From positions 1 to 64,000 of the forward strand of contig NZ_NBZW01000013.1 in assembly GCF_002379085.1 (NCBI RefSeq): a stretch of 64,000 nucleotides of DNA. The letters run 5' to 3'. Numbering within the stretch: the first letter of the stretch is position 1; each line of letters opens with the position of its first letter. The notes under the pieces were generated by a model. That model was not told the DNA's origin and did not search any database. It worked only from the letters and a program-made list of their open reading frames with translations. The position numbers and the translations under genes are program-made. This DNA comes from Polaromonas sp. AET17H-212 (GTDB lineage Bacteria > Pseudomonadota > Gammaproteobacteria > Burkholderiales > Burkholderiaceae_C). This document shows, piece after piece, positions 1-64,000 of the stretch.

Positions 1-67
1 CGCCCAGAACCTGCGCCTTGAGTTCGGCGCTATGACGCCGGCGCACGATCTTCTTGGAGTCTTTCAT
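1..67 (-). CDS. IS66-type transposase accessory orf (partial, 5' end only)
   Basis: Reading leftward from the ATG at 67 gives MKDSKKIVRRRHSAELKAQV and then leaves the window. This basic start, with RRRHS and ELKAQVL, is typical of the small HTH orf (TnpA/OrfA) of IS66 elements, which acts with TnpB and TnpC in transposition. Only about 22 residues are visible. A perfect inverted repeat lies directly upstream of the start and may control its expression. Confidence 0.7.
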   Translation of the reverse strand, partial: MKDSKKIVRRRHSAELKAQVLG

Positions 68-97
68 GGTGTCCACCTAAATTCCTTGGTGGACACC
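68..97. repeat. perfect 10-bp inverted repeat before the IS orf
   Basis: GGTGTCCACC at 68-77 and its exact complement GGTGGACACC at 88-97 flank a 10-base spacer, immediately upstream of the IS orf start codon. In the orf's mRNA this would be a hairpin just 5' of the AUG and could limit translation or read-in transcription. That role is inference. Confidence 0.7.
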
Positions 98-338
98 ATC
101 CTTGCCGCTTATACGGCCGAATTCAAGAAGGGGGTGGCCGGACGCTTACTCTGTTCAGAATTCGGCCTGCAGATCCGCGTACGGTTCGCGCGGAAGATTT
201 TTATGACCTTCTGAGCGCCGAGCGTACCCTAGACACAATACGTCCCAGGCGTATGCGCCCCCGACGCACCCACGATGGATTAGCTCCGGCAAATGCAGAA
301 ACTGTACGCCGCTGGTAATGACATAGGAGGTCAGGAAT

Positions 339-587
339 ATGAGGGATACCGATCGATCGGCCTTCGCGAACTTTGATAGTCTTCCTTCATCTGCGGGCGT
401 CAGGCTTCCCGTTGTCTCTGCCCTCTTCGCAATCTCGCCGGCAACCGTCTGGCGTTGGTGCAAATCAGGTCACCTACCGCAGCCCACTCGAATCGGCAGA
501 GTGACATTATGGAACGTCGGGGAACTGCGTGTTCGACTCAAGATGCGGACCCTGCCAGTATTAGAACCAAAAGAAAGCAGGAATTAA
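339..587 (+). CDS. AlpA-like helix-turn-helix regulator
   Basis: An 82-residue protein whose middle (about residues 23-68) reads as an AlpA/excisionase-type HTH: SPATVWRWCKSGHLPQPTRIGRVTLW, described here as SPATVWRW, then SGHLPQP, then GRVTLW. Such proteins bind DNA at mobile-element promoters and often control integrase or excisionase genes. The ATG at 339 is preceded by a strong ribosome binding site, AGGAGG. It sits next to the IS66 end and is the only + strand gene in the accessory stretch. No integrase is visible in the window, so its target is unknown. Confidence 0.65.
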   Translation: MRDTDRSAFANFDSLPSSAGVRLPVVSALFAISPATVWRWCKSGHLPQPTRIGRVTLWNVGELRVRLKMRTLPVLEPKESRN

Positions 588-642
588 AGTCATCTGCGGA
601 ATACTTGCCAATGCCCAGCATTCCAATTTGGCAGCACATGAG

Positions 643-1353
643 TCAGTGATGCTCGCGCTTTCCCTTCTGCATAGTGATCCACCATTCAGGATTGACTCTC
701 CCGGACGCCACACATCGGCACTCTTTGAGGACACAGGTGGTAGGATCAGATTCAAAGATGGTAGCTCTGGCGGCATCGGCCCATAAAATGAACACCGCCT
801 TCGTTGCTGCATCGCAATCATGGCTGGCCTCTCTCACAGCCTCTATAAAGCGCCTCGCGGATTCAGTTTTTTCATGAAGTGCCGCTAGCGCAATGATATC
901 GGCGGGATCTGCCATGGCCTGGTATGTCTCTTCGGTCAAGCCAATCTGCGGACTTGCAATACCGCTAGCAAAATCGAGTGTAGGCGCGACTTGGTGGCCC
1001 TCAAAAACTTCCAATGCTTCTGGTAAATCCAGCCCGTCACTCGAATTGACTTTCGCGGTCTGACCAATCAATGATTCGACAAATGGCAGCAGCAATTGAT
1101 CCAACTCTGCCGCGCGCGCCTCGCTCACTCTTACGGATACCTCGGTAGAACCTTGATCTGGATTCGGAAGTGGCAGGCGCTGGACAGGTATGCCCTGTTC
1201 TACCCGCCGCCAGTAACCCCTACCAGGTGTAGGCACGTTGTGCGCTCTGCATTTTCTGGCCAAGCTGGAGTCAGAGATTCCGAGTTTCTCGGCAACTCTC
1301 GTCACCGGATAATTCCATACCCATTTGTAGAGCTGCTCACGGGTCAATTTCAT
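643..1353 (-). CDS. uncharacterised protein, MKLTREQLY family
   Basis: A 236-residue protein starting MKLTREQLYKWVWNYPVTRV, followed by KLGISDSSLARKCRAHNVP and PGRGYW. The first 50 residues look like a specialised HTH (LGISDSSLARKCRAH) and recur in hypothetical proteins of accessory regions; the remaining sequence is not recognised. The ATG at 1353 is chosen because GGCGGGGGG lies just upstream; a TTG six codons earlier is less likely. The start overlaps the end of the upstream AlpA-like gene by 17 bases, suggesting coupled translation. Function unknown. Confidence 0.55.
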   Translation of the reverse strand: MKLTREQLYKWVWNYPVTRVAEKLGISDSSLARKCRAHNVPTPGRGYWRRVEQGIPVQRLPLPNPDQGSTEVSVRVSEARAAELDQLLLPFVESLIGQTAKVNSSDGLDLPEALEVFEGHQVAPTLDFASGIASPQIGLTEETYQAMADPADIIALAALHEKTESARRFIEAVREASHDCDAATKAVFILWADAARATIFESDPTTCVLKECRCVASGRVNPEWWITMQKGKREHH

Positions 1354-1564
1354 TGGTGCACCCCCCGCCAATTTTTTGGGTTTTTATCCAATCGAAAACA
1401 ACGTAGCTACGCCACATGGTGATTCTCTCTGTTATCTTGAAGCCGGCGGGAAATTTCCCCGCCTTGATCCACCGTCTAAAGGTTGATCGGGACACTGGGA
1501 TCAACTGAAGGATCTGACCTTCGCGTAACAGAGAGAGGTCTGCGGACTCCTCTTTTTTCGTCAT
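1337..1564 (-). CDS. AlpA-like HTH protein
   Basis: About 75 residues from the ATG at 1564 (another in-frame ATG is at 1576). The core ILQLIPVSRSTFRRWIKAGK, then FPAGFKITERITMWRSYVV, fits the AlpA/phage regulatory fold: a start helix, an SRSTFRRW recognition helix, a K-G-FP turn and a final W-R strand. Such proteins regulate excision or integration of elements. Its 3' end overlaps the next gene (643-1353), so the two were probably co-transcribed. It is a second AlpA paralog, only distantly similar to the one at 339. Confidence 0.6.
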   Translation of the reverse strand: MTKKEESADLSLLREGQILQLIPVSRSTFRRWIKAGKFPAGFKITERITMWRSYVVFDWIKTQKIGGGCTNEIDP

Positions 1565-1655
1565 GATGCTCGCCATGGATGTAAGCCCTAAGTGAGGCCA
1601 CATGCTGCGTCAGGGGTGAGAAAATGAAAAGTTCAACAGTTATTTCTCCGAAGGG

Positions 1656-1678
1656 ACGAAAGGGTTTCACCCTTTCGT
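1656..1678. other. perfect stem-loop (10-bp stem, 3-base loop)
   Basis: ACGAAAGGGT at 1656-1665 pairs with ACCCTTTCGT at 1669-1678 around the loop TTC. It lies between two minus-strand genes. No clear U-run follows in either direction, so it may be a processing or attenuation hairpin instead of a classical terminator. Confidence 0.6.
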
Positions 1679-1710
1679 ATTTGTCCTTGCCAAGCAAATA
1701 GCACCCACTA

Positions 1711-2427
1711 TCATCCCGCTTTAGGGGGACGTCCAATGTGGCGGGCATAGGATGGCCGAAGAATTGACGCTAAAACTTCACTTTGGTGGAGTGAATAGTC
1801 CCGGCCAACAAAAAATTGCACTAAGTCTGGCTCGGTCGAACGGCGTCCTGGGACAACTTTTCCTCCTTGGTCAATCGTCTTCCAGAGCTCCCTGCCTTCC
1901 CACATATCGCGGAGTTCGGGCGGCAATGACGCCGGATCGAATGCCTCACTCTTCCGGGGAGATGCCCGCTGCGGATAAACACCAAGTCGCTGGTTCGCCA
2001 CGTAGGTCTTGAATCGCTCCGGCGTTGTGAAGCTTTGCAAAAGGTCGTCTGTTGCTTTGACGCAGACCAGCTTTCCCTGATCAATGTCTTGCAGCAGAGG
2101 CGGCACCGAAGCAACAAAGTTCAGCAGCCGGACGCTTGAAGGCAGCAGCTTGTATGCCGCTCGCTTTAATTCGGCCAATCGGCCTTTCCTGTTGAGCCCC
2201 AACATCGCAGGGTCCAGGTAGTGATGCAGCGCCAATGCCTCCCAAACACGAAGCTGTGGAATGCCGTGGTAACGCTGAAAGGTGTAATCGTCGGCCTCAA
2301 GACGTATGGCAAACTCTTTTAGTTCGTCTTGAGACAACTCCGATAACGATTTGGAACGACTCATAATCAAATCGAATCCGCCCAGTCGGCGAATAGGAAA
2401 AGATCGAAATAGCTCAGCTGATTTCAT
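1711..2427 (-). CDS. uncharacterised accessory protein
   Basis: A 238-residue protein from the ATG at 2427, which has AAGGGTAGAG just upstream; other in-frame starts are at 2457 and 2364. No signal peptide or membrane segment is seen. The text has RYHGIPQLRVWEALALHHYL and GRDYSLHQSEVL, neither of which I can tie to a family. Base composition is clearly lower in GC than the catabolic genes to the right. It lies between the tRNA-fragment junction and the AlpA-like pair, so it probably belongs to the same mobile segment. Confidence 0.5.
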   Translation of the reverse strand: MKSAELFRSFPIRRLGGFDLIMSRSKSLSELSQDELKEFAIRLEADDYTFQRYHGIPQLRVWEALALHHYLDPAMLGLNRKGRLAELKRAAYKLLPSSVRLLNFVASVPPLLQDIDQGKLVCVKATDDLLQSFTTPERFKTYVANQRLGVYPQRASPRKSEAFDPASLPPELRDMWEGRELWKTIDQGGKVVPGRRSTEPDLVQFFVGRDYSLHQSEVLASILRPSYARHIGRPPKAG

Positions 2428-2530
2428 CGCTCTACCCTTTCGCGGCAAGAACGGCAACGAAGTGGCAACTGGGCGCCGTTTTGGCGCAACGTTTGTATAC
2501 GCTCACTTCCGCCGGAAGCTTTATGTGGGA

Positions 2531-2577
2531 TGGTAGGGCGTCACAGACTTGAACTGTGGACCAAAGGATTATGAGTC
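2531..2577 (-). other. 3' half of a tRNA with CAT anticodon (tRNA fragment, probable att site)
   Basis: On the minus strand, 2577 to 2531 reads GA-CTCATAA-TCCTT, then TGGTC, then a T arm (CACAG-TTCAAGT-CTGTG), then acceptor ACGCCCT, discriminator A and encoded CCA. That is an anticodon loop with CAT plus the whole 3' half of a tRNA-Met or tRNA-Ile2. The 5' half is absent: upstream of the anticodon loop the sequence becomes amidohydrolase coding sequence, and the base pairs required for the anticodon stem are lost. Integrases commonly use tRNA 3' halves as attachment sites, so this probably marks an element boundary. Confidence 0.75.
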
Positions 2578-3330
2578 AGGCAAGAGATCGAGGAAACCGT
2601 GGCCTACTACCGCGAGCGCAAGATCGGGCTGATCATGTTCACGGTGGACGCCGAGACGCAGATGGGCCGGCGCCGCATTCCCAACGAGGAAATCGCCGAA
2701 GCTGCAAAGAAGAACAGCGACATGATGATGGCGTTTGCCAGCATTGACCCGCACAAGGGGAAGATGGGCGCCCGCGAGGCACGCCGGCTGATCGAGGAGC
2801 ACGGCATCAAGGGCTTCAAGTTCCACCCCACGGTGCAGGGCTACCACCCTTACGACAGGATGGCCTGGCCGATTTACGAGGTCATCAACGAATACAAGAT
2901 GCCGGCGATCTTCCACACCGGGCACAGCGGCATCGGCAGCGGCATGCGCTGCGGCGGCGGGCTGCGGCTCGAATACTCCAACCCGATGCACCTCGACGAC
3001 GTGGCCATCGATTTCCCGGACATGCAGATCGTCATGGCGCACCCGAGCTTCCCCTGGCAGGACGAGGCGCTCAGCGTGGCGACGCACAAACCCAACGTCT
3101 GGATCGACCTGTCGGGCTGGAGCCCGAAATATTTCCCCAAGCAGCTGGTGCAGTACGCCAACACCCTGCTCAAGGACCGCATCCTGTTCGGCAGCGACTA
3201 CCCGCTCATCACGCCGGACCGCTGGATGAAGGATTTTGAAGACGCCGGTTTCAAGCCGGAAGTGATGCCCGGCATCCTGAAAGGCAACGCGATGCGGCTG
3301 CTGGGCCTGGGGCAAACGGCCGCCGCATGA
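2578..3330 (+). pseudogene. amidohydrolase (amidohydrolase_2 family), 5' truncated
   Basis: The frame is open from the tRNA-fragment junction. It can start at GTG 2599 (GAGGAAACC before it), giving 243 residues. The text matches metal-dependent hydrolases related to ACMSD and 4-oxalomesaconate hydratase: GFKFHP, FHTGHSG, MAHPSFPW and FGSDYPL carry the later histidines and the catalytic aspartate. The N-terminal strand with the HxH metal pair, present in the family and in the intact paralog at 42758, is missing, so the product is probably inactive. Its stop overlaps the next start by four bases (ATGA), so the downstream ligase was once co-expressed with it. Confidence 0.75.
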
Positions 3331-5168
3331 GCACGACCGCCTTCCGGGGGCTGGCTGACATCGAGGCGCTGGAGCGCACGCCCTACGAGCAGGCGATCCC
3401 GGCGCGCACCACCTACGGCCTGATCGCCCAGGCGGCGCAGCGTTTTGCCAGCCGTGACGCATTTCGCTACCTGCCTAGTGGCGACCTGCAGCAACCGGCC
3501 GTGACCGTGAGCTACGCCGAGCTGCTGGCGCAGATCCACCGGGCGGCCAACCTGTTTCGTGCCATGGGCGTCGGGCCTGACGATGCCGTGGCCATCCTGG
3601 CGCCCAACATTCCCGAGACGCAGTTCGCACTCTGGGGCGCGCAATTGGCGGGCAAGGCCTGTCCGATCAACTACCTGCTGCAGCCCGAGCACATTGCGGC
3701 CCTGCTCGAGGCGTCCGGCGCCAAAGTCATTGTCGCGCTGGGTCCCAATGACGAGCTTGCGCTCTGGCCCATGGTCGAGAAAGTGCTGGCGATCCGGCGC
3801 CTGCCGGTGCTGCAGATTCGCGTCGGTGACCACGCCGCGCCGGACGTGCCCGTGTTCCAGGATCGGCTGGCGCAGGCAAGCGACGTGTTGGCGTTTGATC
3901 CGCAACTCACGCCGGAGCGCATTGCCGCCTGCTTCCATACCGGCGGCACGACCGGCTCCCCCAAACTTGCGCAGCATACCCACGGCAACGAGGCGCACAC
4001 CGGCTGGTTTGCCCATCAGTTTTACGGCTTCGACGAACACACGGTGGAGCTCAACGGCTTTCCGCTGTTCCATGTGGCCGGGGCTTTTGTCTACGGCCTG
4101 TCCATGCTCGCCATCGGTGCGACCCAGGTTCTGCCCACACTCAGCGGCATGCGCAACCCTGCCTTCACCAGGAACTACTGGAAGTTCTGCGAACGCGAAC
4201 GCGTGACCGCACTGGCCTGCGTGCCGACCATTCTCGCGACGCTGGCCAACCTGCCGGTCGATGCGGACATCTCGTCGATTCAGGTTGCCTATACCGGCGG
4301 CTCGCCGCTGCCCGCGGAACTGGCCGCGCAGTTTGAACGCCAGCCGGGGATTGCGGTGCGCAACATCCTGGGCATGACCGAGTGCGCGGGTCTGGTCTCC
4401 ATCGAGCCGCTGGCGGCGCCGCGTGTGCCCGGCTCGACCGGCCTGCGCCTGCCCTACACCGAGGTACGTGCCGTGCCCTGGCGCGACGGCGTCGCGCAAC
4501 TGGGCGAGACCTGTGCGGCCGGTGACACCGGCGTCATCGTGCTGCGCGGCCCGCATGTGAGCCCGGGCTACACCGAGGCTGCGCGCAACACCGGCATGTT
4601 CGAGGGCCCGTGGCTCGTCTCCGGTGATCTCGGCCACATCGATGCCCAGGGCTACATCCACCTGACCGGCCGCGCCAAGGACGTGATCATCCGCGGCTCG
4701 CACAACATCGACCCCGGCCTGGTCGAAGATGCTTTCCTGGCGCACCCGGCGGTGGCCCTGTGCGCCGTGGTCAGTGAGCCCGACGCCTATGCCGGCGAGT
4801 TGCCCGTGGCCTTTGTCACGCTCAGGCCCGGCATGCACTGCGACCCGGCCACGCTGCTGGCCGAGGTGGTGCCGCATGTGTACGAGCGGCCTGCGGCGCC
4901 CAAACGCGTGACCATCATCGACGTGATGCCGGTGACGGCGATCGGCAAGATCTACAAGCCGGCGCTGCGCCTGCGTGCCATCGAGGTCAAGCTGGCCGAG
5001 ATGCTGGCAGACATCGACGGCGCCACCGTGCGGGGCGAAGAGCGCGGCGGCAGCCTGTCTGCCGTGGTGGCCATGGCGTCGGCACGTGATGAGGCGCTGG
5101 AGCGCCGGCTGCGCGAGCGCCTGGCCGCGATCGCGGTTCCGGTGGCGTTTGTTTTTGCTGGAGCCTGA
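3327..5168 (+). CDS. acyl-CoA synthetase (AMP-forming)
   Basis: A 613-residue adenylate-forming ligase that would activate a carboxylic acid with ATP and CoA. The P-loop TGGTTGSPK is near residue 210, followed by the GMTECAG motif, SGDLGHID, GRAKDVIIRGSHNI, and the C-terminal lysine motif in IGKIYKPALR. About 70 residues follow that lysine, longer than usual. The start ATG overlaps the stop of the truncated amidohydrolase, suggesting one operon. Substrate is not evident; aryl or branched acids are plausible given the surroundings. A missing upstream promoter after the junction event may have changed its expression. Confidence 0.8.
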   Translation: MSTTAFRGLADIEALERTPYEQAIPARTTYGLIAQAAQRFASRDAFRYLPSGDLQQPAVTVSYAELLAQIHRAANLFRAMGVGPDDAVAILAPNIPETQFALWGAQLAGKACPINYLLQPEHIAALLEASGAKVIVALGPNDELALWPMVEKVLAIRRLPVLQIRVGDHAAPDVPVFQDRLAQASDVLAFDPQLTPERIAACFHTGGTTGSPKLAQHTHGNEAHTGWFAHQFYGFDEHTVELNGFPLFHVAGAFVYGLSMLAIGATQVLPTLSGMRNPAFTRNYWKFCERERVTALACVPTILATLANLPVDADISSIQVAYTGGSPLPAELAAQFERQPGIAVRNILGMTECAGLVSIEPLAAPRVPGSTGLRLPYTEVRAVPWRDGVAQLGETCAAGDTGVIVLRGPHVSPGYTEAARNTGMFEGPWLVSGDLGHIDAQGYIHLTGRAKDVIIRGSHNIDPGLVEDAFLAHPAVALCAVVSEPDAYAGELPVAFVTLRPGMHCDPATLLAEVVPHVYERPAAPKRVTIIDVMPVTAIGKIYKPALRLRAIEVKLAEMLADIDGATVRGEERGGSLSAVVAMASARDEALERRLRERLAAIAVPVAFVFAGA

Positions 5169-5185
5169 GCGCTTGGAGCGCGTTC

Positions 5186-5803
5186 TTACCAACCGCCGCT
5201 GGCCAGCCACTGGTCCACCAGCCCCAGGTTTTCCACACCCCAGAAGGGCTCGCCATCCACCATCACGGTGGGCGAGCCGAAAATGCCGGCTTGCAGCGAG
5301 GCTTCGACGGCGCTGCGCAGTAACTGTCTGGCTTCCTCGCTCTCGATGCCTTCGCGCAGGCGCTGTGCCTCCAGGCCCGCGGGCAGGCCGATGGCCGCAA
5401 CCGCCTCCGCGGTGGACAGATCCCGGCCTTCTGCCCAGTAGGCGTGGTAGATCGCGTGGGCCAGCGGCGCGGCGAGGGCGGGCTGGTGCTGCTTGACCCA
5501 GTAAAAGGCGCGGCCCGCAGCGCGCGGGTCCATCACCGGGGCGTCCAAATCACGGTTGAGCTGCAGGCCGTGGCGGCGCATGTAGCGTTTCGCCTCGCGG
5601 CGGATGTAGTCGCCCTTGAGCGGCGTGTCGAGCAAGGGCTTGAGCCCCATCACCTTGAGCACCGAGACGCCCAGCAGCATCGCGTGCCACTCGACGGTGC
5701 GGCCATGCTGCGCCGCCAGCGGCTCGATGCGCAGTGACGCAAAGTAGCCGAAGGGCGAGATGAAGTCGAAGTAGAAATGCAGCGGTGTGGGCGAGGGGTT
5801 CAT
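5186..5803 (-). CDS. 2-hydroxychromene-2-carboxylate isomerase-like (DsbA/GST-kappa fold)
   Basis: A 205-residue thioredoxin-fold protein. The start YFDFISPFGYFAS is the HCCA isomerase signature with the active-site serine that binds glutathione; GIFGSPTVMVDGEPFWG near residue 175 supplies the cis-proline motif. Family members isomerise hydroxychromene carboxylate to trans-o-hydroxybenzylidenepyruvate in naphthalene breakdown, but many homologs lie outside such pathways. It lies 24 bases downstream of the Bug gene on the same strand, so it may be read with gudD. No other naphthalene genes are visible, so its substrate here is unknown. Confidence 0.8.
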   Translation of the reverse strand: MNPSPTPLHFYFDFISPFGYFASLRIEPLAAQHGRTVEWHAMLLGVSVLKVMGLKPLLDTPLKGDYIRREAKRYMRRHGLQLNRDLDAPVMDPRAAGRAFYWVKQHQPALAAPLAHAIYHAYWAEGRDLSTAEAVAAIGLPAGLEAQRLREGIESEEARQLLRSAVEASLQAGIFGSPTVMVDGEPFWGVENLGLVDQWLASGGW

Positions 5804-5827
5804 GACCCCAAGCGTAGCTGAATCGGT

Positions 5828-6814
5828 TTACTCAAGCTTGATGCCGGCGGCCTTGATGACTTGCGCCCATTTTTCGACTTCAGCCTTCTGGAAGGCAGCC
5901 ACCTGGTCAGGCGTCATGCTGGAAGGCTGCATGCCCAGGCTTTTGAGCCGGTCCTGCATTTCGGGGGTCTGCAGGATCTTCATGATCTCCGCGTGCAGCC
6001 GGTCAATGATGGGTTTGGGTACACCGGCCGGCACAAAAATGCCCTGCCAGGACACCACCTCGAAGCCGGGCACGCCGGACTCGGCAATGGTTGGCACGTT
6101 GGGCAGCGACTCCAGGCGTTTGGCCGAACTCACCGCGATGGCGCGTACCTTGCCGCTCTGGATGTGCGGGCCGGCCACCACCGTGGTGTCAAACATCATG
6201 TCGACCTGGCCGCCGATCACGTCCTGGATGGCCGGGCCGCTGCCCTTGTACGGTACATGCACGAACTGCGTGCCCGACTTGAAGCCCAGCAGTTCCAGCG
6301 TCATGTGCTGCGAGGTGCCGTTGCCGGCCGATGCCGAGGAGATGGTTTTCGGCTTGGCTTTCGCCGCAGCCAACACGTCCTGCAAGGTCTTGTAGGGACT
6401 GTCCGCCTTGACGATCAGCACCACCGGGTTCGAGCCGATCAGTACCACCGGTGAAAAGGACTTGATCGGGTCGTAGCCGAGCTTGGGGTACAGGCTCACA
6501 TTGATGGCGTGTGAGCTGATGGTGCCGCCCAGCAGGGTGTAGCCGTCGGCTGGTGCACGCGCGGCCACTTCCGAACCGACACTGCCGCCGGCACCGCCCT
6601 TGTTTTCAATCACGATGGTCGTGCCGAGCGCTGCGCCCAGCTTCTGGCCGATCAGCCGACCGAGGATGTCGGTGGTGCCGCCGGCCGGGAAGGGCACGAT
6701 GTAGCTGATGGGTTTGGACGGCCATTTGTCCTGGGCCCAGGCGGCGGCGGAGCCGAGAAGCGGCAGAAGTGCGGCCGAGGCCAGCGCGGTTTGAAGCAAT
6801 GAGCGGCGTTTCAT
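5828..6814 (-). CDS. Bug/TctC-family solute-binding protein
   Basis: A 328-residue periplasmic receptor. It has a clear signal peptide (MKRRSLLQTALASAALLPLL to AWAQ), then WPSKPISYIVPFPAGGTTD, the Bug-family ligand-loop signature, and a domain ending in AAGIKLE. Bug proteins deliver carboxylates to TctAB permeases or act as sensors. The gene follows gudD by 53 bases on the same strand, so an aldarate or uronate ligand is the natural guess. No TctA or TctB gene is in the window. Confidence 0.9.
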   Translation of the reverse strand: MKRRSLLQTALASAALLPLLGSAAAWAQDKWPSKPISYIVPFPAGGTTDILGRLIGQKLGAALGTTIVIENKGGAGGSVGSEVAARAPADGYTLLGGTISSHAINVSLYPKLGYDPIKSFSPVVLIGSNPVVLIVKADSPYKTLQDVLAAAKAKPKTISSASAGNGTSQHMTLELLGFKSGTQFVHVPYKGSGPAIQDVIGGQVDMMFDTTVVAGPHIQSGKVRAIAVSSAKRLESLPNVPTIAESGVPGFEVVSWQGIFVPAGVPKPIIDRLHAEIMKILQTPEMQDRLKSLGMQPSSMTPDQVAAFQKAEVEKWAQVIKAAGIKLE

Positions 6815-6867
6815 GTTTGTCTCCTTTTTATGGTGATGAAAATCAGTGCGGAATTCAGAGCGGAAAA

Positions 6868-8226
6868 CTACCGGACCATGCAGGGCATCTTGGCGTTGAA
6901 GGTCCAGTTCGGCACCAGGTACTGCATGGCGATGGCATCGTCGCGTGCGCCCAGGCCGTGCTGCAGGTAAAGCTGGTGGGCTTTTTCAACCTCTGCCATG
7001 TCGAGTTCCACGCCCAGGCCGGGGACTGTGGGAACAGCCACGCTGCCGTCCACGATCTGCAAAGGCTGTTTTGTCAGGCGCTGGCCGTCCTGCCAGATCC
7101 AGTGGGTGTCGATTGCGGTGACCTGGCCCGGTGCCGCAGCCGCCACGTGGGTGAACATGGCCAGCGACACATCGAAGTGGTTGTTCGAATGCGAGCCCCA
7201 GGTCAGGCCCCAGGTCTGGCACAGCTGCGCCACCCGCACCGAGCCCTGCATGGTCCAGAAGTGCGGGTCGGCCAGCGGAATGTCGACCGCCTGCAAGGTG
7301 ACGGCGTGCGCAAGTTCGCGCCAGTCGGTCGCGACCATGTTGGTCGCTGTTTTCAAGCCGGTGGCGCGGCGAAATTCCGCCATCACTTCACGGCCCGAGA
7401 AAACACCTTCGGCGCCGCAGGGGTCCTCGGCATAGGCGAGTTCCCGCTGCCGGTCGCGGCACAGACGCACCGCGTCTTTCAGCAGCCAGCCACCGTTCGG
7501 GTCCAGCGTGATGCGCGCATCGGGGAAACGCTCTGACAGCGCGACGATGGCCTCGATTTCTTCCTCGCCGCGCAGCACGCCCCCCTTGAGCTTGAAGTCC
7601 TTGAAGCCATAACGCTGGTGCGCCGCTTCGGCCAGCCGGACCACGGCCCGGGCATCCATCGCGGGTTCATGGCGCAGCCGCAGCCAGTCGTCGTCTGCGT
7701 CCGGCTCGCTCCGGTAGGCCAGCTTGGTTTGCCGGCGGTCGGCAATGTAAAACAGGTAACCCAGCATGGCGACGGAATCGCGTTGCTGGCCCTCGCCCAG
7801 CAGGGCGGCGACCGGCACACCGAGAAACTGGCCCAGCAGATCGAGCAGGGCGCTTTCCACGGCGGTCACCGCGTGGATGGCAACGCGCAGGTCAAAGGTC
7901 TGGTTGCCGCGGCCCCCGCTGTCGCGTCCGGCAAATTGCGTGCGCAGGCTGTTCAGAATCTGGTTCCAGTGGCCCAGGGACTGGCCTTCGACCAAGGCAC
8001 GGGCGTCCTCCAGCGTGCCGCGGATTTTTTCGCCGCCCGGCACTTCGCCCACACCCGTGCGGCCCGCGCTGTCGGTCAGCAGCAGCAGGTTGCGGGTGAA
8101 AAACGGACTGTGCGCGCCACTCAGGTTGAGCAGCATGCTGTCATGGCCGGCGACCGGAATGACTTGCAGGCGGGTGATGTGCGGCGTTTGTGAAGCTGCC
8201 GGGGCGGGAGAATGGGCGTCAGGCAT
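6868..8226 (-). CDS. gudD: glucarate dehydratase
   Basis: A 452-residue enolase-superfamily protein of the usual GudD length. The capping domain carries [11 protein letters not shown] (about 58-68). The barrel carries the KxK motif FKLKGG (lysines 212 and 214), metal ligands in LDPNGGW (D242, N244), AEDPCG (E267) and ATNMVATDW (N296), and the catalytic histidine in GSHSNNH (346). It dehydrates D-glucarate (and idarate) to 5-dehydro-4-deoxy-D-glucarate. A candidate operator lies 38 bases upstream of the start, and the GntR regulator gene is 120 bases upstream in the same direction. Confidence 0.93.
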
Positions 8227-8263
8227 AAAGGCAGGAAATAGGACAACCAGCGGTTTAAAGATC

Positions 8264-8279
8264 AGTCATCGTACAACAT
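8264..8279. promoter_or_regulatory. candidate GntR operator upstream of gudD
   Basis: AGTCATCGTACAACAT at 8264-8279 nearly repeats GGTCATCAGACAACGT at 9199-9214. On the other strand both read TTGT-x-x-GATGA, an imperfect palindrome like the short TTGTC-N-GACAA sites of FadR/GntR-type regulators. One copy precedes gudD, the other precedes the regulator and udh. Assignment to the neighbouring GntR protein is inference. Confidence 0.6.
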
Positions 8280-8345
8280 GGAAGGCTGAATGCGCTCGGG
8301 GAATTCCCTGATTCTGCCCCGGCCGGCGTGCCGGCCCAGCGCGGC

Positions 8346-9119
8346 TCAGCTGGTTGCCGGTGGGTTTGCGGGCTCGAAGGCCTGGCCCCTGCGCAGCCGC
8401 TCCCGGCTGTTCGAGAGGTGGGTGCGCATGGCGGCCCGGGCGGCTTCGGCATCCTGGCTGCGAATGGCGTTGTAGATGTTTTCATGCTCGCTGTTGACGC
8501 GCTGCAGATAACTCAGCCGGCCTTCGGGCGCGCTCTGCGGCGTGTTCACGCGGGTGCGCGGAATGATCATGGTGCCCAGGTAGGTCATGAGGTCCGCAAA
8601 GTGGCGGTTGCCAGTGGCGCGGGCCACCTCCATGTGGAACTGGAAGTCGGGCGGAACGGCATCGGAGTCCGCGTGGATCGAGTCCTGGAAAGCTCGCAGG
8701 GCCGTGGCCATGGCCTCGAGGTTTTCCGTGGTTCTCCTCTGGGCGGCGAGGCCGGCGGCTTCGGTTTCCAGGCTGATGCGCAGCTCCAGCACCGAAATGA
8801 CATCGGCCACCGTGGCGAAGTCGGCTGCGGCAATCTTGAAGTTGCCGGCGTCGCGGTTCTCGATCACAAAGGTGCCGATGCCGTGGCGCGTCTCCACCAG
8901 GCCGGAGGCCTGCAGTTTGGAAATCGACTCGCGCACCACCGTCCGGCTCACGTCGAAGCGGGCCATGATTTCGGCCTCGGTGGGCAACTTGTCGCCGGGC
9001 TGGAGCTGCCCCGCGCGGATGCTGGCCGCCAGGCTTTCAACAATTTCGGTGACCAGGCCGCGAGGGCGGCGCACACGCGGTGCGCCATCAAGAAGGGTGG
9101 CCGTTACGTTCGATTCCAT
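8346..9119 (-). CDS. FadR-subfamily GntR transcriptional regulator of uronate/aldarate genes
   Basis: A 257-residue regulator. The N-terminal winged HTH (about 20-90) contains GDKLPTEAEIMARFDVSRTV, then VRESISKLQASGLVETRHG. The C-terminal FCD domain contains a possible metal and ligand site (DFQFHMEVARATGN, then SEHENIYNAI). It lies between gudD and the divergent udh, and near-identical candidate operators lie in front of both transcription units. It probably represses them until a uronate or aldarate intermediate binds. It resembles GudR/LgoR-type regulators in context only. Confidence 0.85.
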   Translation of the reverse strand: MESNVTATLLDGAPRVRRPRGLVTEIVESLAASIRAGQLQPGDKLPTEAEIMARFDVSRTVVRESISKLQASGLVETRHGIGTFVIENRDAGNFKIAAADFATVADVISVLELRISLETEAAGLAAQRRTTENLEAMATALRAFQDSIHADSDAVPPDFQFHMEVARATGNRHFADLMTYLGTMIIPRTRVNTPQSAPEGRLSYLQRVNSEHENIYNAIRSQDAEAARAAMRTHLSNSRERLRRGQAFEPANPPATS

Positions 9120-9198
9120 CGGGTTTGCTCGGGTAGGGGTTTGCCTTGATCGGACCAGAAAACACTTGACAGGGGCTGCTGCCTCATGAAAAATTCTT

Positions 9199-9214
9199 GG
9201 TCATCAGACAACGT
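9199..9214. promoter_or_regulatory. candidate GntR operator between regulator and udh
   Basis: GGTCATCAGACAACGT shares TCATC-NN-ACAAC with the site before gudD. It sits in the 187-bp divergent spacer, 80 bases upstream of the regulator start and 93 bases upstream of udh, where one bound dimer could control both directions. Confidence 0.6.
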
Positions 9215-9306
9215 ATAACTGATATCTTATTGAATTGAAGCCACTTTAGCAAACCTGATGCAAAAGTCCAGCGTTTGCCACCCACCCATTTTCAACCAGA
9301 GACAGC

Positions 9307-10116
9307 ATGACCATCCGGGCCCATGAAAAACTGCTGCTGACCGGCGCCGCCGGTGGCCTGGGCCAGGCCCTGCGTGAGCGCCTGAAAGCCAACTGCAGCC
9401 TGCTGCGCCTGTCGGACCGGGTCGCCTTCGGCGCGGCCGGCGCGGGTGAAGAGGTGGTGCTGGCCGATCTGGCCGATGCCGCGGCCGTCGACGCCATGGT
9501 CCAGGGCGTGCAGGCCATCGTGCATCTGGGCGGCGTGTCGGTCGAAGGGCCGTTTGGCCCCATCCTGCAGGCCAACATCCTGGGCCTCTATAACTTGTAC
9601 GAAGCGGCGCGCAAACACGGCGTCCAGCGTGTGGTGTTTGCCAGCTCCAACCACGTCACCGGCTTTTACCGCCAGAGCGAAACCATCAACGCCGATGCGC
9701 CCGCGCGCCCGGATGGCCTGTACGGCGTCAGCAAGGCGTTTGGCGAAGACCTGTCGCGCTTTTACTTTGACCGCTACGGCATTGAAACGGCCTGTGTACG
9801 CATTGGCTCCTCCTTTCCCGAGCCGAAAGACCGGCGCATGCTGGCGACCTGGCTGAGTTTTGACGACCTGCACCGGCTGATCACCGCCTGCCTGACCACA
9901 CCGGTGCTGGGCCACAGCATTGTGTTCGGCATGTCCGACAACGCGGTCACCTGGTGGGACAACAGCCGCGCCCGCCACATCGGCTACCGGCCGCAGGACA
10001 GCTCGGACATCTTCCGCGAGGCGGTGTACGCCCGCACACCGGCGCCTGACCTCGACGACCCGGCGGTGCAGTTCCAGGGCGGCGGTTTTGTCAAAGCCGG
10101 CCCGTTTGCCGATTGA
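9307..10116 (+). CDS. udh: uronate dehydrogenase
   Basis: A 269-residue short-chain dehydrogenase/epimerase-fold protein. The NAD-binding glycine motif TGAAGGLG is at 12-19; SSNHVTGFY (113-121) and the Y139-x3-K143 pair (YGVSK) form the active site. The SSNHV-TGFY pattern and length are those of bacterial uronate dehydrogenases, which oxidise D-galacturonate and D-glucuronate to aldarolactones with NAD+. It leads the + strand operon and is followed four bases later by a lactonase, the expected next step. Confidence 0.9.
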   Translation: MTIRAHEKLLLTGAAGGLGQALRERLKANCSLLRLSDRVAFGAAGAGEEVVLADLADAAAVDAMVQGVQAIVHLGGVSVEGPFGPILQANILGLYNLYEAARKHGVQRVVFASSNHVTGFYRQSETINADAPARPDGLYGVSKAFGEDLSRFYFDRYGIETACVRIGSSFPEPKDRRMLATWLSFDDLHRLITACLTTPVLGHSIVFGMSDNAVTWWDNSRARHIGYRPQDSSDIFREAVYARTPAPDLDDPAVQFQGGGFVKAGPFAD

Positions 10117-10120
10117 TGCC

Positions 10121-11014
10121 ATGAGCAACGGCGCCGAACTCCTGGTGGACTGCCGCAATGCAACCGGCGAGAGCCCGGTCTGGCATGTGGCCGGGCAGGC
10201 GCTCTACTGGGTGGACATCCCGGCGCGCCAGCTCTGCCGCTGGCAGGCCGCGACCGGCCAGGTCACCACCTGGCTGGCGCCCGAGATGCTGGCCTGCATC
10301 GCCTCCTGCGGCCCCGACACGCATTGGGTGGCGGGCCTGGAAAGCGGGGTGTTCGAATTGCGCCTGCATGAGGACGGCCGGCTCGAGGCCAAACGCCTGG
10401 CCGAGGTCCGGCACGAGCAGGACGGCATGCGTTTCAACGATGGCCGCTGCGACCGGCAGGGCCGCTTTGTGGCCGGCACCATGATGCGCGATATGTCGCT
10501 GGGCGCCCGTACCGGTTGCGTTTACAGCTATGAAAAACAGAGCGGATTGAAAAAGATCCTGAGCGGTCTGATCACCCCCAATGGCCTGGCCTTCAGCCCC
10601 GATGGCCGCACCATGTACCTGTCGGACTCGCACCCCTCGGTGCAGATGATCTGGGCCTTCGACTACGACACCGCCACGGGCACGCCCTCGCGGCGCCGGG
10701 TGTTTGTTGACATGCATGCGCTGCCGGGCCGGCCCGACGGTGCGGCGGTCGACGAAGACGGCTGCTACTGGAGTTGCGGCAACGACGCCGGTCTGGTGCA
10801 CCGCTTCACGCCTGAAGGCAAGCTGGACCGGTCGCTGGCCGTGCCGGTCAGGAAGCCGGCCATGTGCGCCTTTGGCGGCCCCGGCCTCGACACCTTGTTC
10901 GTGACATCGATACGCCCCGAAGGCGTCGATTTATCTGACCAGCCGCTGGCCGGCGGCCTGTTTGCGCTGCACCCCGGCGTGCGCGGGCTGCCTGAAGCCG
11001 CGTGTCTGCATTAA
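10121..11014 (+). CDS. SMP-30/gluconolactonase-family aldarolactone lactonase
   Basis: A 297-residue beta-propeller lactonase. The ATG at 10121 is four bases after the udh stop; the frame is open further upstream but overlaps udh. Family motifs visible are GESPVWHV, the metal-ligand regions [12 protein letters not shown] and [20 protein letters not shown], and [15 protein letters not shown]. It would open the galactaro- or glucarolactone made by uronate dehydrogenase. It is co-transcribed with udh and dctP. Confidence 0.87.
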
Positions 11015-11048
11015 AAGTTTCCCAACCATCCACCAGATAGAGGACGAC

Positions 11049-12020
11049 ATGAGAATCAAAAAAACATTGTTCGGCATGGCCACGGTACTGGCGTTGACAC
11101 CCCTGGCAGGCTTTGCCACGGAGTTCCGCTCGGCCGACACGCACAATGCCGACGACTACCCCACGGTCGCCGCCGTCAAGCACATGAGCGAACTGCTCGA
11201 GAAGAAGAGCGGCGGCAAGCACAAGATCAAGGTCTTCAACAAGCAGGCGCTGGGCAGCGAGAAGGAGACCATAGACCAAGTCAAGATAGGCGCGCTCGAC
11301 TTCACGCGCGTCAATGTCGGACCGATGAACGCGATCTGCCCGCTGACGCAGGTGCCGACCATGCCCTTTCTGTTCAGCTCCATCGCGCACATGCGCAAAT
11401 CGCTCGACGGCCCGGTCGGTGACGAGATCCTCAAGAGCTGCGAGTCTGCGGGCTTCATCGGCCTGGCGTTTTACGACAGCGGTGCCCGCTCGATTTATGC
11501 CAAGAAGCCGATCCGTACCGTGGCCGATGCCAAGGGCCTGAAGATCCGCGTCCAGCAATCCGACCTCTGGGTCGCGCTGGTCAGTGCCATGGGCGCCAAC
11601 GCCACGCCCATGCCCTACGGCGAGGTCTACACCGGCCTGAAGACCGGCCTGATCGATGCCGCCGAGAACAACATCCCGTCCTTCGACACGGCCAAGCATG
11701 TCGAAGCAGTGAAGATTTACTCGAAGACCGAGCACTCGATGGCGCCCGAGATCCTGGTCATGTCCAAGGTCGTGTACGACAAGCTGCCCAAAGCCGAGCA
11801 GGACATGATTCGCGCCGCGGCCAAGGAGTCGGTGGCCTTCGAGCGCCAGAAGTGGGACGAACAGGAGGCCAAGTCGCTCGCGAACGTCAAGGCCGCCGGC
11901 GCGCAGATCATCGAGGTGGACAAGAAGTCCTTCCAGGCCGTGATGGGCCCGGTCTATGACAAGTTCATGATCACGCCGGACATGAAGCGCCTGGTCAAGG
12001 CGGTTCAGGACACCAAATAA
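11049..12020 (+). CDS. dctP: TRAP transporter solute-binding protein (DctP family), probable uronate receptor
   Basis: A 323-residue periplasmic receptor with a signal peptide ([20 protein letters not shown] to GFA). ATG 11049 has AGAGGACGAC before it; in-frame codons further upstream overlap the lactonase. The DctP core is visible in [19 protein letters not shown] and in the ligand-binding region [12 protein letters not shown], with a basic residue that pairs with the carboxylate, and [15 protein letters not shown]. By context it should bind glucuronate or galacturonate; homologs in this lineage are known uronate binders. The membrane subunits follow at 12097. Confidence 0.88.
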
Positions 12021-12035
12021 GCCTGCCGATCAGGC
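12021..12035 (+). other. small hairpin between dctP and dctQ
   Basis: GCCTG-CCGAT-CAGGC directly after the dctP stop can form a five-pair stem. Receptor genes are often made in excess of their permeases by such intergenic structures. It is short, so this is a weak call. Confidence 0.35.
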
Positions 12036-12096
12036 CCTGACCCTCCTCCGCAGGGGCGAGGGCGGGTGAGCGTCGCGACAAGCGGAAGAGAAAAAC

Positions 12097-12585
12097 ATGT
12101 ACACGAAATTTTGCGCGGCGTTGTCCAAGCTCAGCCTGATCCTGGCCGTGATCGGGCTGATCGCGGTGATCCTGTGTGTCCAGTGGCAGGTCATAGGCCG
12201 TTACGTCTTCAATGACACGCCGACCTGGGCCGAAGCACTGGCCCTGCTGCTGGTGCTGTTCGTCACCGCATTCGGCCTGGCGGTCGGCGTGCGCGACGCC
12301 GGCCACATCGGCCTCGAGTCCCTGGTGGTGCTGCTGCCCGAAAAATGGCAGCGCCGCATCGAAATCCTGATTCACTTTCTCGTCGGCAGCTTTGGCGCGC
12401 TGATGGTCTACGGCGGCGGCTTGTGGATGCTCGCCAAATGGGACGAGAAGAAGCCCATGCTGCCGGTACCGGACGGAGTCGACTACCTGCCGCTCGTGAT
12501 TGCCGGCGTGCTCATCGTGCTGTTTTCCATTGAACATGTGATCGCCTTGCTGCGAGGTCAGAAAGTGGAGCCGGCATGGAATTGA
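12097..12585 (+). CDS. dctQ: TRAP transporter small membrane subunit (DctQ)
   Basis: A 162-residue protein with four hydrophobic segments. The second contains the DctQ signature VQWQVIGRYVFNDTPTWAEAL; VFVTAFGLAVGVRDAGHIGL follows in the third part. It forms the integral-membrane complex with DctM for sodium-driven uptake. Its end overlaps the start of dctM by ten bases, so the two are translationally coupled. Confidence 0.9.
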   Translation: MYTKFCAALSKLSLILAVIGLIAVILCVQWQVIGRYVFNDTPTWAEALALLLVLFVTAFGLAVGVRDAGHIGLESLVVLLPEKWQRRIEILIHFLVGSFGALMVYGGGLWMLAKWDEKKPMLPVPDGVDYLPLVIAGVLIVLFSIEHVIALLRGQKVEPAWN

Positions 12586-13865
12586 CTGTACTTGCCCTGA
12601 GCTTCACGCTGCTGCTGCTGCTCGGTGTGCCGGTCGCCTTCGCGATCGGCCTGTCGTCGGTGGCCACCATCGTCGTTGCCGGCCTGCCGGTCGCGGTGGT
12701 GTTCCAGAAAATGGTCGGAGGCATGCAGGTGTTCTCCTTCCTCGCCATCCCCTTCTTTGTCTTCGCCGGCGAGTTGATGCTCTACGGCGGCATCGCCGAC
12801 CGCATCGTGCGCTTCGCCAACAGCCTGGTCGGTCATGTACGCGGTGGCCTCGGCATGAGCAATGTGATCGGTTGCACGCTGTTCGGCGGCGTCGCCGGCT
12901 CGCCGCTGGCCGACGTGTCGGCGATGGGTTCGGTGATGATTCCGCTCATGAAAAAGGAAGGCTACGACGCCGACTACGCGGTCAATGTCACCACGCACGC
13001 CGCGCTGGTCGGCGCCATCATGCCGACCTCGCACAACATGATCATCTTCACGCTCGCCACCTCGGGCATCGCTTCGGTCAGCGTGATGAGCCTGATCCTC
13101 GCGGGCCTGGTGCCGGCGCTGATCCTGACCCTGTGCAACCTGGGCGCAGCCTACTACGTGGCCGTCAGGCGCGGCTACCCGACGCACGGCGCTTTCCCCG
13201 GCTGGGCAGAGGTCCTGCGTGCCTTCGGCGCCTCGCTGCCGGGCCTGCTGGTGGTGGTGATCATCCTCGCCGGCATCCTGTCGGGCGTGTTCACCGCCAC
13301 CGAGTCGGCGTCCATTGCGGTCGCCTGGGCGCTGCTGATCACGACGCTGGTCTACCGTTCGCTGACCTGGCACAACTTCCTGAAGGCCTGCGCCAAGGCC
13401 TGCAAGACGACCGGCGTGGTGCTGCTGCTGATCGGCATCTCGGCCGCCTTCGGCTACTTCATGGCGCTTTACGAGGTGCCGCAGCTGACGGGCGATCTGA
13501 TGAAGTCGGTGAGCTCCGAGCCCTGGGTCATCTTCCTGATGATCAACGTGCTGCTGTTCATCCTCGGCACCTTCCTTGACATGGCGGCGACCATTCTGAT
13601 CTGCACGCCGATCTTCATGCCGATCGCGATGCAGTTCGGCATGGACCCGATCCAGTTCGGCATCGTGATGCTGATCAACTGCGCGCTCGGCCTGAACACG
13701 CCGCCGGTCGGCTCGGTGCAGTTCGTCGGCTGCGCGATCGGCGAGATCTCGGTCGGCCAGGTGATGCGCTCCATCGCCCCGTTCTACGGCGCACTCGGCG
13801 TCTGCCTGCTGCTCGTGACCTACGTGCCGGCGTTCTCGCTGTGGCTGCCGTCGCTGTACAAGTGA
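12576..13865 (+). CDS. dctM: TRAP transporter large membrane subunit (DctM)
   Basis: A 429-residue polytopic protein of the DctM family. Recognisable stretches are [39 protein letters not shown], the [13 protein letters not shown] ion-site region, and [18 protein letters not shown] near the C-terminus. It is the transport subunit for the dctPQM system and belongs to the uronate operon between the lactonase and garD. Confidence 0.92.
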
Positions 13866-13873
13866 GTTCAAAC

Positions 13874-15448
13874 ATGGCCGATCCGCTCTACATCCGCATG
13901 CATGCGTGCGACAACGTGGCCATCGTCGCCAACGACGGCGGCCTGCCGCCCGGTGCGACCTTTGCCGACGGTTTGAGCCTGCGCGAGCGCGTGTCGCAGG
14001 GCCACAAGCTCGCGCTGGTGGACCTGCCGCAGGGCAGCGCGGTGCTGCGCTACAACGTCGTCATTGGTCATGCGCTCAAGGACATTGCGGCCGGCAGCTG
14101 GGTGCATGAGCGCCTGCTGCAGATGCCGGCCGCGCGCGGACTCGAAGGGCTGCCGATGGCGACCGTGAAGCCGCCGACACCGGCGCCGCTGGAAGGCTAC
14201 AGCTTCGAGGGTTACCGCAATGCCGACGGTTCGGTCGGCACCCGCAACATCCTCGCCATCACGACCACGGTGCAGTGTGTGGCCGGCGTGGTTGAGTTTG
14301 CGGTCCAACGCATCAAGGCCGAGCTGCTGCCGAAATTCCCCAACGTCGATGACGTGGTGGGCCTGGAGCACACCTACGGCTGCGGCGTCGCCATCGACGC
14401 GCCCGACGCCATCATTCCGATACGCACCTTGCGCAACATCAGCCTGAACCCCAACTTCGGCGGCGAGGTCATGGTGGTGAGCCTGGGCTGCGAGAAGCTG
14501 CAGCCCGAGCGCCTGCTGCCGCCGGGCACCATCCAGATCGTTGACGAGCGCAATGTGGCCGACGTCGGCGTGAATGCCGAGGCACCGCTCGACGTGGTCT
14601 GCCTGCAGTCCGAGAACCATGTGGGCTTCATGTCCATGATCGATTCCATCATGCAAGCCGCGGTGCTGCACCTGGAAAAGCTCGATGCGCGCCGGCGCGA
14701 AACCGTGCCCGCCAGCGAACTGGTGGTCGGTGTGCAGTGCGGCGGCAGCGACGCTTTCTCGGGCGTCACGGCCAACCCGGCGGTGGGCTTTTGCACCGAC
14801 CTGCTGGTGCGCGCCGGCGCCACGGTGATGTTTTCCGAAACCACCGAGGTGCGCGACGGCATCGACCAGCTGACCTCACGCGCCAGCACGCCGGAAGTGG
14901 CCGAAGCGATGATCCGCGAGATGGCCTGGTACGACGCCTACCTGCACAAAGGCCAGGTCGACCGCAGCGCCAACACCACGCCCGGCAACAAGCAGGGCGG
15001 CCTGTCCAACATTGTCGAAAAAGCCATGGGCTCCATCGTCAAGTCGGGCAGCGCGCCCATCAGCGGCGTGCTCGCGCCCGGTGAAAAACTCAAACAAAAG
15101 GGCCTGATCTACACCGCCACGCCGGCCAGCGACTTCATCTGCGGCACGCTGCAGCTGGCCGCCGGCATGAACCTGCATGTGTTCACTACCGGACGCGGCA
15201 CGCCTTACGGCCTGGCCGAGTGCCCGGTGATCAAGGTCGCCACGCGCAGCGACCTGGCCCGGCGCTGGCACGACCTGATGGACGTCAACGCCGGCCGCAT
15301 CGCCGACGGGCAGGCCAGCATCGAAGACGTGGGCTGGGAGCTGTTTCACCTGATGCTCGACGTCGCCAGCGGCCGCAAGAAAACCTGGGCCGAACACTGG
15401 AAGCTGCACAACGCGCTGGTGCTGTTCAACCCGGCACCGGTGACCTGA
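13874..15448 (+). CDS. garD: galactarate dehydratase
   Basis: A 524-residue UxaA/GarD-family iron dehydratase. The N-terminal SAF domain (about 1-90) is followed by [33 protein letters not shown], and [13 protein letters not shown], which carry the conserved cysteines. The protein ends in [13 protein letters not shown], the GarD-type ending. It dehydrates galactarate to 5-dehydro-4-deoxy-D-glucarate, joining the gudD branch. The ATG at 13874 gives the usual start of the SAF domain; an in-frame codon at 13841 overlaps dctM. Confidence 0.92.
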
Positions 15449-15508
15449 CCTGATCCTCTTACCCCTGTATCACCCCGTACCCCAACTTCTTAAAAAAGCG
15501 AACTCCTC

Positions 15509-16291
15509 ATGACCCAAGTTACTCCCTATCAGTCCTTCCCCAACAGCTTCAAGCGCGACCTGCGGGCCGGCAAGAAACTGATCGGCTGCTGGTCCTCGCT
15601 GTCCAATGCCATCACCACGGAGGTGCTGGGCGTGGCCGGCTTCGACTGGATCCTGCTCGACGGCGAACATTCGCCCAACGATATCGCCACCTTCATCCCG
15701 CAACTGATGGCGCTGAAAGACAGCGCCAGTGCACCCGTGGTGCGGCCGTCTTCCAACAACGTGGTGGAGCTCAAGCGCCTGCTCGACGCCGGCTTCTACA
15801 ACTTCCTCGTGCCCTTTGTCGAAAGTGTGGACGAAGCGAAACGCGCCGTGTCCGCGACCCGTTACCCGCCCCAGGGCATACGCGGCGTGTCGGTGTCCCA
15901 GCGCAGCAACCGCTACGGCTCGGTGCCCGACTACTTCAAGTCGATCAACGAACACATCTGCGTGATGGTGCAGATTGAAAGCCGCGCCGGCGTGGCGGCG
16001 GCGCGCGACATTGCGACGCTCGACGGCGTGGACGGCATTTTTGTCGGCCCCTCCGACCTGGCCGCCGGCCTGGGCCACCTGGGCAACGCCGGCCACCCGG
16101 AAGTGCAGGCAGCCATGGCGTCGATTTTTGCGGACGCCAAAGCCTGCGGCAAACCCATTGGCATCCTCGCGCCGGTGGAGGCCGACGCACGCCGCTACAT
16201 CGCCATGGGCGCCACCTTTGTGGCCGTCGGCAGCGACCTGGGCGTGTTCCGCTCGGCCACGCAGGCCCTGCGTGACAAGTACCTCGACTAG
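15509..16291 (+). CDS. garL: 5-keto-4-deoxy-D-glucarate aldolase (HpaI family)
   Basis: A 260-residue class II aldolase. [10 protein letters not shown] (about 50), VRPSSNN, QRSNRYG and QIESRAGV with the [16 protein letters not shown] metal-site region match GarL/HpaI enzymes. It splits 5-keto-4-deoxy-glucarate into pyruvate and tartronate semialdehyde. It lies between garD and garR, the expected order of reactions. Confidence 0.92.
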
Positions 16292-16297
16292 CTTTGC

Positions 16298-16330
16298 CTG
16301 TCATCCCGCACTCGATCCGGGATCCATGCC
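16298..16330. repeat. short palindromic spacer repeat
   Basis: In the garL-garR gap, ATCCCG at 16303-16308 and CGGGAT at 16318-16323 flank nine bases within a CTGTCATCCCG...CGGGATCCATG context. Similar TCATCCCG...CGGGATCC palindromes are scattered in many proteobacterial genomes. One copy only is seen here. Confidence 0.45.
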
Positions 16331-16393
16331 TACGCCCTCTGAATCGTGGCGCATGGGCCGCAGATCTTTTTAACGAATAAAGGAGTATTTGAA

Positions 16394-17290
16394 ATGAGCA
16401 AGCTGGGTTTTATCGGTCTGGGCATCATGGGCGCACCCATGGCCGCACACCTCATCAAGGCCGGTCACGAGGTCTTCCTGGCCACGCGCAGCAAGGTGCG
16501 CGCCGAGCTGCTGACCGGCCAGGCCGTGGCCTGCGCCTCGGCGCAGGAAGTGGCGGAAAAGGCCGACATCATTTTCATGATGCTGCCCGACACGCCTGAT
16601 GTGCAGAAAGTGCTGTTCGGCGACAAGGGGGTCGCTGCCGGTCTGAAGAGCAACGGAAAAGGCAAGACGGTGGTCGACATGAGTTCGATCTCGCCGATGG
16701 ACACCAAGGACTTCGCGGCCAGGATCAATGCCCTCGGCTGCGACTACCTCGACGCGCCGGTCTCCGGTGGCGAAGTCGGCGCCAAGGCCGCCAGCCTGAC
16801 CATCATGGTCGGCGGGCCGGACGCCGCGTTTGAACGCGTCAAGCCGCTGTTTGAGCTGATGGGCAAAAACATCACGCTGGTCGGCGGCAACGGCGACGGC
16901 CAGACCTGCAAGGTCGCCAACCAGATCATCGTGGCGCTCAACATTGCCGCCGTCGGCGAAGCCCTGCTGTTTGCCAGCAAGGCCGGCGCCGACCCGGCCA
17001 AGGTGCGCCAGGCGCTGATGGGCGGTTTTGCCGCCTCGCGCATCCTGGAAGTGCATGGCGAACGCATGATCAAGCGCACCTTCAACCCGGGTTTTCGCAT
17101 CGGCCTGCACCAGAAAGACCTGGGCCTGGCGCTCAGCGGTGCGCGCACCCTCGGTGTGGCGCTGCCGCAAACCGCCAGCGCCGCGCAACTCATGCAGGTC
17201 TGCAGCGCCAACGGCATGCAGGACCTGGACCACTCGGCGCTGGTGCGTGCACTGGAGCTGATGGCCAACCACGAAGTCGCCAAGGCATAA
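16394..17290 (+). CDS. garR: tartronate semialdehyde reductase (2-hydroxy-3-oxopropionate reductase)
   Basis: A 298-residue beta-hydroxyacid dehydrogenase. GFIGLGIMGAPMAAHLIKAGH at the N-terminus binds NAD(P), with the family substrate motif DAPVSGGEVGA near residue 120 and the catalytic lysine region GNGDGQTCKVANQI near 175. It reduces tartronate semialdehyde to D-glycerate. ATG 16394 has AAAGGAG nine bases before it. Glycerate kinase (GarK), the next enzyme, is not in the window. Confidence 0.92.
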   Translation: MSKLGFIGLGIMGAPMAAHLIKAGHEVFLATRSKVRAELLTGQAVACASAQEVAEKADIIFMMLPDTPDVQKVLFGDKGVAAGLKSNGKGKTVVDMSSISPMDTKDFAARINALGCDYLDAPVSGGEVGAKAASLTIMVGGPDAAFERVKPLFELMGKNITLVGGNGDGQTCKVANQIIVALNIAAVGEALLFASKAGADPAKVRQALMGGFAASRILEVHGERMIKRTFNPGFRIGLHQKDLGLALSGARTLGVALPQTASAAQLMQVCSANGMQDLDHSALVRALELMANHEVAKA

Positions 17291-17343
17291 GGCCACGGCA
17301 TACGCCCGGGCAGTTTTCAACAAGATTTTTCAGGAGACAAGAC

Positions 17344-18318
17344 ATGACCATCAATCGCCGCAAGGTTCTCGCATCGTCCGTGGCCCTGGGCCTGGCCGCT
17401 TCCGGCGTCCAGGCGCAAACCCAGGCTTGGCCGGCCAAACCGATCCGCCTGATCGTGCCGTACCCACCGGGCGGCTCGTCGGACATCATCGGCCGCTCCA
17501 TCAGCCAGGCGCTGTCCGAAGCGCTCAAGCAGCCCGTCATTGTGGAAAACCGCGCGGGCGCCAACGGCAACCTCGGCGCCGACCTGGTTGCCAAGTCCGC
17601 GCCCGACGGCTACACGCTGCTGCTGTGCGACACCGGCGCGCTGGCCATCAGCCCCTCGGTCTACACCAAGCTGCCTTTCGACCCGAGCAAGGACCTGCGC
17701 GGCGTGACCATGCTGGCCTACTCGCCGCACCTGTTGGTGGTGCACCCCTCGGTGCCGGCCAACAACCTCAAGGAGCTGGTGGCGCTGTCGCAAAAGACGC
17801 AGCTCAACTTCGCCGTCACCGCCATGGGCAGTGCGCCGCACCTGGCCGGTGTGTCGGTCGAGCGGGCCAGCCAGGCGAAATGGCAGTACATCCCCTACAA
17901 GGGCGGCTCCCAGGCGGTGAACGACACCATCGCCGGCCAGACCCAGGTGCTGATGAACGGCATGCTGGCCACCTTGCCTTTTGTGCAGAGCGGCAAGCTC
18001 AAGATCCTCGGCGTGTCCAAGGCCACGCGCATGCCGCTGATCGGCAATGTGCCGACGCTGCAGGAGCAGGGCATCGCCGGCTTCGAGTCCGGCACCTGGC
18101 AGGGTGTGCTGGTGGCTGCCGGCACGCCCGCGCCCATCGTCAACCGCCTGAATGCCGAGCTCATCAAGATCATCCGCAGCCCGGAGATACGCGCCCGGCT
18201 CAGCGGGCAGGGCGCCGAGGTGGTGACCATGTCGTCCGCCGAGCAGGACAGGTTCTTCAACCAGGAGCGCAAGCGCTGGGCCGAGGTGGTGGCCCAGGCC
18301 GGCATCAAGCTGGACTGA
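17344..18318 (+). CDS. Bug/TctC-family solute-binding protein
   Basis: A 324-residue receptor with signal peptide (MTINRRKVLASSVALGLAAS to VQAQ) and the Bug signature AKPIRLIVPYPPGGSSDIIG; IPYKGGSQAV and the C-terminal AQAGIKLD are further landmarks. It is the last gene of the garD-garL-garR unit, 53 bases after garR. A carboxylate ligand linked to sugar acids is likely. There is no TctAB pair nearby, and uptake may instead be served by dctPQM. Confidence 0.9.
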   Translation: MTINRRKVLASSVALGLAASGVQAQTQAWPAKPIRLIVPYPPGGSSDIIGRSISQALSEALKQPVIVENRAGANGNLGADLVAKSAPDGYTLLLCDTGALAISPSVYTKLPFDPSKDLRGVTMLAYSPHLLVVHPSVPANNLKELVALSQKTQLNFAVTAMGSAPHLAGVSVERASQAKWQYIPYKGGSQAVNDTIAGQTQVLMNGMLATLPFVQSGKLKILGVSKATRMPLIGNVPTLQEQGIAGFESGTWQGVLVAAGTPAPIVNRLNAELIKIIRSPEIRARLSGQGAEVVTMSSAEQDRFFNQERKRWAEVVAQAGIKLD

Positions 18319-18323
18319 TAAGC

Positions 18324-18388
18324 TGCTATTGATTCAATAGCTGCTGGCGCTCGTGTTTATTGGGCCGGAGGCCGATTTTGCATGTAAA
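18324..18388 (+). repeat. interspersed repeat family, copy 1
   Basis: Starts with the hairpin GCTATTGATTCAATAGC, then TGCTGGCGC, GTGTTTATTGGGC, GGAGGCCGATTTTG and GTAAA. It lies just after the stop of the + strand Bug gene. It is one of at least ten related copies in the window, all reading in the same direction. Confidence 0.85.
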
Positions 18389-18405
18389 CAGCGCGCAGCG
18401 CCCCA

Positions 18406-19311
18406 TCAGGTGCGCTGGCCGTGCGCCGCCAGGTGCTCGGCCAGCAACTGGGCCGAGGGTGACAGCGCCGCGGCATCGCGATAACAGATGATGAAGCGCC
18501 GCTGCGCCCAGGGCTCGGCCATGGGCACCATGGTCAGGCCGTAGGCTTCGGCGTAGATCTCGGCCACCTCGCGCGGCACCAGGCTGATCGCCAGCCCGGC
18601 GCGCACCACGCGCAGCGCGGCCTCGAAGTTGGCAACGATCACCCGCTGGCTCACGCTGCGCCCCAGCCGCGCCGCGGCGCGCTGCAGCATCACCTGTACC
18701 GCGCTGGCCACCGGCATGCTCACATGTTCGTAGTCCAGCGTGTCCTCGAAGCGCAGGCTTTGGCGTTGGGCCAGCGCGTGCTGTTTGGGCACCACCATGC
18801 ACAGGTGGTCGCTGCGGTAGGGGCGTGACTGCAGCGGCCCCAGGTCCACCGCGTCCCAGCAGATGCCCAGCGAGGCCGTGCCGTCGCGCACGCCGCGCAC
18901 CACCTCCGGGCTCACGCGTTCTTCCATGTCCACCTGGATGTTGGCGTGCGCCGGCAGTTGCAGGAAAGACGCCACGTCGTCGGCCAGCGACTCGGCCATG
19001 GCCGAGGCCGAGGCCAGGATACGCACCTGCCCGCGTACACCTGCCGCATAGGCCTCCATGTCGCGTTCGATGCGCGCCGCGCTGGCCAGCATGGCGCGCG
19101 CGTGTTCCAGCAGGGTCTGCCCGGCGGCGGTGGGTTCCACGCCATGGCGCTTGCGTGTCAGGATGGGCGTACCCACGGTCTGCTCCAGCTGCGCCAGCCG
19201 CTTGCTGATGGCCGAGCCGACGATGCTGGCCTTTTCGCCGGCGCGCGCGATGTTGCCGGTTTCGCAGACGGAAACAAACAGCCGCAGGGTGGTGAGGTCC
19301 AGGTCGCGCAT
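18406..19311 (-). CDS. LysR-family transcriptional regulator
   Basis: A 301-residue LysR protein. The HTH (about 3-62) reads LTTLRLFVSVCETGNIARAG, then SAISKRLAQLEQTVGTPILTR; the C-terminal part is a periplasmic-binding-like effector domain. The ATG at 19311 gives the standard LysR start. It is divergent from the HMG-CoA-lyase-like gene, and a perfect inverted repeat lies between the two, so it probably controls the lyase/CoA-transferase/Bug operon. Confidence 0.9.
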   Translation of the reverse strand: MRDLDLTTLRLFVSVCETGNIARAGEKASIVGSAISKRLAQLEQTVGTPILTRKRHGVEPTAAGQTLLEHARAMLASAARIERDMEAYAAGVRGQVRILASASAMAESLADDVASFLQLPAHANIQVDMEERVSPEVVRGVRDGTASLGICWDAVDLGPLQSRPYRSDHLCMVVPKQHALAQRQSLRFEDTLDYEHVSMPVASAVQVMLQRAAARLGRSVSQRVIVANFEAALRVVRAGLAISLVPREVAEIYAEAYGLTMVPMAEPWAQRRFIICYRDAAALSPSAQLLAEHLAAHGQRT

Positions 19312-19332
19312 GGTGATGTGCCTTGATATTCC

Positions 19333-19359
19333 ATTTTGGAAACTTACACGTTCCAAAAT
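19333..19359. promoter_or_regulatory. candidate LysR operator (9-bp inverted repeat)
   Basis: ATTTTGGAA at 19333-19341 and TTCCAAAAT at 19351-19359 are perfect inverted arms nine bases apart, 22 bases upstream of the lysR start and 72 bases before the divergent lyase start. A second repeat, AAATTTC (19367-19373) and GAAATTT (19380-19386), follows. Paired sites of this sort are usual for LysR activators. Confidence 0.65.
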
Positions 19360-19430
19360 AGAGAAGAAATTTCTTTCTGGAAATTTTAAACTGCAGGCCA
19401 ACGGATCCGACCCACAACAGGAGACAAACC

Positions 19431-20399
19431 TTGGCTGCACCCATCGTCACGCGCGCCGTGTTGCCGCAGCACGCCATCATTCGCGAGATGGGCCTGCGCG
19501 ACGGCCTGCAAAGCATTGCCCAGGTGATGCCCACCGCGCAAAAACTCGAATGGCTGCGCGGCGCGTACGACGCCGGCCAGCGCGAGATCGAGGTCGGCTC
19601 CTTTGTGCCGGCACGCCTGCTGCCGCAACTGGCCGACACCGCCGAGCTGGTGGCCTTTGCCAAAACCCTGCCGGGGCTGGCCGTGTCGGTGCTGGTGCCC
19701 AACTTCAAGGGCGCCGAGCGCGCCATCGACTGCAATGCCGACCTGATGCTGGTGCCGCTGTCGGCCAGCCACGCCCACAGCCTGGCCAACCTGCGCAAGA
19801 CACCCGACGAGGTGGTGACCGAGATTGCCCGCATACGCGCGGCGCGCGACGCGGCCGGTTCGTCCACGCTGATCGAGGTCGGCATCAGCACCGCCTTCGG
19901 CTGCACGCTGCAGGGGAGGGTGGCGCCCGCCGAGGTGCTGCGCCTCGTCAAGGCCGTGCTCGACACCGGCGTGGACCGCGTGAGCCTGGCCGACACCGTG
20001 GGGTATGCCGACCCGGCCATGGTGCAGGAGCTGTTTGCGCTCACGCTGCCGGTCGCCGGCGACAAGCTCAACTGCGGCCACTTCCATGACACCCGCGGCC
20101 TCGGCCTGGCCAACGTGTATGCCGCGCTGCAGATGGGCATCACGCGTTTCGACGCCTGTCTGGGCGGCATAGGCGGTTGCCCGCATGCGCCCGGCGCCAG
20201 CGGCAACGTGGCCACCGAAGATCTGGCTTACCTGCTGGCCAGCATGGGGGTGGCCACCGGGCAGGACTTCGACCAGCTGATCGCGCTGCGCGAAAAGCTT
20301 GCCGGCTGGCTCCGCGGCGAGACCCTGCACGGCACCTTGTGGCGCGCGGGCCTGCCCAACACCATGAAGGCCGCCGATACCGCGGCCGCGCTGGCCTGA
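19431..20399 (+). CDS. HMG-CoA lyase-like acyl-CoA lyase (DRE-TIM family)
   Basis: A 322-residue TIM-barrel lyase. REMGLRDGLQ at about 19-28 carries the metal-binding aspartate and catalytic arginine, NCGHFHDTRGLGL has the histidine metal ligands, and GGIGGCPHAPGASGNVATED holds the active-site cysteine loop. Members cleave HMG-CoA or similar 3-hydroxyacyl-CoAs to acetyl-CoA and a keto acid. A TTG start at 19431 is proposed: AGGAG lies eight bases upstream and the first ATG falls inside the catalytic motif. It pairs with the CoA-transferase 28 bases downstream. Confidence 0.85.
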   Translation: MAAPIVTRAVLPQHAIIREMGLRDGLQSIAQVMPTAQKLEWLRGAYDAGQREIEVGSFVPARLLPQLADTAELVAFAKTLPGLAVSVLVPNFKGAERAIDCNADLMLVPLSASHAHSLANLRKTPDEVVTEIARIRAARDAAGSSTLIEVGISTAFGCTLQGRVAPAEVLRLVKAVLDTGVDRVSLADTVGYADPAMVQELFALTLPVAGDKLNCGHFHDTRGLGLANVYAALQMGITRFDACLGGIGGCPHAPGASGNVATEDLAYLLASMGVATGQDFDQLIALREKLAGWLRGETLHGTLWRAGLPNTMKAADTAAALA

Positions 20400-20427
20400 T
20401 CCCCGTTTCAACCCAACCGGATTCCCG

Positions 20428-21633
20428 ATGACAAGCACTGACCGCCCCGCACCGCAACCCCTGACCGGCCTGCGCGTCATCGAGTTCACCCACATGGTGA
20501 TGGGTCCGACCTGCGGCATGGTGCTGGCCGACATGGGCGCCGAGGTCATCAAGATCGAACCCATCGACGGCGACCGCACGCGCCGCCTGCTGGGCGCGGG
20601 CTCCGGCTTTTTCCCCATGTTCAACCGCAACAAGAAAAGCATAGGCATCGACCTGCACAGCGAGGCCGGCGCCGCGCTGGCGCGCAAGCTCTGCGCCGGC
20701 GCCGACGTGGTGGCCGAGAACTTCAAGCCCGGCACCATGGCCAAGTACGGCCTCGACTACGCCGCGCTGAGCCAGGTCAACCCGCGCGTGATCTATGTGA
20801 GCCACAAGGGTTTTCTGCCCGGCCCGTACGACCACCGCACCGCGCTCGACGAGGTGGTGCAGATGATGGGCGGCCTGGCCTACATGACGGGCCGGCCCGG
20901 CGACCCGCTGCGCGCCGGCACCAGCGTCAACGACATCATGGGCGGGCTGTTCGGCGCCATTGGTGCGCTGGGCGCGCTGATCCAGCGCGGCATCAGCGGC
21001 AAGGGCATGGAAGTGCAGTCGGCGCTGTACGAAAACAATGTTTTCCTCATGGGCCAGCACATGCTGCAGTTCGCCATGACGGGCAAACACCCGGCGCCCA
21101 TGCCCGCACGCGACAACCCCTGGGCGGTGTACGACGTGTTCACGGTGAAAGACGGCGAGCAGATTTTCCTGGCGGCGGTCAGCGACGCGCAGTGGCAGAC
21201 CTTTTGCGACGTGCTTGGTTTCCCCGACCTGAAAGCCGAGCCCGAACTCGCCACCAACAACCTGCGCGTGGCCCTGCGCCCGCGCCTGCTCAAGACGATT
21301 GCCGAACGCATTGCCGGGCGCAGCGCCGCCGAGCTGTCGGCCATCATGGAACAAGCCGGCCTGCCGTTTGCGCCCATCCGCCGGCCCGAAGACCTGCTGG
21401 ACGACGAACACCTGCTGGCCACCGGCGGCCTGGCCGACGTGCGCCTGCCCGACGGCCCGAAAGCCGGCGAGAGCGTCAAGACCACGCTGTTTCCCATCAC
21501 CATGGGCGGCCAGCGCCTGGGCGTGCGCCTGCACCCGCCGCGCCTGGGCGAACACACGCGCGAGCTGCTGGAAGGCCTGGGCCTGGCTGGCGCCGAGATC
21601 GACGCGCTGCGGGACCAGGCCGTGGTGGCCTGA
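20428..21633 (+). CDS. CaiB/BaiF family (class III) CoA-transferase
   Basis: A 401-residue CoA-transferase. Seen are LTGLRVIEFTHMVMGPTCGM, ADMGAEVIKIEPIDGD, FNRNKKSIGIDL, the NFKPGTMAKYGLDY motif, and the catalytic-aspartate region YDHRTALDEVVQMMGG. It would activate a free acid by CoA transfer from a donor such as succinyl-CoA. With the upstream lyase it makes a two-step route: acid to acyl-CoA, then cleavage. Substrate is unknown; citramalate- or methylglutarate-type acids are reasonable guesses. Confidence 0.88.
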   Translation: MTSTDRPAPQPLTGLRVIEFTHMVMGPTCGMVLADMGAEVIKIEPIDGDRTRRLLGAGSGFFPMFNRNKKSIGIDLHSEAGAALARKLCAGADVVAENFKPGTMAKYGLDYAALSQVNPRVIYVSHKGFLPGPYDHRTALDEVVQMMGGLAYMTGRPGDPLRAGTSVNDIMGGLFGAIGALGALIQRGISGKGMEVQSALYENNVFLMGQHMLQFAMTGKHPAPMPARDNPWAVYDVFTVKDGEQIFLAAVSDAQWQTFCDVLGFPDLKAEPELATNNLRVALRPRLLKTIAERIAGRSAAELSAIMEQAGLPFAPIRRPEDLLDDEHLLATGGLADVRLPDGPKAGESVKTTLFPITMGGQRLGVRLHPPRLGEHTRELLEGLGLAGAEIDALRDQAVVA

Positions 21634-21680
21634 ACCGCCGTTGAAGAGTGAGTGAATTGCAAAACCAAAGAAGGAGACAA

Positions 21681-22685
21681 ATGATGAAAACCGTAGAACA
21701 ACACATGCTGTCACGCCGCAACGCCCTGGCCGCCCTGGGCGGCCTCGGCCTGGGCGCCGCAGGCCTGTCGCTGGGCGGTGCCGCCCATGCCCAGTCCGAC
21801 AAGGTGGTACGTTTCATTCTGCCCATCAGCGCCGGCTCGGGGGTGGACACCATCGTCCGCGCCTCCAGCGCGGCGCTGTCCAAAGCGCTGGGCCAGACGG
21901 TGGTGATCGAGAACCAGCCCGGCGCCGGCGGCCTGGTCGGCACCTCGGCCATGATCAAGTCGCCGCCCGACGGCCAGACGCTGAGCGTGGTCTCCAACAA
22001 CCACGTGATCTACCCGAGCGTGCTCAAGTCCGTGCCCTTCGACCCGCTCAACGACATCACCCCGATTGCCGTGCTGGGCGCCACCCCCATGGTGCTGGTG
22101 GTCAATTCGAAGCTGCCGGTCAAGGACCTCAAGGAATTCATTGCCCTGCTCAAGGCCAGCCCCGGCAAGTACAACTACGCCTCGTCGGGCAACGGCACCA
22201 TCCTGCATCTGGCGGCCGAGATCTTCAAGGACCTGACGCGCACGTTTTCCACCCACATTCCCTACCGCGGCTTCGGCCCGATGATGCAGGACATCGTCGG
22301 CGGCCAGGTGGACTGGGGCGTGGGTGCGCTGCCGGCGGTGGCGGGCCAGGTCAAGGCGGGCAACCTGCGCGCCCTGTGTATTGCCTCGCTGGCGCGCAGC
22401 CCGGCCGCACCCGACATTCCGACCTCGGCCGAGGCGGGCCTGCCGTTCTACGTGGTCGAAGGCTGGTTTGCCGCCGTGGGCCCCAAGGGCATGAGCGCCG
22501 AGAACGTCAGCCGCATCCACGCCGCCTTCTCCACGGCTTTCGCCACGCCCGAGGTGAAGGAAGCCATGGCCAAGCAGGGCAACATCATCAAGGTGTCCAC
22601 GCCCGAAGCGGCGAAAGAGTTCTTCGCCAGCGAGCTCAAGCGTTACGCCCGCGTCGTCAAAAGTGCCGGGGTGGTGCCGCAGTAA
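21681..22685 (+). CDS. Bug/TctC-family solute-binding protein
   Basis: A 334-residue receptor. AAGGAG lies before ATG 21681 (a second ATG follows at once). The leader contains SRRNALAALGGLGLGAAGL and ends in AHAQ, so Tat or Sec export is possible. The Bug region reads VVRFILPISAGSGVDTIV, and IPYRGFGPMMQDIVGGQ follows. It probably binds the acid used by the preceding CoA-transferase and lyase. No membrane subunit is present. Confidence 0.9.
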   Translation: MMKTVEQHMLSRRNALAALGGLGLGAAGLSLGGAAHAQSDKVVRFILPISAGSGVDTIVRASSAALSKALGQTVVIENQPGAGGLVGTSAMIKSPPDGQTLSVVSNNHVIYPSVLKSVPFDPLNDITPIAVLGATPMVLVVNSKLPVKDLKEFIALLKASPGKYNYASSGNGTILHLAAEIFKDLTRTFSTHIPYRGFGPMMQDIVGGQVDWGVGALPAVAGQVKAGNLRALCIASLARSPAAPDIPTSAEAGLPFYVVEGWFAAVGPKGMSAENVSRIHAAFSTAFATPEVKEAMAKQGNIIKVSTPEAAKEFFASELKRYARVVKSAGVVPQ

Positions 22686-22708
22686 GTGGCCCGGGAGCGC
22701 TGCGTCGC

Positions 22709-22770
22709 TCCTGATTTGATAGCTGCTTGCGTCCGAAGGTATTGGGTTGGAGGCTATTTTGGCTTGTAAA
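22709..22770 (+). repeat. interspersed repeat family, copy 2
   Basis: TCCTGATTTGATAGCTGCTTGCGTC, then TATTGGGTTGGAGGCTATTTT and GGCTTGTAAA, stated here in pieces. It lies 23 bases after the Bug stop, between convergent genes, in the common + orientation. Confidence 0.85.
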
Positions 22771-22783
22771 AAACTGCATCGCC

Positions 22784-24331
<1,548 letters not shown>

Positions 24332-24479
24332 GGCGCCAGTATCGCCGCGCCGGCTGCGCGTGCCAACCGCCGTATCTGTCAGCTCGACGCCCCACCCGCA
24401 CCCGCGCCCCAGGCACCATCCACCATCCTGTGGCAGACTGCCTCCCACCGAACGCACCCACCCAACCACACAAGACCCC

Positions 24480-25115
24480 ATGACCATCCAGCTCTACGCT
24501 TTCGACACCCCCAACGGCCGCAAGATCAGCATCGCCCTCGAAGAAATGGGCCTGCCCTACGAGGTGCACGTGGTGGACATCACCAAGGGCGAGCAGACCG
24601 CGCCAGAGTTCCTGAAGATCAGCCCCAACAACAAGATCCCCGCCATCATCGACCCCGACGGCCCGGGCGGCCAGCCCATCAGCGTCTTCGAGTCCGGCGC
24701 CATCCTGTATTACCTGGGCGAAAAGACCGGCAAGTTCTGGCCGCAGGACCTGCGCGCCCGCGTGCCCGTGATGGAATGGCTGATGTTCCAGGTGGGCGGC
24801 TTCGGCCCCATGCCCGGCCAGGTGCACCACTTCGCCGGACTGACCAACGAAGCCGACCGCCGCTACGGCCTGGAGCGCTTCATGGCCGAAACAAAACGCC
24901 TCTACGGGGTGATGGACCGCCGCCTGGCCGACCATGCCTTCTTTGCAGGCGAAGAAATTTCAATCGCCGACTTCGCCATCGTCGGCTGGGCCTGGCGGCA
25001 TGAGCGGCACAAGATTGATCTGGCGGATTTCCCGCATGTGCAGCGGTGGTACCGGGGGATGATGGCGCGGCCTGCGGTGGCGCGGGGGCTTGGGGTGGCT
25101 CTGCGGCGAGCTTAA
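24480..25115 (+). CDS. glutathione S-transferase (YfcG/Ure2-like)
   Basis: A 211-residue GST. The N-terminal thioredoxin-like domain has YAFDTPNGRKISIALEEMGL with the likely active-site Thr/Asn pair, NNKIPAIIDPDG with the cis-proline, and FESGAILYYLG. The C-terminal helical domain follows. The TPNGRK motif is that of the disulfide-bond reductase group (YfcG, YghU). It is divergent from the ABC fusion, with a 148-bp spacer. Confidence 0.88.
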   Translation: MTIQLYAFDTPNGRKISIALEEMGLPYEVHVVDITKGEQTAPEFLKISPNNKIPAIIDPDGPGGQPISVFESGAILYYLGEKTGKFWPQDLRARVPVMEWLMFQVGGFGPMPGQVHHFAGLTNEADRRYGLERFMAETKRLYGVMDRRLADHAFFAGEEISIADFAIVGWAWRHERHKIDLADFPHVQRWYRGMMARPAVARGLGVALRRA

Positions 25116-25257
25116 ACAGATGATTTGACGGCCTCAAAGTGATCCAAAGATGAGTGGCCTTGGTTAATCGTATCGCCCGCGGGTGCGCCACACCACTGAT
25201 TACGACCTTCGCTATCAAATACACGCTAGTTCGTCGATGGATCCGGCCGTCCCGTGA

Positions 25258-26346
25258 CTAGGGAACGAGCGGGTCCCCACCATAGGACGTTTGTGGCGTT
25301 ACGGAAACCGGGGACGGTACTGGTACGCTATTTTTAACATTTCGGGTGCCATTCGAATTGTGAATAACATCGACAAGTTCAACTTTGAACCCATCCCGCG
25401 CAAGCAACTCACCTAGACTCCAAAGATAGGCTTCATTTGGTACAACACGTACCAGTTGCATAAGGCTTTCACCTAATTTGGTGAGCCTATAAAAGCCAAG
25501 GCCGGTTACTTTTTTTGGGTCATCTGTTGTGAGCAACAAGCCGCGGTTTGCGCATGTCAATAGATGAATATTTCGACCATCTGTTGTGTGAAATGGCTCC
25601 GCCTGGTCGATATAGCCCATTGACGAAAAACCACCCACTACTCCCAGTTCTTCAAGAAGAGCGAGTTCAGGAGGACCAAGCTGATTAGGGATTTTCTCGG
25701 GCTCCGCCAATGGTTGCCACGACTTTCCATAAATTATTCTGATGCGCTCTATTACAGTGCATGTTAGCGCTTCAATCAGCTTTGCCTCGTCTTGGGAAAG
25801 GCTTCGCAAAAAATCGAGAGTTCTGTAAGTGAACGAACCAGGGCTTCGTATCTCACCGGCAAGGACATTCCCCCATAGCTGTTGGAGCGACTCGGAAGAC
25901 ACGCCGCTAGCCGAATCTCGCCAGCGAAAAAACCAATCTGGTCCTACCTCTAGGTTTGGCGGTTCACTGGAGTCGTTTTGCAGCACGCTTTCTGCATGCG
26001 CGATGGCTTTTTCAATATTGACCTCTTTTTGCAGATATTCGAGCGTTTGAGCTTTAGTCACTTGGCGAGAAAATAGATCAAAGTCAAAACTTGGCTCTAC
26101 CTTATCTAATTCCGACTTTGATTCACCATTCCCCAATAACATGGTCTCCTGGGGTGGAGCAGCGCTGCGATTGCGGAGAAACGCGATTCGCTGCTCAGCA
26201 GCGGCTATTACAACCATTCTGTGACCTACCGCAGCGGCTTCAGCTTTTGCTACACGGGCAAGCTGCCACGGCTGAGCAAGCCCGACGCCACTCTTTTCCA
26301 CTGTGTCCCAAAGGCGGATTAACAATTTTTCTCCAGGCCAAGCCAT
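25258..26346 (-). CDS. DUF2806-family protein
   Basis: A 362-residue protein. The start MAWPGEKLLIRLWDTVEKSG and the central PDWFFRWRDSASGVSSESLQ plus LWGNVLAGEIRSPGSFTYRT match the DUF2806 family, whose function is not established. ATG 26346 has GAAAGAAG upstream. Codon use is much more AT-rich than the neighbours, a sign of transfer. It stands alone at the left of a mosaic island. Family members are often found in accessory DNA, so a defence or element-borne role is possible but unproven. Confidence 0.75.
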   Translation of the reverse strand: MAWPGEKLLIRLWDTVEKSGVGLAQPWQLARVAKAEAAAVGHRMVVIAAAEQRIAFLRNRSAAPPQETMLLGNGESKSELDKVEPSFDFDLFSRQVTKAQTLEYLQKEVNIEKAIAHAESVLQNDSSEPPNLEVGPDWFFRWRDSASGVSSESLQQLWGNVLAGEIRSPGSFTYRTLDFLRSLSQDEAKLIEALTCTVIERIRIIYGKSWQPLAEPEKIPNQLGPPELALLEELGVVGGFSSMGYIDQAEPFHTTDGRNIHLLTCANRGLLLTTDDPKKVTGLGFYRLTKLGESLMQLVRVVPNEAYLWSLGELLARDGFKVELVDVIHNSNGTRNVKNSVPVPSPVSVTPQTSYGGDPLVP

Positions 26347-26589
26347 ACGTACTTCTTTCAAAAGTTGCTGGTATTACGCTGCGTTTTGTGAGTATGCCTT
26401 GTGCTTGTCCCGTAAAAGACCGAATTCGAGCGCTTGCGATAGCCGTGTTCAATACCTCAGGCTATACCGTTCTAAAAAGTAGTTAGTTGGCGCGCTATTT
26501 TTTTGGACAGCCCATAGTACGCTGCGTTGAGCGCGTCATCCGTCTACCGGGAGTAATGTAAGTTGCGTCCAACTTCAACTATGGGAGTT
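26347..26589. other. intergenic, no gene supported
   Basis: About 240 bases of AT-rich sequence between the DUF2806 gene and the ORF6N remnant. Nothing recognisable is seen beyond a short T-run near 26503. The DUF2806 promoter should lie in its left part. Confidence 0.5.
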
Positions 26590-26843
26590 TCATCCATGGA
26601 GAAAACCAACATGCAACGCAGAACGTCTACGTGGTGCGCGTCTTTGTGCAATTGTGTGCAGCGCTGCTGGACCACAAAGCGCTCGCGGACAAACTGACCG
26701 CGCTGGAGCGGCGCGTTTCACACCACGACAATTCCCTAATCGAAGTAATTGATGTCATTCGCGCCTTGATGGCCCAGCCCAAAGCGGCCAACCGGCAGAG
26801 TGGTTTTACCGCAGACTTGTCGGCGAAGGCTGCCGATCGCTAG
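26590..26843 (+). pseudogene. ORF6N-domain protein, C-terminal remnant
   Basis: The frame ending at 26843 reads ATQNVYVVRVFVQLCAALLD, then KLTALERRVSHHDNS and IDVIRALMAQP. This is the end of ORF6N (phage Rha/antirepressor-like) proteins, which run ...RAIQVN-I-VVRAFVQLR... and finish ...IRQLMAPP. The N-terminal DNA-binding domain and any normal start are missing. It is a decayed phage- or element-derived gene and supports the view that this region receives foreign DNA. Confidence 0.65.
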
Positions 26844-26899
26844 TGTTTGGATAGCTGCTGGCTGTCGTGTTTATTGGGCTACAGCCGTTTTATTTGTAT
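26844..26899 (+). repeat. interspersed repeat family, copy 3
   Basis: TGTTTGGATAGCTGCTGGCT, CGTGTTTATTGGGCTACAGC and CGTTTTATTTGTATG follow each other directly after the ORF6N remnant. The 5' hairpin arm is eroded in this copy. Confidence 0.8.
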
Positions 26900-27026
26900 G
26901 AATAATTTCGCTGAATGCGGCCATTCAAAGGCATGGAACAGGCCTGCAGGTGCTGAAGCGCATAACATGCGCTTGATCCTTGTTGAGAGGATTCGACCCT
27001 GCCCATCGGCCCGGAAATACCAAGAC

Positions 27027-27398
27027 ATGAACAACGATCTCCCCTCCCTGACCCAGTCCCTGCGCGACTTCGCCCAGGCGCGCGACTGGGAGCAGTTTCA
27101 CTCGCCCAAGAACCTGGCGTCGGCCCTGTCGGTGGAAGCGGCGGAGCTGCTGGAGCACTTCCAGTGGCTGACGGAAGAACAGAGCCGCACCTTGGCCGCA
27201 CCCAAAAAGGCCGAGGTGGCCGCCGAGGCCGCCGATGTTTTGCTGTACCTGCTGCAGCTCTGCGACAAGCTGCAGATTGACCTGCTGGAAGCGGCGCGGC
27301 TGAAGCTGGTCGTTAATGCCGGCAAGTACCCGGTGGACAGTGCCCGCGGCTCGAGCCAGAAATACACGGAGCTCACCGACCCGAAGCAGGGTGGCTGA
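27027..27398 (+). CDS. MazG-like nucleotide pyrophosphohydrolase (dCTPase/RS21-C6 type)
   Basis: A 123-residue all-alpha pyrophosphohydrolase. The metal-binding pattern is visible as SVEAAELLEHFQW (about 36-48) and EVAAEAADVLLYLLQLCDKL (about 63-82), the ExxE...ExxD layout of MazG-like enzymes. The FHSPKNLA and KYPVDSARGSS stretches are typical of the RS21-C6/dCTP pyrophosphatase group, which clears non-canonical or excess dNTPs. ATG 27027 gives the family-length protein. It is flanked on both sides by copies of the interspersed repeat. Confidence 0.87.
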   Translation: MNNDLPSLTQSLRDFAQARDWEQFHSPKNLASALSVEAAELLEHFQWLTEEQSRTLAAPKKAEVAAEAADVLLYLLQLCDKLQIDLLEAARLKLVVNAGKYPVDSARGSSQKYTELTDPKQGG

Positions 27399-27411
27399 GG
27401 GCGCGCGTTAC

Positions 27412-27472
27412 TCCTGATTTGATAGCTGCCTGAGCAATGGGTATAAGGGCCGGGAGCCGGTTTGGCTTGCAG
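27412..27472 (+). repeat. interspersed repeat family, copy 4
   Basis: CTCCTGATTTGATAGCTGCC, then GGGTATAAGGGCCGGGAGCC and GGTTTGGCTTG. It is 13 bases after the MazG-like stop and most similar to copy 2 at its 5' end. Confidence 0.8.
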
Positions 27473-27508
27473 CGTTGAGAGCGAAAATCGGCCCTGGCGA
27501 GGCCAGGC

Positions 27509-28072
27509 TCAGAACAGCCTGACCCACCACAGGCGCAGGCGCATGCCCAGCTCGGTGGTGTAGCCGGCGCTGGCGCTGCGCAGCCGGCCTTGCCCGTCAA
27601 TCACCACAAAAGAGGGCACCGACTGGAAGCCGAAGGCGCGCGTCAGGTCGCCACGCGCATCGACGGCGGTTTGCCAGGGCAACTGGCGCTGTTGCTGTAC
27701 CTGCCTGACCTTGTCGGCGGGGCCGGACTGCATGGCTACCGTGAGCACCGGCCAGTCCTGAGCCAGCCGGGTGACGCTGTTCTCTTCGGCGCGGCAGATC
27801 GGGCACCACTCGGCCCAGAAGTGCAGGGCGACCGGCTGGCCGGGGTGGGCCTGGCGCCACTGGGCCAGCGTGGTGCTGCGCGTCGTGCCGTCGGGCTGCA
27901 GGACGCTGATGGCCAGATCGGGCGCCGGCCCGGCCGGCACATGCCGCGTCTGCCAGGCCTGCACCGCAACCACGATGGCCACCAGCAGGGCCAGTTGAAC
28001 CAGATGGCTTTTCCAGTTGTTGCGCAGGTGCGCAGCCAAGCGGGTGATCAGGGTGTTCGGGGTGTTCAGCAT
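27509..28072 (-). CDS. TlpA-like membrane-anchored thioredoxin
   Basis: A 187-residue protein: one N-terminal membrane segment (HLVQLALLVAIVVAVQAW, about 23-40), then a periplasmic thioredoxin domain with the CxxC motif in HFWAEWCPICRAEE near 85-98 and the cis-proline in VPSFVVIDGQGRL. It probably reduces or oxidises disulfides outside the cytoplasm, for example in cytochrome c or copper-enzyme maturation. It is alone on the minus strand. Confidence 0.85.
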   Translation of the reverse strand: MLNTPNTLITRLAAHLRNNWKSHLVQLALLVAIVVAVQAWQTRHVPAGPAPDLAISVLQPDGTTRSTTLAQWRQAHPGQPVALHFWAEWCPICRAEENSVTRLAQDWPVLTVAMQSGPADKVRQVQQQRQLPWQTAVDARGDLTRAFGFQSVPSFVVIDGQGRLRSASAGYTTELGMRLRLWWVRLF

Positions 28073-28160
28073 GGGCTCCGAGTATCGTCCAGGCCTTGCT
28101 GGCCCGTACCGCCGCTACGGGAAGCCCCGGCGGGGCTGTGGGCGTGCGTGCGGCGCATGG

Positions 28161-28224
28161 TTTGCTATTAAATGCATAGCTGCTTGTGCCCGTGTTTATT
28201 GGGCGAGGGTTATTTTTCGAAGTG
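28161..28224 (+). repeat. interspersed repeat family, copy 5
   Basis: GCTATTAAATGCATAGC hairpin, then TGCTTGTGCC, CGTGTTTATTGGGCGAGGG and TATTTTTCGA. It lies upstream of the HTH gene, the only copy not sitting just behind a + strand gene. Confidence 0.85.
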
Positions 28225-28225
28225 A

Positions 28226-28272
28226 ACTTGCCAAGGGCAAGTAAATCATTTACATTCTGAATTTGAAATTCA
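28226..28272. promoter_or_regulatory. three tandem palindromes before the HTH/NTase operon
   Basis: ACTTGCC-AAG-GGCAAGT (28226-28242), GTAAAT-C-ATTTAC (28241-28253) and TGAATTT-G-AAATTCA (28258-28272) are each perfect inverted repeats packed into 47 bases, ending 15 bases before the start codon at 28288. They are strong operator candidates for autoregulation by the HTH protein, or form part of its promoter. Confidence 0.65.
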
Positions 28273-28287
28273 CGAATATAGAATTTA

Positions 28288-28941
28288 ATGCAGCTCAAGC
28301 CTCAAGACTTTGTAGTGGCCCTGAAGCTGGTGGCTTGGGGCGATCAGCGCTGGACATATGCGCGGCTGGCCCAAGAGCTGGGGTTGAGCGCCTCTGAGGC
28401 GCACGCCTGCATCAAGCGTGGTTTGCAGGCGGGGCTGCTGGTGCAGAACCACGAAGCTCTTGCGCCGGAGGTGGCCGCGCTGGCGGTGCACGAGCCAGCC
28501 GCCATTTACCGCGTGGCCCGGCGCAAGCGGGTCAGCGGCGAAGATGCTCCTGCCGATAACCCGGTGCGCCCCCACGCGCGCCAGCTGGCTGAGTTTGCGC
28601 TGCATGGCGCCAAATACGCTTTTGCAGCCGACAAGACGCCTTCCACGATCGGTGTGCCCACAAGCCACAGCGCCCCGGCATTTGCGGGCGTATTCGCGCC
28701 GGGGTCTGAGGATTACGTGTGGCCGCACCCCAATGGCACCATGCGTGGCATTGGCATAGAGCCACTGCACCCCAGCGTGCCGTTTGCGGCCATGCAAGAC
28801 GCCAGGCTGTATGAAATGCTGGCCCTGTTTGACGCCCTGCGCGTAGGCCGCGCGCGCGAGCGCGGCATGGCCATGGAGCGGCTGCAGGCTCTGATTGACC
28901 CATCCGCGCCAAAGCCGTTGAAAGGGCCTGTGCGTGGCTAA
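28288..28941 (+). CDS. winged-HTH protein, candidate antitoxin of an AbiE-like pair
   Basis: A 217-residue protein. Residues about 8-52 form an HTH (VALKLVAWGDQRWTYARLAQ, then ELGLSASEAHACIKRGLQAG). The rest is not recognised; KTPSTIGVPTSHSAPA and MRGIGIEPLHPSVPFA may be the functional core. It overlaps the downstream nucleotidyltransferase by eight bases. In AbiE-type systems the first gene is an HTH antitoxin that represses its own promoter, and tandem palindromes lie exactly there. Homology to AbiEi itself is not evident, so the role is inferred from arrangement. Confidence 0.65.
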   Translation: MQLKPQDFVVALKLVAWGDQRWTYARLAQELGLSASEAHACIKRGLQAGLLVQNHEALAPEVAALAVHEPAAIYRVARRKRVSGEDAPADNPVRPHARQLAEFALHGAKYAFAADKTPSTIGVPTSHSAPAFAGVFAPGSEDYVWPHPNGTMRGIGIEPLHPSVPFAAMQDARLYEMLALFDALRVGRARERGMAMERLQALIDPSAPKPLKGPVRG

Positions 28942-29611
28942 TCCCAACCTTGGTTTGTTGATAGGCATGGCCCAAGCGCTGGGGCCGCTGTGTGAGCGGG
29001 TGGTGTTTGTGGGTGGATGTGCCACGGGTCTTTTGCTGCCTGGCCCCAATCTGCTGGACGTGCGGCCTACAGAAGATGTCGATGGCATTGTGGAGGTGGC
29101 CACGCTGGCGGGTTACCACGCATTGGGCGATGAACTGTTGCAACGGGGCTTCAAGCAGACGATGGAGGACAACACGCCGCCATTCCGCTGGTTCTGGCAG
29201 CGCATGCAGTTGGACCTGGTGCCCCTGGACGAAAGGGTGCTTGGCTTTGCCAACCGCTGGTATCGCGCAGGGTTTGACGCTGCGGTACAAACCGAGGTGG
29301 CTCCGGGGCTGGTGCTGCGCCATTTGTCTGCGCCGTATTTTCTGGCATCCAAATTTGAGGCTTTCAAGGACAGGGGCCGCAATGATGTGTACACCAGCCA
29401 CGACCTGGAAGACATACTCGTCGTGATTGAAGGGCGGGCAGAGCTGGAGCAAGAACTATCAACGGCTGCAATGGATGTGCGCCAGCATGTGATGGATTGC
29501 GTCGACAAACTGCTTGCCAACCCCGATTTCAACAACGCGTTGGCCGGCTTGCTCAGTCAACCTGACAGGGAGCCGTTGGTGCGAGCCCGGCTGCAGCAGC
29601 TCACGGTGTGA
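28934..29611 (+). CDS. nucleotidyltransferase, AbiEii-like candidate toxin
   Basis: A 225-residue nucleotidyltransferase-fold protein. VFVGGCATGLL (24-34) with TEDVDGIV (D48, D50) is the hG[G/S]...DxD motif, and MQLDLVP gives a third acidic residue (D94). SKFEAFKDRGRN followed by DLEDI (about 139-161) matches the basic-acidic helix of AbiEii/AbiGii-type toxins. Such enzymes add nucleotides to tRNA in type IV toxin-antitoxin or phage-abortive systems. GTG 28934 is used, overlapping the HTH gene; the alternative ATG 28967-28969 would trim eleven residues. Lower GC than the backbone. Confidence 0.72.
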   Translation: MANPNLGLLIGMAQALGPLCERVVFVGGCATGLLLPGPNLLDVRPTEDVDGIVEVATLAGYHALGDELLQRGFKQTMEDNTPPFRWFWQRMQLDLVPLDERVLGFANRWYRAGFDAAVQTEVAPGLVLRHLSAPYFLASKFEAFKDRGRNDVYTSHDLEDILVVIEGRAELEQELSTAAMDVRQHVMDCVDKLLANPDFNNALAGLLSQPDREPLVRARLQQLTV

Positions 29612-29698
29612 GACAAGCTCGCTGGACTTGGTCTTGAGGTACAGATGTGACAGACGCTGTAGCCTGGGGGCGGAATGTGCCTTGAGATTGAGTCGAAA

Positions 29699-29760
29699 TG
29701 CTACTAAAACAATAGCTGCTCATGCTTGTTTTACCTGGGCTAGAGGCCGATTTGACATAA
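29699..29760 (+). repeat. interspersed repeat family, copy 6
   Basis: TGCTACTAAAACAATAGCTG, CTCATGCTTGTTTTACCTGG, then GCTAGAGGCCGATTTGACAT. It sits 88 bases after the nucleotidyltransferase stop and abuts a terminator hairpin. Confidence 0.82.
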
Positions 29761-29794
29761 AAAAAGCCGCCGGCAGTTGCCAGCGGCTTTTCTT
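29759..29794. terminator. bidirectional rho-independent terminator
   Basis: AAAGCCGCCGGCA (29763-29775) and TGCCAGCGGCTTT (29778-29790) form a 13-pair stem with one mismatch and a two-base loop. Seven T residues follow on the minus strand and TCTTT on the plus strand. It ends the vanAB/metE-like operon and can also stop the nucleotidyltransferase transcript. Confidence 0.88.
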
Positions 29795-29816
29795 TATCGG
29801 GCAGTCGGCGAACCGG

Positions 29817-30929
29817 TCAGACCGAACCCCACACCTCCTGCGCCGTCTCGATCACCAGACGCAGCTTGGCGCGCTGCGCCTCCACCGCGATGTCGTTGCC
29901 GTGCACGGTGCTGCTGAAGCCGCACTGCGGTGACAGGGCCAGTTGCTCCAGCGGGGCGTATTTGGCGGCTTGTTCGATGCGGTGCTTCAGCTCGTCCTTG
30001 TCTTCCAGCGTGCCGAACTTGGTGGTCACCAGGCCCAGCACCACGGTTTTGCCTTTGGGCAGGTAGCGCAGGGGTTTGAAGTCGCCGCTGCGAATGTCGT
30101 CGTACTCCATGAAGTAGGCGTCGAGGTTCATCTCTTTCAGCAGCGCCTCGGCCACCGGCTCGTAGTTGCCGCTGGCGGCGTGGGTGCTTTTGAAGTTGCC
30201 GCGGCACAGGTGCATGGCCAGCAGCATGCCGGGCGGTTTCTGGGCGACCACCAGGTTGATGAACTTGGCGTAGCGGTGCGGCAGCTCGTTGGGGTCATCA
30301 CCGCGCTGGCGGGCGGCTTCGCGCATTTTTTCGTCGCACAGGTAGGCCAGGTTGGTGTCGTCCATCTGCACATAGGTGCAACCGGCAGCGGCCAGGCTGC
30401 GCAACTCGTCGCCATAGGCATTGGCCACGTCCTGGTAGAACTCGGGGTCGAGCTCGGGGTAGTGCTCGCGGCTGATGCCGGCGCGGCCGCCGCGGAAGTG
30501 CAGCATGGTGGGCGAGGGGATGGTCACCTTGGGCGTGTTGCCGGCGCTCACCTGGCTTTTGAGGTACTGGAAGTCGGCGAGCTGGATGTCTTTCACGTGG
30601 CGCACCTTGTCGATCACGCGCATCACCGGCGGGGCCAACTCCTGCGTGCCGTCGGGCCGGATGACGGTGACCGGGATGTCGGTTTTCACGCCGCCGATCT
30701 GCTCGAGAAAATCAATGTGGAAGTAGGTGCGGCGGAACTCGCCGTCGGTGATGCTTTTCAGGCCCACGTCTTCCTGGAACTTGACGATCTCGGTGATGGC
30801 CTTGTCTTCCACCTTGCGCAGCTGCTCGGGCGTGATCTCGCCTTTGGCCTTCTGCTCGCGGGCCTCCAGCAGGTATTTGGGGCGCAGAAAACTGCCAACG
30901 TGGTCGTAGCGGGCGGGGAGCTGGGTCAT
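29817..30929 (-). CDS. MetE-like cobalamin-independent methyltransferase (C-terminal domain type)
   Basis: A 370-residue protein matching the catalytic half of MetE. It has HVGSFLRP at the N-terminus, the first zinc-ligand pair in MHLCRGN (H240, C242), QMDDTNLAYL, and the last zinc cysteine in SPQCGFSS (C336). Full MetE is about twice as long, so this is a stand-alone Meth_synt_2 protein. It lies 87 bases after vanB in the same direction, with a strong terminator after it, so it is part of the van operon. Methyl donor and acceptor are unknown; a link to one-carbon units released from vanillate is possible. Confidence 0.85.
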   Translation of the reverse strand: MTQLPARYDHVGSFLRPKYLLEAREQKAKGEITPEQLRKVEDKAITEIVKFQEDVGLKSITDGEFRRTYFHIDFLEQIGGVKTDIPVTVIRPDGTQELAPPVMRVIDKVRHVKDIQLADFQYLKSQVSAGNTPKVTIPSPTMLHFRGGRAGISREHYPELDPEFYQDVANAYGDELRSLAAAGCTYVQMDDTNLAYLCDEKMREAARQRGDDPNELPHRYAKFINLVVAQKPPGMLLAMHLCRGNFKSTHAASGNYEPVAEALLKEMNLDAYFMEYDDIRSGDFKPLRYLPKGKTVVLGLVTTKFGTLEDKDELKHRIEQAAKYAPLEQLALSPQCGFSSTVHGNDIAVEAQRAKLRLVIETAQEVWGSV

Positions 30930-31016
30930 GTCTCTTTTCCTTTGAGGTCGATGAAGTCAGGCAGGCGGAAGGGGAAGGTGAAGGTAAATACTAAGGCACA
31001 GCCGCCGGTTGCCGGT

Positions 31017-31973
31017 CTACAGGTCCAGCACCAGGGTTTTGCTTTTGGCGCGCGAGCAGCAGGGCGTGAACTGGTCGTTCTTCGCCTTCTCCTCGTCGGT
31101 GAAGTACATGTCGCGGTGGTCGGGCTCGCCCTCGAGCACACGCGTGATGCAGGTGCCGCAGACGCCTTGCTCGCAGGAGGTGAGGATCTCGATGCCGTGG
31201 TCTTTCAGCACCTGCACAACGTTCTGCGCCGCGCTCACGGTGTAGCTTTTGCCGGTGCTGGCGATCTTCACCTCAAAGCCGGTGTCGCCTGCGGTGTCCT
31301 GCGGCGCCGCGCCGAAATACTCGAGGTGGATCTGCTCGCTGCGCCAGCCGCTGGCCTTGGCCGTGCTGACCACATGCTCGATGAAACCGGCGGGGCCGCA
31401 GACATACAGCTGGTGTTCGGGGGCGGCGCCGGCCAGTGCGGCCGGCAGGTCCAGTTTCTGTTCCGCCGGACCGGCGTCGAAGTGGAAAAACACCCTGTCG
31501 GCAAAGGCCGAGTCGCGGATCTCCTGGCGGAAGGCAGTGCGTTCGGCCGAGCGGGTGCAGTAATGCAGGGTGAAGTCTGCGTGGATGGCCGCCAGCCGCT
31601 GTGCCATGCACAGCAGCGGCGTCACGCCGATGCCGCCGGCCAGCAGCAGCGTGCGCGGTGCGTGCTGCAGCGGAAAGTGGTTTTTCGGCGGACTGATGCG
31701 GATCATGTCGCCCTCGTTCACGGCCTCGTGCATGGCGACCGAGCCGCCGCGCGACGCGGGGTCGCGCAGCACGGCGATGCGGTAGCGGTGCTGCTCGATG
31801 GCCTCGTTGCACAGCGAGTACTGGCGCGTCAGCCCGCCGGGAATCTGCACATCGACATGCGAGCCTGCGCTGAAGGCCGGCAGCGGCGCACCGTCGGCGC
31901 GGGCCAACTCGAAGCTGGTGATGCCCTCGGCTTCAATGGTTTTTCGGATGACCTTGACTTCAAGACTGTCCAT
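31017..31973 (-). CDS. vanB: vanillate O-demethylase reductase subunit
   Basis: A 318-residue class IA Rieske reductase. The FMN-binding RQYSLCN is at 50-56, the NAD-binding GGIGVTPLL at 113-121, and the C-terminal plant-type [2Fe-2S] cluster uses C267, C272, C275 and C305 (CEQGVCGTC ... TPCC). It passes electrons from NADH to VanA. It starts three bases after the vanA stop. The length and domain order are those of VanB. Confidence 0.92.
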   Translation of the reverse strand: MDSLEVKVIRKTIEAEGITSFELARADGAPLPAFSAGSHVDVQIPGGLTRQYSLCNEAIEQHRYRIAVLRDPASRGGSVAMHEAVNEGDMIRISPPKNHFPLQHAPRTLLLAGGIGVTPLLCMAQRLAAIHADFTLHYCTRSAERTAFRQEIRDSAFADRVFFHFDAGPAEQKLDLPAALAGAAPEHQLYVCGPAGFIEHVVSTAKASGWRSEQIHLEYFGAAPQDTAGDTGFEVKIASTGKSYTVSAAQNVVQVLKDHGIEILTSCEQGVCGTCITRVLEGEPDHRDMYFTDEEKAKNDQFTPCCSRAKSKTLVLDL

Positions 31974-31975
31974 GG

Positions 31976-33031
31976 TCAGGCCGCCTGCTGCTGGGCTTGA
32001 ACAGGTGCCTGTTCCTGCGCGATGAGGCGATCGATGATGCGGCGCGACTGCACGCCGCCGGCGTCGATGTTGAGCATCAGCAGCTTGCGTTGCGGGAACA
32101 GCGTGAGGTTGCGCTGCTGCGCTTCCAGCACCGCGGTGTCTTCGGCGAACACCTTGCCCTGGCCCTCGCGGATCTGCGCGGTGAGCGCCTTGTCCTTGGG
32201 GTTGAAGTTGCGCGCCATGCCCCAGAAATACCACATCGAGGTTTCGGTTTCCGGCGTGATGAAGTCCACCACGATGCTGCTGACCTTGTCTTTCGGGTCG
32301 GCGTGGTAGCCGCCCTTGCCGGCGTGCGCCACGCCGACCTCGATCATGATATGGCTGGGCGGCGTGAAGCGGCAGACCTGCCAGCGGTCCACCGGCACGT
32401 CGTCGGCCAGGTTGTTGCCGCGCAGGTTGGCGCGCCAGAAGGGCGGCGGCATGACGTTTTCCATGAAGCGGCTGGTCACCACACTCTCGCCCTCGGTTTT
32501 GGTGGTGACGGGGGTTTCGTCGATTTCCTTCTGGCCGATGCTGGTGGTGTGCACATAGGTCTCGTGCGTCAGGTCCATCAGGTTGTCGATCATCAGGCGG
32601 TAGTCGCAGTGGATGTGGTACAGGCCGCCGGCATAGGCCCACTCGGGGTTGTCGGCCCAGTCGAGGTGGGGGATCCTGCTTTCATCGGCCAGCGCCGCGT
32701 CGCCGGTCCAGACCCAGATGAAGCCATGGCGCTCCACCACCGGAAAGCTGCGCGTGCGCGGAAAGCCCTGCACGCGCTGGCCGGGCATGGAAGCCACCTT
32801 GCCGTCGCATTCCATCACCAGCCCGTGGTAGCCGCAGACCAGCTTGCCTTCGCAGACGGTTCCCAAGGACAGCGCCGCGCCGCGGTGCGGGCAGAAATCA
32901 TCCAGCGCGGCGACCTTGCCTTCGGGGCCGCGGTAAAAAACAATTCTCTCGCCGCAGATCTGCCGGCCCAGCGGCTTGTCGTCGATTTCGGCGGGGGTGC
33001 AGGCAACATACCAGGTGTTTTTGGGAAACAT
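31976..33031 (-). CDS. vanA: vanillate O-demethylase oxygenase subunit
   Basis: A 351-residue Rieske oxygenase. The Rieske cluster is C47-x-H49 and C66-x2-H69 (CPHRG ... CGYHG). The mononuclear iron site is in DNLMDLTHETYVH (H156, H161). DYRLMIDNLMDLTHETYVH context and NIDAGGVQSRR are typical of VanA. It removes the methyl group of vanillate as formaldehyde and gives protocatechuate, the substrate of the pmd enzymes encoded further right. Regulation is probably by the divergent GntR protein through two TGTATACA sites. Confidence 0.93.
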   Translation of the reverse strand: MFPKNTWYVACTPAEIDDKPLGRQICGERIVFYRGPEGKVAALDDFCPHRGAALSLGTVCEGKLVCGYHGLVMECDGKVASMPGQRVQGFPRTRSFPVVERHGFIWVWTGDAALADESRIPHLDWADNPEWAYAGGLYHIHCDYRLMIDNLMDLTHETYVHTTSIGQKEIDETPVTTKTEGESVVTSRFMENVMPPPFWRANLRGNNLADDVPVDRWQVCRFTPPSHIMIEVGVAHAGKGGYHADPKDKVSSIVVDFITPETETSMWYFWGMARNFNPKDKALTAQIREGQGKVFAEDTAVLEAQQRNLTLFPQRKLLMLNIDAGGVQSRRIIDRLIAQEQAPVQAQQQAA

Positions 33032-33154
33032 GACGCTTGTCCGGAAGGAAGAGGGGTGGAGGGCAGGGAAGGATGTGGAGAGGTTTTTGGCGATGCTGTC
33101 CGCCTGGAACGGCTGGACGTCTCAGGCGGCGATTATGCAAAAAAATGGATTTGT

Positions 33155-33162
33155 TGTATACA
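33155..33162. promoter_or_regulatory. TGTATACA operator, distal copy
   Basis: An 8-bp perfect palindrome within TTGTTGTATACATTGG, 124 bases upstream of the vanA start. An identical core occurs 73 bases away beside vanR, about seven helical turns, so a repressor could bridge both. Confidence 0.7.
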
Positions 33163-33227
33163 TTGGCCTTGAAATTTAGCAAAATTCGCGCGCAATAACC
33201 GGAAAGTCAGCCTGAAGAGGTGTTGAC

Positions 33228-33235
33228 TGTATACA
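33228..33235. promoter_or_regulatory. TGTATACA operator, vanR-proximal copy
   Basis: The core lies in TTGACTGTATACATCAAG, which is palindromic beyond the core (TTGA..TCAA), 14 bases before the regulator's ATG. Binding here would block translation-proximal transcription of the regulator itself, consistent with autorepression. Confidence 0.7.
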
Positions 33236-33248
33236 TCAAGAGATCCAG

Positions 33249-34019
33249 ATGAACGACAAAACCATTTCCCTGGCCGCCGCCGAAGCGCAGGAGCCGGGTG
33301 CCTCCCAGACCGTCAAGGCGCAGCTGCGGCTGCGCGAAATGATTCTGGCCGGCGAGCTGCCCAGCGGCGCGCGTATTGCCGAGCTGGCCATTGTGGAAAG
33401 GTTGGGCGTGTCGCGCACGCCGATCCGCGCGGCGCTGATGCGGCTGGAGCAGGAGGGGCTGCTGGAAGGGCTGGTCAACGGCGGTTATGCGGTGCGCACG
33501 TTTTCGGAGCGCGATGTGTCCGAGGCGATTGAACTGCGCGGCACGCTCGAAGGGTTGTCAGCGCGGCTGGCGGCCGAACGCGGGGTGGCCGCCGCGGTGC
33601 TGGCCGAGGCGCGCGCCTGCCTCGGGCAGATCGACGGCGTGCTGAGCCAGCCGGCCCTGGATGACGAGTCTTTCCTGCGTTACGTCACGCTGAACCAGCG
33701 CTTTCACAACCTGCTCAGCGAGATGGCCGGCAGCACGGTGATCACGCGTGAACTCGAGCGCGTCGTCAGCCTGCCGTTTGCCTCACCCTCGGGTTTTGTC
33801 GTGGCGCAGGCCAACTCGCCGCAGGCGCGTGACATGCTGATCGTGGCGCAGGACCAGCACCGCCAGGTGCTGGACGCCATCGAGCGGCGCGAAGGCGCAC
33901 GTGCCGAAGCCATCATGCGCGAGCACTCGCGCATCGCCCAGCGCAACCTGCTCGAAGCCATGCAAAGCCAGGACCTGGAGCGGATGCCCGGCGTGCGGCT
34001 GATTCGCAAGCGCGGCTGA
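33249..34019 (+). CDS. vanR: GntR/FCD-family regulator, probable VanR
   Basis: A 256-residue regulator. The winged HTH (about 20-85) has LREMILAGELPSGARIAELA, then LGVSRTPIRAALMRLEQEGL; the FCD domain includes LNQRFHNLLSEMAGS and DQHRQVLDAI with metal-site histidines. It is divergent from vanAB and preceded by two TGTATACA palindromes. GntR-type VanR proteins repress vanAB until vanillate binds, so this is the expected role. The symbol rests on context. Confidence 0.82.
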   Translation: MNDKTISLAAAEAQEPGASQTVKAQLRLREMILAGELPSGARIAELAIVERLGVSRTPIRAALMRLEQEGLLEGLVNGGYAVRTFSERDVSEAIELRGTLEGLSARLAAERGVAAAVLAEARACLGQIDGVLSQPALDDESFLRYVTLNQRFHNLLSEMAGSTVITRELERVVSLPFASPSGFVVAQANSPQARDMLIVAQDQHRQVLDAIERREGARAEAIMREHSRIAQRNLLEAMQSQDLERMPGVRLIRKRG

Positions 34020-34159
34020 ACGCTGCAACCCCCAGGCCTTGATATGCATATTTGCTATAGCTGCAAGGCGGAAATCCATCTTGCGCATCTGACCGCGCAG
34101 GGGGATAGTCCGCGGTGACCTGTTGAATGCCCCCTTTTTTCGAACCCTCTGGAGAGACC

Positions 34160-35332
34160 ATGCACAAACGAATCTTTCTCGGCACGCTGGCCCTGGCTGT
34201 TGCCGCCCTGGCTGCAGGCGGCGCTGTGGCGCAGACCAACACCTTCAAGGTCGGCCTGATTCTTCCCATGACCGGTCCTTTCGCCTCGACCGGGCGCCAG
34301 ATTGAAGCGGCGGCCAAGCTCTACATGGCACAAAACGGCGACAACGTGGCCGGCAGGAAGATCGAGCTGATCATCAAGGACGACACCGGCACGCCCGACG
34401 TCACCAAACGCCTGGCGCAGGAAATGATCGTCAATGACAAGGTCAACGTGCTGGCCGGCTTCGGCCTGACGCCGCTGGCCTTTGCCACCGCGCCGCTGGC
34501 CACGCAGTCCAAGACACCGATGGTGGTGATGGCGGCGGCCACCTCCAGCATCACGCAGGCTTCGCCCTACATCGTGCGCACCAGCTTCACCTTGCCGCAG
34601 GTCACCGTCGGCATTGCCGACTGGGCGCCAAAAAACGGCATCAAGAAGGTGGTGAGCCTGGTCTCCGACTACGGCCCCGGCATCGACGCCGAGCGCACCT
34701 TCAAGGACCGCTTCACCTTCAATGGCGGCACCGTGGTCGAGGCCGTGCGGGTGCCGCTGCGCAACCCCGACTTCGCCCCTTTCCTGCAGAAAGTACGCGA
34801 CGCCAAGCCTGACGCCGTGTTTGCCTTTGTGCCCTCGGGCGCAGGCTCCGCGCTGATGAAGCAGTTCGCCGAACGCGGCCTGGACAAGGCCGGCATCAAG
34901 CTGATTGCCACCGGTGACGTGACCGATGACGACATCCTGAACGACATGGGCGAAGTCGCGGTGGGCGTGGTGACTTCGCACCACTACTCGGCGGCCCACA
35001 AGTCGGCGCTGAACCAGAAGTTTGTCGACGCCTTCAGCAAGGCCAACAAGGGCCTGCGCCCCAACTTCATGGCCGTCGGCGGTTACGACGGCATGCGCGT
35101 GATTTACGAAGCCCTGAAAACCACCAAGGGCAAAGGCGACGGCGAGGCCTTGCTGGGCGCCATGAAGGGCCAGGTCTTCGAGAGCCCGCGTGGCCCGGTG
35201 TTCATCGACGCGCAGACCCGCGACATCGTGCAGAACGTCTATATCCGCAAGGTCGAAAAAGTCGGCGGCCAGCTCTACAACGTCGAGTTCGAAACGATCA
35301 AGGACGTGAAGGACCCGGGCAAGACGAAGTAG
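34160..35332 (+). CDS. branched-chain-type ABC transporter substrate-binding protein
   Basis: A 390-residue LivJ-like receptor with signal peptide (MHKRIFLGTLALAVAALAAG to VAQ) and the Peripla_BP_6 start FKVGLILPMTGPFASTGRQI. GGAGAG precedes ATG 34160. It leads the five-gene transporter unit downstream of vanR. Receptors of this group in aromatic-degrading Burkholderiales often bind aromatic acids, so vanillate or a related acid is the likely ligand. Confidence 0.9.
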   Translation: MHKRIFLGTLALAVAALAAGGAVAQTNTFKVGLILPMTGPFASTGRQIEAAAKLYMAQNGDNVAGRKIELIIKDDTGTPDVTKRLAQEMIVNDKVNVLAGFGLTPLAFATAPLATQSKTPMVVMAAATSSITQASPYIVRTSFTLPQVTVGIADWAPKNGIKKVVSLVSDYGPGIDAERTFKDRFTFNGGTVVEAVRVPLRNPDFAPFLQKVRDAKPDAVFAFVPSGAGSALMKQFAERGLDKAGIKLIATGDVTDDDILNDMGEVAVGVVTSHHYSAAHKSALNQKFVDAFSKANKGLRPNFMAVGGYDGMRVIYEALKTTKGKGDGEALLGAMKGQVFESPRGPVFIDAQTRDIVQNVYIRKVEKVGGQLYNVEFETIKDVKDPGKTK

Positions 35333-35472
35333 TGGTACACCCCCATCCAGGCTCACTGCGTGTAGCCTGTTTCCCCCCTTGCAGGGGGCAACGCCTGCGG
35401 CCCGGCAAAGCCGGTTCCGCGGCGTTCCTGAAATGGCCTCCTTCAAGCAGCTTCTGACTATCCGGCCAAAAC
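35333..35472 (+). other. palindrome-rich spacer between receptor and permease genes
   Basis: Contains CCCCC-TTGCA-GGGGG-type hairpins (CCCCTTGCAGGGG near 35378) and GCCCGGCAAAGCCGG, followed by GGCGTTCC. Such spacers after LivJ-type genes recur in Comamonadaceae and may set receptor excess over permease. No gene is supported. Confidence 0.5.
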
Positions 35473-36345
35473 ATGTTGACCATTCTTTTTGACGGCATCG
35501 CCTACGGCATGCTGCTGTTTGTGCTCGCGGTCGGCCTGGCGGTCACCATGGGGTTGATGAATTTCATCAACCTCGCGCATGGCGCGTTTGCCATGGTCGG
35601 CGGCTACATCACGGTGCTGCTGATGCAGCGCCTGGGTGTGCCTTTCCTGCTGTGCCTGCCGCTGGCTTTCCTGGGCGCCGCGCTGCTGGGCGGGCTGCTG
35701 GAACGCACGCTGTACCGGCCCATGTACGCCAAGCCACACCTGGACCAGGTGCTGTTTTCCATCGGCCTGACCTTCATGGCCGTGGCCAGCATGGACTACT
35801 TCATGGGTTCGACCCAGCAGATCATCCAGCTGCCCGACTGGCTGCGTGGCCGCACCGAGCTTGGCAGCGGCGCCTGGGTGCTGGGCATGGGGCACTACCG
35901 GCTGTTCATCATTGCCGTGTGTGCGGCGCTGACGATTGCGCTGCAGTACGTGCTGGCGCGTACCCGTTTCGGCAGCCGCCTGCGCGCCTCGGTCGATGAC
36001 CAGCGCGTGGCCGCCGGCCTGGGCATCAATGTCAATGTGGTGTTTCTCTCCACCTTTGCCGTCGGCTCGGGCCTGGCCGGCCTGGGCGGCGCGCTGGGCG
36101 CCGAAGTGCTGGGGCTGGACCCGACCTTTCCGCTGAAATTCATGATTTACTTTTTGATCGTGGTCGCCGTCGGCGGCACCTCGTCCATCACCGGGCCGCT
36201 GCTGGCGGCGCTGCTGCTGGGCATTGCCGACGTGGCGGGCAAGTACTACATGCCCAAGCTCGGCGCCTTCATCGTCTACAGCCTGATGATCGTCATCCTG
36301 ATCTGGCGTCCGCAAGGCCTGTTTGTGCGCAAGGGGGGCAAGTGA
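35473..36345 (+). CDS. livH: branched-chain-type ABC permease LivH-like
   Basis: A 290-residue membrane protein with about eight hydrophobic segments. Family stretches are GLMNFINLAHGAFAMVGGYI near residue 27 and RASVDDQRVAAGLGINVN, the cytoplasmic EAA-like loop. It pairs with the LivM-like subunit whose ATG overlaps the stop codon by one base. Confidence 0.9.
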   Translation: MLTILFDGIAYGMLLFVLAVGLAVTMGLMNFINLAHGAFAMVGGYITVLLMQRLGVPFLLCLPLAFLGAALLGGLLERTLYRPMYAKPHLDQVLFSIGLTFMAVASMDYFMGSTQQIIQLPDWLRGRTELGSGAWVLGMGHYRLFIIAVCAALTIALQYVLARTRFGSRLRASVDDQRVAAGLGINVNVVFLSTFAVGSGLAGLGGALGAEVLGLDPTFPLKFMIYFLIVVAVGGTSSITGPLLAALLLGIADVAGKYYMPKLGAFIVYSLMIVILIWRPQGLFVRKGGK

Positions 36346-37316
36346 TGACCAACGCGACCCAAAAATCCCTGCTCCACAGCTCGCGCCTCAAGCCTTGGGA
36401 GCCGGTGCTGTGGCTGCTGGCCTTTGCCTCGCCGCTGCTGCTGTCCAGCCACGCGCTGATCATCAACGAGATCGCCATCGTGGCGCTGTTTGCCATTTCG
36501 CTGGACCTGATCCTCGGCTACACCGGCATCGTCTCGCTGGGCCATGCCGCGTTTTTCGGCATGGGCGCCTATGCCGCGGCGCTGTTTGCCAAACACGTGA
36601 TGCCCGATCCACTGGTCGGCCTGGCCTTTGCGATCGGCGTCTCGACCCTGCTCGGCGCGATCTGCAGCCTGACCATCATGCGCGGCAGCGACCTGACGCG
36701 GCTGATGGTCACGCTGGGCATGGGCCTGATCCTGATGGAGCTGGCGAACCGGCTGGACTGGCTGACCGGCGGCGCCGACGGCCTGCAGGGTGTGCTCATG
36801 GGGCCGCTGCTCGGCACCTTCGAGTTCGACCTGTCCGGCCGCACCGCGGCGTATTACTCGCTGTGTATCGGCCTGGTGTTTTTTGTGCTGGCCCGGCGCC
36901 TGGTGCATTCACCCTTCGGCGCCACGCTGATGGCGATTCGCGACAACCGCCTGCGCGCCATGGCCATCGGCATTCCGGTGCATTCGAGGCTGGCGCTGGT
37001 CTACACGGTGTCGGCCGGTGTGGCCGGTGCGGCGGGGGCCTTGCTCGCGCAGACCACCGGTTTTGCCTCGCTCGACGTGTTCGACTTTCACCGCTCCGCC
37101 GACGTGATGCTGGTGCTGGTGGTCGGCGGTGTCGGCTGGCTCTATGGCGGCATTGTCGGCGCGGTGGTGTTCAAGCTGATGCAGGACACCTTGTCGAGCA
37201 TCACGCCCCAGTACTGGACCTTCTGGATCGGCCTGTTCCTGGTGGTGCTGGTGCTGGTCGGGCGCGAGCGCCTGCTGCGGCCCTGGACCTGGTTCCGGAA
37301 GCGGGGCGGCGCATGA
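36345..37316 (+). CDS. livM: branched-chain-type ABC permease LivM-like
   Basis: A 323-residue membrane protein. EIAIVALFAISLDLILGYTG and VSLGHAAFFGMGAYAAALF are LivM landmarks, and AIRDNRLRAMAIGIPVHSRL is the ATPase-facing loop. The start overlaps livH by one base and the stop overlaps livG by four, so the unit is tightly coupled. Confidence 0.9.
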   Translation: MTNATQKSLLHSSRLKPWEPVLWLLAFASPLLLSSHALIINEIAIVALFAISLDLILGYTGIVSLGHAAFFGMGAYAAALFAKHVMPDPLVGLAFAIGVSTLLGAICSLTIMRGSDLTRLMVTLGMGLILMELANRLDWLTGGADGLQGVLMGPLLGTFEFDLSGRTAAYYSLCIGLVFFVLARRLVHSPFGATLMAIRDNRLRAMAIGIPVHSRLALVYTVSAGVAGAAGALLAQTTGFASLDVFDFHRSADVMLVLVVGGVGWLYGGIVGAVVFKLMQDTLSSITPQYWTFWIGLFLVVLVLVGRERLLRPWTWFRKRGGA

Positions 37317-38089
37317 CACAGACCGTGCTTCAGGCCAGCGGCCTGGTGATGCGTTTTGGCGGCATCACGGCGACCAACAACGTCACGCTGAATTTGCAAC
37401 AAGGCGCGCGCCACGCGCTGATCGGTCCCAACGGCGCCGGAAAAACCACGCTGATCAATCTGCTGACGGGTGTGCTGCAGCCGACCGAAGGGCGCATCAC
37501 CCTGCTCGGCGAAGACATCACGCAACTGGCGCCGCACCAGCGTGTGCAGCGCGGCATGGTGCGCACCTTCCAGATCAACCAGCTGTTCGACTCCCTGACC
37601 CCGCTGCAGACGCTGGCGCTGACGGTGTCGCAACACCAGGGCCTGGGCCTGCGCTGGTGGCAGGCGCTGGGGCGCAACGCCGCGGTGAGCGAGCGCTGTG
37701 CACAGCTGCTGGAGCAGTTTCATTTGACCGAGGTGATGGACCAGCCGACCCGCGTGCTGGCCTACGGCAAGCGCCGGCTGCTGGAAATTGCGATTGCGCT
37801 GGCCTGCGAGCCGCGCGTGCTGCTGCTCGACGAGCCGGTGGCCGGGGTGCCGGCCGGCGAACGCGAGGAACTGCTGCAAACCGTGGCGGCCTTGCCGGCC
37901 GACGTGTCGGTGCTGCTGATCGAACACGACATGGACCTGGTGTTCAGCTTTGCCACACGCATGACGGTGCTGGTCAACGGCACGGTGCTGACCGAGGGCG
38001 ACCCGGACCAGATTGCCAACGATCCCGAAGTCAAGGCGGTCTACCTGGGTCATGGCGAAGATGCCAAAGGGGAGGCCCGGCATGACTGA
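37313..38089 (+). CDS. livG: branched-chain-type ABC ATPase LivG-like
   Basis: A 258-residue ATPase. Walker A is GPNGAGKTTLINLLTG (about 38-53). The signature region reads LAYGKRRLLEIAIAL, and Walker B is VLLLDEPVAGV. LIEHDMDLVF supplies the switch histidine. RFGGITATNNVTL is the LivG-type start. It follows the overlapping livM stop. Confidence 0.92.
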   Translation: MTQTVLQASGLVMRFGGITATNNVTLNLQQGARHALIGPNGAGKTTLINLLTGVLQPTEGRITLLGEDITQLAPHQRVQRGMVRTFQINQLFDSLTPLQTLALTVSQHQGLGLRWWQALGRNAAVSERCAQLLEQFHLTEVMDQPTRVLAYGKRRLLEIAIALACEPRVLLLDEPVAGVPAGEREELLQTVAALPADVSVLLIEHDMDLVFSFATRMTVLVNGTVLTEGDPDQIANDPEVKAVYLGHGEDAKGEARHD

Positions 38090-38786
38090 ACTGCTTCGGG
38101 TTGACAAGCTCAGCGCCGGTTATGGCGAGGCGGTGGTGCTGCAGGGCGTCTCGCTGTCGCTGGACGAAGGCAAGACGCTGGCGCTGCTGGGGCGCAACGG
38201 CACCGGCAAGACCACGCTGATCAACACGCTGGCCGGCGCCACGCGCCAGCACGGCGGCAGCATCACGCTGGCGGGCAAGGCGCTGCACAAGATGGCGCCG
38301 CATGAACGCGCAGCCGCCGGCATAGGCTGGGTGCCGCAGGAGCGCAACATTTTCAAGTCGCTGACGGTGCATGAAAACCTGACCGCGGTGGCGCGGCCGG
38401 GCCGCTGGACGCCGGACCGGGTGTACGAGATGTTCCCGCGCCTGGGCGAACGCAAGGGCAACCTGGGCACGCAGCTGTCGGGCGGCGAGCAGCAGATGCT
38501 GGCGGTCGGCCGCGCGCTGGTGCTCAACCCGCGCCTGCTGCTGCTCGACGAGCCGCTCGAAGGCCTGGCGCCCATCATTGTCGAGGAGCTGCTGCTGGCG
38601 ATTCGCCGCGTGACGCGGGACGAGGGCCTGTCGGCCATCATCGTCGAGCAGCATCCGCAGGCGATCCTGAGAATCTCCGACAGCGCGGTGGTGCTGGACC
38701 GCGGCACGGTGGTGCATGCCGGCACGGCGGACGAGTTGCTCGACCAGCCGCAACTGCTCGAGCAACTGCTGGGCGTGGCACGTTGA
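38082..38786 (+). CDS. livF: branched-chain-type ABC ATPase LivF-like
   Basis: A 234-residue ATPase with Walker A GRNGTGKTTLINTL, signature LSGGEQQMLAVGRAL, Walker B LLLLDEPLEGLAP and switch VEQH. The text VPQERNIFKSLTVHENL is LivF-specific. Its ATG overlaps livG by eight bases. With livG, livH, livM and the receptor it completes a high-affinity importer. Confidence 0.92.
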   Translation: MTELLRVDKLSAGYGEAVVLQGVSLSLDEGKTLALLGRNGTGKTTLINTLAGATRQHGGSITLAGKALHKMAPHERAAAGIGWVPQERNIFKSLTVHENLTAVARPGRWTPDRVYEMFPRLGERKGNLGTQLSGGEQQMLAVGRALVLNPRLLLLDEPLEGLAPIIVEELLLAIRRVTRDEGLSAIIVEQHPQAILRISDSAVVLDRGTVVHAGTADELLDQPQLLEQLLGVAR

Positions 38787-38805
38787 CCCTGAGGGGTGGA
38801 TGGAC

Positions 38806-38866
38806 TGCTATTTAATTGATAGCTGGTTGCGTACGGTAGACAAGGGCTGGAGGCACTTTTGATGCA
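38806..38866 (+). repeat. interspersed repeat family, copy 7
   Basis: GCTATTTAATTGATAGC hairpin, then TGGTTGCGTACG, GACAAGGGCTGGAGGCA and CTTTTGATGCAT. It lies 20 bases after the livF stop and before the next Bug gene. Confidence 0.85.
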
Positions 38867-38953
38867 TGGCCCTGCCGGCGCAACCCGTGGCCGGCTCCGG
38901 CCGCGCCGCCGGATGGACCAAAATGGCGCGATGCCAACGATCGCAAGGACACC

Positions 38954-39919
38954 ATGATTTTTCAACGCCTGGCCGGCAGCCTGCTGGCCTTCCTGGTGCT
39001 GGCCCTGCCGGCTGCGGCCCAGACCTTTCCCAGCAAGCCGATCCGCATCGTTGTGCCCTTTGGGGCCGGCGGCGTGGCCGACCTGACGGCGCGCACGGTG
39101 GCGCAAAAACTCAGCGAGTCGCTGGGCCAGCCGGTGGTGGTTGACAACAAGCCCGGCGCCGGTGGCGTGGCGGCCGGCGAGATGGTGGCGCGGGCCGAGC
39201 CCGACGGCCACACCCTGCTGCTGATGTCCAACGGCACAGCGGTCAGTGCGGGCCTGTTCAAGTCGCTGCCGTTTGATGCGCTGCGCGACTTCGCGCCGGT
39301 TTCCACGCTGGGCTTTTTTGACATCGCCGTGGTGACGCCTGCCGATTCGAAATTCAGGACCCTGGGCGACCTGCTGGCTTTTGCCAGGGCCAACCCCGGC
39401 AAGCTCAACCTTGGCAGCATCAACATCGGCAGCACGCAAAACCTGGCGGCCGAGCTGTTCAAGATCAGCTCCGGCGCCGATGTGCAGATTGTTCCGTTCA
39501 ACGGCACGCCGGCGGTGGTCACGGCCCTGCGTGGCGGCCAGATCGACGCCGCGGTGGAAATCCTCGGCCCCATCCTGCCGCAGATCCGGGCCGGCGCCCT
39601 GCGTGCGCTGGCCGTCACCGGCGACAGGCGCGCCGCGGTGCTGCCCGAGGTGCCGACGGCCAAGGAAAGCGGCCTGCCCACTTTTCTGGCCTCCAGCTGG
39701 AACGCGCTGGCCGCGCCGGCCAAAACACCGCCCGGCGTGATCGCGCGGCTGAACCGGGAGGTGGTGGCCGCCGTCAACGCGCCGGAGGTCCGCAGGAAGC
39801 TGGCGGAATTGAACGTCGAAGCGCGCGGCAGCTCGCCCGAACAGGCCGCCGAACTGCTGGCCGGTGAAACCAGGCGCTGGGGCGAGGTGATCCGGCGCGC
39901 CAGGATTCCGACGCAGTAA
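38954..39919 (+). CDS. Bug/TctC-family solute-binding protein
   Basis: A 321-residue receptor: signal peptide MIFQRLAGSLLAFLVLALPA to AAAQ, Bug motif SKPIRIVVPFGAGGVADLTA, and VPFNGTPAVVTALRGGQIDA. It precedes the 6-PGDH-like reductase by 63 bases and may share its operon. Ligand unknown; an aromatic or dicarboxylic acid is suggested by the surroundings. Confidence 0.9.
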   Translation: MIFQRLAGSLLAFLVLALPAAAQTFPSKPIRIVVPFGAGGVADLTARTVAQKLSESLGQPVVVDNKPGAGGVAAGEMVARAEPDGHTLLLMSNGTAVSAGLFKSLPFDALRDFAPVSTLGFFDIAVVTPADSKFRTLGDLLAFARANPGKLNLGSINIGSTQNLAAELFKISSGADVQIVPFNGTPAVVTALRGGQIDAAVEILGPILPQIRAGALRALAVTGDRRAAVLPEVPTAKESGLPTFLASSWNALAAPAKTPPGVIARLNREVVAAVNAPEVRRKLAELNVEARGSSPEQAAELLAGETRRWGEVIRRARIPTQ

Positions 39920-39982
39920 CGAAGCGCATGAAGCGATCGGGTCGGCGACAAGGCGGACCCATCAACCACAGGAGAAGCATCC

Positions 39983-40888
39983 GTGAAGTTTGAACATATC
40001 GGCATGGTGGGTTATGGCGAGGTCGGCAAAGTTTTCACCGCCGGCCTCAAGGACAAGGTGGCGGGCATCAGCGCCTGGGACCTGACCTTCGAGGCGCCGG
40101 CTGTGCGCGAGGCGCAGCGCGCCCATGCGGCGCAGGCCGGTGTGGCGGCCTGTGCGTCCATGGCGGAGCTGTGCGGGCGGGCCGACCTGCTCATCTCGGC
40201 GGTCACGGCGTCCAACACGCTGGCCGTGGCGCAGGCGGCCGCCGCCCATGTCCGGCGCGGCACGGTTTTCCTGGACCTGAATTCCGCGTCACCCGGCAGC
40301 AAGCAGCAGGCCGCGGCCCTGATAGACGCCGCCGGCGGGCACTATGTCGAAGCCGGTGTGATGACCTCGGTGCCGCCCTACGGCATCCGGGTGCCCATGC
40401 TGCTGGGCGGCGCGCGTGCAGCCGAACTGGCCGGCGTGCTGGCGGGCTGGGGCATGGATGCGAAGGCGGTCAGCGAGCAGCTCGGTGTGGCCAGCGCCAT
40501 CAAGATGTGCCGCAGCGTGATGATCAAGGGCCTGGAGGCGCTGGTGATCGAGAGTTACACCACCGCCCGCGCCTACGGCGTGGAAGACCATGTGTTGCCG
40601 ACGCTGGCTGAAACCTTCCCCAGCATTGACTGGGAAAAGCAGGGCGCCTACTTTTTCAGCCGCGTGGTGCAGCACGGCCAGCGCCGTGCCGAGGAAATGC
40701 GCGAGGCGGCCAACACCGTGCGCGAGGCCGGCGGCGGCTTCGCGCCCTTTATGGCCTCGGCCATTGCCGACAAGCAGCAGTGGGTGGCCGACCAGGCGAG
40801 GGCCGGCGTGTTTGCCGGCCTGGGCAAGGACGCCCGCTGGCAGGACTACGCAGACCGCCTGCTGGCCGCTGTGCCGAAGGCGCCGTAG
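39983..40888 (+). CDS. NAD(P)-dependent oxidoreductase, 6-phosphogluconate dehydrogenase-like with DUF1932
   Basis: A 301-residue protein. The N-terminal Rossmann domain has IGMVGYGEVGKVF and FLDLNSASPGSKQQ. The C-terminal domain (about 185-260) fits DUF1932: SAIKMCRSVMIKGLEALVIE. It is related to hydroxyacid reductases but its substrate is not known. It lies between a Bug receptor and the convergent LysR regulator of the protocatechuate cluster, which hints at a side role in that pathway. Confidence 0.75.
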   Translation: MKFEHIGMVGYGEVGKVFTAGLKDKVAGISAWDLTFEAPAVREAQRAHAAQAGVAACASMAELCGRADLLISAVTASNTLAVAQAAAAHVRRGTVFLDLNSASPGSKQQAAALIDAAGGHYVEAGVMTSVPPYGIRVPMLLGGARAAELAGVLAGWGMDAKAVSEQLGVASAIKMCRSVMIKGLEALVIESYTTARAYGVEDHVLPTLAETFPSIDWEKQGAYFFSRVVQHGQRRAEEMREAANTVREAGGGFAPFMASAIADKQQWVADQARAGVFAGLGKDARWQDYADRLLAAVPKAP

Positions 40889-40943
40889 CGACGGATTCCG
40901 GAGACTGCGGGCGCCTGTCCAGGAGCCATGGGTCTGGGCAAGG

Positions 40944-41876
40944 TCAGGCGTAAGGCTTGATGGCCTCGACCACCACCGACTTGACCACCTCGATCGCCAT
41001 TTTCTGCGTGTCGGTGCTGGCGCGGCGCGAGGAGCGCGCCAGCATCAGCTCGCTCATGATGCGCGGAGAGTGGATGCTGCGCAGCAGGAAGGGCTCGGGA
41101 TCATGGACGTTGCTCAGCGTGTAGCTGGGCAAGACGGCATGGCCCATGCCCTCCTTGACCAGGCTCAGGATGGCGTTCAGGCCGTCCACCTCCAGCGTGA
41201 TCTGCGGCTTGCGGCCTATCGTGATCATTTCGCTCTCAATCAGGATGCGGAAGGCGTTCGGGCGGCTGGGCAGGATCAGCGGCAGCTCGGCCACCTCGGC
41301 GAGGCTGATGGGCTGCCGCTTGCCTGCCTTGCCCTTTTTCGCAGCCCCGGGCTTGCTGCTGGTCCGGGGGGAAATCAGCACCAGTTCTTCGGTGTGCAGT
41401 GTCGTGATGTCCAGCTCGGGCGAGCGCTCCGAGTTGTAGAGCACGGCCATGTCGAGGTTGCCGACGCGCAGGCCCTCGTGCATGAGCACGGAAAAGCCTT
41501 CGGTCAGCGTCAGCTGGGCGTGCGGCAACTGCTGGCGGAAAGCCCGGGTGAGCGGCACCGTGATGAGTTTGGACAGGCTGGGCGGCAGGCCGATGGACAC
41601 CCGTCCGGCCAGGGCGCCGCGTGCGGCGCCCAGTTCTTCGCGGGCCACCTCCACCTGGTGCAGGATGCCGCGCCCATGCTTGAGCAGCAGCTTGCCGGCT
41701 TCCGTCGGGATGGCGCCGCGCCCGTTGCGGGTCAGCAGGTTCTGCCGCAGCTCCACCTCCAGCAGGCGGATCTGGCGGCTCAGCGCCGGCTGGGCAATGT
41801 CCAGCGCAATGGAGGCGCGCGTGAAGCTGCCGAGTTCGGCCACGCGCACAAAATATTCAAGCTGCTTGAGGTCCAT
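40944..41876 (-). CDS. LysR-family regulator of the protocatechuate 4,5-cleavage operon
   Basis: A 310-residue LysR protein. The HTH (about 2-60) has MDLKQLEYFVRVAELGSFTR, then QPALSRQIRLLEVELRQNLL; the effector domain follows with a lysine-rich insertion (SKPGAAKKGKAGKRQ, about 175-190). ATG 41876 gives the standard start. It is divergent from the pmd-type operon, with a perfect inverted repeat between them, so it probably activates that operon in response to a pathway intermediate (PmdR-like). Confidence 0.88.
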   Translation of the reverse strand: MDLKQLEYFVRVAELGSFTRASIALDIAQPALSRQIRLLEVELRQNLLTRNGRGAIPTEAGKLLLKHGRGILHQVEVAREELGAARGALAGRVSIGLPPSLSKLITVPLTRAFRQQLPHAQLTLTEGFSVLMHEGLRVGNLDMAVLYNSERSPELDITTLHTEELVLISPRTSSKPGAAKKGKAGKRQPISLAEVAELPLILPSRPNAFRILIESEMITIGRKPQITLEVDGLNAILSLVKEGMGHAVLPSYTLSNVHDPEPFLLRSIHSPRIMSELMLARSSRRASTDTQKMAIEVVKSVVVEAIKPYA

Positions 41877-41906
41877 GGCGGGAAGGGAAGCGGGTTGTCC
41901 TGAATG

Positions 41907-41944
41907 GATATAACAGGCGGCGATCAATGCCGGTATGTTATATC
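41907..41944. promoter_or_regulatory. candidate LysR operator of the pmd operon
   Basis: GATATAACA (41907-41915) and TGTTATATC (41936-41944) are perfect inverted arms with a 20-base spacer, in the 149-bp divergent gap. The arms are about 2.8 turns apart, suited to a LysR tetramer binding two sites. Confidence 0.65.
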
Positions 41945-42025
41945 AGCTAGAAACCGCGCTGCCTTGGCGCGAGGCGGAGCCGTCGTCACAATCAAAGGCA
42001 TGACCACCCACGCTGACCGACTGCC

Positions 42026-42718
42026 ATGACGACCGACATCAAGGGCATTTCCTCCATGGCCACGCGCCTGGTGCTGGCCGATCTGGTGGCAGCCTTCGAG
42101 CAGCAATCGGGCTGCCGCGTGGCCATCGAGTCGGTGGGCGGCGTCGATGCGGCCCGCCGCGTGCAGGCCGGCGAGGCCTTTGATGTCGTGATCCTGGCGT
42201 CCGACGCGATCGACAAGCTGATCGCCTCCGGCCATGTGCTGGCCGGCAGCAGGGTGGACCTGGTCCGCTCGGGCGTCGCCGTGGCCGTGCGCGCCGGTGC
42301 GCCCAGGCCCGACATTGCGACGGAGGATGCGCTGCGCGAGGCCGTGCGCGCCGCGCGCAGCATCAGTTACTCGACCGGGCCCAGCGGCGTGGCGCTGGCC
42401 GGCTTGTTCGAGCGCTGGGGCATCGCCGAGGAGATCAAGAACCGCATCGTCACACCGCCGCCGGGCGTGCCGGTCGGCTCGCTGGTGGCGCGCGGCGAGG
42501 TCGAGCTGGGCTTTCAGCAACTGAGCGAGCTGATGCACCTGGAGGGCATCACCGTGATGGGCGCCTTGCCGCCGGCGATCCAGATCATCACCACTTTTTC
42601 GGCCGGCGTCTGCAGCGGCACCCGCCACGCCGAAGCGGTGCGCGCCATGCTGGCCTTCATGAACACGCCGCAGGCCGCCGAGGCCAAGCGCCGCCAGGGC
42701 ATGGACCCGGCCGCCTGA
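42026..42718 (+). CDS. ModA-like periplasmic-binding-fold protein without signal peptide
   Basis: A 230-residue protein with the type-2 binding-protein fold seen in ModA: IKGISSMATRLVLADLVAAF, SGCRVAIESVGGVDAARRVQ, AFDVVILASDAIDKL, then STGPSGVALAGLFERWGI. The fold begins at residue 6, so there is no export signal and the protein should stay in the cytoplasm. It is the first gene of the pmd-type operon. In related operons a 4-oxalomesaconate tautomerase of the PrpF/GalD family is expected, and none is seen here. Function unknown; enzyme or effector-binding roles are both possible. Confidence 0.7.
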   Translation: MTTDIKGISSMATRLVLADLVAAFEQQSGCRVAIESVGGVDAARRVQAGEAFDVVILASDAIDKLIASGHVLAGSRVDLVRSGVAVAVRAGAPRPDIATEDALREAVRAARSISYSTGPSGVALAGLFERWGIAEEIKNRIVTPPPGVPVGSLVARGEVELGFQQLSELMHLEGITVMGALPPAIQIITTFSAGVCSGTRHAEAVRAMLAFMNTPQAAEAKRRQGMDPAA

Positions 42719-42757
42719 CCGACACCCCTTGCATCCACACGAGAACAGGAGACCTTT

Positions 42758-43798
42758 ATGAAAAAATCATTGATCATCGACTGCCACGGCCACTACACCA
42801 CCGCGCCCAAGGCGCTGGAAGTGTGGCGCAACCGGCAGATCGCCGGCATCAAGGACCCGGCCATGATGCCCAAGGTGGCTGAGCTGAAGATCAGCGACGA
42901 CGAGTTGCGCGAGTCGATCGAGACCAACCAGCTGCGCCTGATGAAAGAGCGCGGCAGCGACATCACGCTGTTTTCGCCGCGCGCCAGCTTCATGGCCCAC
43001 CACATCGGTGACTTCAATGTCTCGTCCACCTGGGCGGCCATCTGCAACGAACTCTGCTACCGCGTCAGCCAGCTCTTTCCCGACCACTTCGTGCCGGTGG
43101 CGATGTTGCCGCAGTCGCCCGGCGTCGATCCGGCCACCTGCATCCCCGAGCTGGAAAAGTGCGTAAAAGAGTACGGCAATGTCGGCATCAACCTCAACCC
43201 CGATCCGTCGGGCGGTCACTGGACCTCGCCGCCGCTGTCCGACAAACACTGGTACCCGATCTACGAGAAGATGGTCGAGTACGACATCCCCGCGATGATC
43301 CATGTGAGTACCAGCTGCAACGCCTGCTTTCACACCACCGGCGCGCACTACCTGAACGCCGACACCACGGCCTTCATGCAGTGCCTGACCTCGGACCTGT
43401 TCAAGGACTTCCCGACGCTGCGCTTCCTGATTCCCCACGGCGGCGGCGCCGTGCCCTACCACTGGGGGCGCTTCCGCGGCCTGGCGCAGGAGCTGAAAAA
43501 GCCGCTGCTGTCCGAGCATCTGCTCAACAACATCTACTTCGACACCTGCGTCTACCACCAGCCGGGCATCGACCTGCTGAACACGGTGATCCCGGTGAAA
43601 AACGTGTTGTTCGCCTCCGAGATGATTGGTGCGGTGCGCGGCATCGATCCCGAAACCGGCAACTACTACGACGACACCAAGCGCTACATCGAGGCCAGCA
43701 AGATCCTCAGCGCGGAAGACCGCCACCAGATCTACGAGGCCAATGTGCGCCGTGTGTTTCCGCGCCTCGACGCGCGCCTCAAGGCCAAAAGCCTTTAA
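42758..43798 (+). CDS. ligJ: 4-oxalomesaconate hydratase
   Basis: A 346-residue amidohydrolase_2 protein. IIDCHGHYTT (H10 and H12 by position) gives the HxH metal pair, IHVSTSCNACFHTTGAHYLN and IPHGGGAVPYHWGRF the next histidines, and VLFASEMIGAVRG the late acidic motif. These are LigJ/PmdE features. It hydrates 4-oxalomesaconate (enol form) to 4-carboxy-4-hydroxy-2-oxoadipate in the protocatechuate 4,5-pathway. It is related to the truncated gene at 2578. Confidence 0.9.
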   Translation: MKKSLIIDCHGHYTTAPKALEVWRNRQIAGIKDPAMMPKVAELKISDDELRESIETNQLRLMKERGSDITLFSPRASFMAHHIGDFNVSSTWAAICNELCYRVSQLFPDHFVPVAMLPQSPGVDPATCIPELEKCVKEYGNVGINLNPDPSGGHWTSPPLSDKHWYPIYEKMVEYDIPAMIHVSTSCNACFHTTGAHYLNADTTAFMQCLTSDLFKDFPTLRFLIPHGGGAVPYHWGRFRGLAQELKKPLLSEHLLNNIYFDTCVYHQPGIDLLNTVIPVKNVLFASEMIGAVRGIDPETGNYYDDTKRYIEASKILSAEDRHQIYEANVRRVFPRLDARLKAKSL

Positions 43799-43816
43799 TT
43801 GACGGAGCTACGAATC

Positions 43817-44500
43817 ATGACCACACTGGGAATTGTCAAACGCAACATCGTGCGCGCCGACCAGGCCGCCGTCGCCCGGCTGACCCGCCTGGGCGCCGCC
43901 ACCGTGCACGAGGCGATGGGCCGCGTCGGACTGATGAAGCCCTACATGCGTCCCATCTACCGGGGCGCGCAGGTGTCGGGCACCGCGGTGACCGTGCTGC
44001 TGCACCCCGGCGACAACTGGATGCTGCATGTGGTGGCCGAGCAGATCCAGCCCGGCGACATCGTGGTGGCGGCCCTCACCGCCGACAATTGCGACGGCTT
44101 CTTTGGCGATCTGCTGGCCACGTCCTTCATGGCACGCGGCGCCCAGGCGCTGGTGATCGACGCCGGCGTGCGTGACGTCAAGACGCTCGAGGAAATGGGC
44201 TTCCCGGTCTGGAGCAAGGGCATCAGCGCCAAGGGCACGATCAAGGCCACGCTGGGCTCGGTGAACATTCCGGTGGTGTGCGCGGGTGTGAACGTCAACC
44301 CCGGCGACGCCGTGGTGGCCGACGACGACGGCGTGGTCGTCGTGCCGGCCGAATGGGTGAAAACGGTGGCTGACGCGGCCGAAGCCCGTGAAGCCCTCGA
44401 GGGCGAAAAGCGCGCCAAACTCGCCGCGGGCGTGCTGGGCCTGGACATGTACAACATGCGGGAGCCGCTGGCCAAGGCCGGCCTCAAGTACATCGACTGA
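43817..44500 (+). CDS. ligK: 4-carboxy-4-hydroxy-2-oxoadipate (CHA) aldolase
   Basis: A 227-residue RraA-fold class II aldolase. [53 protein letters not shown] with the GxxxD metal site ([10 protein letters not shown]) match LigK/PmdK/ProA. It splits CHA to pyruvate and oxaloacetate. ATG 43817 with GGAG before it is preferred to a TTG at 43799. It follows the hydratase directly. Confidence 0.92.
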
Positions 44501-44562
44501 AACGCTTTTTCGTTTTCCCCCTTCTGCTTTTTATTAACTGCCTGTTCAACCCGGTCATCCCC

Positions 44563-45555
44563 ATGTTCATTGCAACCCTTTGTTTGTCGCGCAGGCTGTC
44601 CATGGCGCTTGTCGCGGCCGCGCTTGCCGGCGCCTTCCCGCTGCTGGCGTCGGCCCAGCCCTATCCCGCCAAACCCGTCAAGGTTGTGGTCGGCTATTCG
44701 GCCGGCGGTGCGGTCGATGCGGTGGCCCGCACCGTGGGCCAGGCTATGTCGGTCAGCATGGGGCAGACCTTTGTGGTGGACAACAAGCCCGGGGCCGGCA
44801 CCAACATCGCCGTCAAGTCGGTCATCGCGGCCGAGCCCGATGGCTATACCCTGATGATGGCGGCCAATGCCCTGGCCGCCAACATGGCGCTGTACCAGCC
44901 CGCACCCTTCGATGCCGAGCGCGACCTGGTGGCGGTGTCACTGATCGGCCGCGTGCCGGTGGTGATTGCCGCCAATGCCAGCGCCCCTTATGCCAGCATC
45001 CAGCAGCTGATCGCCGCGGCCAGGGCCAAGCCGGGCAGCATTTCATTCGCCAGCCCGGGCAATGGCTCCACGCCGCATATGGCGGTGGAGTTCTTCAAGC
45101 GTGCGGCGGGCATCTCCCTGCTGCACATTCCCTACCGTGGCGGTTCGCAGGCGCTGACCGACGTGATCGGCGGCCAGCTGCCGCTGGTGGCTGTCAATGC
45201 ACTGGAAGTGCAGCCGCATGTGAAGAGCGGCAAGCTCAAGGTGCTGGCGGTGCTGAGCACCAACCGTTCGGCCATCTTTCCGGAGGTGCCGACCATCGCC
45301 GAGTCGGGCTTCCCCGGTTTTGAGGCCTCGGTCTGGTACGGCCTGGTGGCGCCGGCCGCCACGCCCAAGCCCATCGTGACCCGGCTCCACGCCGAGGTGC
45401 AGAAAGCCCTGCAGACCAAAGAAGTGCGCGACCGCATGACGGCTGTCGGCGGCGAGGTGCTGCCCGGCAGCGCCGAGATGTTTGCCGCCCTGATTCGCTC
45501 CGAACGCCAGCGCTACGAAAAACTGGTGCGCGAAGCCAACATCAAGCCTGACTGA
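44563..45555 (+). CDS. Bug/TctC-family solute-binding protein in the pmd operon
   Basis: A 330-residue receptor with signal peptide ending near LLASAQ and Bug motif AKPVKVVVGYSAGGAVDAVA; IPYRGGSQALTDVIGGQLPL follows. It is embedded between ligK and ligI and its stop overlaps the ligI start by one base, so it is expressed with the pathway. The ligand may be protocatechuate or a related acid. No TctAB is linked. Confidence 0.9.
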   Translation: MFIATLCLSRRLSMALVAAALAGAFPLLASAQPYPAKPVKVVVGYSAGGAVDAVARTVGQAMSVSMGQTFVVDNKPGAGTNIAVKSVIAAEPDGYTLMMAANALAANMALYQPAPFDAERDLVAVSLIGRVPVVIAANASAPYASIQQLIAAARAKPGSISFASPGNGSTPHMAVEFFKRAAGISLLHIPYRGGSQALTDVIGGQLPLVAVNALEVQPHVKSGKLKVLAVLSTNRSAIFPEVPTIAESGFPGFEASVWYGLVAPAATPKPIVTRLHAEVQKALQTKEVRDRMTAVGGEVLPGSAEMFAALIRSERQRYEKLVREANIKPD

Positions 45556-46475
45556 TGGACAAGACCATGGAATTCACCAAGACACCCGGCTGGCTCGACT
45601 GGTACGCCGGCCCGTCCAAACCCCGCTTCCAGCTGCCCGCCGGCGCGGTGGACGCGCACTGCCATGTGTTCGGCCCGGGTGCGCAGTTCCCCTATGCGCC
45701 CGAGCGCAAGTACACGCCGTGCGACGCCTCCAGGGACCAGCTGTTTGCCCTGCGCGACCACCTGGGTTTTGACAAAAACGTGATCGTGCAGGCCACCTGC
45801 CACGGCAGCGACAACCGGGCGCTGGTCGATGCCCTGCGGCACTCGAACAACAAGGCGCGCGGTGTGGCCACGGTCAACCGCAACGTCACCGGCGCCGAGC
45901 TGCAGGACATGCATGAAGCCGGCGTGCGCGGCACCCGTTTCAATTTTGTCAAACGCCTGGCCGACTTCACGCCGCGCGAGGTGTTGCTGGAGATTGCCAA
46001 CCGGATTGCACCGCTGGGCTGGCATGTGGTGGTGTATTTCGAGGCGCAGGACCTGCCCGAGCTGTACGACTTTTTCACCGCGCTGCCGACCACGGTGGTG
46101 GTGGACCACATGGGCCGGCCCGATGTAACCAAGCCGGTGGACGGCCCCGAGTTCGAGCTGTTCGTCAAGATGATGCGCGAGCACGGCAACATCTGGAGCA
46201 AGGTCAGCTGTCCTGAGCGGCTCAGCGTGAATGGCCCGCCGGCCCTGAACGGCGAGCAGAACGCTTACCGCGACGTGGTGCCTTTTGCCCGGCGCCTGGT
46301 CGAGACCTTTCCCGACCGTGTGCTCTGGGGCACCGACTGGCCGCACCCCAACCTGAAAAACCACATGCCCGACGATGGCCTGCTGGTGGACTACATTCCC
46401 CATATCGCCACCACGCCCGCCTTGCAGCACAAGCTGCTCGTTGACAACCCGACCCGGCTTTACTGGGGAGACTGA
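45555..46475 (+). CDS. ligI: 2-pyrone-4,6-dicarboxylate hydrolase
   Basis: A 306-residue amidohydrolase of the LigI type. VDAHCHVFGPGAQFPYAPER (HxH near 35-37), GTRFNFVKRL, and WGTDWPHPNLKN with the catalytic aspartate are LigI/PmdD hallmarks. It opens 2-pyrone-4,6-dicarboxylate to 4-oxalomesaconate. It overlaps the Bug stop by one base and ends two bases before pmdA. Confidence 0.93.
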   Translation: MDKTMEFTKTPGWLDWYAGPSKPRFQLPAGAVDAHCHVFGPGAQFPYAPERKYTPCDASRDQLFALRDHLGFDKNVIVQATCHGSDNRALVDALRHSNNKARGVATVNRNVTGAELQDMHEAGVRGTRFNFVKRLADFTPREVLLEIANRIAPLGWHVVVYFEAQDLPELYDFFTALPTTVVVDHMGRPDVTKPVDGPEFELFVKMMREHGNIWSKVSCPERLSVNGPPALNGEQNAYRDVVPFARRLVETFPDRVLWGTDWPHPNLKNHMPDDGLLVDYIPHIATTPALQHKLLVDNPTRLYWGD

Positions 46476-46477
46476 TC

Positions 46478-47778
<1,301 letters not shown>

Positions 47779-47783
47779 CACCC

Positions 47784-47838
47784 CCGTTCGGGCTGAGCCT
47801 GTCGAAGCCTTGCCCTTCGACAGGCTCAGGGCGAACGG
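47784..47838. repeat. large imperfect palindrome of the CTTCGACAGGCTCAGG type
   Basis: CCGTTCG (47784-47790) and CGAACGG (47832-47838) close a long stem containing GAGCCTGTCGAAG and CTTCGACAGGCTC. This CTTCGACAGGCTCAG palindrome is common in intergenic DNA of many bacteria. It sits between pmdB and pmdC and may act as a transcript-stability hairpin. One copy is seen in the window. Confidence 0.85.
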
Positions 47839-47856
47839 ACACCAAGGAAAGTAATC

Positions 47857-48810
47857 ATGACCAAAACCATCAAAGTCGCGCTCGCAGGCGCCGGTGCCTT
47901 CGGCATCAAACACCTCGACGGCATCAAGAACATCGACGGTGTCGAAGTGGTCTCGCTGATCAGCCGCGACCTGGAAAAGACCAAAGAAGTTGCTGCCAAA
48001 TACGGCATCGCCCACGTCAGCACCGATCTGGCCGACAGCCTGGCGCTCAAGGAGGTGGACGCCGTCATTCTGTGCACGCCGACCCAGATGCATGCCGAGC
48101 AGTCCATCGCCTGCATGAAGGCGGGCAAACACGTGCAGGTGGAGATCCCGCTGGCCGACACGCTCCAAGGTGCGCAGGCCGTGGTCGCCCTGCAGAAGCA
48201 GACCGGGCTGGTCGCCATGTGCGGCCACACGCGCCGTTTCAACCCCAGCCACCAGTATGTGCACAAGGAAATTGCGGCGGGCCGCTTCAACATCCAGCAG
48301 ATGGATGTGCAGACCTATTTCTTCCGCCGCAGCAACATGAATGCACTGGGCCAGCCGCGCAGCTGGACCGACCACCTGCTGTGGCACCACGCGGCCCATA
48401 CGGTGGACCTGTTCGCCTACCAGTGCGGCAGCCCCATCGTGAAAGCCAATGCCATCCAGGGCCCGATTCACCCGGCGCTGGGCATTGCCATGGACATGAG
48501 CATCCAGCTCAAGGCGGCCAATGGCGCGATCTGCACCTTGAGCCTGTCCTTCAACAACGACGGGCCGCTGGGCACCTTCTTCCGCTACATCGGCGACAGT
48601 GCCACCTACATTGCGCGCTACGATGACCTGTTCAACGGCAAGGAAGAAAAAATCGACGTGAGCCAGGTCGATGTTTCCATGAACGGCATCGAGCTGCAGG
48701 ACCGCGAGTTCTTCGCCGCCATCCGCGAGGGCCGCGAGCCCAATTCCAGTGTCGCCAAGGTATTGCCGTGTTACCAGGTGCTGCACGACCTGGAACAGCA
48801 ACTGAACTGA
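47857..48810 (+). CDS. pmdC: 4-carboxy-2-hydroxymuconate-6-semialdehyde dehydrogenase
   Basis: A 317-residue Gfo/Idh/MocA-family enzyme. The Rossmann motif is ALAGAGAFGIKHLDGI at 8-23; CTPTQMHAEQSIACMKAGKH and MCGHTRRFNPSHQYVH are LigC/PmdC stretches. It oxidises the ring-cleavage product, as its cyclic hemiacetal, to 2-pyrone-4,6-dicarboxylate with NADP+. It follows pmdB after the palindromic spacer. Confidence 0.93.
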   Translation: MTKTIKVALAGAGAFGIKHLDGIKNIDGVEVVSLISRDLEKTKEVAAKYGIAHVSTDLADSLALKEVDAVILCTPTQMHAEQSIACMKAGKHVQVEIPLADTLQGAQAVVALQKQTGLVAMCGHTRRFNPSHQYVHKEIAAGRFNIQQMDVQTYFFRRSNMNALGQPRSWTDHLLWHHAAHTVDLFAYQCGSPIVKANAIQGPIHPALGIAMDMSIQLKAANGAICTLSLSFNNDGPLGTFFRYIGDSATYIARYDDLFNGKEEKIDVSQVDVSMNGIELQDREFFAAIREGREPNSSVAKVLPCYQVLHDLEQQLN

Positions 48811-48814
48811 CACC

Positions 48815-49831
48815 ATGCCCACCTCCTTGCCAACCCGCCGCATCGGCCCCTTCGACGTCTCGGCCATTGGCCTGGGCTGCATGAACCTGAGCCACGCCTA
48901 CGGTGCGCCGCCGTCGGCGGAGCAGGGCGAACGTCTGCTGCTCGCCGCACTCGATGCCGGCGTCACGCTGTTCGACACGGCGGCGCTTTACGGTTTCGGG
49001 GCCAACGAGACCCTGGTCGGCAAGGTGCTGTCCAGACACCGCAGCCGCTTCACGCTGGCCAGCAAGGGCGGCATGGCCGGCGTGCAGTTCGAGGACGGTA
49101 TCAAACGCGTGATCGACGGCCGGCCCGAAGCCATCCGCAGGAACTGCGAAGACAGCCTCCAGCGCCTGCAGACCGATGTGATCGACCTCTACTACCTGCA
49201 CCGCTGGGACAAGACGGTGCCGATCGAGGACAGTGTGGGCGCCATGGCGGAACTGGTGCGCGCGGGCAAGGTGCGCGCCATCGGCCTGTCCGAAGTGTCG
49301 GCCGCCACGCTGCGCAAGGCCCATGCGGTGCACCCGATTGCGGCGGTGCAGACCGAGTATTCACTGTGGACGCGCAACCCCGAGATCGCGGTGCTCGAGG
49401 CCTGCCGCGAACTGGGCGCGGCCTTTGTCGCCTTCAGCCCGGTGGCGCGCGGCTTTCTGTGTGACGCGCTGCACGACGTCGGCACGCTCCAGCCCAAGGA
49501 CATCCGCAGCGCCATGCCGCGTTTTGCGCCCGGCAACTACGCGGCCAACCTCCAGCTGCTGCCGCCCTACAAGGCGCTGGCCTTAGAGGCGGGCTGCACG
49601 CCAGCCCAGCTCGCGCTGGCCTGGTTGCTGCACAAGGCGCCGCACATCGTTCCGATTCCCGGCACCACCAGCGTCGCGCATCTGCACGACAACCTCGGCG
49701 CGGTGAACGTCCGGTTGGACGCCGGCCTGCTGGCCAGGCTGGAAGCGCTGGTCAACCAGGACACCGTCACCGGTCACCGCTACAGCGCGCAGAGTGCCGG
49801 CGAGGTCGATACCGAGGAGTTTGCCGCCTGA
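48815..49831 (+). CDS. aldo/keto reductase
   Basis: A 338-residue AKR. GLGCMNLSHAYGAPP, FDTAALYGFGANE (catalytic Asp and Tyr), ASKGG (Lys), and YYLHRWDKTVPIED (His) form the tetrad; IPGTTSVAHLHDNLGAVNV binds NADPH. It starts four bases after pmdC, so it is probably the last gene of the operon. A role with aromatic aldehydes entering the pathway is possible. Confidence 0.88.
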   Translation: MPTSLPTRRIGPFDVSAIGLGCMNLSHAYGAPPSAEQGERLLLAALDAGVTLFDTAALYGFGANETLVGKVLSRHRSRFTLASKGGMAGVQFEDGIKRVIDGRPEAIRRNCEDSLQRLQTDVIDLYYLHRWDKTVPIEDSVGAMAELVRAGKVRAIGLSEVSAATLRKAHAVHPIAAVQTEYSLWTRNPEIAVLEACRELGAAFVAFSPVARGFLCDALHDVGTLQPKDIRSAMPRFAPGNYAANLQLLPPYKALALEAGCTPAQLALAWLLHKAPHIVPIPGTTSVAHLHDNLGAVNVRLDAGLLARLEALVNQDTVTGHRYSAQSAGEVDTEEFAA

Positions 49832-49850
49832 GCGGATTCCGGGGTCGGGG

Positions 49851-49916
49851 TTTGCTATCTTATTGATAGCGTTTGGCGTATATTCCACAATGGATGACGG
49901 CCTTTTTTCTTGAAAA
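49851..49916 (+). repeat. interspersed repeat family, copy 8
   Basis: GCTATCTTATTGATAGC hairpin, then GTTTGGCGTATATTCCAC, GATGACGGCCTTTTTTCTTG. It lies 19 bases after the aldo/keto reductase stop and is the most diverged in its middle part. Confidence 0.75.
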
Positions 49917-49969
49917 CCCGAGCCCGATGCAGCGCCGGCCAGCGCTGGCCCCGCTGGACCGCGCGTGGT

Positions 49970-51118
<1,149 letters not shown>

Positions 51119-51342
51119 TCATGGCAGGTCGGTCAGTGCGCGCAGGCCGGCCTGCATCGCCGCTTCCGGCGGGGTGGTGTTGGCGCTGTCCTCGATGAAG
51201 TCGCCGAGGTGCGAATCGTCGTCGTCACCGATTGGCGTTTCCATCGAGATCGGCTCTCTGGCGATCTTCATGGGCTTCATGATCTTGCGGATATTGTCTT
51301 GCGGAATCGCCGTCTTCTCGGCCAGGATGCTGGCGTCGGGCT
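51119..51342 (-). pseudogene. internal fragment of rpoD (sigma-70 region 3), duplicated
   Basis: 51140-51342 repeats rpoD 55097-55290 with about a dozen substitutions and one 9-base in-frame insertion (GGCTTCATG near 51271). It keeps the reading frame: [20 protein letters not shown], then the [13 protein letters not shown] and DSANT...EAAMQAGLR parts, then TDLP and a stop at 51119. It corresponds to rpoD residues about 664-728 and lacks both ends. It begins exactly where the upstream TPR regulator ends. It has no start codon context, so no product is expected. Confidence 0.9.
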
Positions 51343-52919
51343 TAACGAACCCCGGCCATGGTCAAGCCATCCAGATACATCTGCAAATGCACAGGCTGTT
51401 TCAGGTAGAACAACTTGCGCTCCGCAAAGGCACGCGTGAAGCCCTGATTCTCGACAGCCAGTTGGGCAGCGCAGGCGCGGGCCTCCTCACGCCGACCCAG
51501 GTAACCCAGCGCGACAGCCTTGTGGGCTGCCGTCCAGTATTGGTGGTTCGGGATTTCGCTGGCCTTGGTGGTCCATTTCACCGCAGTTTCAAAGTCATGC
51601 TTGAAAATCATGGCCAGCGCGCCATAGGTCAGGAACGCCCACAACTGGGGATCACGCGGGCTCAGTTCAAGCGCCTTTTCGAACCTGACCCTGGCTTCCT
51701 CATAACGACCGAGGTAAGCCAGGGTGTCGCCGAGGCCGCAATGCGCCGCCGCGAGGGTTGGATTCAGGCTGACGGCCATCTCGTTTCCGATCAGCGCACT
51801 GTCGTATTCGCGCCGCGCCAGTTGAACCCGCGCCTTGAGCATGTAAAAGACTGCGTTCTGATCGTCAAGTTCGAGGGCCCGCTCCGTTGCCGCCAGCGCG
51901 GCATCAAGCAGATCACGCGCAGGCTCTGTATCCCAGTAGATCATTCCCAGAATCGTGGCATACGCCCACCAGGCCTGGGCTTCGCCAAAAGCTGGATCCA
52001 TCTCCCGGCTCTTCTGGAACAGGCGTTGCGCCTCCAGATTGTTTTGCGCGGTGAACTTGAAGAAATGTGCGACTCCCAGGTGGTAGCAATCCCAGGCCTT
52101 CAGGTCGGTGGGTTCCGTGCGCGCTACCTTTTGTCTTTCAGCAAGGCCGATCTGCGGCTCCAATTGAGCAACAACGTTTTCCGTGATCTCGTCCTGAACG
52201 ACAAACATATCCTCAAGTTCACGGTCATATTGCTCGGCCCATTTGTGATCTCCGGTACCAGCATCGATGAGCTCTGCCGTCACCCGGATCCGGGTGCCGG
52301 CGCGTCGCACGCTGCCCGCGACCACGTAGTGGGCGCGAAGGTCCCGGGCCGTACGACGTACGTCGATGGTCAGTCCCTTGTAGGCCAGGGTGGTGTTGCG
52401 GGCCACGACGTTGAGCCAGTGGTATTTCGACAAGCGGGTGACAATGTCCTGCGTGATTCCATCCGAGAAATATTCCTGGCCTGGGTCTCCGGACATATTG
52501 ACGAACGGAAGTACTGCAATGGTCGGCCGACCTTCCGCCATTGGATGGGCTGGGTCGTGGGGCAAGTGCGTGGCAGGCTCAAGGCCAGCGCTTCCATTCA
52601 CGCTGGTTGCTTCGCCCTCCAGCGCTATTCCAAACCGGTAGCCTCGCGCGGGGATCGTGATGATGACCTGCGGACTGAGAATTTTGCGTAACGCCGAGAC
52701 CTGTTGCCGAAGATTGTTTTCTTCGACCACCAGTCCTGGCCAGATGGCATCCATCAGCTCTTTTCCGCTGACCACACGATCACGGTGCTCAATCAGTGTC
52801 AGCAGCATGTCAAAAGCACGTGCACCGAGTGCGGTGGCGTGACCGTCAATCAAAATTGCCCGCTCGGTGGGGCGAATTTCAAAGCGATCGAAGCGATATG
52901 TGTGCGTGGAAGACGACAT
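51342..52919 (-). CDS. CadC-like winged-helix regulator with TolB-like and TPR regions
   Basis: A 525-residue protein. Residues about 5-100 are an OmpR/CadC-type winged helix: FDRFEIRPTERAILIDGHAT, then LVVEENNLRQQVSALRKIL and IPARGYRF. Residues about 125-250 resemble the adenylate-cyclase/TolB-like module (IAVLPFVNMSGDPGQEYFSD, GITQDIVTRL). The rest contains TPR-like helices (AAHCGLGDTLAYLGRYEEAR). No membrane segment is seen. ATG 52919 starts the winged helix. It may control the divergent lipoprotein/cupin genes. Confidence 0.87.
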   Translation of the reverse strand: MSSSTHTYRFDRFEIRPTERAILIDGHATALGARAFDMLLTLIEHRDRVVSGKELMDAIWPGLVVEENNLRQQVSALRKILSPQVIITIPARGYRFGIALEGEATSVNGSAGLEPATHLPHDPAHPMAEGRPTIAVLPFVNMSGDPGQEYFSDGITQDIVTRLSKYHWLNVVARNTTLAYKGLTIDVRRTARDLRAHYVVAGSVRRAGTRIRVTAELIDAGTGDHKWAEQYDRELEDMFVVQDEITENVVAQLEPQIGLAERQKVARTEPTDLKAWDCYHLGVAHFFKFTAQNNLEAQRLFQKSREMDPAFGEAQAWWAYATILGMIYWDTEPARDLLDAALAATERALELDDQNAVFYMLKARVQLARREYDSALIGNEMAVSLNPTLAAAHCGLGDTLAYLGRYEEARVRFEKALELSPRDPQLWAFLTYGALAMIFKHDFETAVKWTTKASEIPNHQYWTAAHKAVALGYLGRREEARACAAQLAVENQGFTRAFAERKLFYLKQPVHLQMYLDGLTMAGVR

Positions 52920-53282
52920 GGTGTCAATCACAAGGAGGGCCGTGACGAAGGGGTGTGGCGCCCAGTAACAGCCTAACAGTTTCACGTTTTTTTCACAACG
53001 TTTCACAGGCGTTTCATTGCATGGCCCGGGCAGGCGCCAGACACTGTTGGCAGGTCGACGGATTGCTCTGCTGGTGCAGTCAACAGACCATCAACACCAC
53101 AACCGGCCATGCACAGGGAGAAATTCCGTTCATTCTTCTCGACCGCGGGTTCACTGACCCGCAAAGCGGTGATCTGCTCTCCGGCCTGACAGGCCTGGTG
53201 AGCGCCCGCAAACCGCAATGAGTACCCGAACCTCACGGCTTTTGGAGAGGTTTGGTTTTTTCAACCATTTTTAAAGAAACAA
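52920..53282. other. 363-bp divergent spacer, no gene supported
   Basis: Open frames exist on both strands (for example 53003-53236 minus) but none has a credible start site or recognisable product. A weak hairpin (AACCTC ... GAGGTT) followed by TTTTTT lies near 53229-53262. Promoters for the TPR regulator and for the small lipoprotein should be here. Confidence 0.5.
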
Positions 53283-53408
53283 ATGTCAGGTGCTTTCAGG
53301 AAATGTCTGCTTATTGCCGCATGCAGCGCGGGACTTGCTGCCTGCACTGCCGTGTCTACCATGTCAAGCGAGCTTGTCGGAGCCGATGCTCGCACGACCA
53401 TTTCTTAG
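53283..53408 (+). CDS. small lipoprotein (41 aa)
   Basis: ATG 53283 to TAG 53408 encodes MSGAFRKCLLIAACSAGLAA followed by CTAVSTMSSELVGADARTTI and S. A charged start (R, K), a hydrophobic stretch and the lipobox LAAC make a classical entericidin-like lipoprotein signal; the mature peptide would be only about 21 residues. The ribosome site is weak (AAAGAA). It lies 30 bases before the secreted cupin gene and may share its transcript. Function unknown. Confidence 0.6.
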   Translation: MSGAFRKCLLIAACSAGLAACTAVSTMSSELVGADARTTIS

Positions 53409-53438
53409 GGGCTCCATCACGATCAGGAGAAATGCACA

Positions 53439-53909
53439 GTGAAAAATATACTTATTGCCCTATCCGTTGCTGTCGCCGGTGTCGGCCTGGGAGCGCCCGC
53501 AAGCCGGGCGGAGACGGCGCATCACATGATGGTCAGTCCCGCTGAACTGAAGTGGGCGGATGTCCCATCGTTGCCGCCGGGCGTGAAAATTGCGGTGATC
53601 GAAGGCCCCCTGAACGAGGCGGTGCCCATCACCTTCCGCCTGAAGTTTCCCGCCGATTACAAGCTTCCCGCCCATTGGCATCCCGGCATTGAGCATGTCA
53701 CGGTGATGTCCGGCACCTTCAACATGGGTACCGGCGACAAGCTGGATACGACGAAAACAAATCCCTTGTCCGCGGGCAGTGTCGCGATCATGGCGCCCAG
53801 GACCCAGCACTTTGCGTGGACCAGGGAAGAAGCCATTGTTCAGGTTCACGGCATGGGACCGTGGGGCATCAACTATGTCAATCCGGCAGACGATCCGAGA
53901 AAAAAATAG
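53439..53909 (+). CDS. secreted cupin-domain protein
   Basis: A 156-residue protein with signal peptide (MKNILIALSVAVAGVGLGAP to SRAE) and one cupin domain: LPAHWHPGIEHVTVMSGTFN gives the HxH...E metal site near 86-92, and APRTQHFAWTREEAIVQVHG the second motif with its histidine. The start is GTG 53439 with CAGGAG ten bases upstream. Secreted cupins of this sort have no single function. The neighbours are the small lipoprotein and a methyltransferase. Confidence 0.82.
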   Translation: MKNILIALSVAVAGVGLGAPASRAETAHHMMVSPAELKWADVPSLPPGVKIAVIEGPLNEAVPITFRLKFPADYKLPAHWHPGIEHVTVMSGTFNMGTGDKLDTTKTNPLSAGSVAIMAPRTQHFAWTREEAIVQVHGMGPWGINYVNPADDPRKK

Positions 53910-53993
53910 CCAGCCCACTGGCCGGTCTGTGAATTGACGGGCGCCCGCCTGGCCCGGCAGCGTGAAACTCAGCAAGCAGAAACTGGAGGTTTT

Positions 53994-54803
53994 ATGGACA
54001 CATCGATTCAAGCCCACAACCAGCGCCCGGCCGCCGTCTGGAGTTCTGGCGGGGCGGACTACGACCAGATCAGCAGCGGTATCGCCGATTCCATCGCGCA
54101 TTGCGTCCTGCGGCTTGGGCCCAAGCCCGGCGAGCACATTCTCGATCTGGCCACTGGCTCGGGCATGACCTCGCGGCAGGTGGCCAAGCGCGGCGCCAAC
54201 GTGATTGGCGCCGACATTGCATCCGGCCTGCTCGCAGCCGCCAGAGAGCGTGCCCAGGCCGAAGGGCTGACCATTGAGTACCAGCTGGGTGACGCCGAGG
54301 CGCTTCCCTTTGCCGACGGTGAGTTCGATGCTGTCATCTCGACCTGCGGCATCATGTTTGCCAGCCGGCCCGAAGCCGCGGCCGCCGAATTGGCACGCGT
54401 TACCCGCCAAGGTGGCCGCATCGCGCTGACCACCTGGCTGAGCGACAGCAACCTGTTCAAGATGTTCCAGGTGATGAAGCCGTACATGGCCGCACCGCCG
54501 ACGCCGCCTCCGCCCTCGCCATTCGAGTGGGGACGTACCGAGCGGATTCGGGAATTGCTGGAAGGCAATTTCGACTTGAAATTCGAGAAAGGCGTGTCCT
54601 ATTACCGGGAACCCAGCGGGGAGGCCGCGTGGAACACCTTTTCGGTCGGCTATGGGCCGACCAGGATGCTGGCTGCCAGCCTGGACGAGGCCAAACGCGC
54701 GGAGTTGCGACGTGACTTCATTGCCTTTCACGACGGCTTTCCAACGGAGATCGGGATCTGTGTGCCACGCGAATACTGGATGACGCTTGGCGTGAAGCGG
54801 TAA
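53994..54803 (+). CDS. class I SAM-dependent methyltransferase (UbiE-like)
   Basis: A 269-residue methyltransferase. Motif I is HILDLATGSGMTSRQVAKRG, followed by VIGADIASGLL, the acidic motif YQLGDAEALPFADGEFDAVI, and RVTRQGGRIALTTW. GGAGG lies just before ATG 53994. A proline-rich stretch (APPTPPPPSPFEWG, about 163-176) interrupts the C-terminal part. Substrate is not evident. Confidence 0.85.
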   Translation: MDTSIQAHNQRPAAVWSSGGADYDQISSGIADSIAHCVLRLGPKPGEHILDLATGSGMTSRQVAKRGANVIGADIASGLLAAARERAQAEGLTIEYQLGDAEALPFADGEFDAVISTCGIMFASRPEAAAAELARVTRQGGRIALTTWLSDSNLFKMFQVMKPYMAAPPTPPPPSPFEWGRTERIRELLEGNFDLKFEKGVSYYREPSGEAAWNTFSVGYGPTRMLAASLDEAKRAELRRDFIAFHDGFPTEIGICVPREYWMTLGVKR

Positions 54804-54810
54804 GCGGTCC

Positions 54811-54852
54811 AAAAAAAGCGCCTCCACCCCTTTCAACAAGGGATGGAGGCGC
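54811..54852 (-). terminator. rho-independent terminator of rpoD
   Basis: GCGCCTCCACCCCTT (from 54818) pairs with AAGGGATGGAGGCGC (54838-54852) with one mismatch. On the minus strand the stem is followed by seven T residues (54817-54811), the correct side for rpoD. The same hairpin, without a U-run, faces the methyltransferase transcript. Confidence 0.9.
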
Positions 54853-54874
54853 CATTGGCTGATGCAGCTGCTGA

Positions 54875-57277
<2,403 letters not shown>

Positions 57278-57609
57278 GGCGAACTCCCCCGGTGTGAAAC
57301 GTTCCTCAACAGACTTGGTTCCCGGCGCCCGACTGCAGTCGGGCTACAGGCACAAAAAATGCCCGCGCCGGATGGCTGGGCATTCAGGAATCCGGCGGAC
57401 TTGAGAGGTGTCTCAAGCCCGTCAGGCTCCACAGCAAGTTGTTTGGGCGAACATTTGGTGTGCAGTCCTTGCGGGGAGGTGGCCCTTCAACCTGTGAGGT
57501 CCCGTTCTTGCGGGGGGCTGGTACCGGAGGTGCTGCTGTCGCGCTTGCCGTAGCGGAAAATCGGATTATACCCTGTTGCCTCATTTTTGGGCAACAAAAA
57601 AGGGCCAAA
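57278..57609 (-). other. dnaG-rpoD intergenic region
   Basis: 332 bases with a promoter near its dnaG end (see next entry) and a long untranslated leader for rpoD of about 280 bases. GC-rich short hairpins occur (for example around 57330-57370), but no gene and no known RNA leader are recognised. Confidence 0.6.
57565..57594 (-). promoter_or_regulatory. sigma-70 promoter of rpoD
   Basis: On the minus strand a perfect TATAAT -10 box lies at 57570-57565, with TTGCCC as a -35 candidate at 57594-57589 and an 18-base spacer. It sits 15 bases beyond the dnaG stop and would drive rpoD separately from dnaG. Confidence 0.65.
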
Positions 57610-59577
57610 TCAGCTATTTTTCAGCAGGCCGGACAATTCCTCGTAACGCTGCCTGGCGGCCGGGTCGGCCAGGACCCGGGGCAGCAAATCGACCATTTCC
57701 TGCTGGCGTTTGAGCTTGAGGAGCTGGTCCAGGATGGCGCGGACCTCGTTCCAGTCGCACTCGATGCCCTCGTGGAGCTGGGCGATCTGGTCCACCGCGT
57801 ATTTTTCCTGGGGATGTTCGCGCAGCCCCTCGCGCAGGGCCGCCCAGGGCTGCGGCCCGTGTTCGTGCAGCTGGCTTTCCAGCCAGACGAACAGCGGCCC
57901 GTGCGGGGCCGGCAGTTCCGACAACAGCACGTGTTCTTCCCCGCTGAGCTTGTCCCAGCTTTGCGGGTCGGTCAGCATCAGCCGCAGCACCCGGTCTTCC
58001 CGGCCGGCCGGCAGCACCCGCCCGGCGATGCGCCGCGGCGGGCGGCTGGCGCCGGGCTTGGCGCCGAAGCTGCGGCCGCCGGACCCGCCCGCCGCGGTCG
58101 GGGCGGGCAGCGACGCGGCGTACGCGCCTTCATCGTGCAGGTCGGCAAAGTTGCCGGAAAATTCCTCGAAATGCGGAACCGCGTCGGCGTATTCTGGCTG
58201 TTTTGGCCGCTGGCCCTTGCCCGGTGGACGCGAGTTGCTACTGTTTTTATAGTGCGGCGCGGCCGGCTGCCAGATCTGCAGCAGTTCGCGGCTGTCGATC
58301 AGCACGGTGTCGGCGATCTCGGCGAGCAACTGGTGCTTGAGCGTGCCGTCGGGCAACAGGCTCCACAGCGGGCGCGCATTGCTGGCCATGTGCGCGCGGC
58401 CTTCGGCGGTGTCCAGGTCGCAGCCTTCGCCGGCGGCGTCGAGCATGAATTTGCTCAGCGGCACGGCCTTGGCGACATAGGCGGCAAACCCTTCCTGGCC
58501 GTGTTCGCGGATGTAGCTGTCGGGGTCGTGTTCGGCCGGCAGGAACAGGAACTTGACGGTGCGCACGTCGGTGGCAAAGGGCAGGGCGGCGTCCAGCGCC
58601 TTGCGCGCGGCGCGCCGGCCGGCACTGTCACCGTCAAAGCTGAAGACCACCGCATCGGTGAAGCGGAACAGCTTTTGCACATGGTCGGCGGTGCAGGCCG
58701 TGCCCAGGGTGGCCACCGCGTTGGCAAAACCCAGCTGGGCCAGCGCCACCACGTCCATGTAGCCTTCGGTGACCAGCGCGTAGCCGTGTTCGCGCAGGGC
58801 GGTGCGCGCCTCGAACAGGCCGTAGAGCTCGCGCCCCTTGCTGAACACCGGGGTTTCCGGGGAGTTCAGGTACTTGGGTTTTTCGTCGCCCAGCACGCGC
58901 CCGCCGAAACCGATGCATTCGCCCTTGACGTTGCGGATCGGGAACATGATGCGGTCACGGAAGCGGTCGTAACGCTTGGCTTCGCCCTGCGCGTTTTCCT
59001 CCCCCGGCTCGCCGGTGATGACCAGGCCGCTTTCGACCAGCAGCGGGTCGTTGTAGTCGGGGAACACGCTGGCCAGCGCGCGCCAGCCTTCGGGCGCGTA
59101 ACCGAGGCCGAAGGTTTTGGCGATTTCGCCCGACAGGCCGCGGCCCTTGAGGTAGTCGATGGCACGCGGCGCGTTGCGCAGGTGCTTGATGTAGGCGATG
59201 CCGGCTTTTTCGAGCACGCTGGTCAAGGTGGCCTGCTGCTCGCGCGCCTGGGCGGCGCGGGCGCGCTCCTGCGGCGAGACGTCGTCCTCGGGCACCTGCA
59301 GGCCGTACTGCTGGGCCAAGTCTTTCACGGCCTCGACAAAGGTCATGCCGCCGTGTTCCATCAAAAAGCTGATGGCGTTGCCGTTTTTGCCGCAGCCGAA
59401 GCAGTGGTAGAACTGCTTGGACGGGCTGACGCTGAAAGAGGGCGATTTTTCGCCGTGGAAGGGGCACAGCCCCATGAAATTGGCGCCGCCCTTTTTGAGC
59501 TGCACGTAGCGCCCGACGATGTCCACCACGTCGGCGCGCGCCAGCAGTTCCTGGATGAATGATTGGGGAATGGCCAC
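57610..59577 (-). CDS. dnaG: DNA primase
   Basis: A 655-residue primase. The CHC2 zinc finger uses C38, H41, C59 and C62 (LCPFHGEKS ... CFGCGKNG). The TOPRIM core includes VTEGYMDVVALAQLG and FDGDSAGRRAARKALD; the DnaB-binding domain is C-terminal. GTG 59577 is taken as start since it gives the standard MAIPQSFIQELLAR opening and GGAGG lies 12 bases upstream. The open frame continues far upstream, but that part is antisense to the acyl-CoA synthetase. dnaG-rpoD is the conserved macromolecular synthesis pair; rpsU is not seen here. Confidence 0.96.
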   Translation of the reverse strand: MAIPQSFIQELLARADVVDIVGRYVQLKKGGANFMGLCPFHGEKSPSFSVSPSKQFYHCFGCGKNGNAISFLMEHGGMTFVEAVKDLAQQYGLQVPEDDVSPQERARAAQAREQQATLTSVLEKAGIAYIKHLRNAPRAIDYLKGRGLSGEIAKTFGLGYAPEGWRALASVFPDYNDPLLVESGLVITGEPGEENAQGEAKRYDRFRDRIMFPIRNVKGECIGFGGRVLGDEKPKYLNSPETPVFSKGRELYGLFEARTALREHGYALVTEGYMDVVALAQLGFANAVATLGTACTADHVQKLFRFTDAVVFSFDGDSAGRRAARKALDAALPFATDVRTVKFLFLPAEHDPDSYIREHGQEGFAAYVAKAVPLSKFMLDAAGEGCDLDTAEGRAHMASNARPLWSLLPDGTLKHQLLAEIADTVLIDSRELLQIWQPAAPHYKNSSNSRPPGKGQRPKQPEYADAVPHFEEFSGNFADLHDEGAYAASLPAPTAAGGSGGRSFGAKPGASRPPRRIAGRVLPAGREDRVLRLMLTDPQSWDKLSGEEHVLLSELPAPHGPLFVWLESQLHEHGPQPWAALREGLREHPQEKYAVDQIAQLHEGIECDWNEVRAILDQLLKLKRQQEMVDLLPRVLADPAARQRYEELSGLLKNS

Positions 59578-59748
59578 GGCTGTATTGTGCCTCCAGCGCC
59601 GGATTTTCCCCGAAACCGCCCGGAGCCAACCGGCCGTCCGGCCGCCCGCGCCGCACCGGGCCGCGGCCCCGGTCTGAGGCGGGTCAAGGCCGGGCGCCGG
59701 GCTGCGGCTACCATGGCGCACAGACCGCCCAACCCCGAGGAGACTTTG

Positions 59749-61395
59749 ATGCCCCGCATTTTTGACCAGGACCTGCCCCGCAACGAGGCGAATTACGCCG
59801 CGCTGTCGCCGCTGGCCTTTATTGAGCGCACCGCCGAGGTCTACCCGGACCGGCTGGCGGTGGTGCATGGCGGCCTGCGCCGCAGCTGGGCCGAGGTCTT
59901 CACGCGCTGCCGGCAACTGGCCAGTGCGCTGCAGCGGCACGGCATAGTCAAGGGCGATACGGTGGCCGTGATGCTGCCCAACACCCCGCCCATGGTCGAG
60001 GCGCACTTCGGCATTCCGGTGACCGGGGCGGTGCTCAATGCGCTGAACACCCGGCTCGACCCCGAAACCATTGCCTTCATGCTGGACCACGGCGAGGCCA
60101 GGGTGGTCATCGTCGATCCCGAGTTTGCCGGCGTCATGAAAAAGGCGCTGGCCCTGCGCCAATCGAGTGCGCCGCTGCTGGTCATCGACGTGGAAGACGC
60201 GCTGTACACCGGGCCGGTCGAGCACATCGGCAGCATCCGTTACGACGAGTTCCTGGCCAGCGGCGACGGCGCTTTTGCCTGGCGCCAGCCCGACGACGAA
60301 TGGGACGCGATTGCACTGAACTACACCAGCGGCACCACCGGCAACCCCAAGGGCGTGGTTTACCACCACCGCGGCGCGGCGCTTAACGCGGTGTCCAACA
60401 TCCTCGAGTGGGACATGCCCAAACACGCGGTCTACCTGTGGACGCTGCCGATGTTTCACTGCAACGGCTGGTGTTTCCCCTGGACGGTGGCGGCGCGTGC
60501 CGGCGTCAACGTCTGCCTGCGCCGGGTCGAGCCGCAGGCGATTTTCGACGCGATCCGCCAGCACGGCGTGACCCACTACTGCGGCGCGCCCATCGTGCAC
60601 GGCCTGCTGGTCAACTCGCCGGCCAGCATGAAGCAGGGCCTGCCGCGCGGCGTGAAAGCCATGGTGGCCGGCGCGGCACCGCCGGCCTCCATGATCGAGG
60701 GCATGGAGGCGCTGGGGTTTGACCTGACCCATGTCTATGGCCTGACCGAGGTGTACGGCCCGGCCACGGTGTGCGCCGCGCAGGACGGCTGGGAAAAGCT
60801 CGACATCGGCGAGCGCGCCCGCCTCAACGCGCGCCAGGGCGTGCGTTATCACCTGGAGCGCGATGTGCGCGTGCTCGATGCGCAGACCCTGCAGCCGGTG
60901 CCGCAAGACGGCGAGACCATGGGCGAGATCATGTTCCGGGGCAACATCGCGATGAAGGGCTATCTGAAAAATCCCAAAGCGACCGAAGAAGCTTTTGCCG
61001 GCGGCTGGTTCCACAGCGGCGACCTGGCGGTGATGTACCCCGACGGCTACATCAAGATCAAGGACCGCAGTAAGGACGTGATCATCTCCGGCGGCGAAAA
61101 CATCTCCTCGATCGAGGTCGAAGACGTGCTTTACCGCCACCCCGACGTGCTGGCCGCTGCCGTGGTGGCCAAGCCTGACGAACGCTGGGGCGAAACCCCG
61201 TGCGCCTTTGTCGAGCTCAAGGCCGGCGCGACGGCGACCAAGGAGGACATCGTGGCGCACTGCAAGAAACACCTGGCCGGCTTCAAGGTGCCGCGCGCGG
61301 TGGTGTTTGGCGAGCTGCCCAAGACCAGCACCGGCAAGATCCAGAAGTTCGAGCTGCGCAAGCTGGCCGGTTCGGTGGCGGCGATCGATGTGTGA
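59749..61395 (+). CDS. acyl-CoA synthetase (AMP-forming), DmdB/medium-chain type
   Basis: A 548-residue ligase. The ATP-binding TSGTTGNPKGVVYHHRGA is near residue 185, then VYGLTEVYGPATVC, FHSGDLAVMYPDGYIKIKDR, SGGENISSIEVEDVLYRHPD and the catalytic-lysine motif TSTGKIQKFELR. ATG 59749 has GAGGAG upstream. The AGAAPPASM and WTLPMFHCNGWCFPW stretches are like those of medium-chain and methylmercaptopropionate-CoA ligases (DmdB). It is divergent from dnaG and probably a fatty or sulfur-containing acid activator. Confidence 0.88.
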   Translation: MPRIFDQDLPRNEANYAALSPLAFIERTAEVYPDRLAVVHGGLRRSWAEVFTRCRQLASALQRHGIVKGDTVAVMLPNTPPMVEAHFGIPVTGAVLNALNTRLDPETIAFMLDHGEARVVIVDPEFAGVMKKALALRQSSAPLLVIDVEDALYTGPVEHIGSIRYDEFLASGDGAFAWRQPDDEWDAIALNYTSGTTGNPKGVVYHHRGAALNAVSNILEWDMPKHAVYLWTLPMFHCNGWCFPWTVAARAGVNVCLRRVEPQAIFDAIRQHGVTHYCGAPIVHGLLVNSPASMKQGLPRGVKAMVAGAAPPASMIEGMEALGFDLTHVYGLTEVYGPATVCAAQDGWEKLDIGERARLNARQGVRYHLERDVRVLDAQTLQPVPQDGETMGEIMFRGNIAMKGYLKNPKATEEAFAGGWFHSGDLAVMYPDGYIKIKDRSKDVIISGGENISSIEVEDVLYRHPDVLAAAVVAKPDERWGETPCAFVELKAGATATKEDIVAHCKKHLAGFKVPRAVVFGELPKTSTGKIQKFELRKLAGSVAAIDV

Positions 61396-61407
61396 TGCGA
61401 TGCTGGA

Positions 61408-61470
61408 TTGCTATCGAAAAGTAGCATCTTGCGCGCGTCCGGCAAGGGTTTGAGGCGTATTTGATGTTGA
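61408..61470 (+). repeat. interspersed repeat family, copy 9
   Basis: GCTATCGAAAAGTAGC hairpin, then ATCTTGCGCGCGTCCGGCAA, GGGTTTGAGGCGTATTTGAT. The hairpin loop has changed but the arms still pair (with one G-T). It lies 12 bases after the ligase stop. Confidence 0.8.
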
Positions 61471-61483
61471 ACAGGCCGCTGCC

Positions 61484-62395
61484 ATGACCCCCGGACCCCA
61501 GGCCGCCTATGTGATCCGGCACCCCGGCGCCTTTGCGTTGCGCGTGTTGCTGGGCTTTCGCGCCAACCAGGGCCTGCTGCTCGCGGGGGCGGTGGCTTAT
61601 TACGCCTTGCTGTCGATTGTTCCGCTGCTGATCCTGATGGCGATTGCGCTGTCGCATGTGATCGACCAGGCCGCCTTGCTCGAGGCGCTGGGCCGCTACA
61701 TCGGCTGGCTGGCGCCGGGCCAGACCGACTTCATCGTGGGCGAGCTGGAAAACTTTCTCGCCCATCGCGAGCTCATGGGCTGGGTGCTGCTGGCCACCAT
61801 GCTGTTTTTCAGCTCGCTGGCCTTCACGGTGCTGGAAAACGCGATGTCGGTGATTTTCCTGCACCGCGTGGCGATACGCCGCCGCCATTTCCTGGTGTCT
61901 GCGCTGCTGCCTTACGCCTACATCCTGTGCCTGGGCGTGGGCCTGCTGCTGGTGACGCTGGTCTCCGGCAGCTTCCAGGCCCTGGGCGACCAGAGCCTGG
62001 AGTTTCTGGGCTACAGCTGGTCGCTCAGCGGTTTCTCGGGCGTGTTGCTCTACCTGCTGGGCCTGGCCGGCGAGATTTTTGTGCTGACCTCGGTCTACAT
62101 GGTGATGCCGGTCGGCAAGCTCTCGCTGCGCCACGCGCTGCTGGGCGGCATCACGGCGGCGCTGCTGTGGGAAGTGACACGCCATCTGCTGGTCTGGTAC
62201 TTCGACACGCTGTCGCAGGTCGGCCTGGTGTACGGCTCGCTGACCACGGCCATCATTGTCCTGCTGAGCCTGGAACTGGCCGCCACGCTGCTGCTGCTGG
62301 GCGCGCAGGTGATTTCGGAATACGAACGCATAGGCACCGGCAAGCAGGACGCGCCGGCCGAGCCGATGCGGACCAGCGCGCTACCAAAAAAATAG
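61484..62395 (+). CDS. YihY/BrkB-family inner-membrane protein
   Basis: A 303-residue protein with about six membrane segments. LLAGAVAYYALLSIVPLLIL is the family's N-terminal helix, and MPVGKLSLRHALLGGITAAL is the conserved loop before helix five. Members were once thought to be ribonuclease BN; the actual function is unknown, possibly transport or envelope. It starts 13 bases after a repeat copy, and its own stop codon lies inside the next copy. Confidence 0.88.
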   Translation: MTPGPQAAYVIRHPGAFALRVLLGFRANQGLLLAGAVAYYALLSIVPLLILMAIALSHVIDQAALLEALGRYIGWLAPGQTDFIVGELENFLAHRELMGWVLLATMLFFSSLAFTVLENAMSVIFLHRVAIRRRHFLVSALLPYAYILCLGVGLLLVTLVSGSFQALGDQSLEFLGYSWSLSGFSGVLLYLLGLAGEIFVLTSVYMVMPVGKLSLRHALLGGITAALLWEVTRHLLVWYFDTLSQVGLVYGSLTTAIIVLLSLELAATLLLLGAQVISEYERIGTGKQDAPAEPMRTSALPKK

Positions 62396-62440
62396 CTCCT
62401 TGCGCCCGCCAGACAAGGGCTGCAGCCACTTTTTTTGTAC
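62384..62440 (+). repeat. interspersed repeat family, copy 10 (overlaps a gene end)
   Basis: ACCAAAAAAATAGCTCCTTG, then GCCAGACAAGGGCTGCAGCC and ACTTTTTTTGTAC. The TAG stop of the YihY-family gene is the TAG of the repeat's ATAGCT core, so the repeat supplies the last codons. The left hairpin arm has been lost. Confidence 0.75.
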
Positions 62441-64000
62441 TCAGTCGCCCATCACCACGCCTTCGCGGCGCGGGTCGGCGCCACCCAGCCACAGCTGCTT
62501 GCCGTGTGCCTGGCCCCGGGTTATTGCCTGCAGGCCGCTGGTCATGGCCATCTCGCGCACTTCATGGCCGCGGGCTTTCAGCGCCTCGACGGTGGCCGGT
62601 GCAAAGCGTTTTTCTTCCAGCAGGGTCGGACCGTTGAGCGAGCCGAAGTTGGGCAGGTTGATGGCCTGCTGCGGCATCAGGCCCCAGTTCAGCACGCCGT
62701 ACAGGGTTTTGGCGGTGTAGTGGATGATCAGCGCGCCGCCCGGGCTGCCGCCGCTCATCACCAGCTGGCCGGTGGCTTTGTCGAACACCAGGGTGGGCGC
62801 CATCGACGAGCGCGGCCGTTTGCCCGGCTGCACGCGGTTGGCCACCGGGGCGCCGCTGGCATCCGTGGGGGCGAAGCTGAAGTCGGTCAGCTCGTTGTTC
62901 AGCAGGAAACCCTTGACCATCTGGCGCGCGCCAAAGGCGTCTTCGATCGTGGTGGTCATCGCAATCGCGTTGCCATAGGCATCAACGATGCTGATGTGCG
63001 AGGTGCCGTATTCGGGCTGCTCGGGCATGGGCGCGTAGGCGCTTCTCACGCCGCCAGGCGTGCCGGGTTTGGCCACCTTCATGCTTTGCCCGCCGGGCTG
63101 CGCGGCGATCAGCTTGGCGCGTTCGGCCAGGTAGGCCGGGTCCAGCAGGCTCATCCAGTTGCCGCCCGGCGCTTGCACGAAGTCGGGGTCACCCAGGTAT
63201 TGCGCGCGGTCGGCAAAGGCCAGGCGCGCGGCCTCGGTGTACAGGTGCAGCCAGTCGGCCGACGGGGCCGCACCTGTCGTGCCGGGCGTGCCGCCCAGGC
63301 CGGTGTCCAGGGCCAGCGTCGCGGCAGGCGTGTGGTTGAGGATGCCGAGGATCTGCCCGACCGCAATCGCGCCCGAGCTGGGCGGCGGCATGCCGCAGAT
63401 GCGGTAGTCGCGCGCCTGCGCCCGGTAGTCGTGACAGATCGGCTCGCGTTTTTTGGCCTGGTAGCCGGCCAGATCGGCCAGGCTCAGCTTGCCGGGGTTG
63501 GTCGGGTGGCCCTGCACCTTGGTCACGATGGCCTGGGCAACGTCGCCCTCGAGCAAGGCCCTGGAGCCGCCGGCGGCGATCTTTCTCAAAACATCGGCCA
63601 GCGGCTGGTTGCGCAGCAGGCTGCCGGCGGCCAGCGGCTCGCCGTTGGGCTGGTAAAAGTAGGCGGCGGCCACCGGGTCTTTTTTCAGGTGTTGCTCGGT
63701 TTTCAGCAGGGTGGCCAGGCGCGCGCTGACCTTGAAGCCGCCCTCGGCCAGCGTGATGGCCGGCACAAACAGCTGCGCCCAGGGCAGCTTGCCGTGCTGC
63801 TTGTGGGCCATCTCCAGCATGCGCACCGTGCCCGGCACGCCGACCGACCGGCCGCCAACCACACCGTCGATGAAGGCCATGGGTTTGCCGTCGGCGCCGA
63901 CAAAAAGTTTTTCATCGGCGGCCGCCGGTGCGGTTTCGCGGCCGTCAAAAGCCTCGACCTGGCTGCCGCTGGCATGCAGCAAAAACGCGCCGCCGCCTAT
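62441..64000 (-). CDS. ggt: gamma-glutamyltransferase (5' part beyond the window)
   Basis: The frame is open to the window end; the visible 519 residues start GGGAFLLHASGSQVEAFDGR, which contains the DGRETAP substrate-arginine motif. The autocatalytic threonine is in TSHISIVDAYGNAIAMTTTI (cleavage before T), and SGGSPGGALIIHY is the C-terminal oxyanion region. It hydrolyses or transfers the gamma-glutamyl group of glutathione in the periplasm. The signal peptide and first residues lie outside. It is convergent with the YihY-family gene. Confidence 0.93.
   Translation of the reverse strand: MGGGAFLLHASGSQVEAFDGRETAPAAADEKLFVGADGKPMAFIDGVVGGRSVGVPGTVRMLEMAHKQHGKLPWAQLFVPAITLAEGGFKVSARLATLLKTEQHLKKDPVAAAYFYQPNGEPLAAGSLLRNQPLADVLRKIAAGGSRALLEGDVAQAIVTKVQGHPTNPGKLSLADLAGYQAKKREPICHDYRAQARDYRICGMPPPSSGAIAVGQILGILNHTPAATLALDTGLGGTPGTTGAAPSADWLHLYTEAARLAFADRAQYLGDPDFVQAPGGNWMSLLDPAYLAERAKLIAAQPGGQSMKVAKPGTPGGVRSAYAPMPEQPEYGTSHISIVDAYGNAIAMTTTIEDAFGARQMVKGFLLNNELTDFSFAPTDASGAPVANRVQPGKRPRSSMAPTLVFDKATGQLVMSGGSPGGALIIHYTAKTLYGVLNWGLMPQQAINLPNFGSLNGPTLLEEKRFAPATVEALKARGHEVREMAMTSGLQAITRGQAHGKQLWLGGADPRREGVVMGD

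Follow-up and report, generated by a model that had tools for sequence, protein, structure and literature searches.

A large family of short dispersed repeats in Polaromonas and related genera, and its possible role as a double-stranded DNA site

Repeat copies in the window and the family they represent

The window (the whole 64-kb stretch of Polaromonas sp. AET17H-212 DNA analyzed here) contains ten plus-strand copies of a short interspersed repeat, all of which were found where a preliminary description had placed them. Two of them follow TctC-type genes in convergent gaps: the copy at 18322–18387 lies 3 bp past the stop codon of the gene at 17344–18318, and the copy at 22704–22769 lies 18 bp past a stop codon. 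In a sister genome, G004, the ortholog of the first is in the same place and 0.75 identical, and the ortholog of the second is 0.84 identical. Beside the latter ortholog (G004:C48 near 76.5 kb, locus L100) there is an extra GC-rich palindromic stretch of the CCCTCTCCC...GGGAGAGGG type, which seems to represent a different family of repeats. Two copies flank a MazG-like gene (27027–27398). The one at 26836–26901 lies 125 bp ahead of the called start, with 1.7 kb upstream of it free of called genes, and is without a syntenic anchor; the one at 27407–27472 lies 8 bp past the stop in a convergent gap and has orthologs in G004 and in a second sister genome, G248. Orthologs in G248 were also found for the copies at 28161–28226, in the divergent gap between a minus-strand gene (27509–28072) and a plus-strand gene (28288–28941), and at 29697–29762, 85 bp past the stop of the gene at 28967–29611 in a convergent gap. 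The copy at 49851–49916, 19 bp past the stop of an aldo/keto reductase gene in a convergent gap, has an ortholog in G004. The remaining three have orthologs in both sister genomes: 38804–38869, 17 bp past the stop of an ABC-transporter ATPase gene in a tandem gap; 61407–61471, 11 bp past the stop of an AMP-binding gene in a tandem gap; and 62377–62441, in a convergent gap. The last of these includes, as had been described, the stop codon of the BrkB/YihY-type gene at 61484–62395 (Pfam PF03631, BrkB, which we take to cover YihY).

By our own gene calls, eight of the ten copies, and not nine as first stated, lie within about 90 bases downstream of a plus-strand gene. Six of these eight are between convergent genes, in gaps where a copy of either orientation would count. 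Nor does every copy in the window read in the plus direction: an eleventh, partial copy of 49 nt (58205–58253; 19.5 bits with the model R1 defined below) is on the minus strand inside the primase (DnaG) gene (57610–59577, assigned by Pfam), after the DnaB-binding domain, and is present in the same place in both G004 and G248. A degenerate core that had been placed near 34052 gave no R1 match at E ≤ 5. The window also contains direct repeats of another kind, at 51139–51342 and 55096–55290 (149 and 68 nt, 92–93% identical), the second within a 729-aa minus-strand gene adjoining the primase gene and, by its position, presumably rpoD; the direct repeats look like a partial duplicate of rpoD.

R1 is a covariance model built from the ten window copies, with pairing only in the first hairpin. 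Its E-values for those ten copies are therefore circular, and the independent support for the family comes from the 800 kb beyond the window: of 130 matches obtained over 864 kb of the genome with a cutoff of E ≤ 0.01, 118 were there and 12 in the window. The 864 kb contained 123 full copies (at least 55 nt), a density of 142 per Mb, which extrapolates to about 660 copies per 4.65-Mb genome. When the best 150 candidates from the whole genome were scored, all 150 matched, giving at least 150 copies. Per-genome scoring used the best 150, 127, 26, or 18 candidates, and larger copy numbers are extrapolated from the 864 kb. The repeat unit is about 64–66 bp long and is sharply bounded, at about positions 3 and 66 of the model, with no conservation in the flanks. 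The order of blocks originally described, GCTAY-N7-ATAGC, TGCTTGCGC, GGGCTGGAGGCC, TTT, and AAA, is kept across the family, which carries 52.5 bits of information over 66 columns and has a mean GC content of 0.49 (range 0.34–0.71). Identity between aligned copies averaged 0.54 and reached 0.79 at best; thus no recent copying event is seen among them. Only two neighbor pairs less than 200 bp apart were present among the 123 copies, so the copies occur singly. Strong mutual information was found only between adjacent columns, a sequence pattern that suggests subfamilies. We conclude that the ten copies belong to a real, large, and old family.

The preliminary description mentioned similar sequences in Comamonadaceae genomes, and in the GTDB family to which the window belongs R1 indeed matched 74 of 200 genomes and, counted by genus, 53 of 126, with Polaromonas, Rhodoferax, Acidovorax, and Ottowia among the carriers. 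Within the genus, copy number ranged from 0 to more than 127 per genome, and 19 of 25 genomes had R1 matches; R1 found the repeat in none of 16 genomes of other families and in two of 276 genomes sampled over the class, both of the same family. These distribution searches used the best 127, 26, or 18 candidates per genome with stricter filters, and weak carriers may be missed for that reason. Five 50-kb stretches of Polaromonas plasmids contained 3 copies versus about 36 expected at the chromosomal density of our genome, and blastn of one copy against plasmids gave no match. The three plasmid copies (L252:26522–26587, L254:36066–36131, and L254:37421–37486) all adjoin BREX genes.

Orientation, gene context, and persistence in place

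The single orientation reported for the window proved to be local. Over 864 kb there were 58 plus and 65 minus copies, and a run of ten plus copies has a probability of 0.07 under random strands. A bias relative to the neighboring genes was not found either, with 22 sense and 24 antisense copies in tandem gaps. Consistent replication polarity was absent over two genomes: among the best 150 matches, 92 of 150 agreed with one direction in one complete Polaromonas genome (p = 0.007, with the origin assumed at position 0), whereas 65 of 150 did so in the second, the opposite direction (p = 0.12); the GC skew of our own contigs was uninformative.

Gene context was determined with a self-trained gene finder. 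Of the 123 copies, 84 were intergenic, 38 were inside called genes, and 1 was at an edge. Among gaps of 60–200 bp, a copy was present in 20 of 45 convergent, 21 of 164 tandem, and 1 of 56 divergent gaps (Fisher p = 1e-5 for convergent versus tandem and 7e-8 for convergent versus divergent); for all gaps of at least 60 bp the counts were 26 of 62, 40 of 263, and 8 of 94. Of the 46 tandem copies, 33 lay closer to the stop codon than to the following start. The copies thus prefer gene 3' ends and convergent gaps and are scarce in divergent gaps, a preference that may reflect nothing more than promoters not tolerating insertions. Intrinsic terminators between 17 and 36 kb were not enriched (22 versus 17.0 expected, SD 5.0).

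The variable loops and pairing arms of the hairpin had been taken to suggest selection on RNA structure. The arms did not keep pairing beyond chance (80.7% of cells paired versus 80.5% after shuffling), and there was no covariation in the stem, with both-side changes in 17 cases versus 18.6 in shuffled alignments; a second stem likewise showed no covariation relative to shuffled alignments. The ten window copies folded like their shuffles (mean z = −0.27, with one copy below −2, at −2.25). Because there was no covariation and folding was shuffle-like, selection on RNA structure is unsupported. Rfam gave no match in the window at gathering score, and at E ≤ 5 gave three weak, unrelated matches between 18 and 64 kb.

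Persistence was examined by comparing contig 5 of our genome with syntenic stretches of the two sister species, G004 and G248. All 23 copies with anchors in G004 were present there, 22 in the same orientation and the 23rd in an overlapping inverted pair. In one 124-kb region, compared in both directions, none of 116 anchored comparisons revealed an empty site (66 of 182 were without an anchor); six of the 116 fell below the search threshold, and their alignments still show homologous sequence. Orthologs were paired from model matches, with one bad pairing (102172-G004).

In 45 ortholog pairs, per-column divergence fell with conservation in the family (Spearman −0.77), the conserved columns being those of GCT, TAGC, GGG, and TTT. 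For the 29 intergenic pairs, differences were present in 35 of 482 cells in conserved columns and in 232 of 648 in free columns. Separated by genome, the intergenic comparison with G004 gave 15/263 in conserved columns, 110/349 in free columns, and 135/649 in the adjoining noncoding flank, and that with G248 gave 20/219, 122/299, and 111/414, respectively. Divergence in gaps without a copy was 0.067 (G004) and 0.130 (G248), and at 4-fold sites it was 0.120 and 0.194. In intergenic copies, therefore, the conserved columns change 3–4 times less than adjoining noncoding DNA, and the other columns do not. Within the core, GCT differed in 2 of 87 cells and TAGC in 2 of 116. Ten genic pairs gave 7/166 in conserved and 31/212 in free columns; the contrast was weaker (18/101 versus 45/137) in six pairs past 104 kb, where genes were not called. 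Since the conserved columns are slower than the flank, the core is held in place. Of the three marks of neutral repetitive DNA named in the preliminary description, two, absence of covariation and random orientation, were found, yet the repeat is not neutral (35/482 versus 232/648 in the intergenic pairs). Judged from these alignments, the same sites in sister species together with fixed letters mean that the repeat probably has a function as DNA.

Copies inside genes

The 38 copies inside genes comprised 23 in the sense and 15 in the antisense direction and were mostly read in two frames: sense 0 (15 copies) and antisense 2 (11), followed by sense 2 (7), antisense 0 (3), and two others with 1 each. 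Seven proteins with an in-frame copy were scanned, and each contains a Pfam domain (PurL, MoeA, ECH_2, PCMT, AMP-binding, penicillin amidase, and patatin); a copy is also present in frame in a primase linker.

PurL of our genome has its nearest match in Polaromonas, being 95% identical to that of Polaromonas sp. 39-63-25. At one site in purL, 15 of 80 related loci have an antisense copy; these loci come from Polaromonas, Rhodoferax, Acidovorax, Ottowia, and further relatives. Five loci have a second copy. A copy common to several genera at one site implies a deep age for the repeat. Inspection of 29 loci showed that the codon after Tyr is CAA (13) or GAA (2) in the 15 carriers and that, where Tyr-Gln occurs in the 14 non-carriers, it is CAG (6) or CAA (2), a comparison that is partly circular because carriers were picked by R1. 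Genome G003, with four R1 matches, retains the PurL peptide with the codons TAC CAG ACC TAC, whereas carriers mostly have TAT CAA; the genome-wide shares are 24% for TAT and 15% for CAA. This case of one genome and one gene suggests that the repeat depends on something in trans. At a second spot, near residue 633 of PurL, seven loci (L233–L239) and L243 have in-frame inserts of other repeat-like peptides (PLPRGEGWGEGL; RAAGAAAPSGGSEPHEVGSVG), which are absent from our genome; at a guess, the insert RAAGAAAPSGGSEPHEVGSVG might be the BRE repeat discussed below.

The first approximately 22 of the 66 profile positions of Pfam DUF1010 (PF06231) match the antisense reading of the repeat. All six places resembling DUF1010 in the 864 kb that were scanned in full coincide with a copy, and 12 of 40 in the whole genome overlap a known one; none of these 40 reaches the Pfam cut-off, and sub-threshold matches were also present in 11 of 14 control genomes. 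By sequence comparison, the start of DUF1010 is a repeat-derived peptide, and part of a Pfam family of unassigned function would thereby be accounted for. In class 1 integrons, the DUF1010 gene that lies between dfrA12 and aadA2 (1051–1341, minus strand), which we take to be gcuF/orfF, also contains a repeat copy (L251:1186–1251 of an E. coli plasmid; 32.8 bits), a hint at a Comamonadaceae chromosome as the origin of this cassette.

Known repeats and possible explanations

PMC3733652 describes REP sequences as small elements present in hundreds of copies, with a palindromic part, located behind genes in tandem and convergent gaps and sometimes within genes, and discusses a role of gyrase at the 3' ends of ORFs. 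Our repeat resembles REPs as described there in number, small size, palindromic part, and location. It differs in being longer and asymmetric, in having a stem without compensatory changes, and in occurring singly rather than in clusters. REP tags were not a feature of it: counted in 23-mers, GTAG was present in 2 of 123 copies (4.7 expected) and CGTC in 18 of 123 (9.0 expected). Unlike in REP/RAYT systems, the RAYT-like gene lacks flanking inverted copies. R1 found six matches at E ≤ 0.1 in four of 20 RAYT-like loci, none at the locus of our own genome and none on both sides of a gene, and inverted or other repeats were not found near the RAYT loci; in L091 one weak copy lies about 0.3 kb from a RAYT-like gene. 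Of 61 genomes of the genus, 60 have the RAYT-like domain, also where R1 gives no match. A RAYT was rejected as the driver because the Y1 transposase does not distinguish carrier genomes from those lacking the repeat and the sole RAYT-like gene of our genome is unflanked. That transposase (L080:3159–3857) is mostly present once per genome, without flanking repeats at the loci examined, and looks domesticated.

Two other named families were compared. The RPEs of Rickettsia, as described in PMC10969869, are elements of about 150 bp with in-frame copies in unrelated protein genes, a property shared by our repeat, which however is 64–66 bp long, is intergenic in 84 of 123 cases, and belongs to another taxon. 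The BREs (Hot et al. 2011; PMC3110155), which are found in Bordetella and in Comamonadaceae, Polaromonas among them, are 40–91 bp long, mostly intergenic, and present in some genes, as is our repeat; they have 69% GC (63.7–78.9%) and are often in tandem, in contrast to the 49% GC and single copies found here, so that the two are set apart by GC content and arrangement. The suggestion that the repeat is a MITE was not borne out: there were no terminal inverted repeats (best end-to-end identity 0.33), no target-site duplications (flank identity at most 0.35, about that of permuted pairs, with a best z of about 5 over many offsets and no coherent length), and no empty sites in the 116 anchored comparisons. 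Mattes et al. (2008, as cited in PMC10969869) reported a MITE from Polaromonas sp. JS666 that could be the same repeat. In the partly accessible literature, searched also by sequence string, no description of the repeat was found, the Mattes et al. MITE lying outside that comparison. By analogy, the repeat may work like a REP-type DNA site; membership in any named family is not claimed.

The explanation we favor, tentatively and with somewhat less than even confidence, is that this is an old REP-like dispersed repeat that now serves as a sequence-specific double-stranded DNA site. Its copies would once have spread by some copying process; a putative chromosomal protein would recognize the palindromic GCTAY-N7-RNTAGC core with a GGG/TTT arm and would act where transcription of neighboring genes ends, for example in nucleoid organization or in relief of positive supercoiling between convergent genes. 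This explanation rests on the hundreds of copies, the lack of strand bias, the preference for 3' ends and convergent gaps, the in-frame copies, the absence of recent movement in the compared region, the column constraint, and the lack of covariation. The 52.5 bits are more than a binding site seems to need and thus speak for descent by copying. Against a binding-site view, neither ComEC nor the Y1 transposase separates genomes with and without the repeat, and a pure binding-site model does not predict free columns that change faster than the flank or changes that cluster. If true, the explanation would define a class of bacterial repeat that is a retained DNA site, neither RNA structure nor active mobile DNA, and that is held in place, coding sequence included, in an environmental family that is widespread; same-genus genomes with and without the repeat make a search for the binding protein directly feasible. 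A broader version is doubtful, although conceivable: a Comamonadaceae-wide, orientation-independent DNA recognition system in which hundreds of sites, also in essential genes, would be kept for the age of genera by such a protein, and in which loss of the protein would let the sites decay while inserted peptides remain, as with PurL in G003.

The main rival to a retained DNA site is non-allelic conversion. Under it the repeat would be selfish and kept uniform by conversion or another drive, copies overwriting each other in place, and the consensus would be without cellular function; we consider this unlikely. Divergence is greater in free columns than in the flank (0.315 versus 0.208 for G004 and 0.408 versus 0.268 for G248), adjacent changes cluster (221 observed versus 147 expected), free-column identity is spread more widely than binomial (SD 0.131 versus 0.087), and in 7 of 45 ortholog pairs it is at most 0.54, the 95th percentile of paralog pairs. 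The excess and the clustering allow for some conversion between copies, but are partly due to small indels in the fixed-column alignment. Most ortholog pairs, however, are well over the paralog level (non-genic means of 0.73 and 0.58 versus 0.35), and whole-copy replacement is not obvious; the best paralog identity in the copies compared is 0.79.

It is improbable that the copies are the inert, now functionless relics of a mobile element of REP or RPE type. The repeat nature, the in-frame insertions in genes, the fit of promoter scarcity to tolerated insertion, and the range from 0 to more than 127 copies within the genus are as expected for such relics, but neutral decay should affect all columns equally, and the conserved ones are 3–4 times slower than the flank. 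The RNA element at transcript 3' ends (a terminator, stabilizer, or processing site) that had originally been proposed is very improbable. The 33 of 46 tandem copies nearer the stop than the next start and the T-rich 3' part speak for it; the orientation counts (22 sense versus 24 antisense), the absence of covariation, and the shuffle-like folding speak against it, and the copies within genes and the lack of an Rfam family at gathering score also argue against it. Least probable of all is an uptake-like sequence for natural transformation, upheld by biased DNA uptake: the uptake sequences of Pasteurellaceae and Neisseria share both orientations, coding and intergenic locations, and upkeep of a core in place, but they are much shorter than the repeat, and ComEC (PF03772) was found in 27 of 30 genomes, including all nine with no or few R1 matches. 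At G014:C12:394405–395484 and G015:C108:1011–1991 the ComEC match was split in two within a single open frame, as if it contained an insert.
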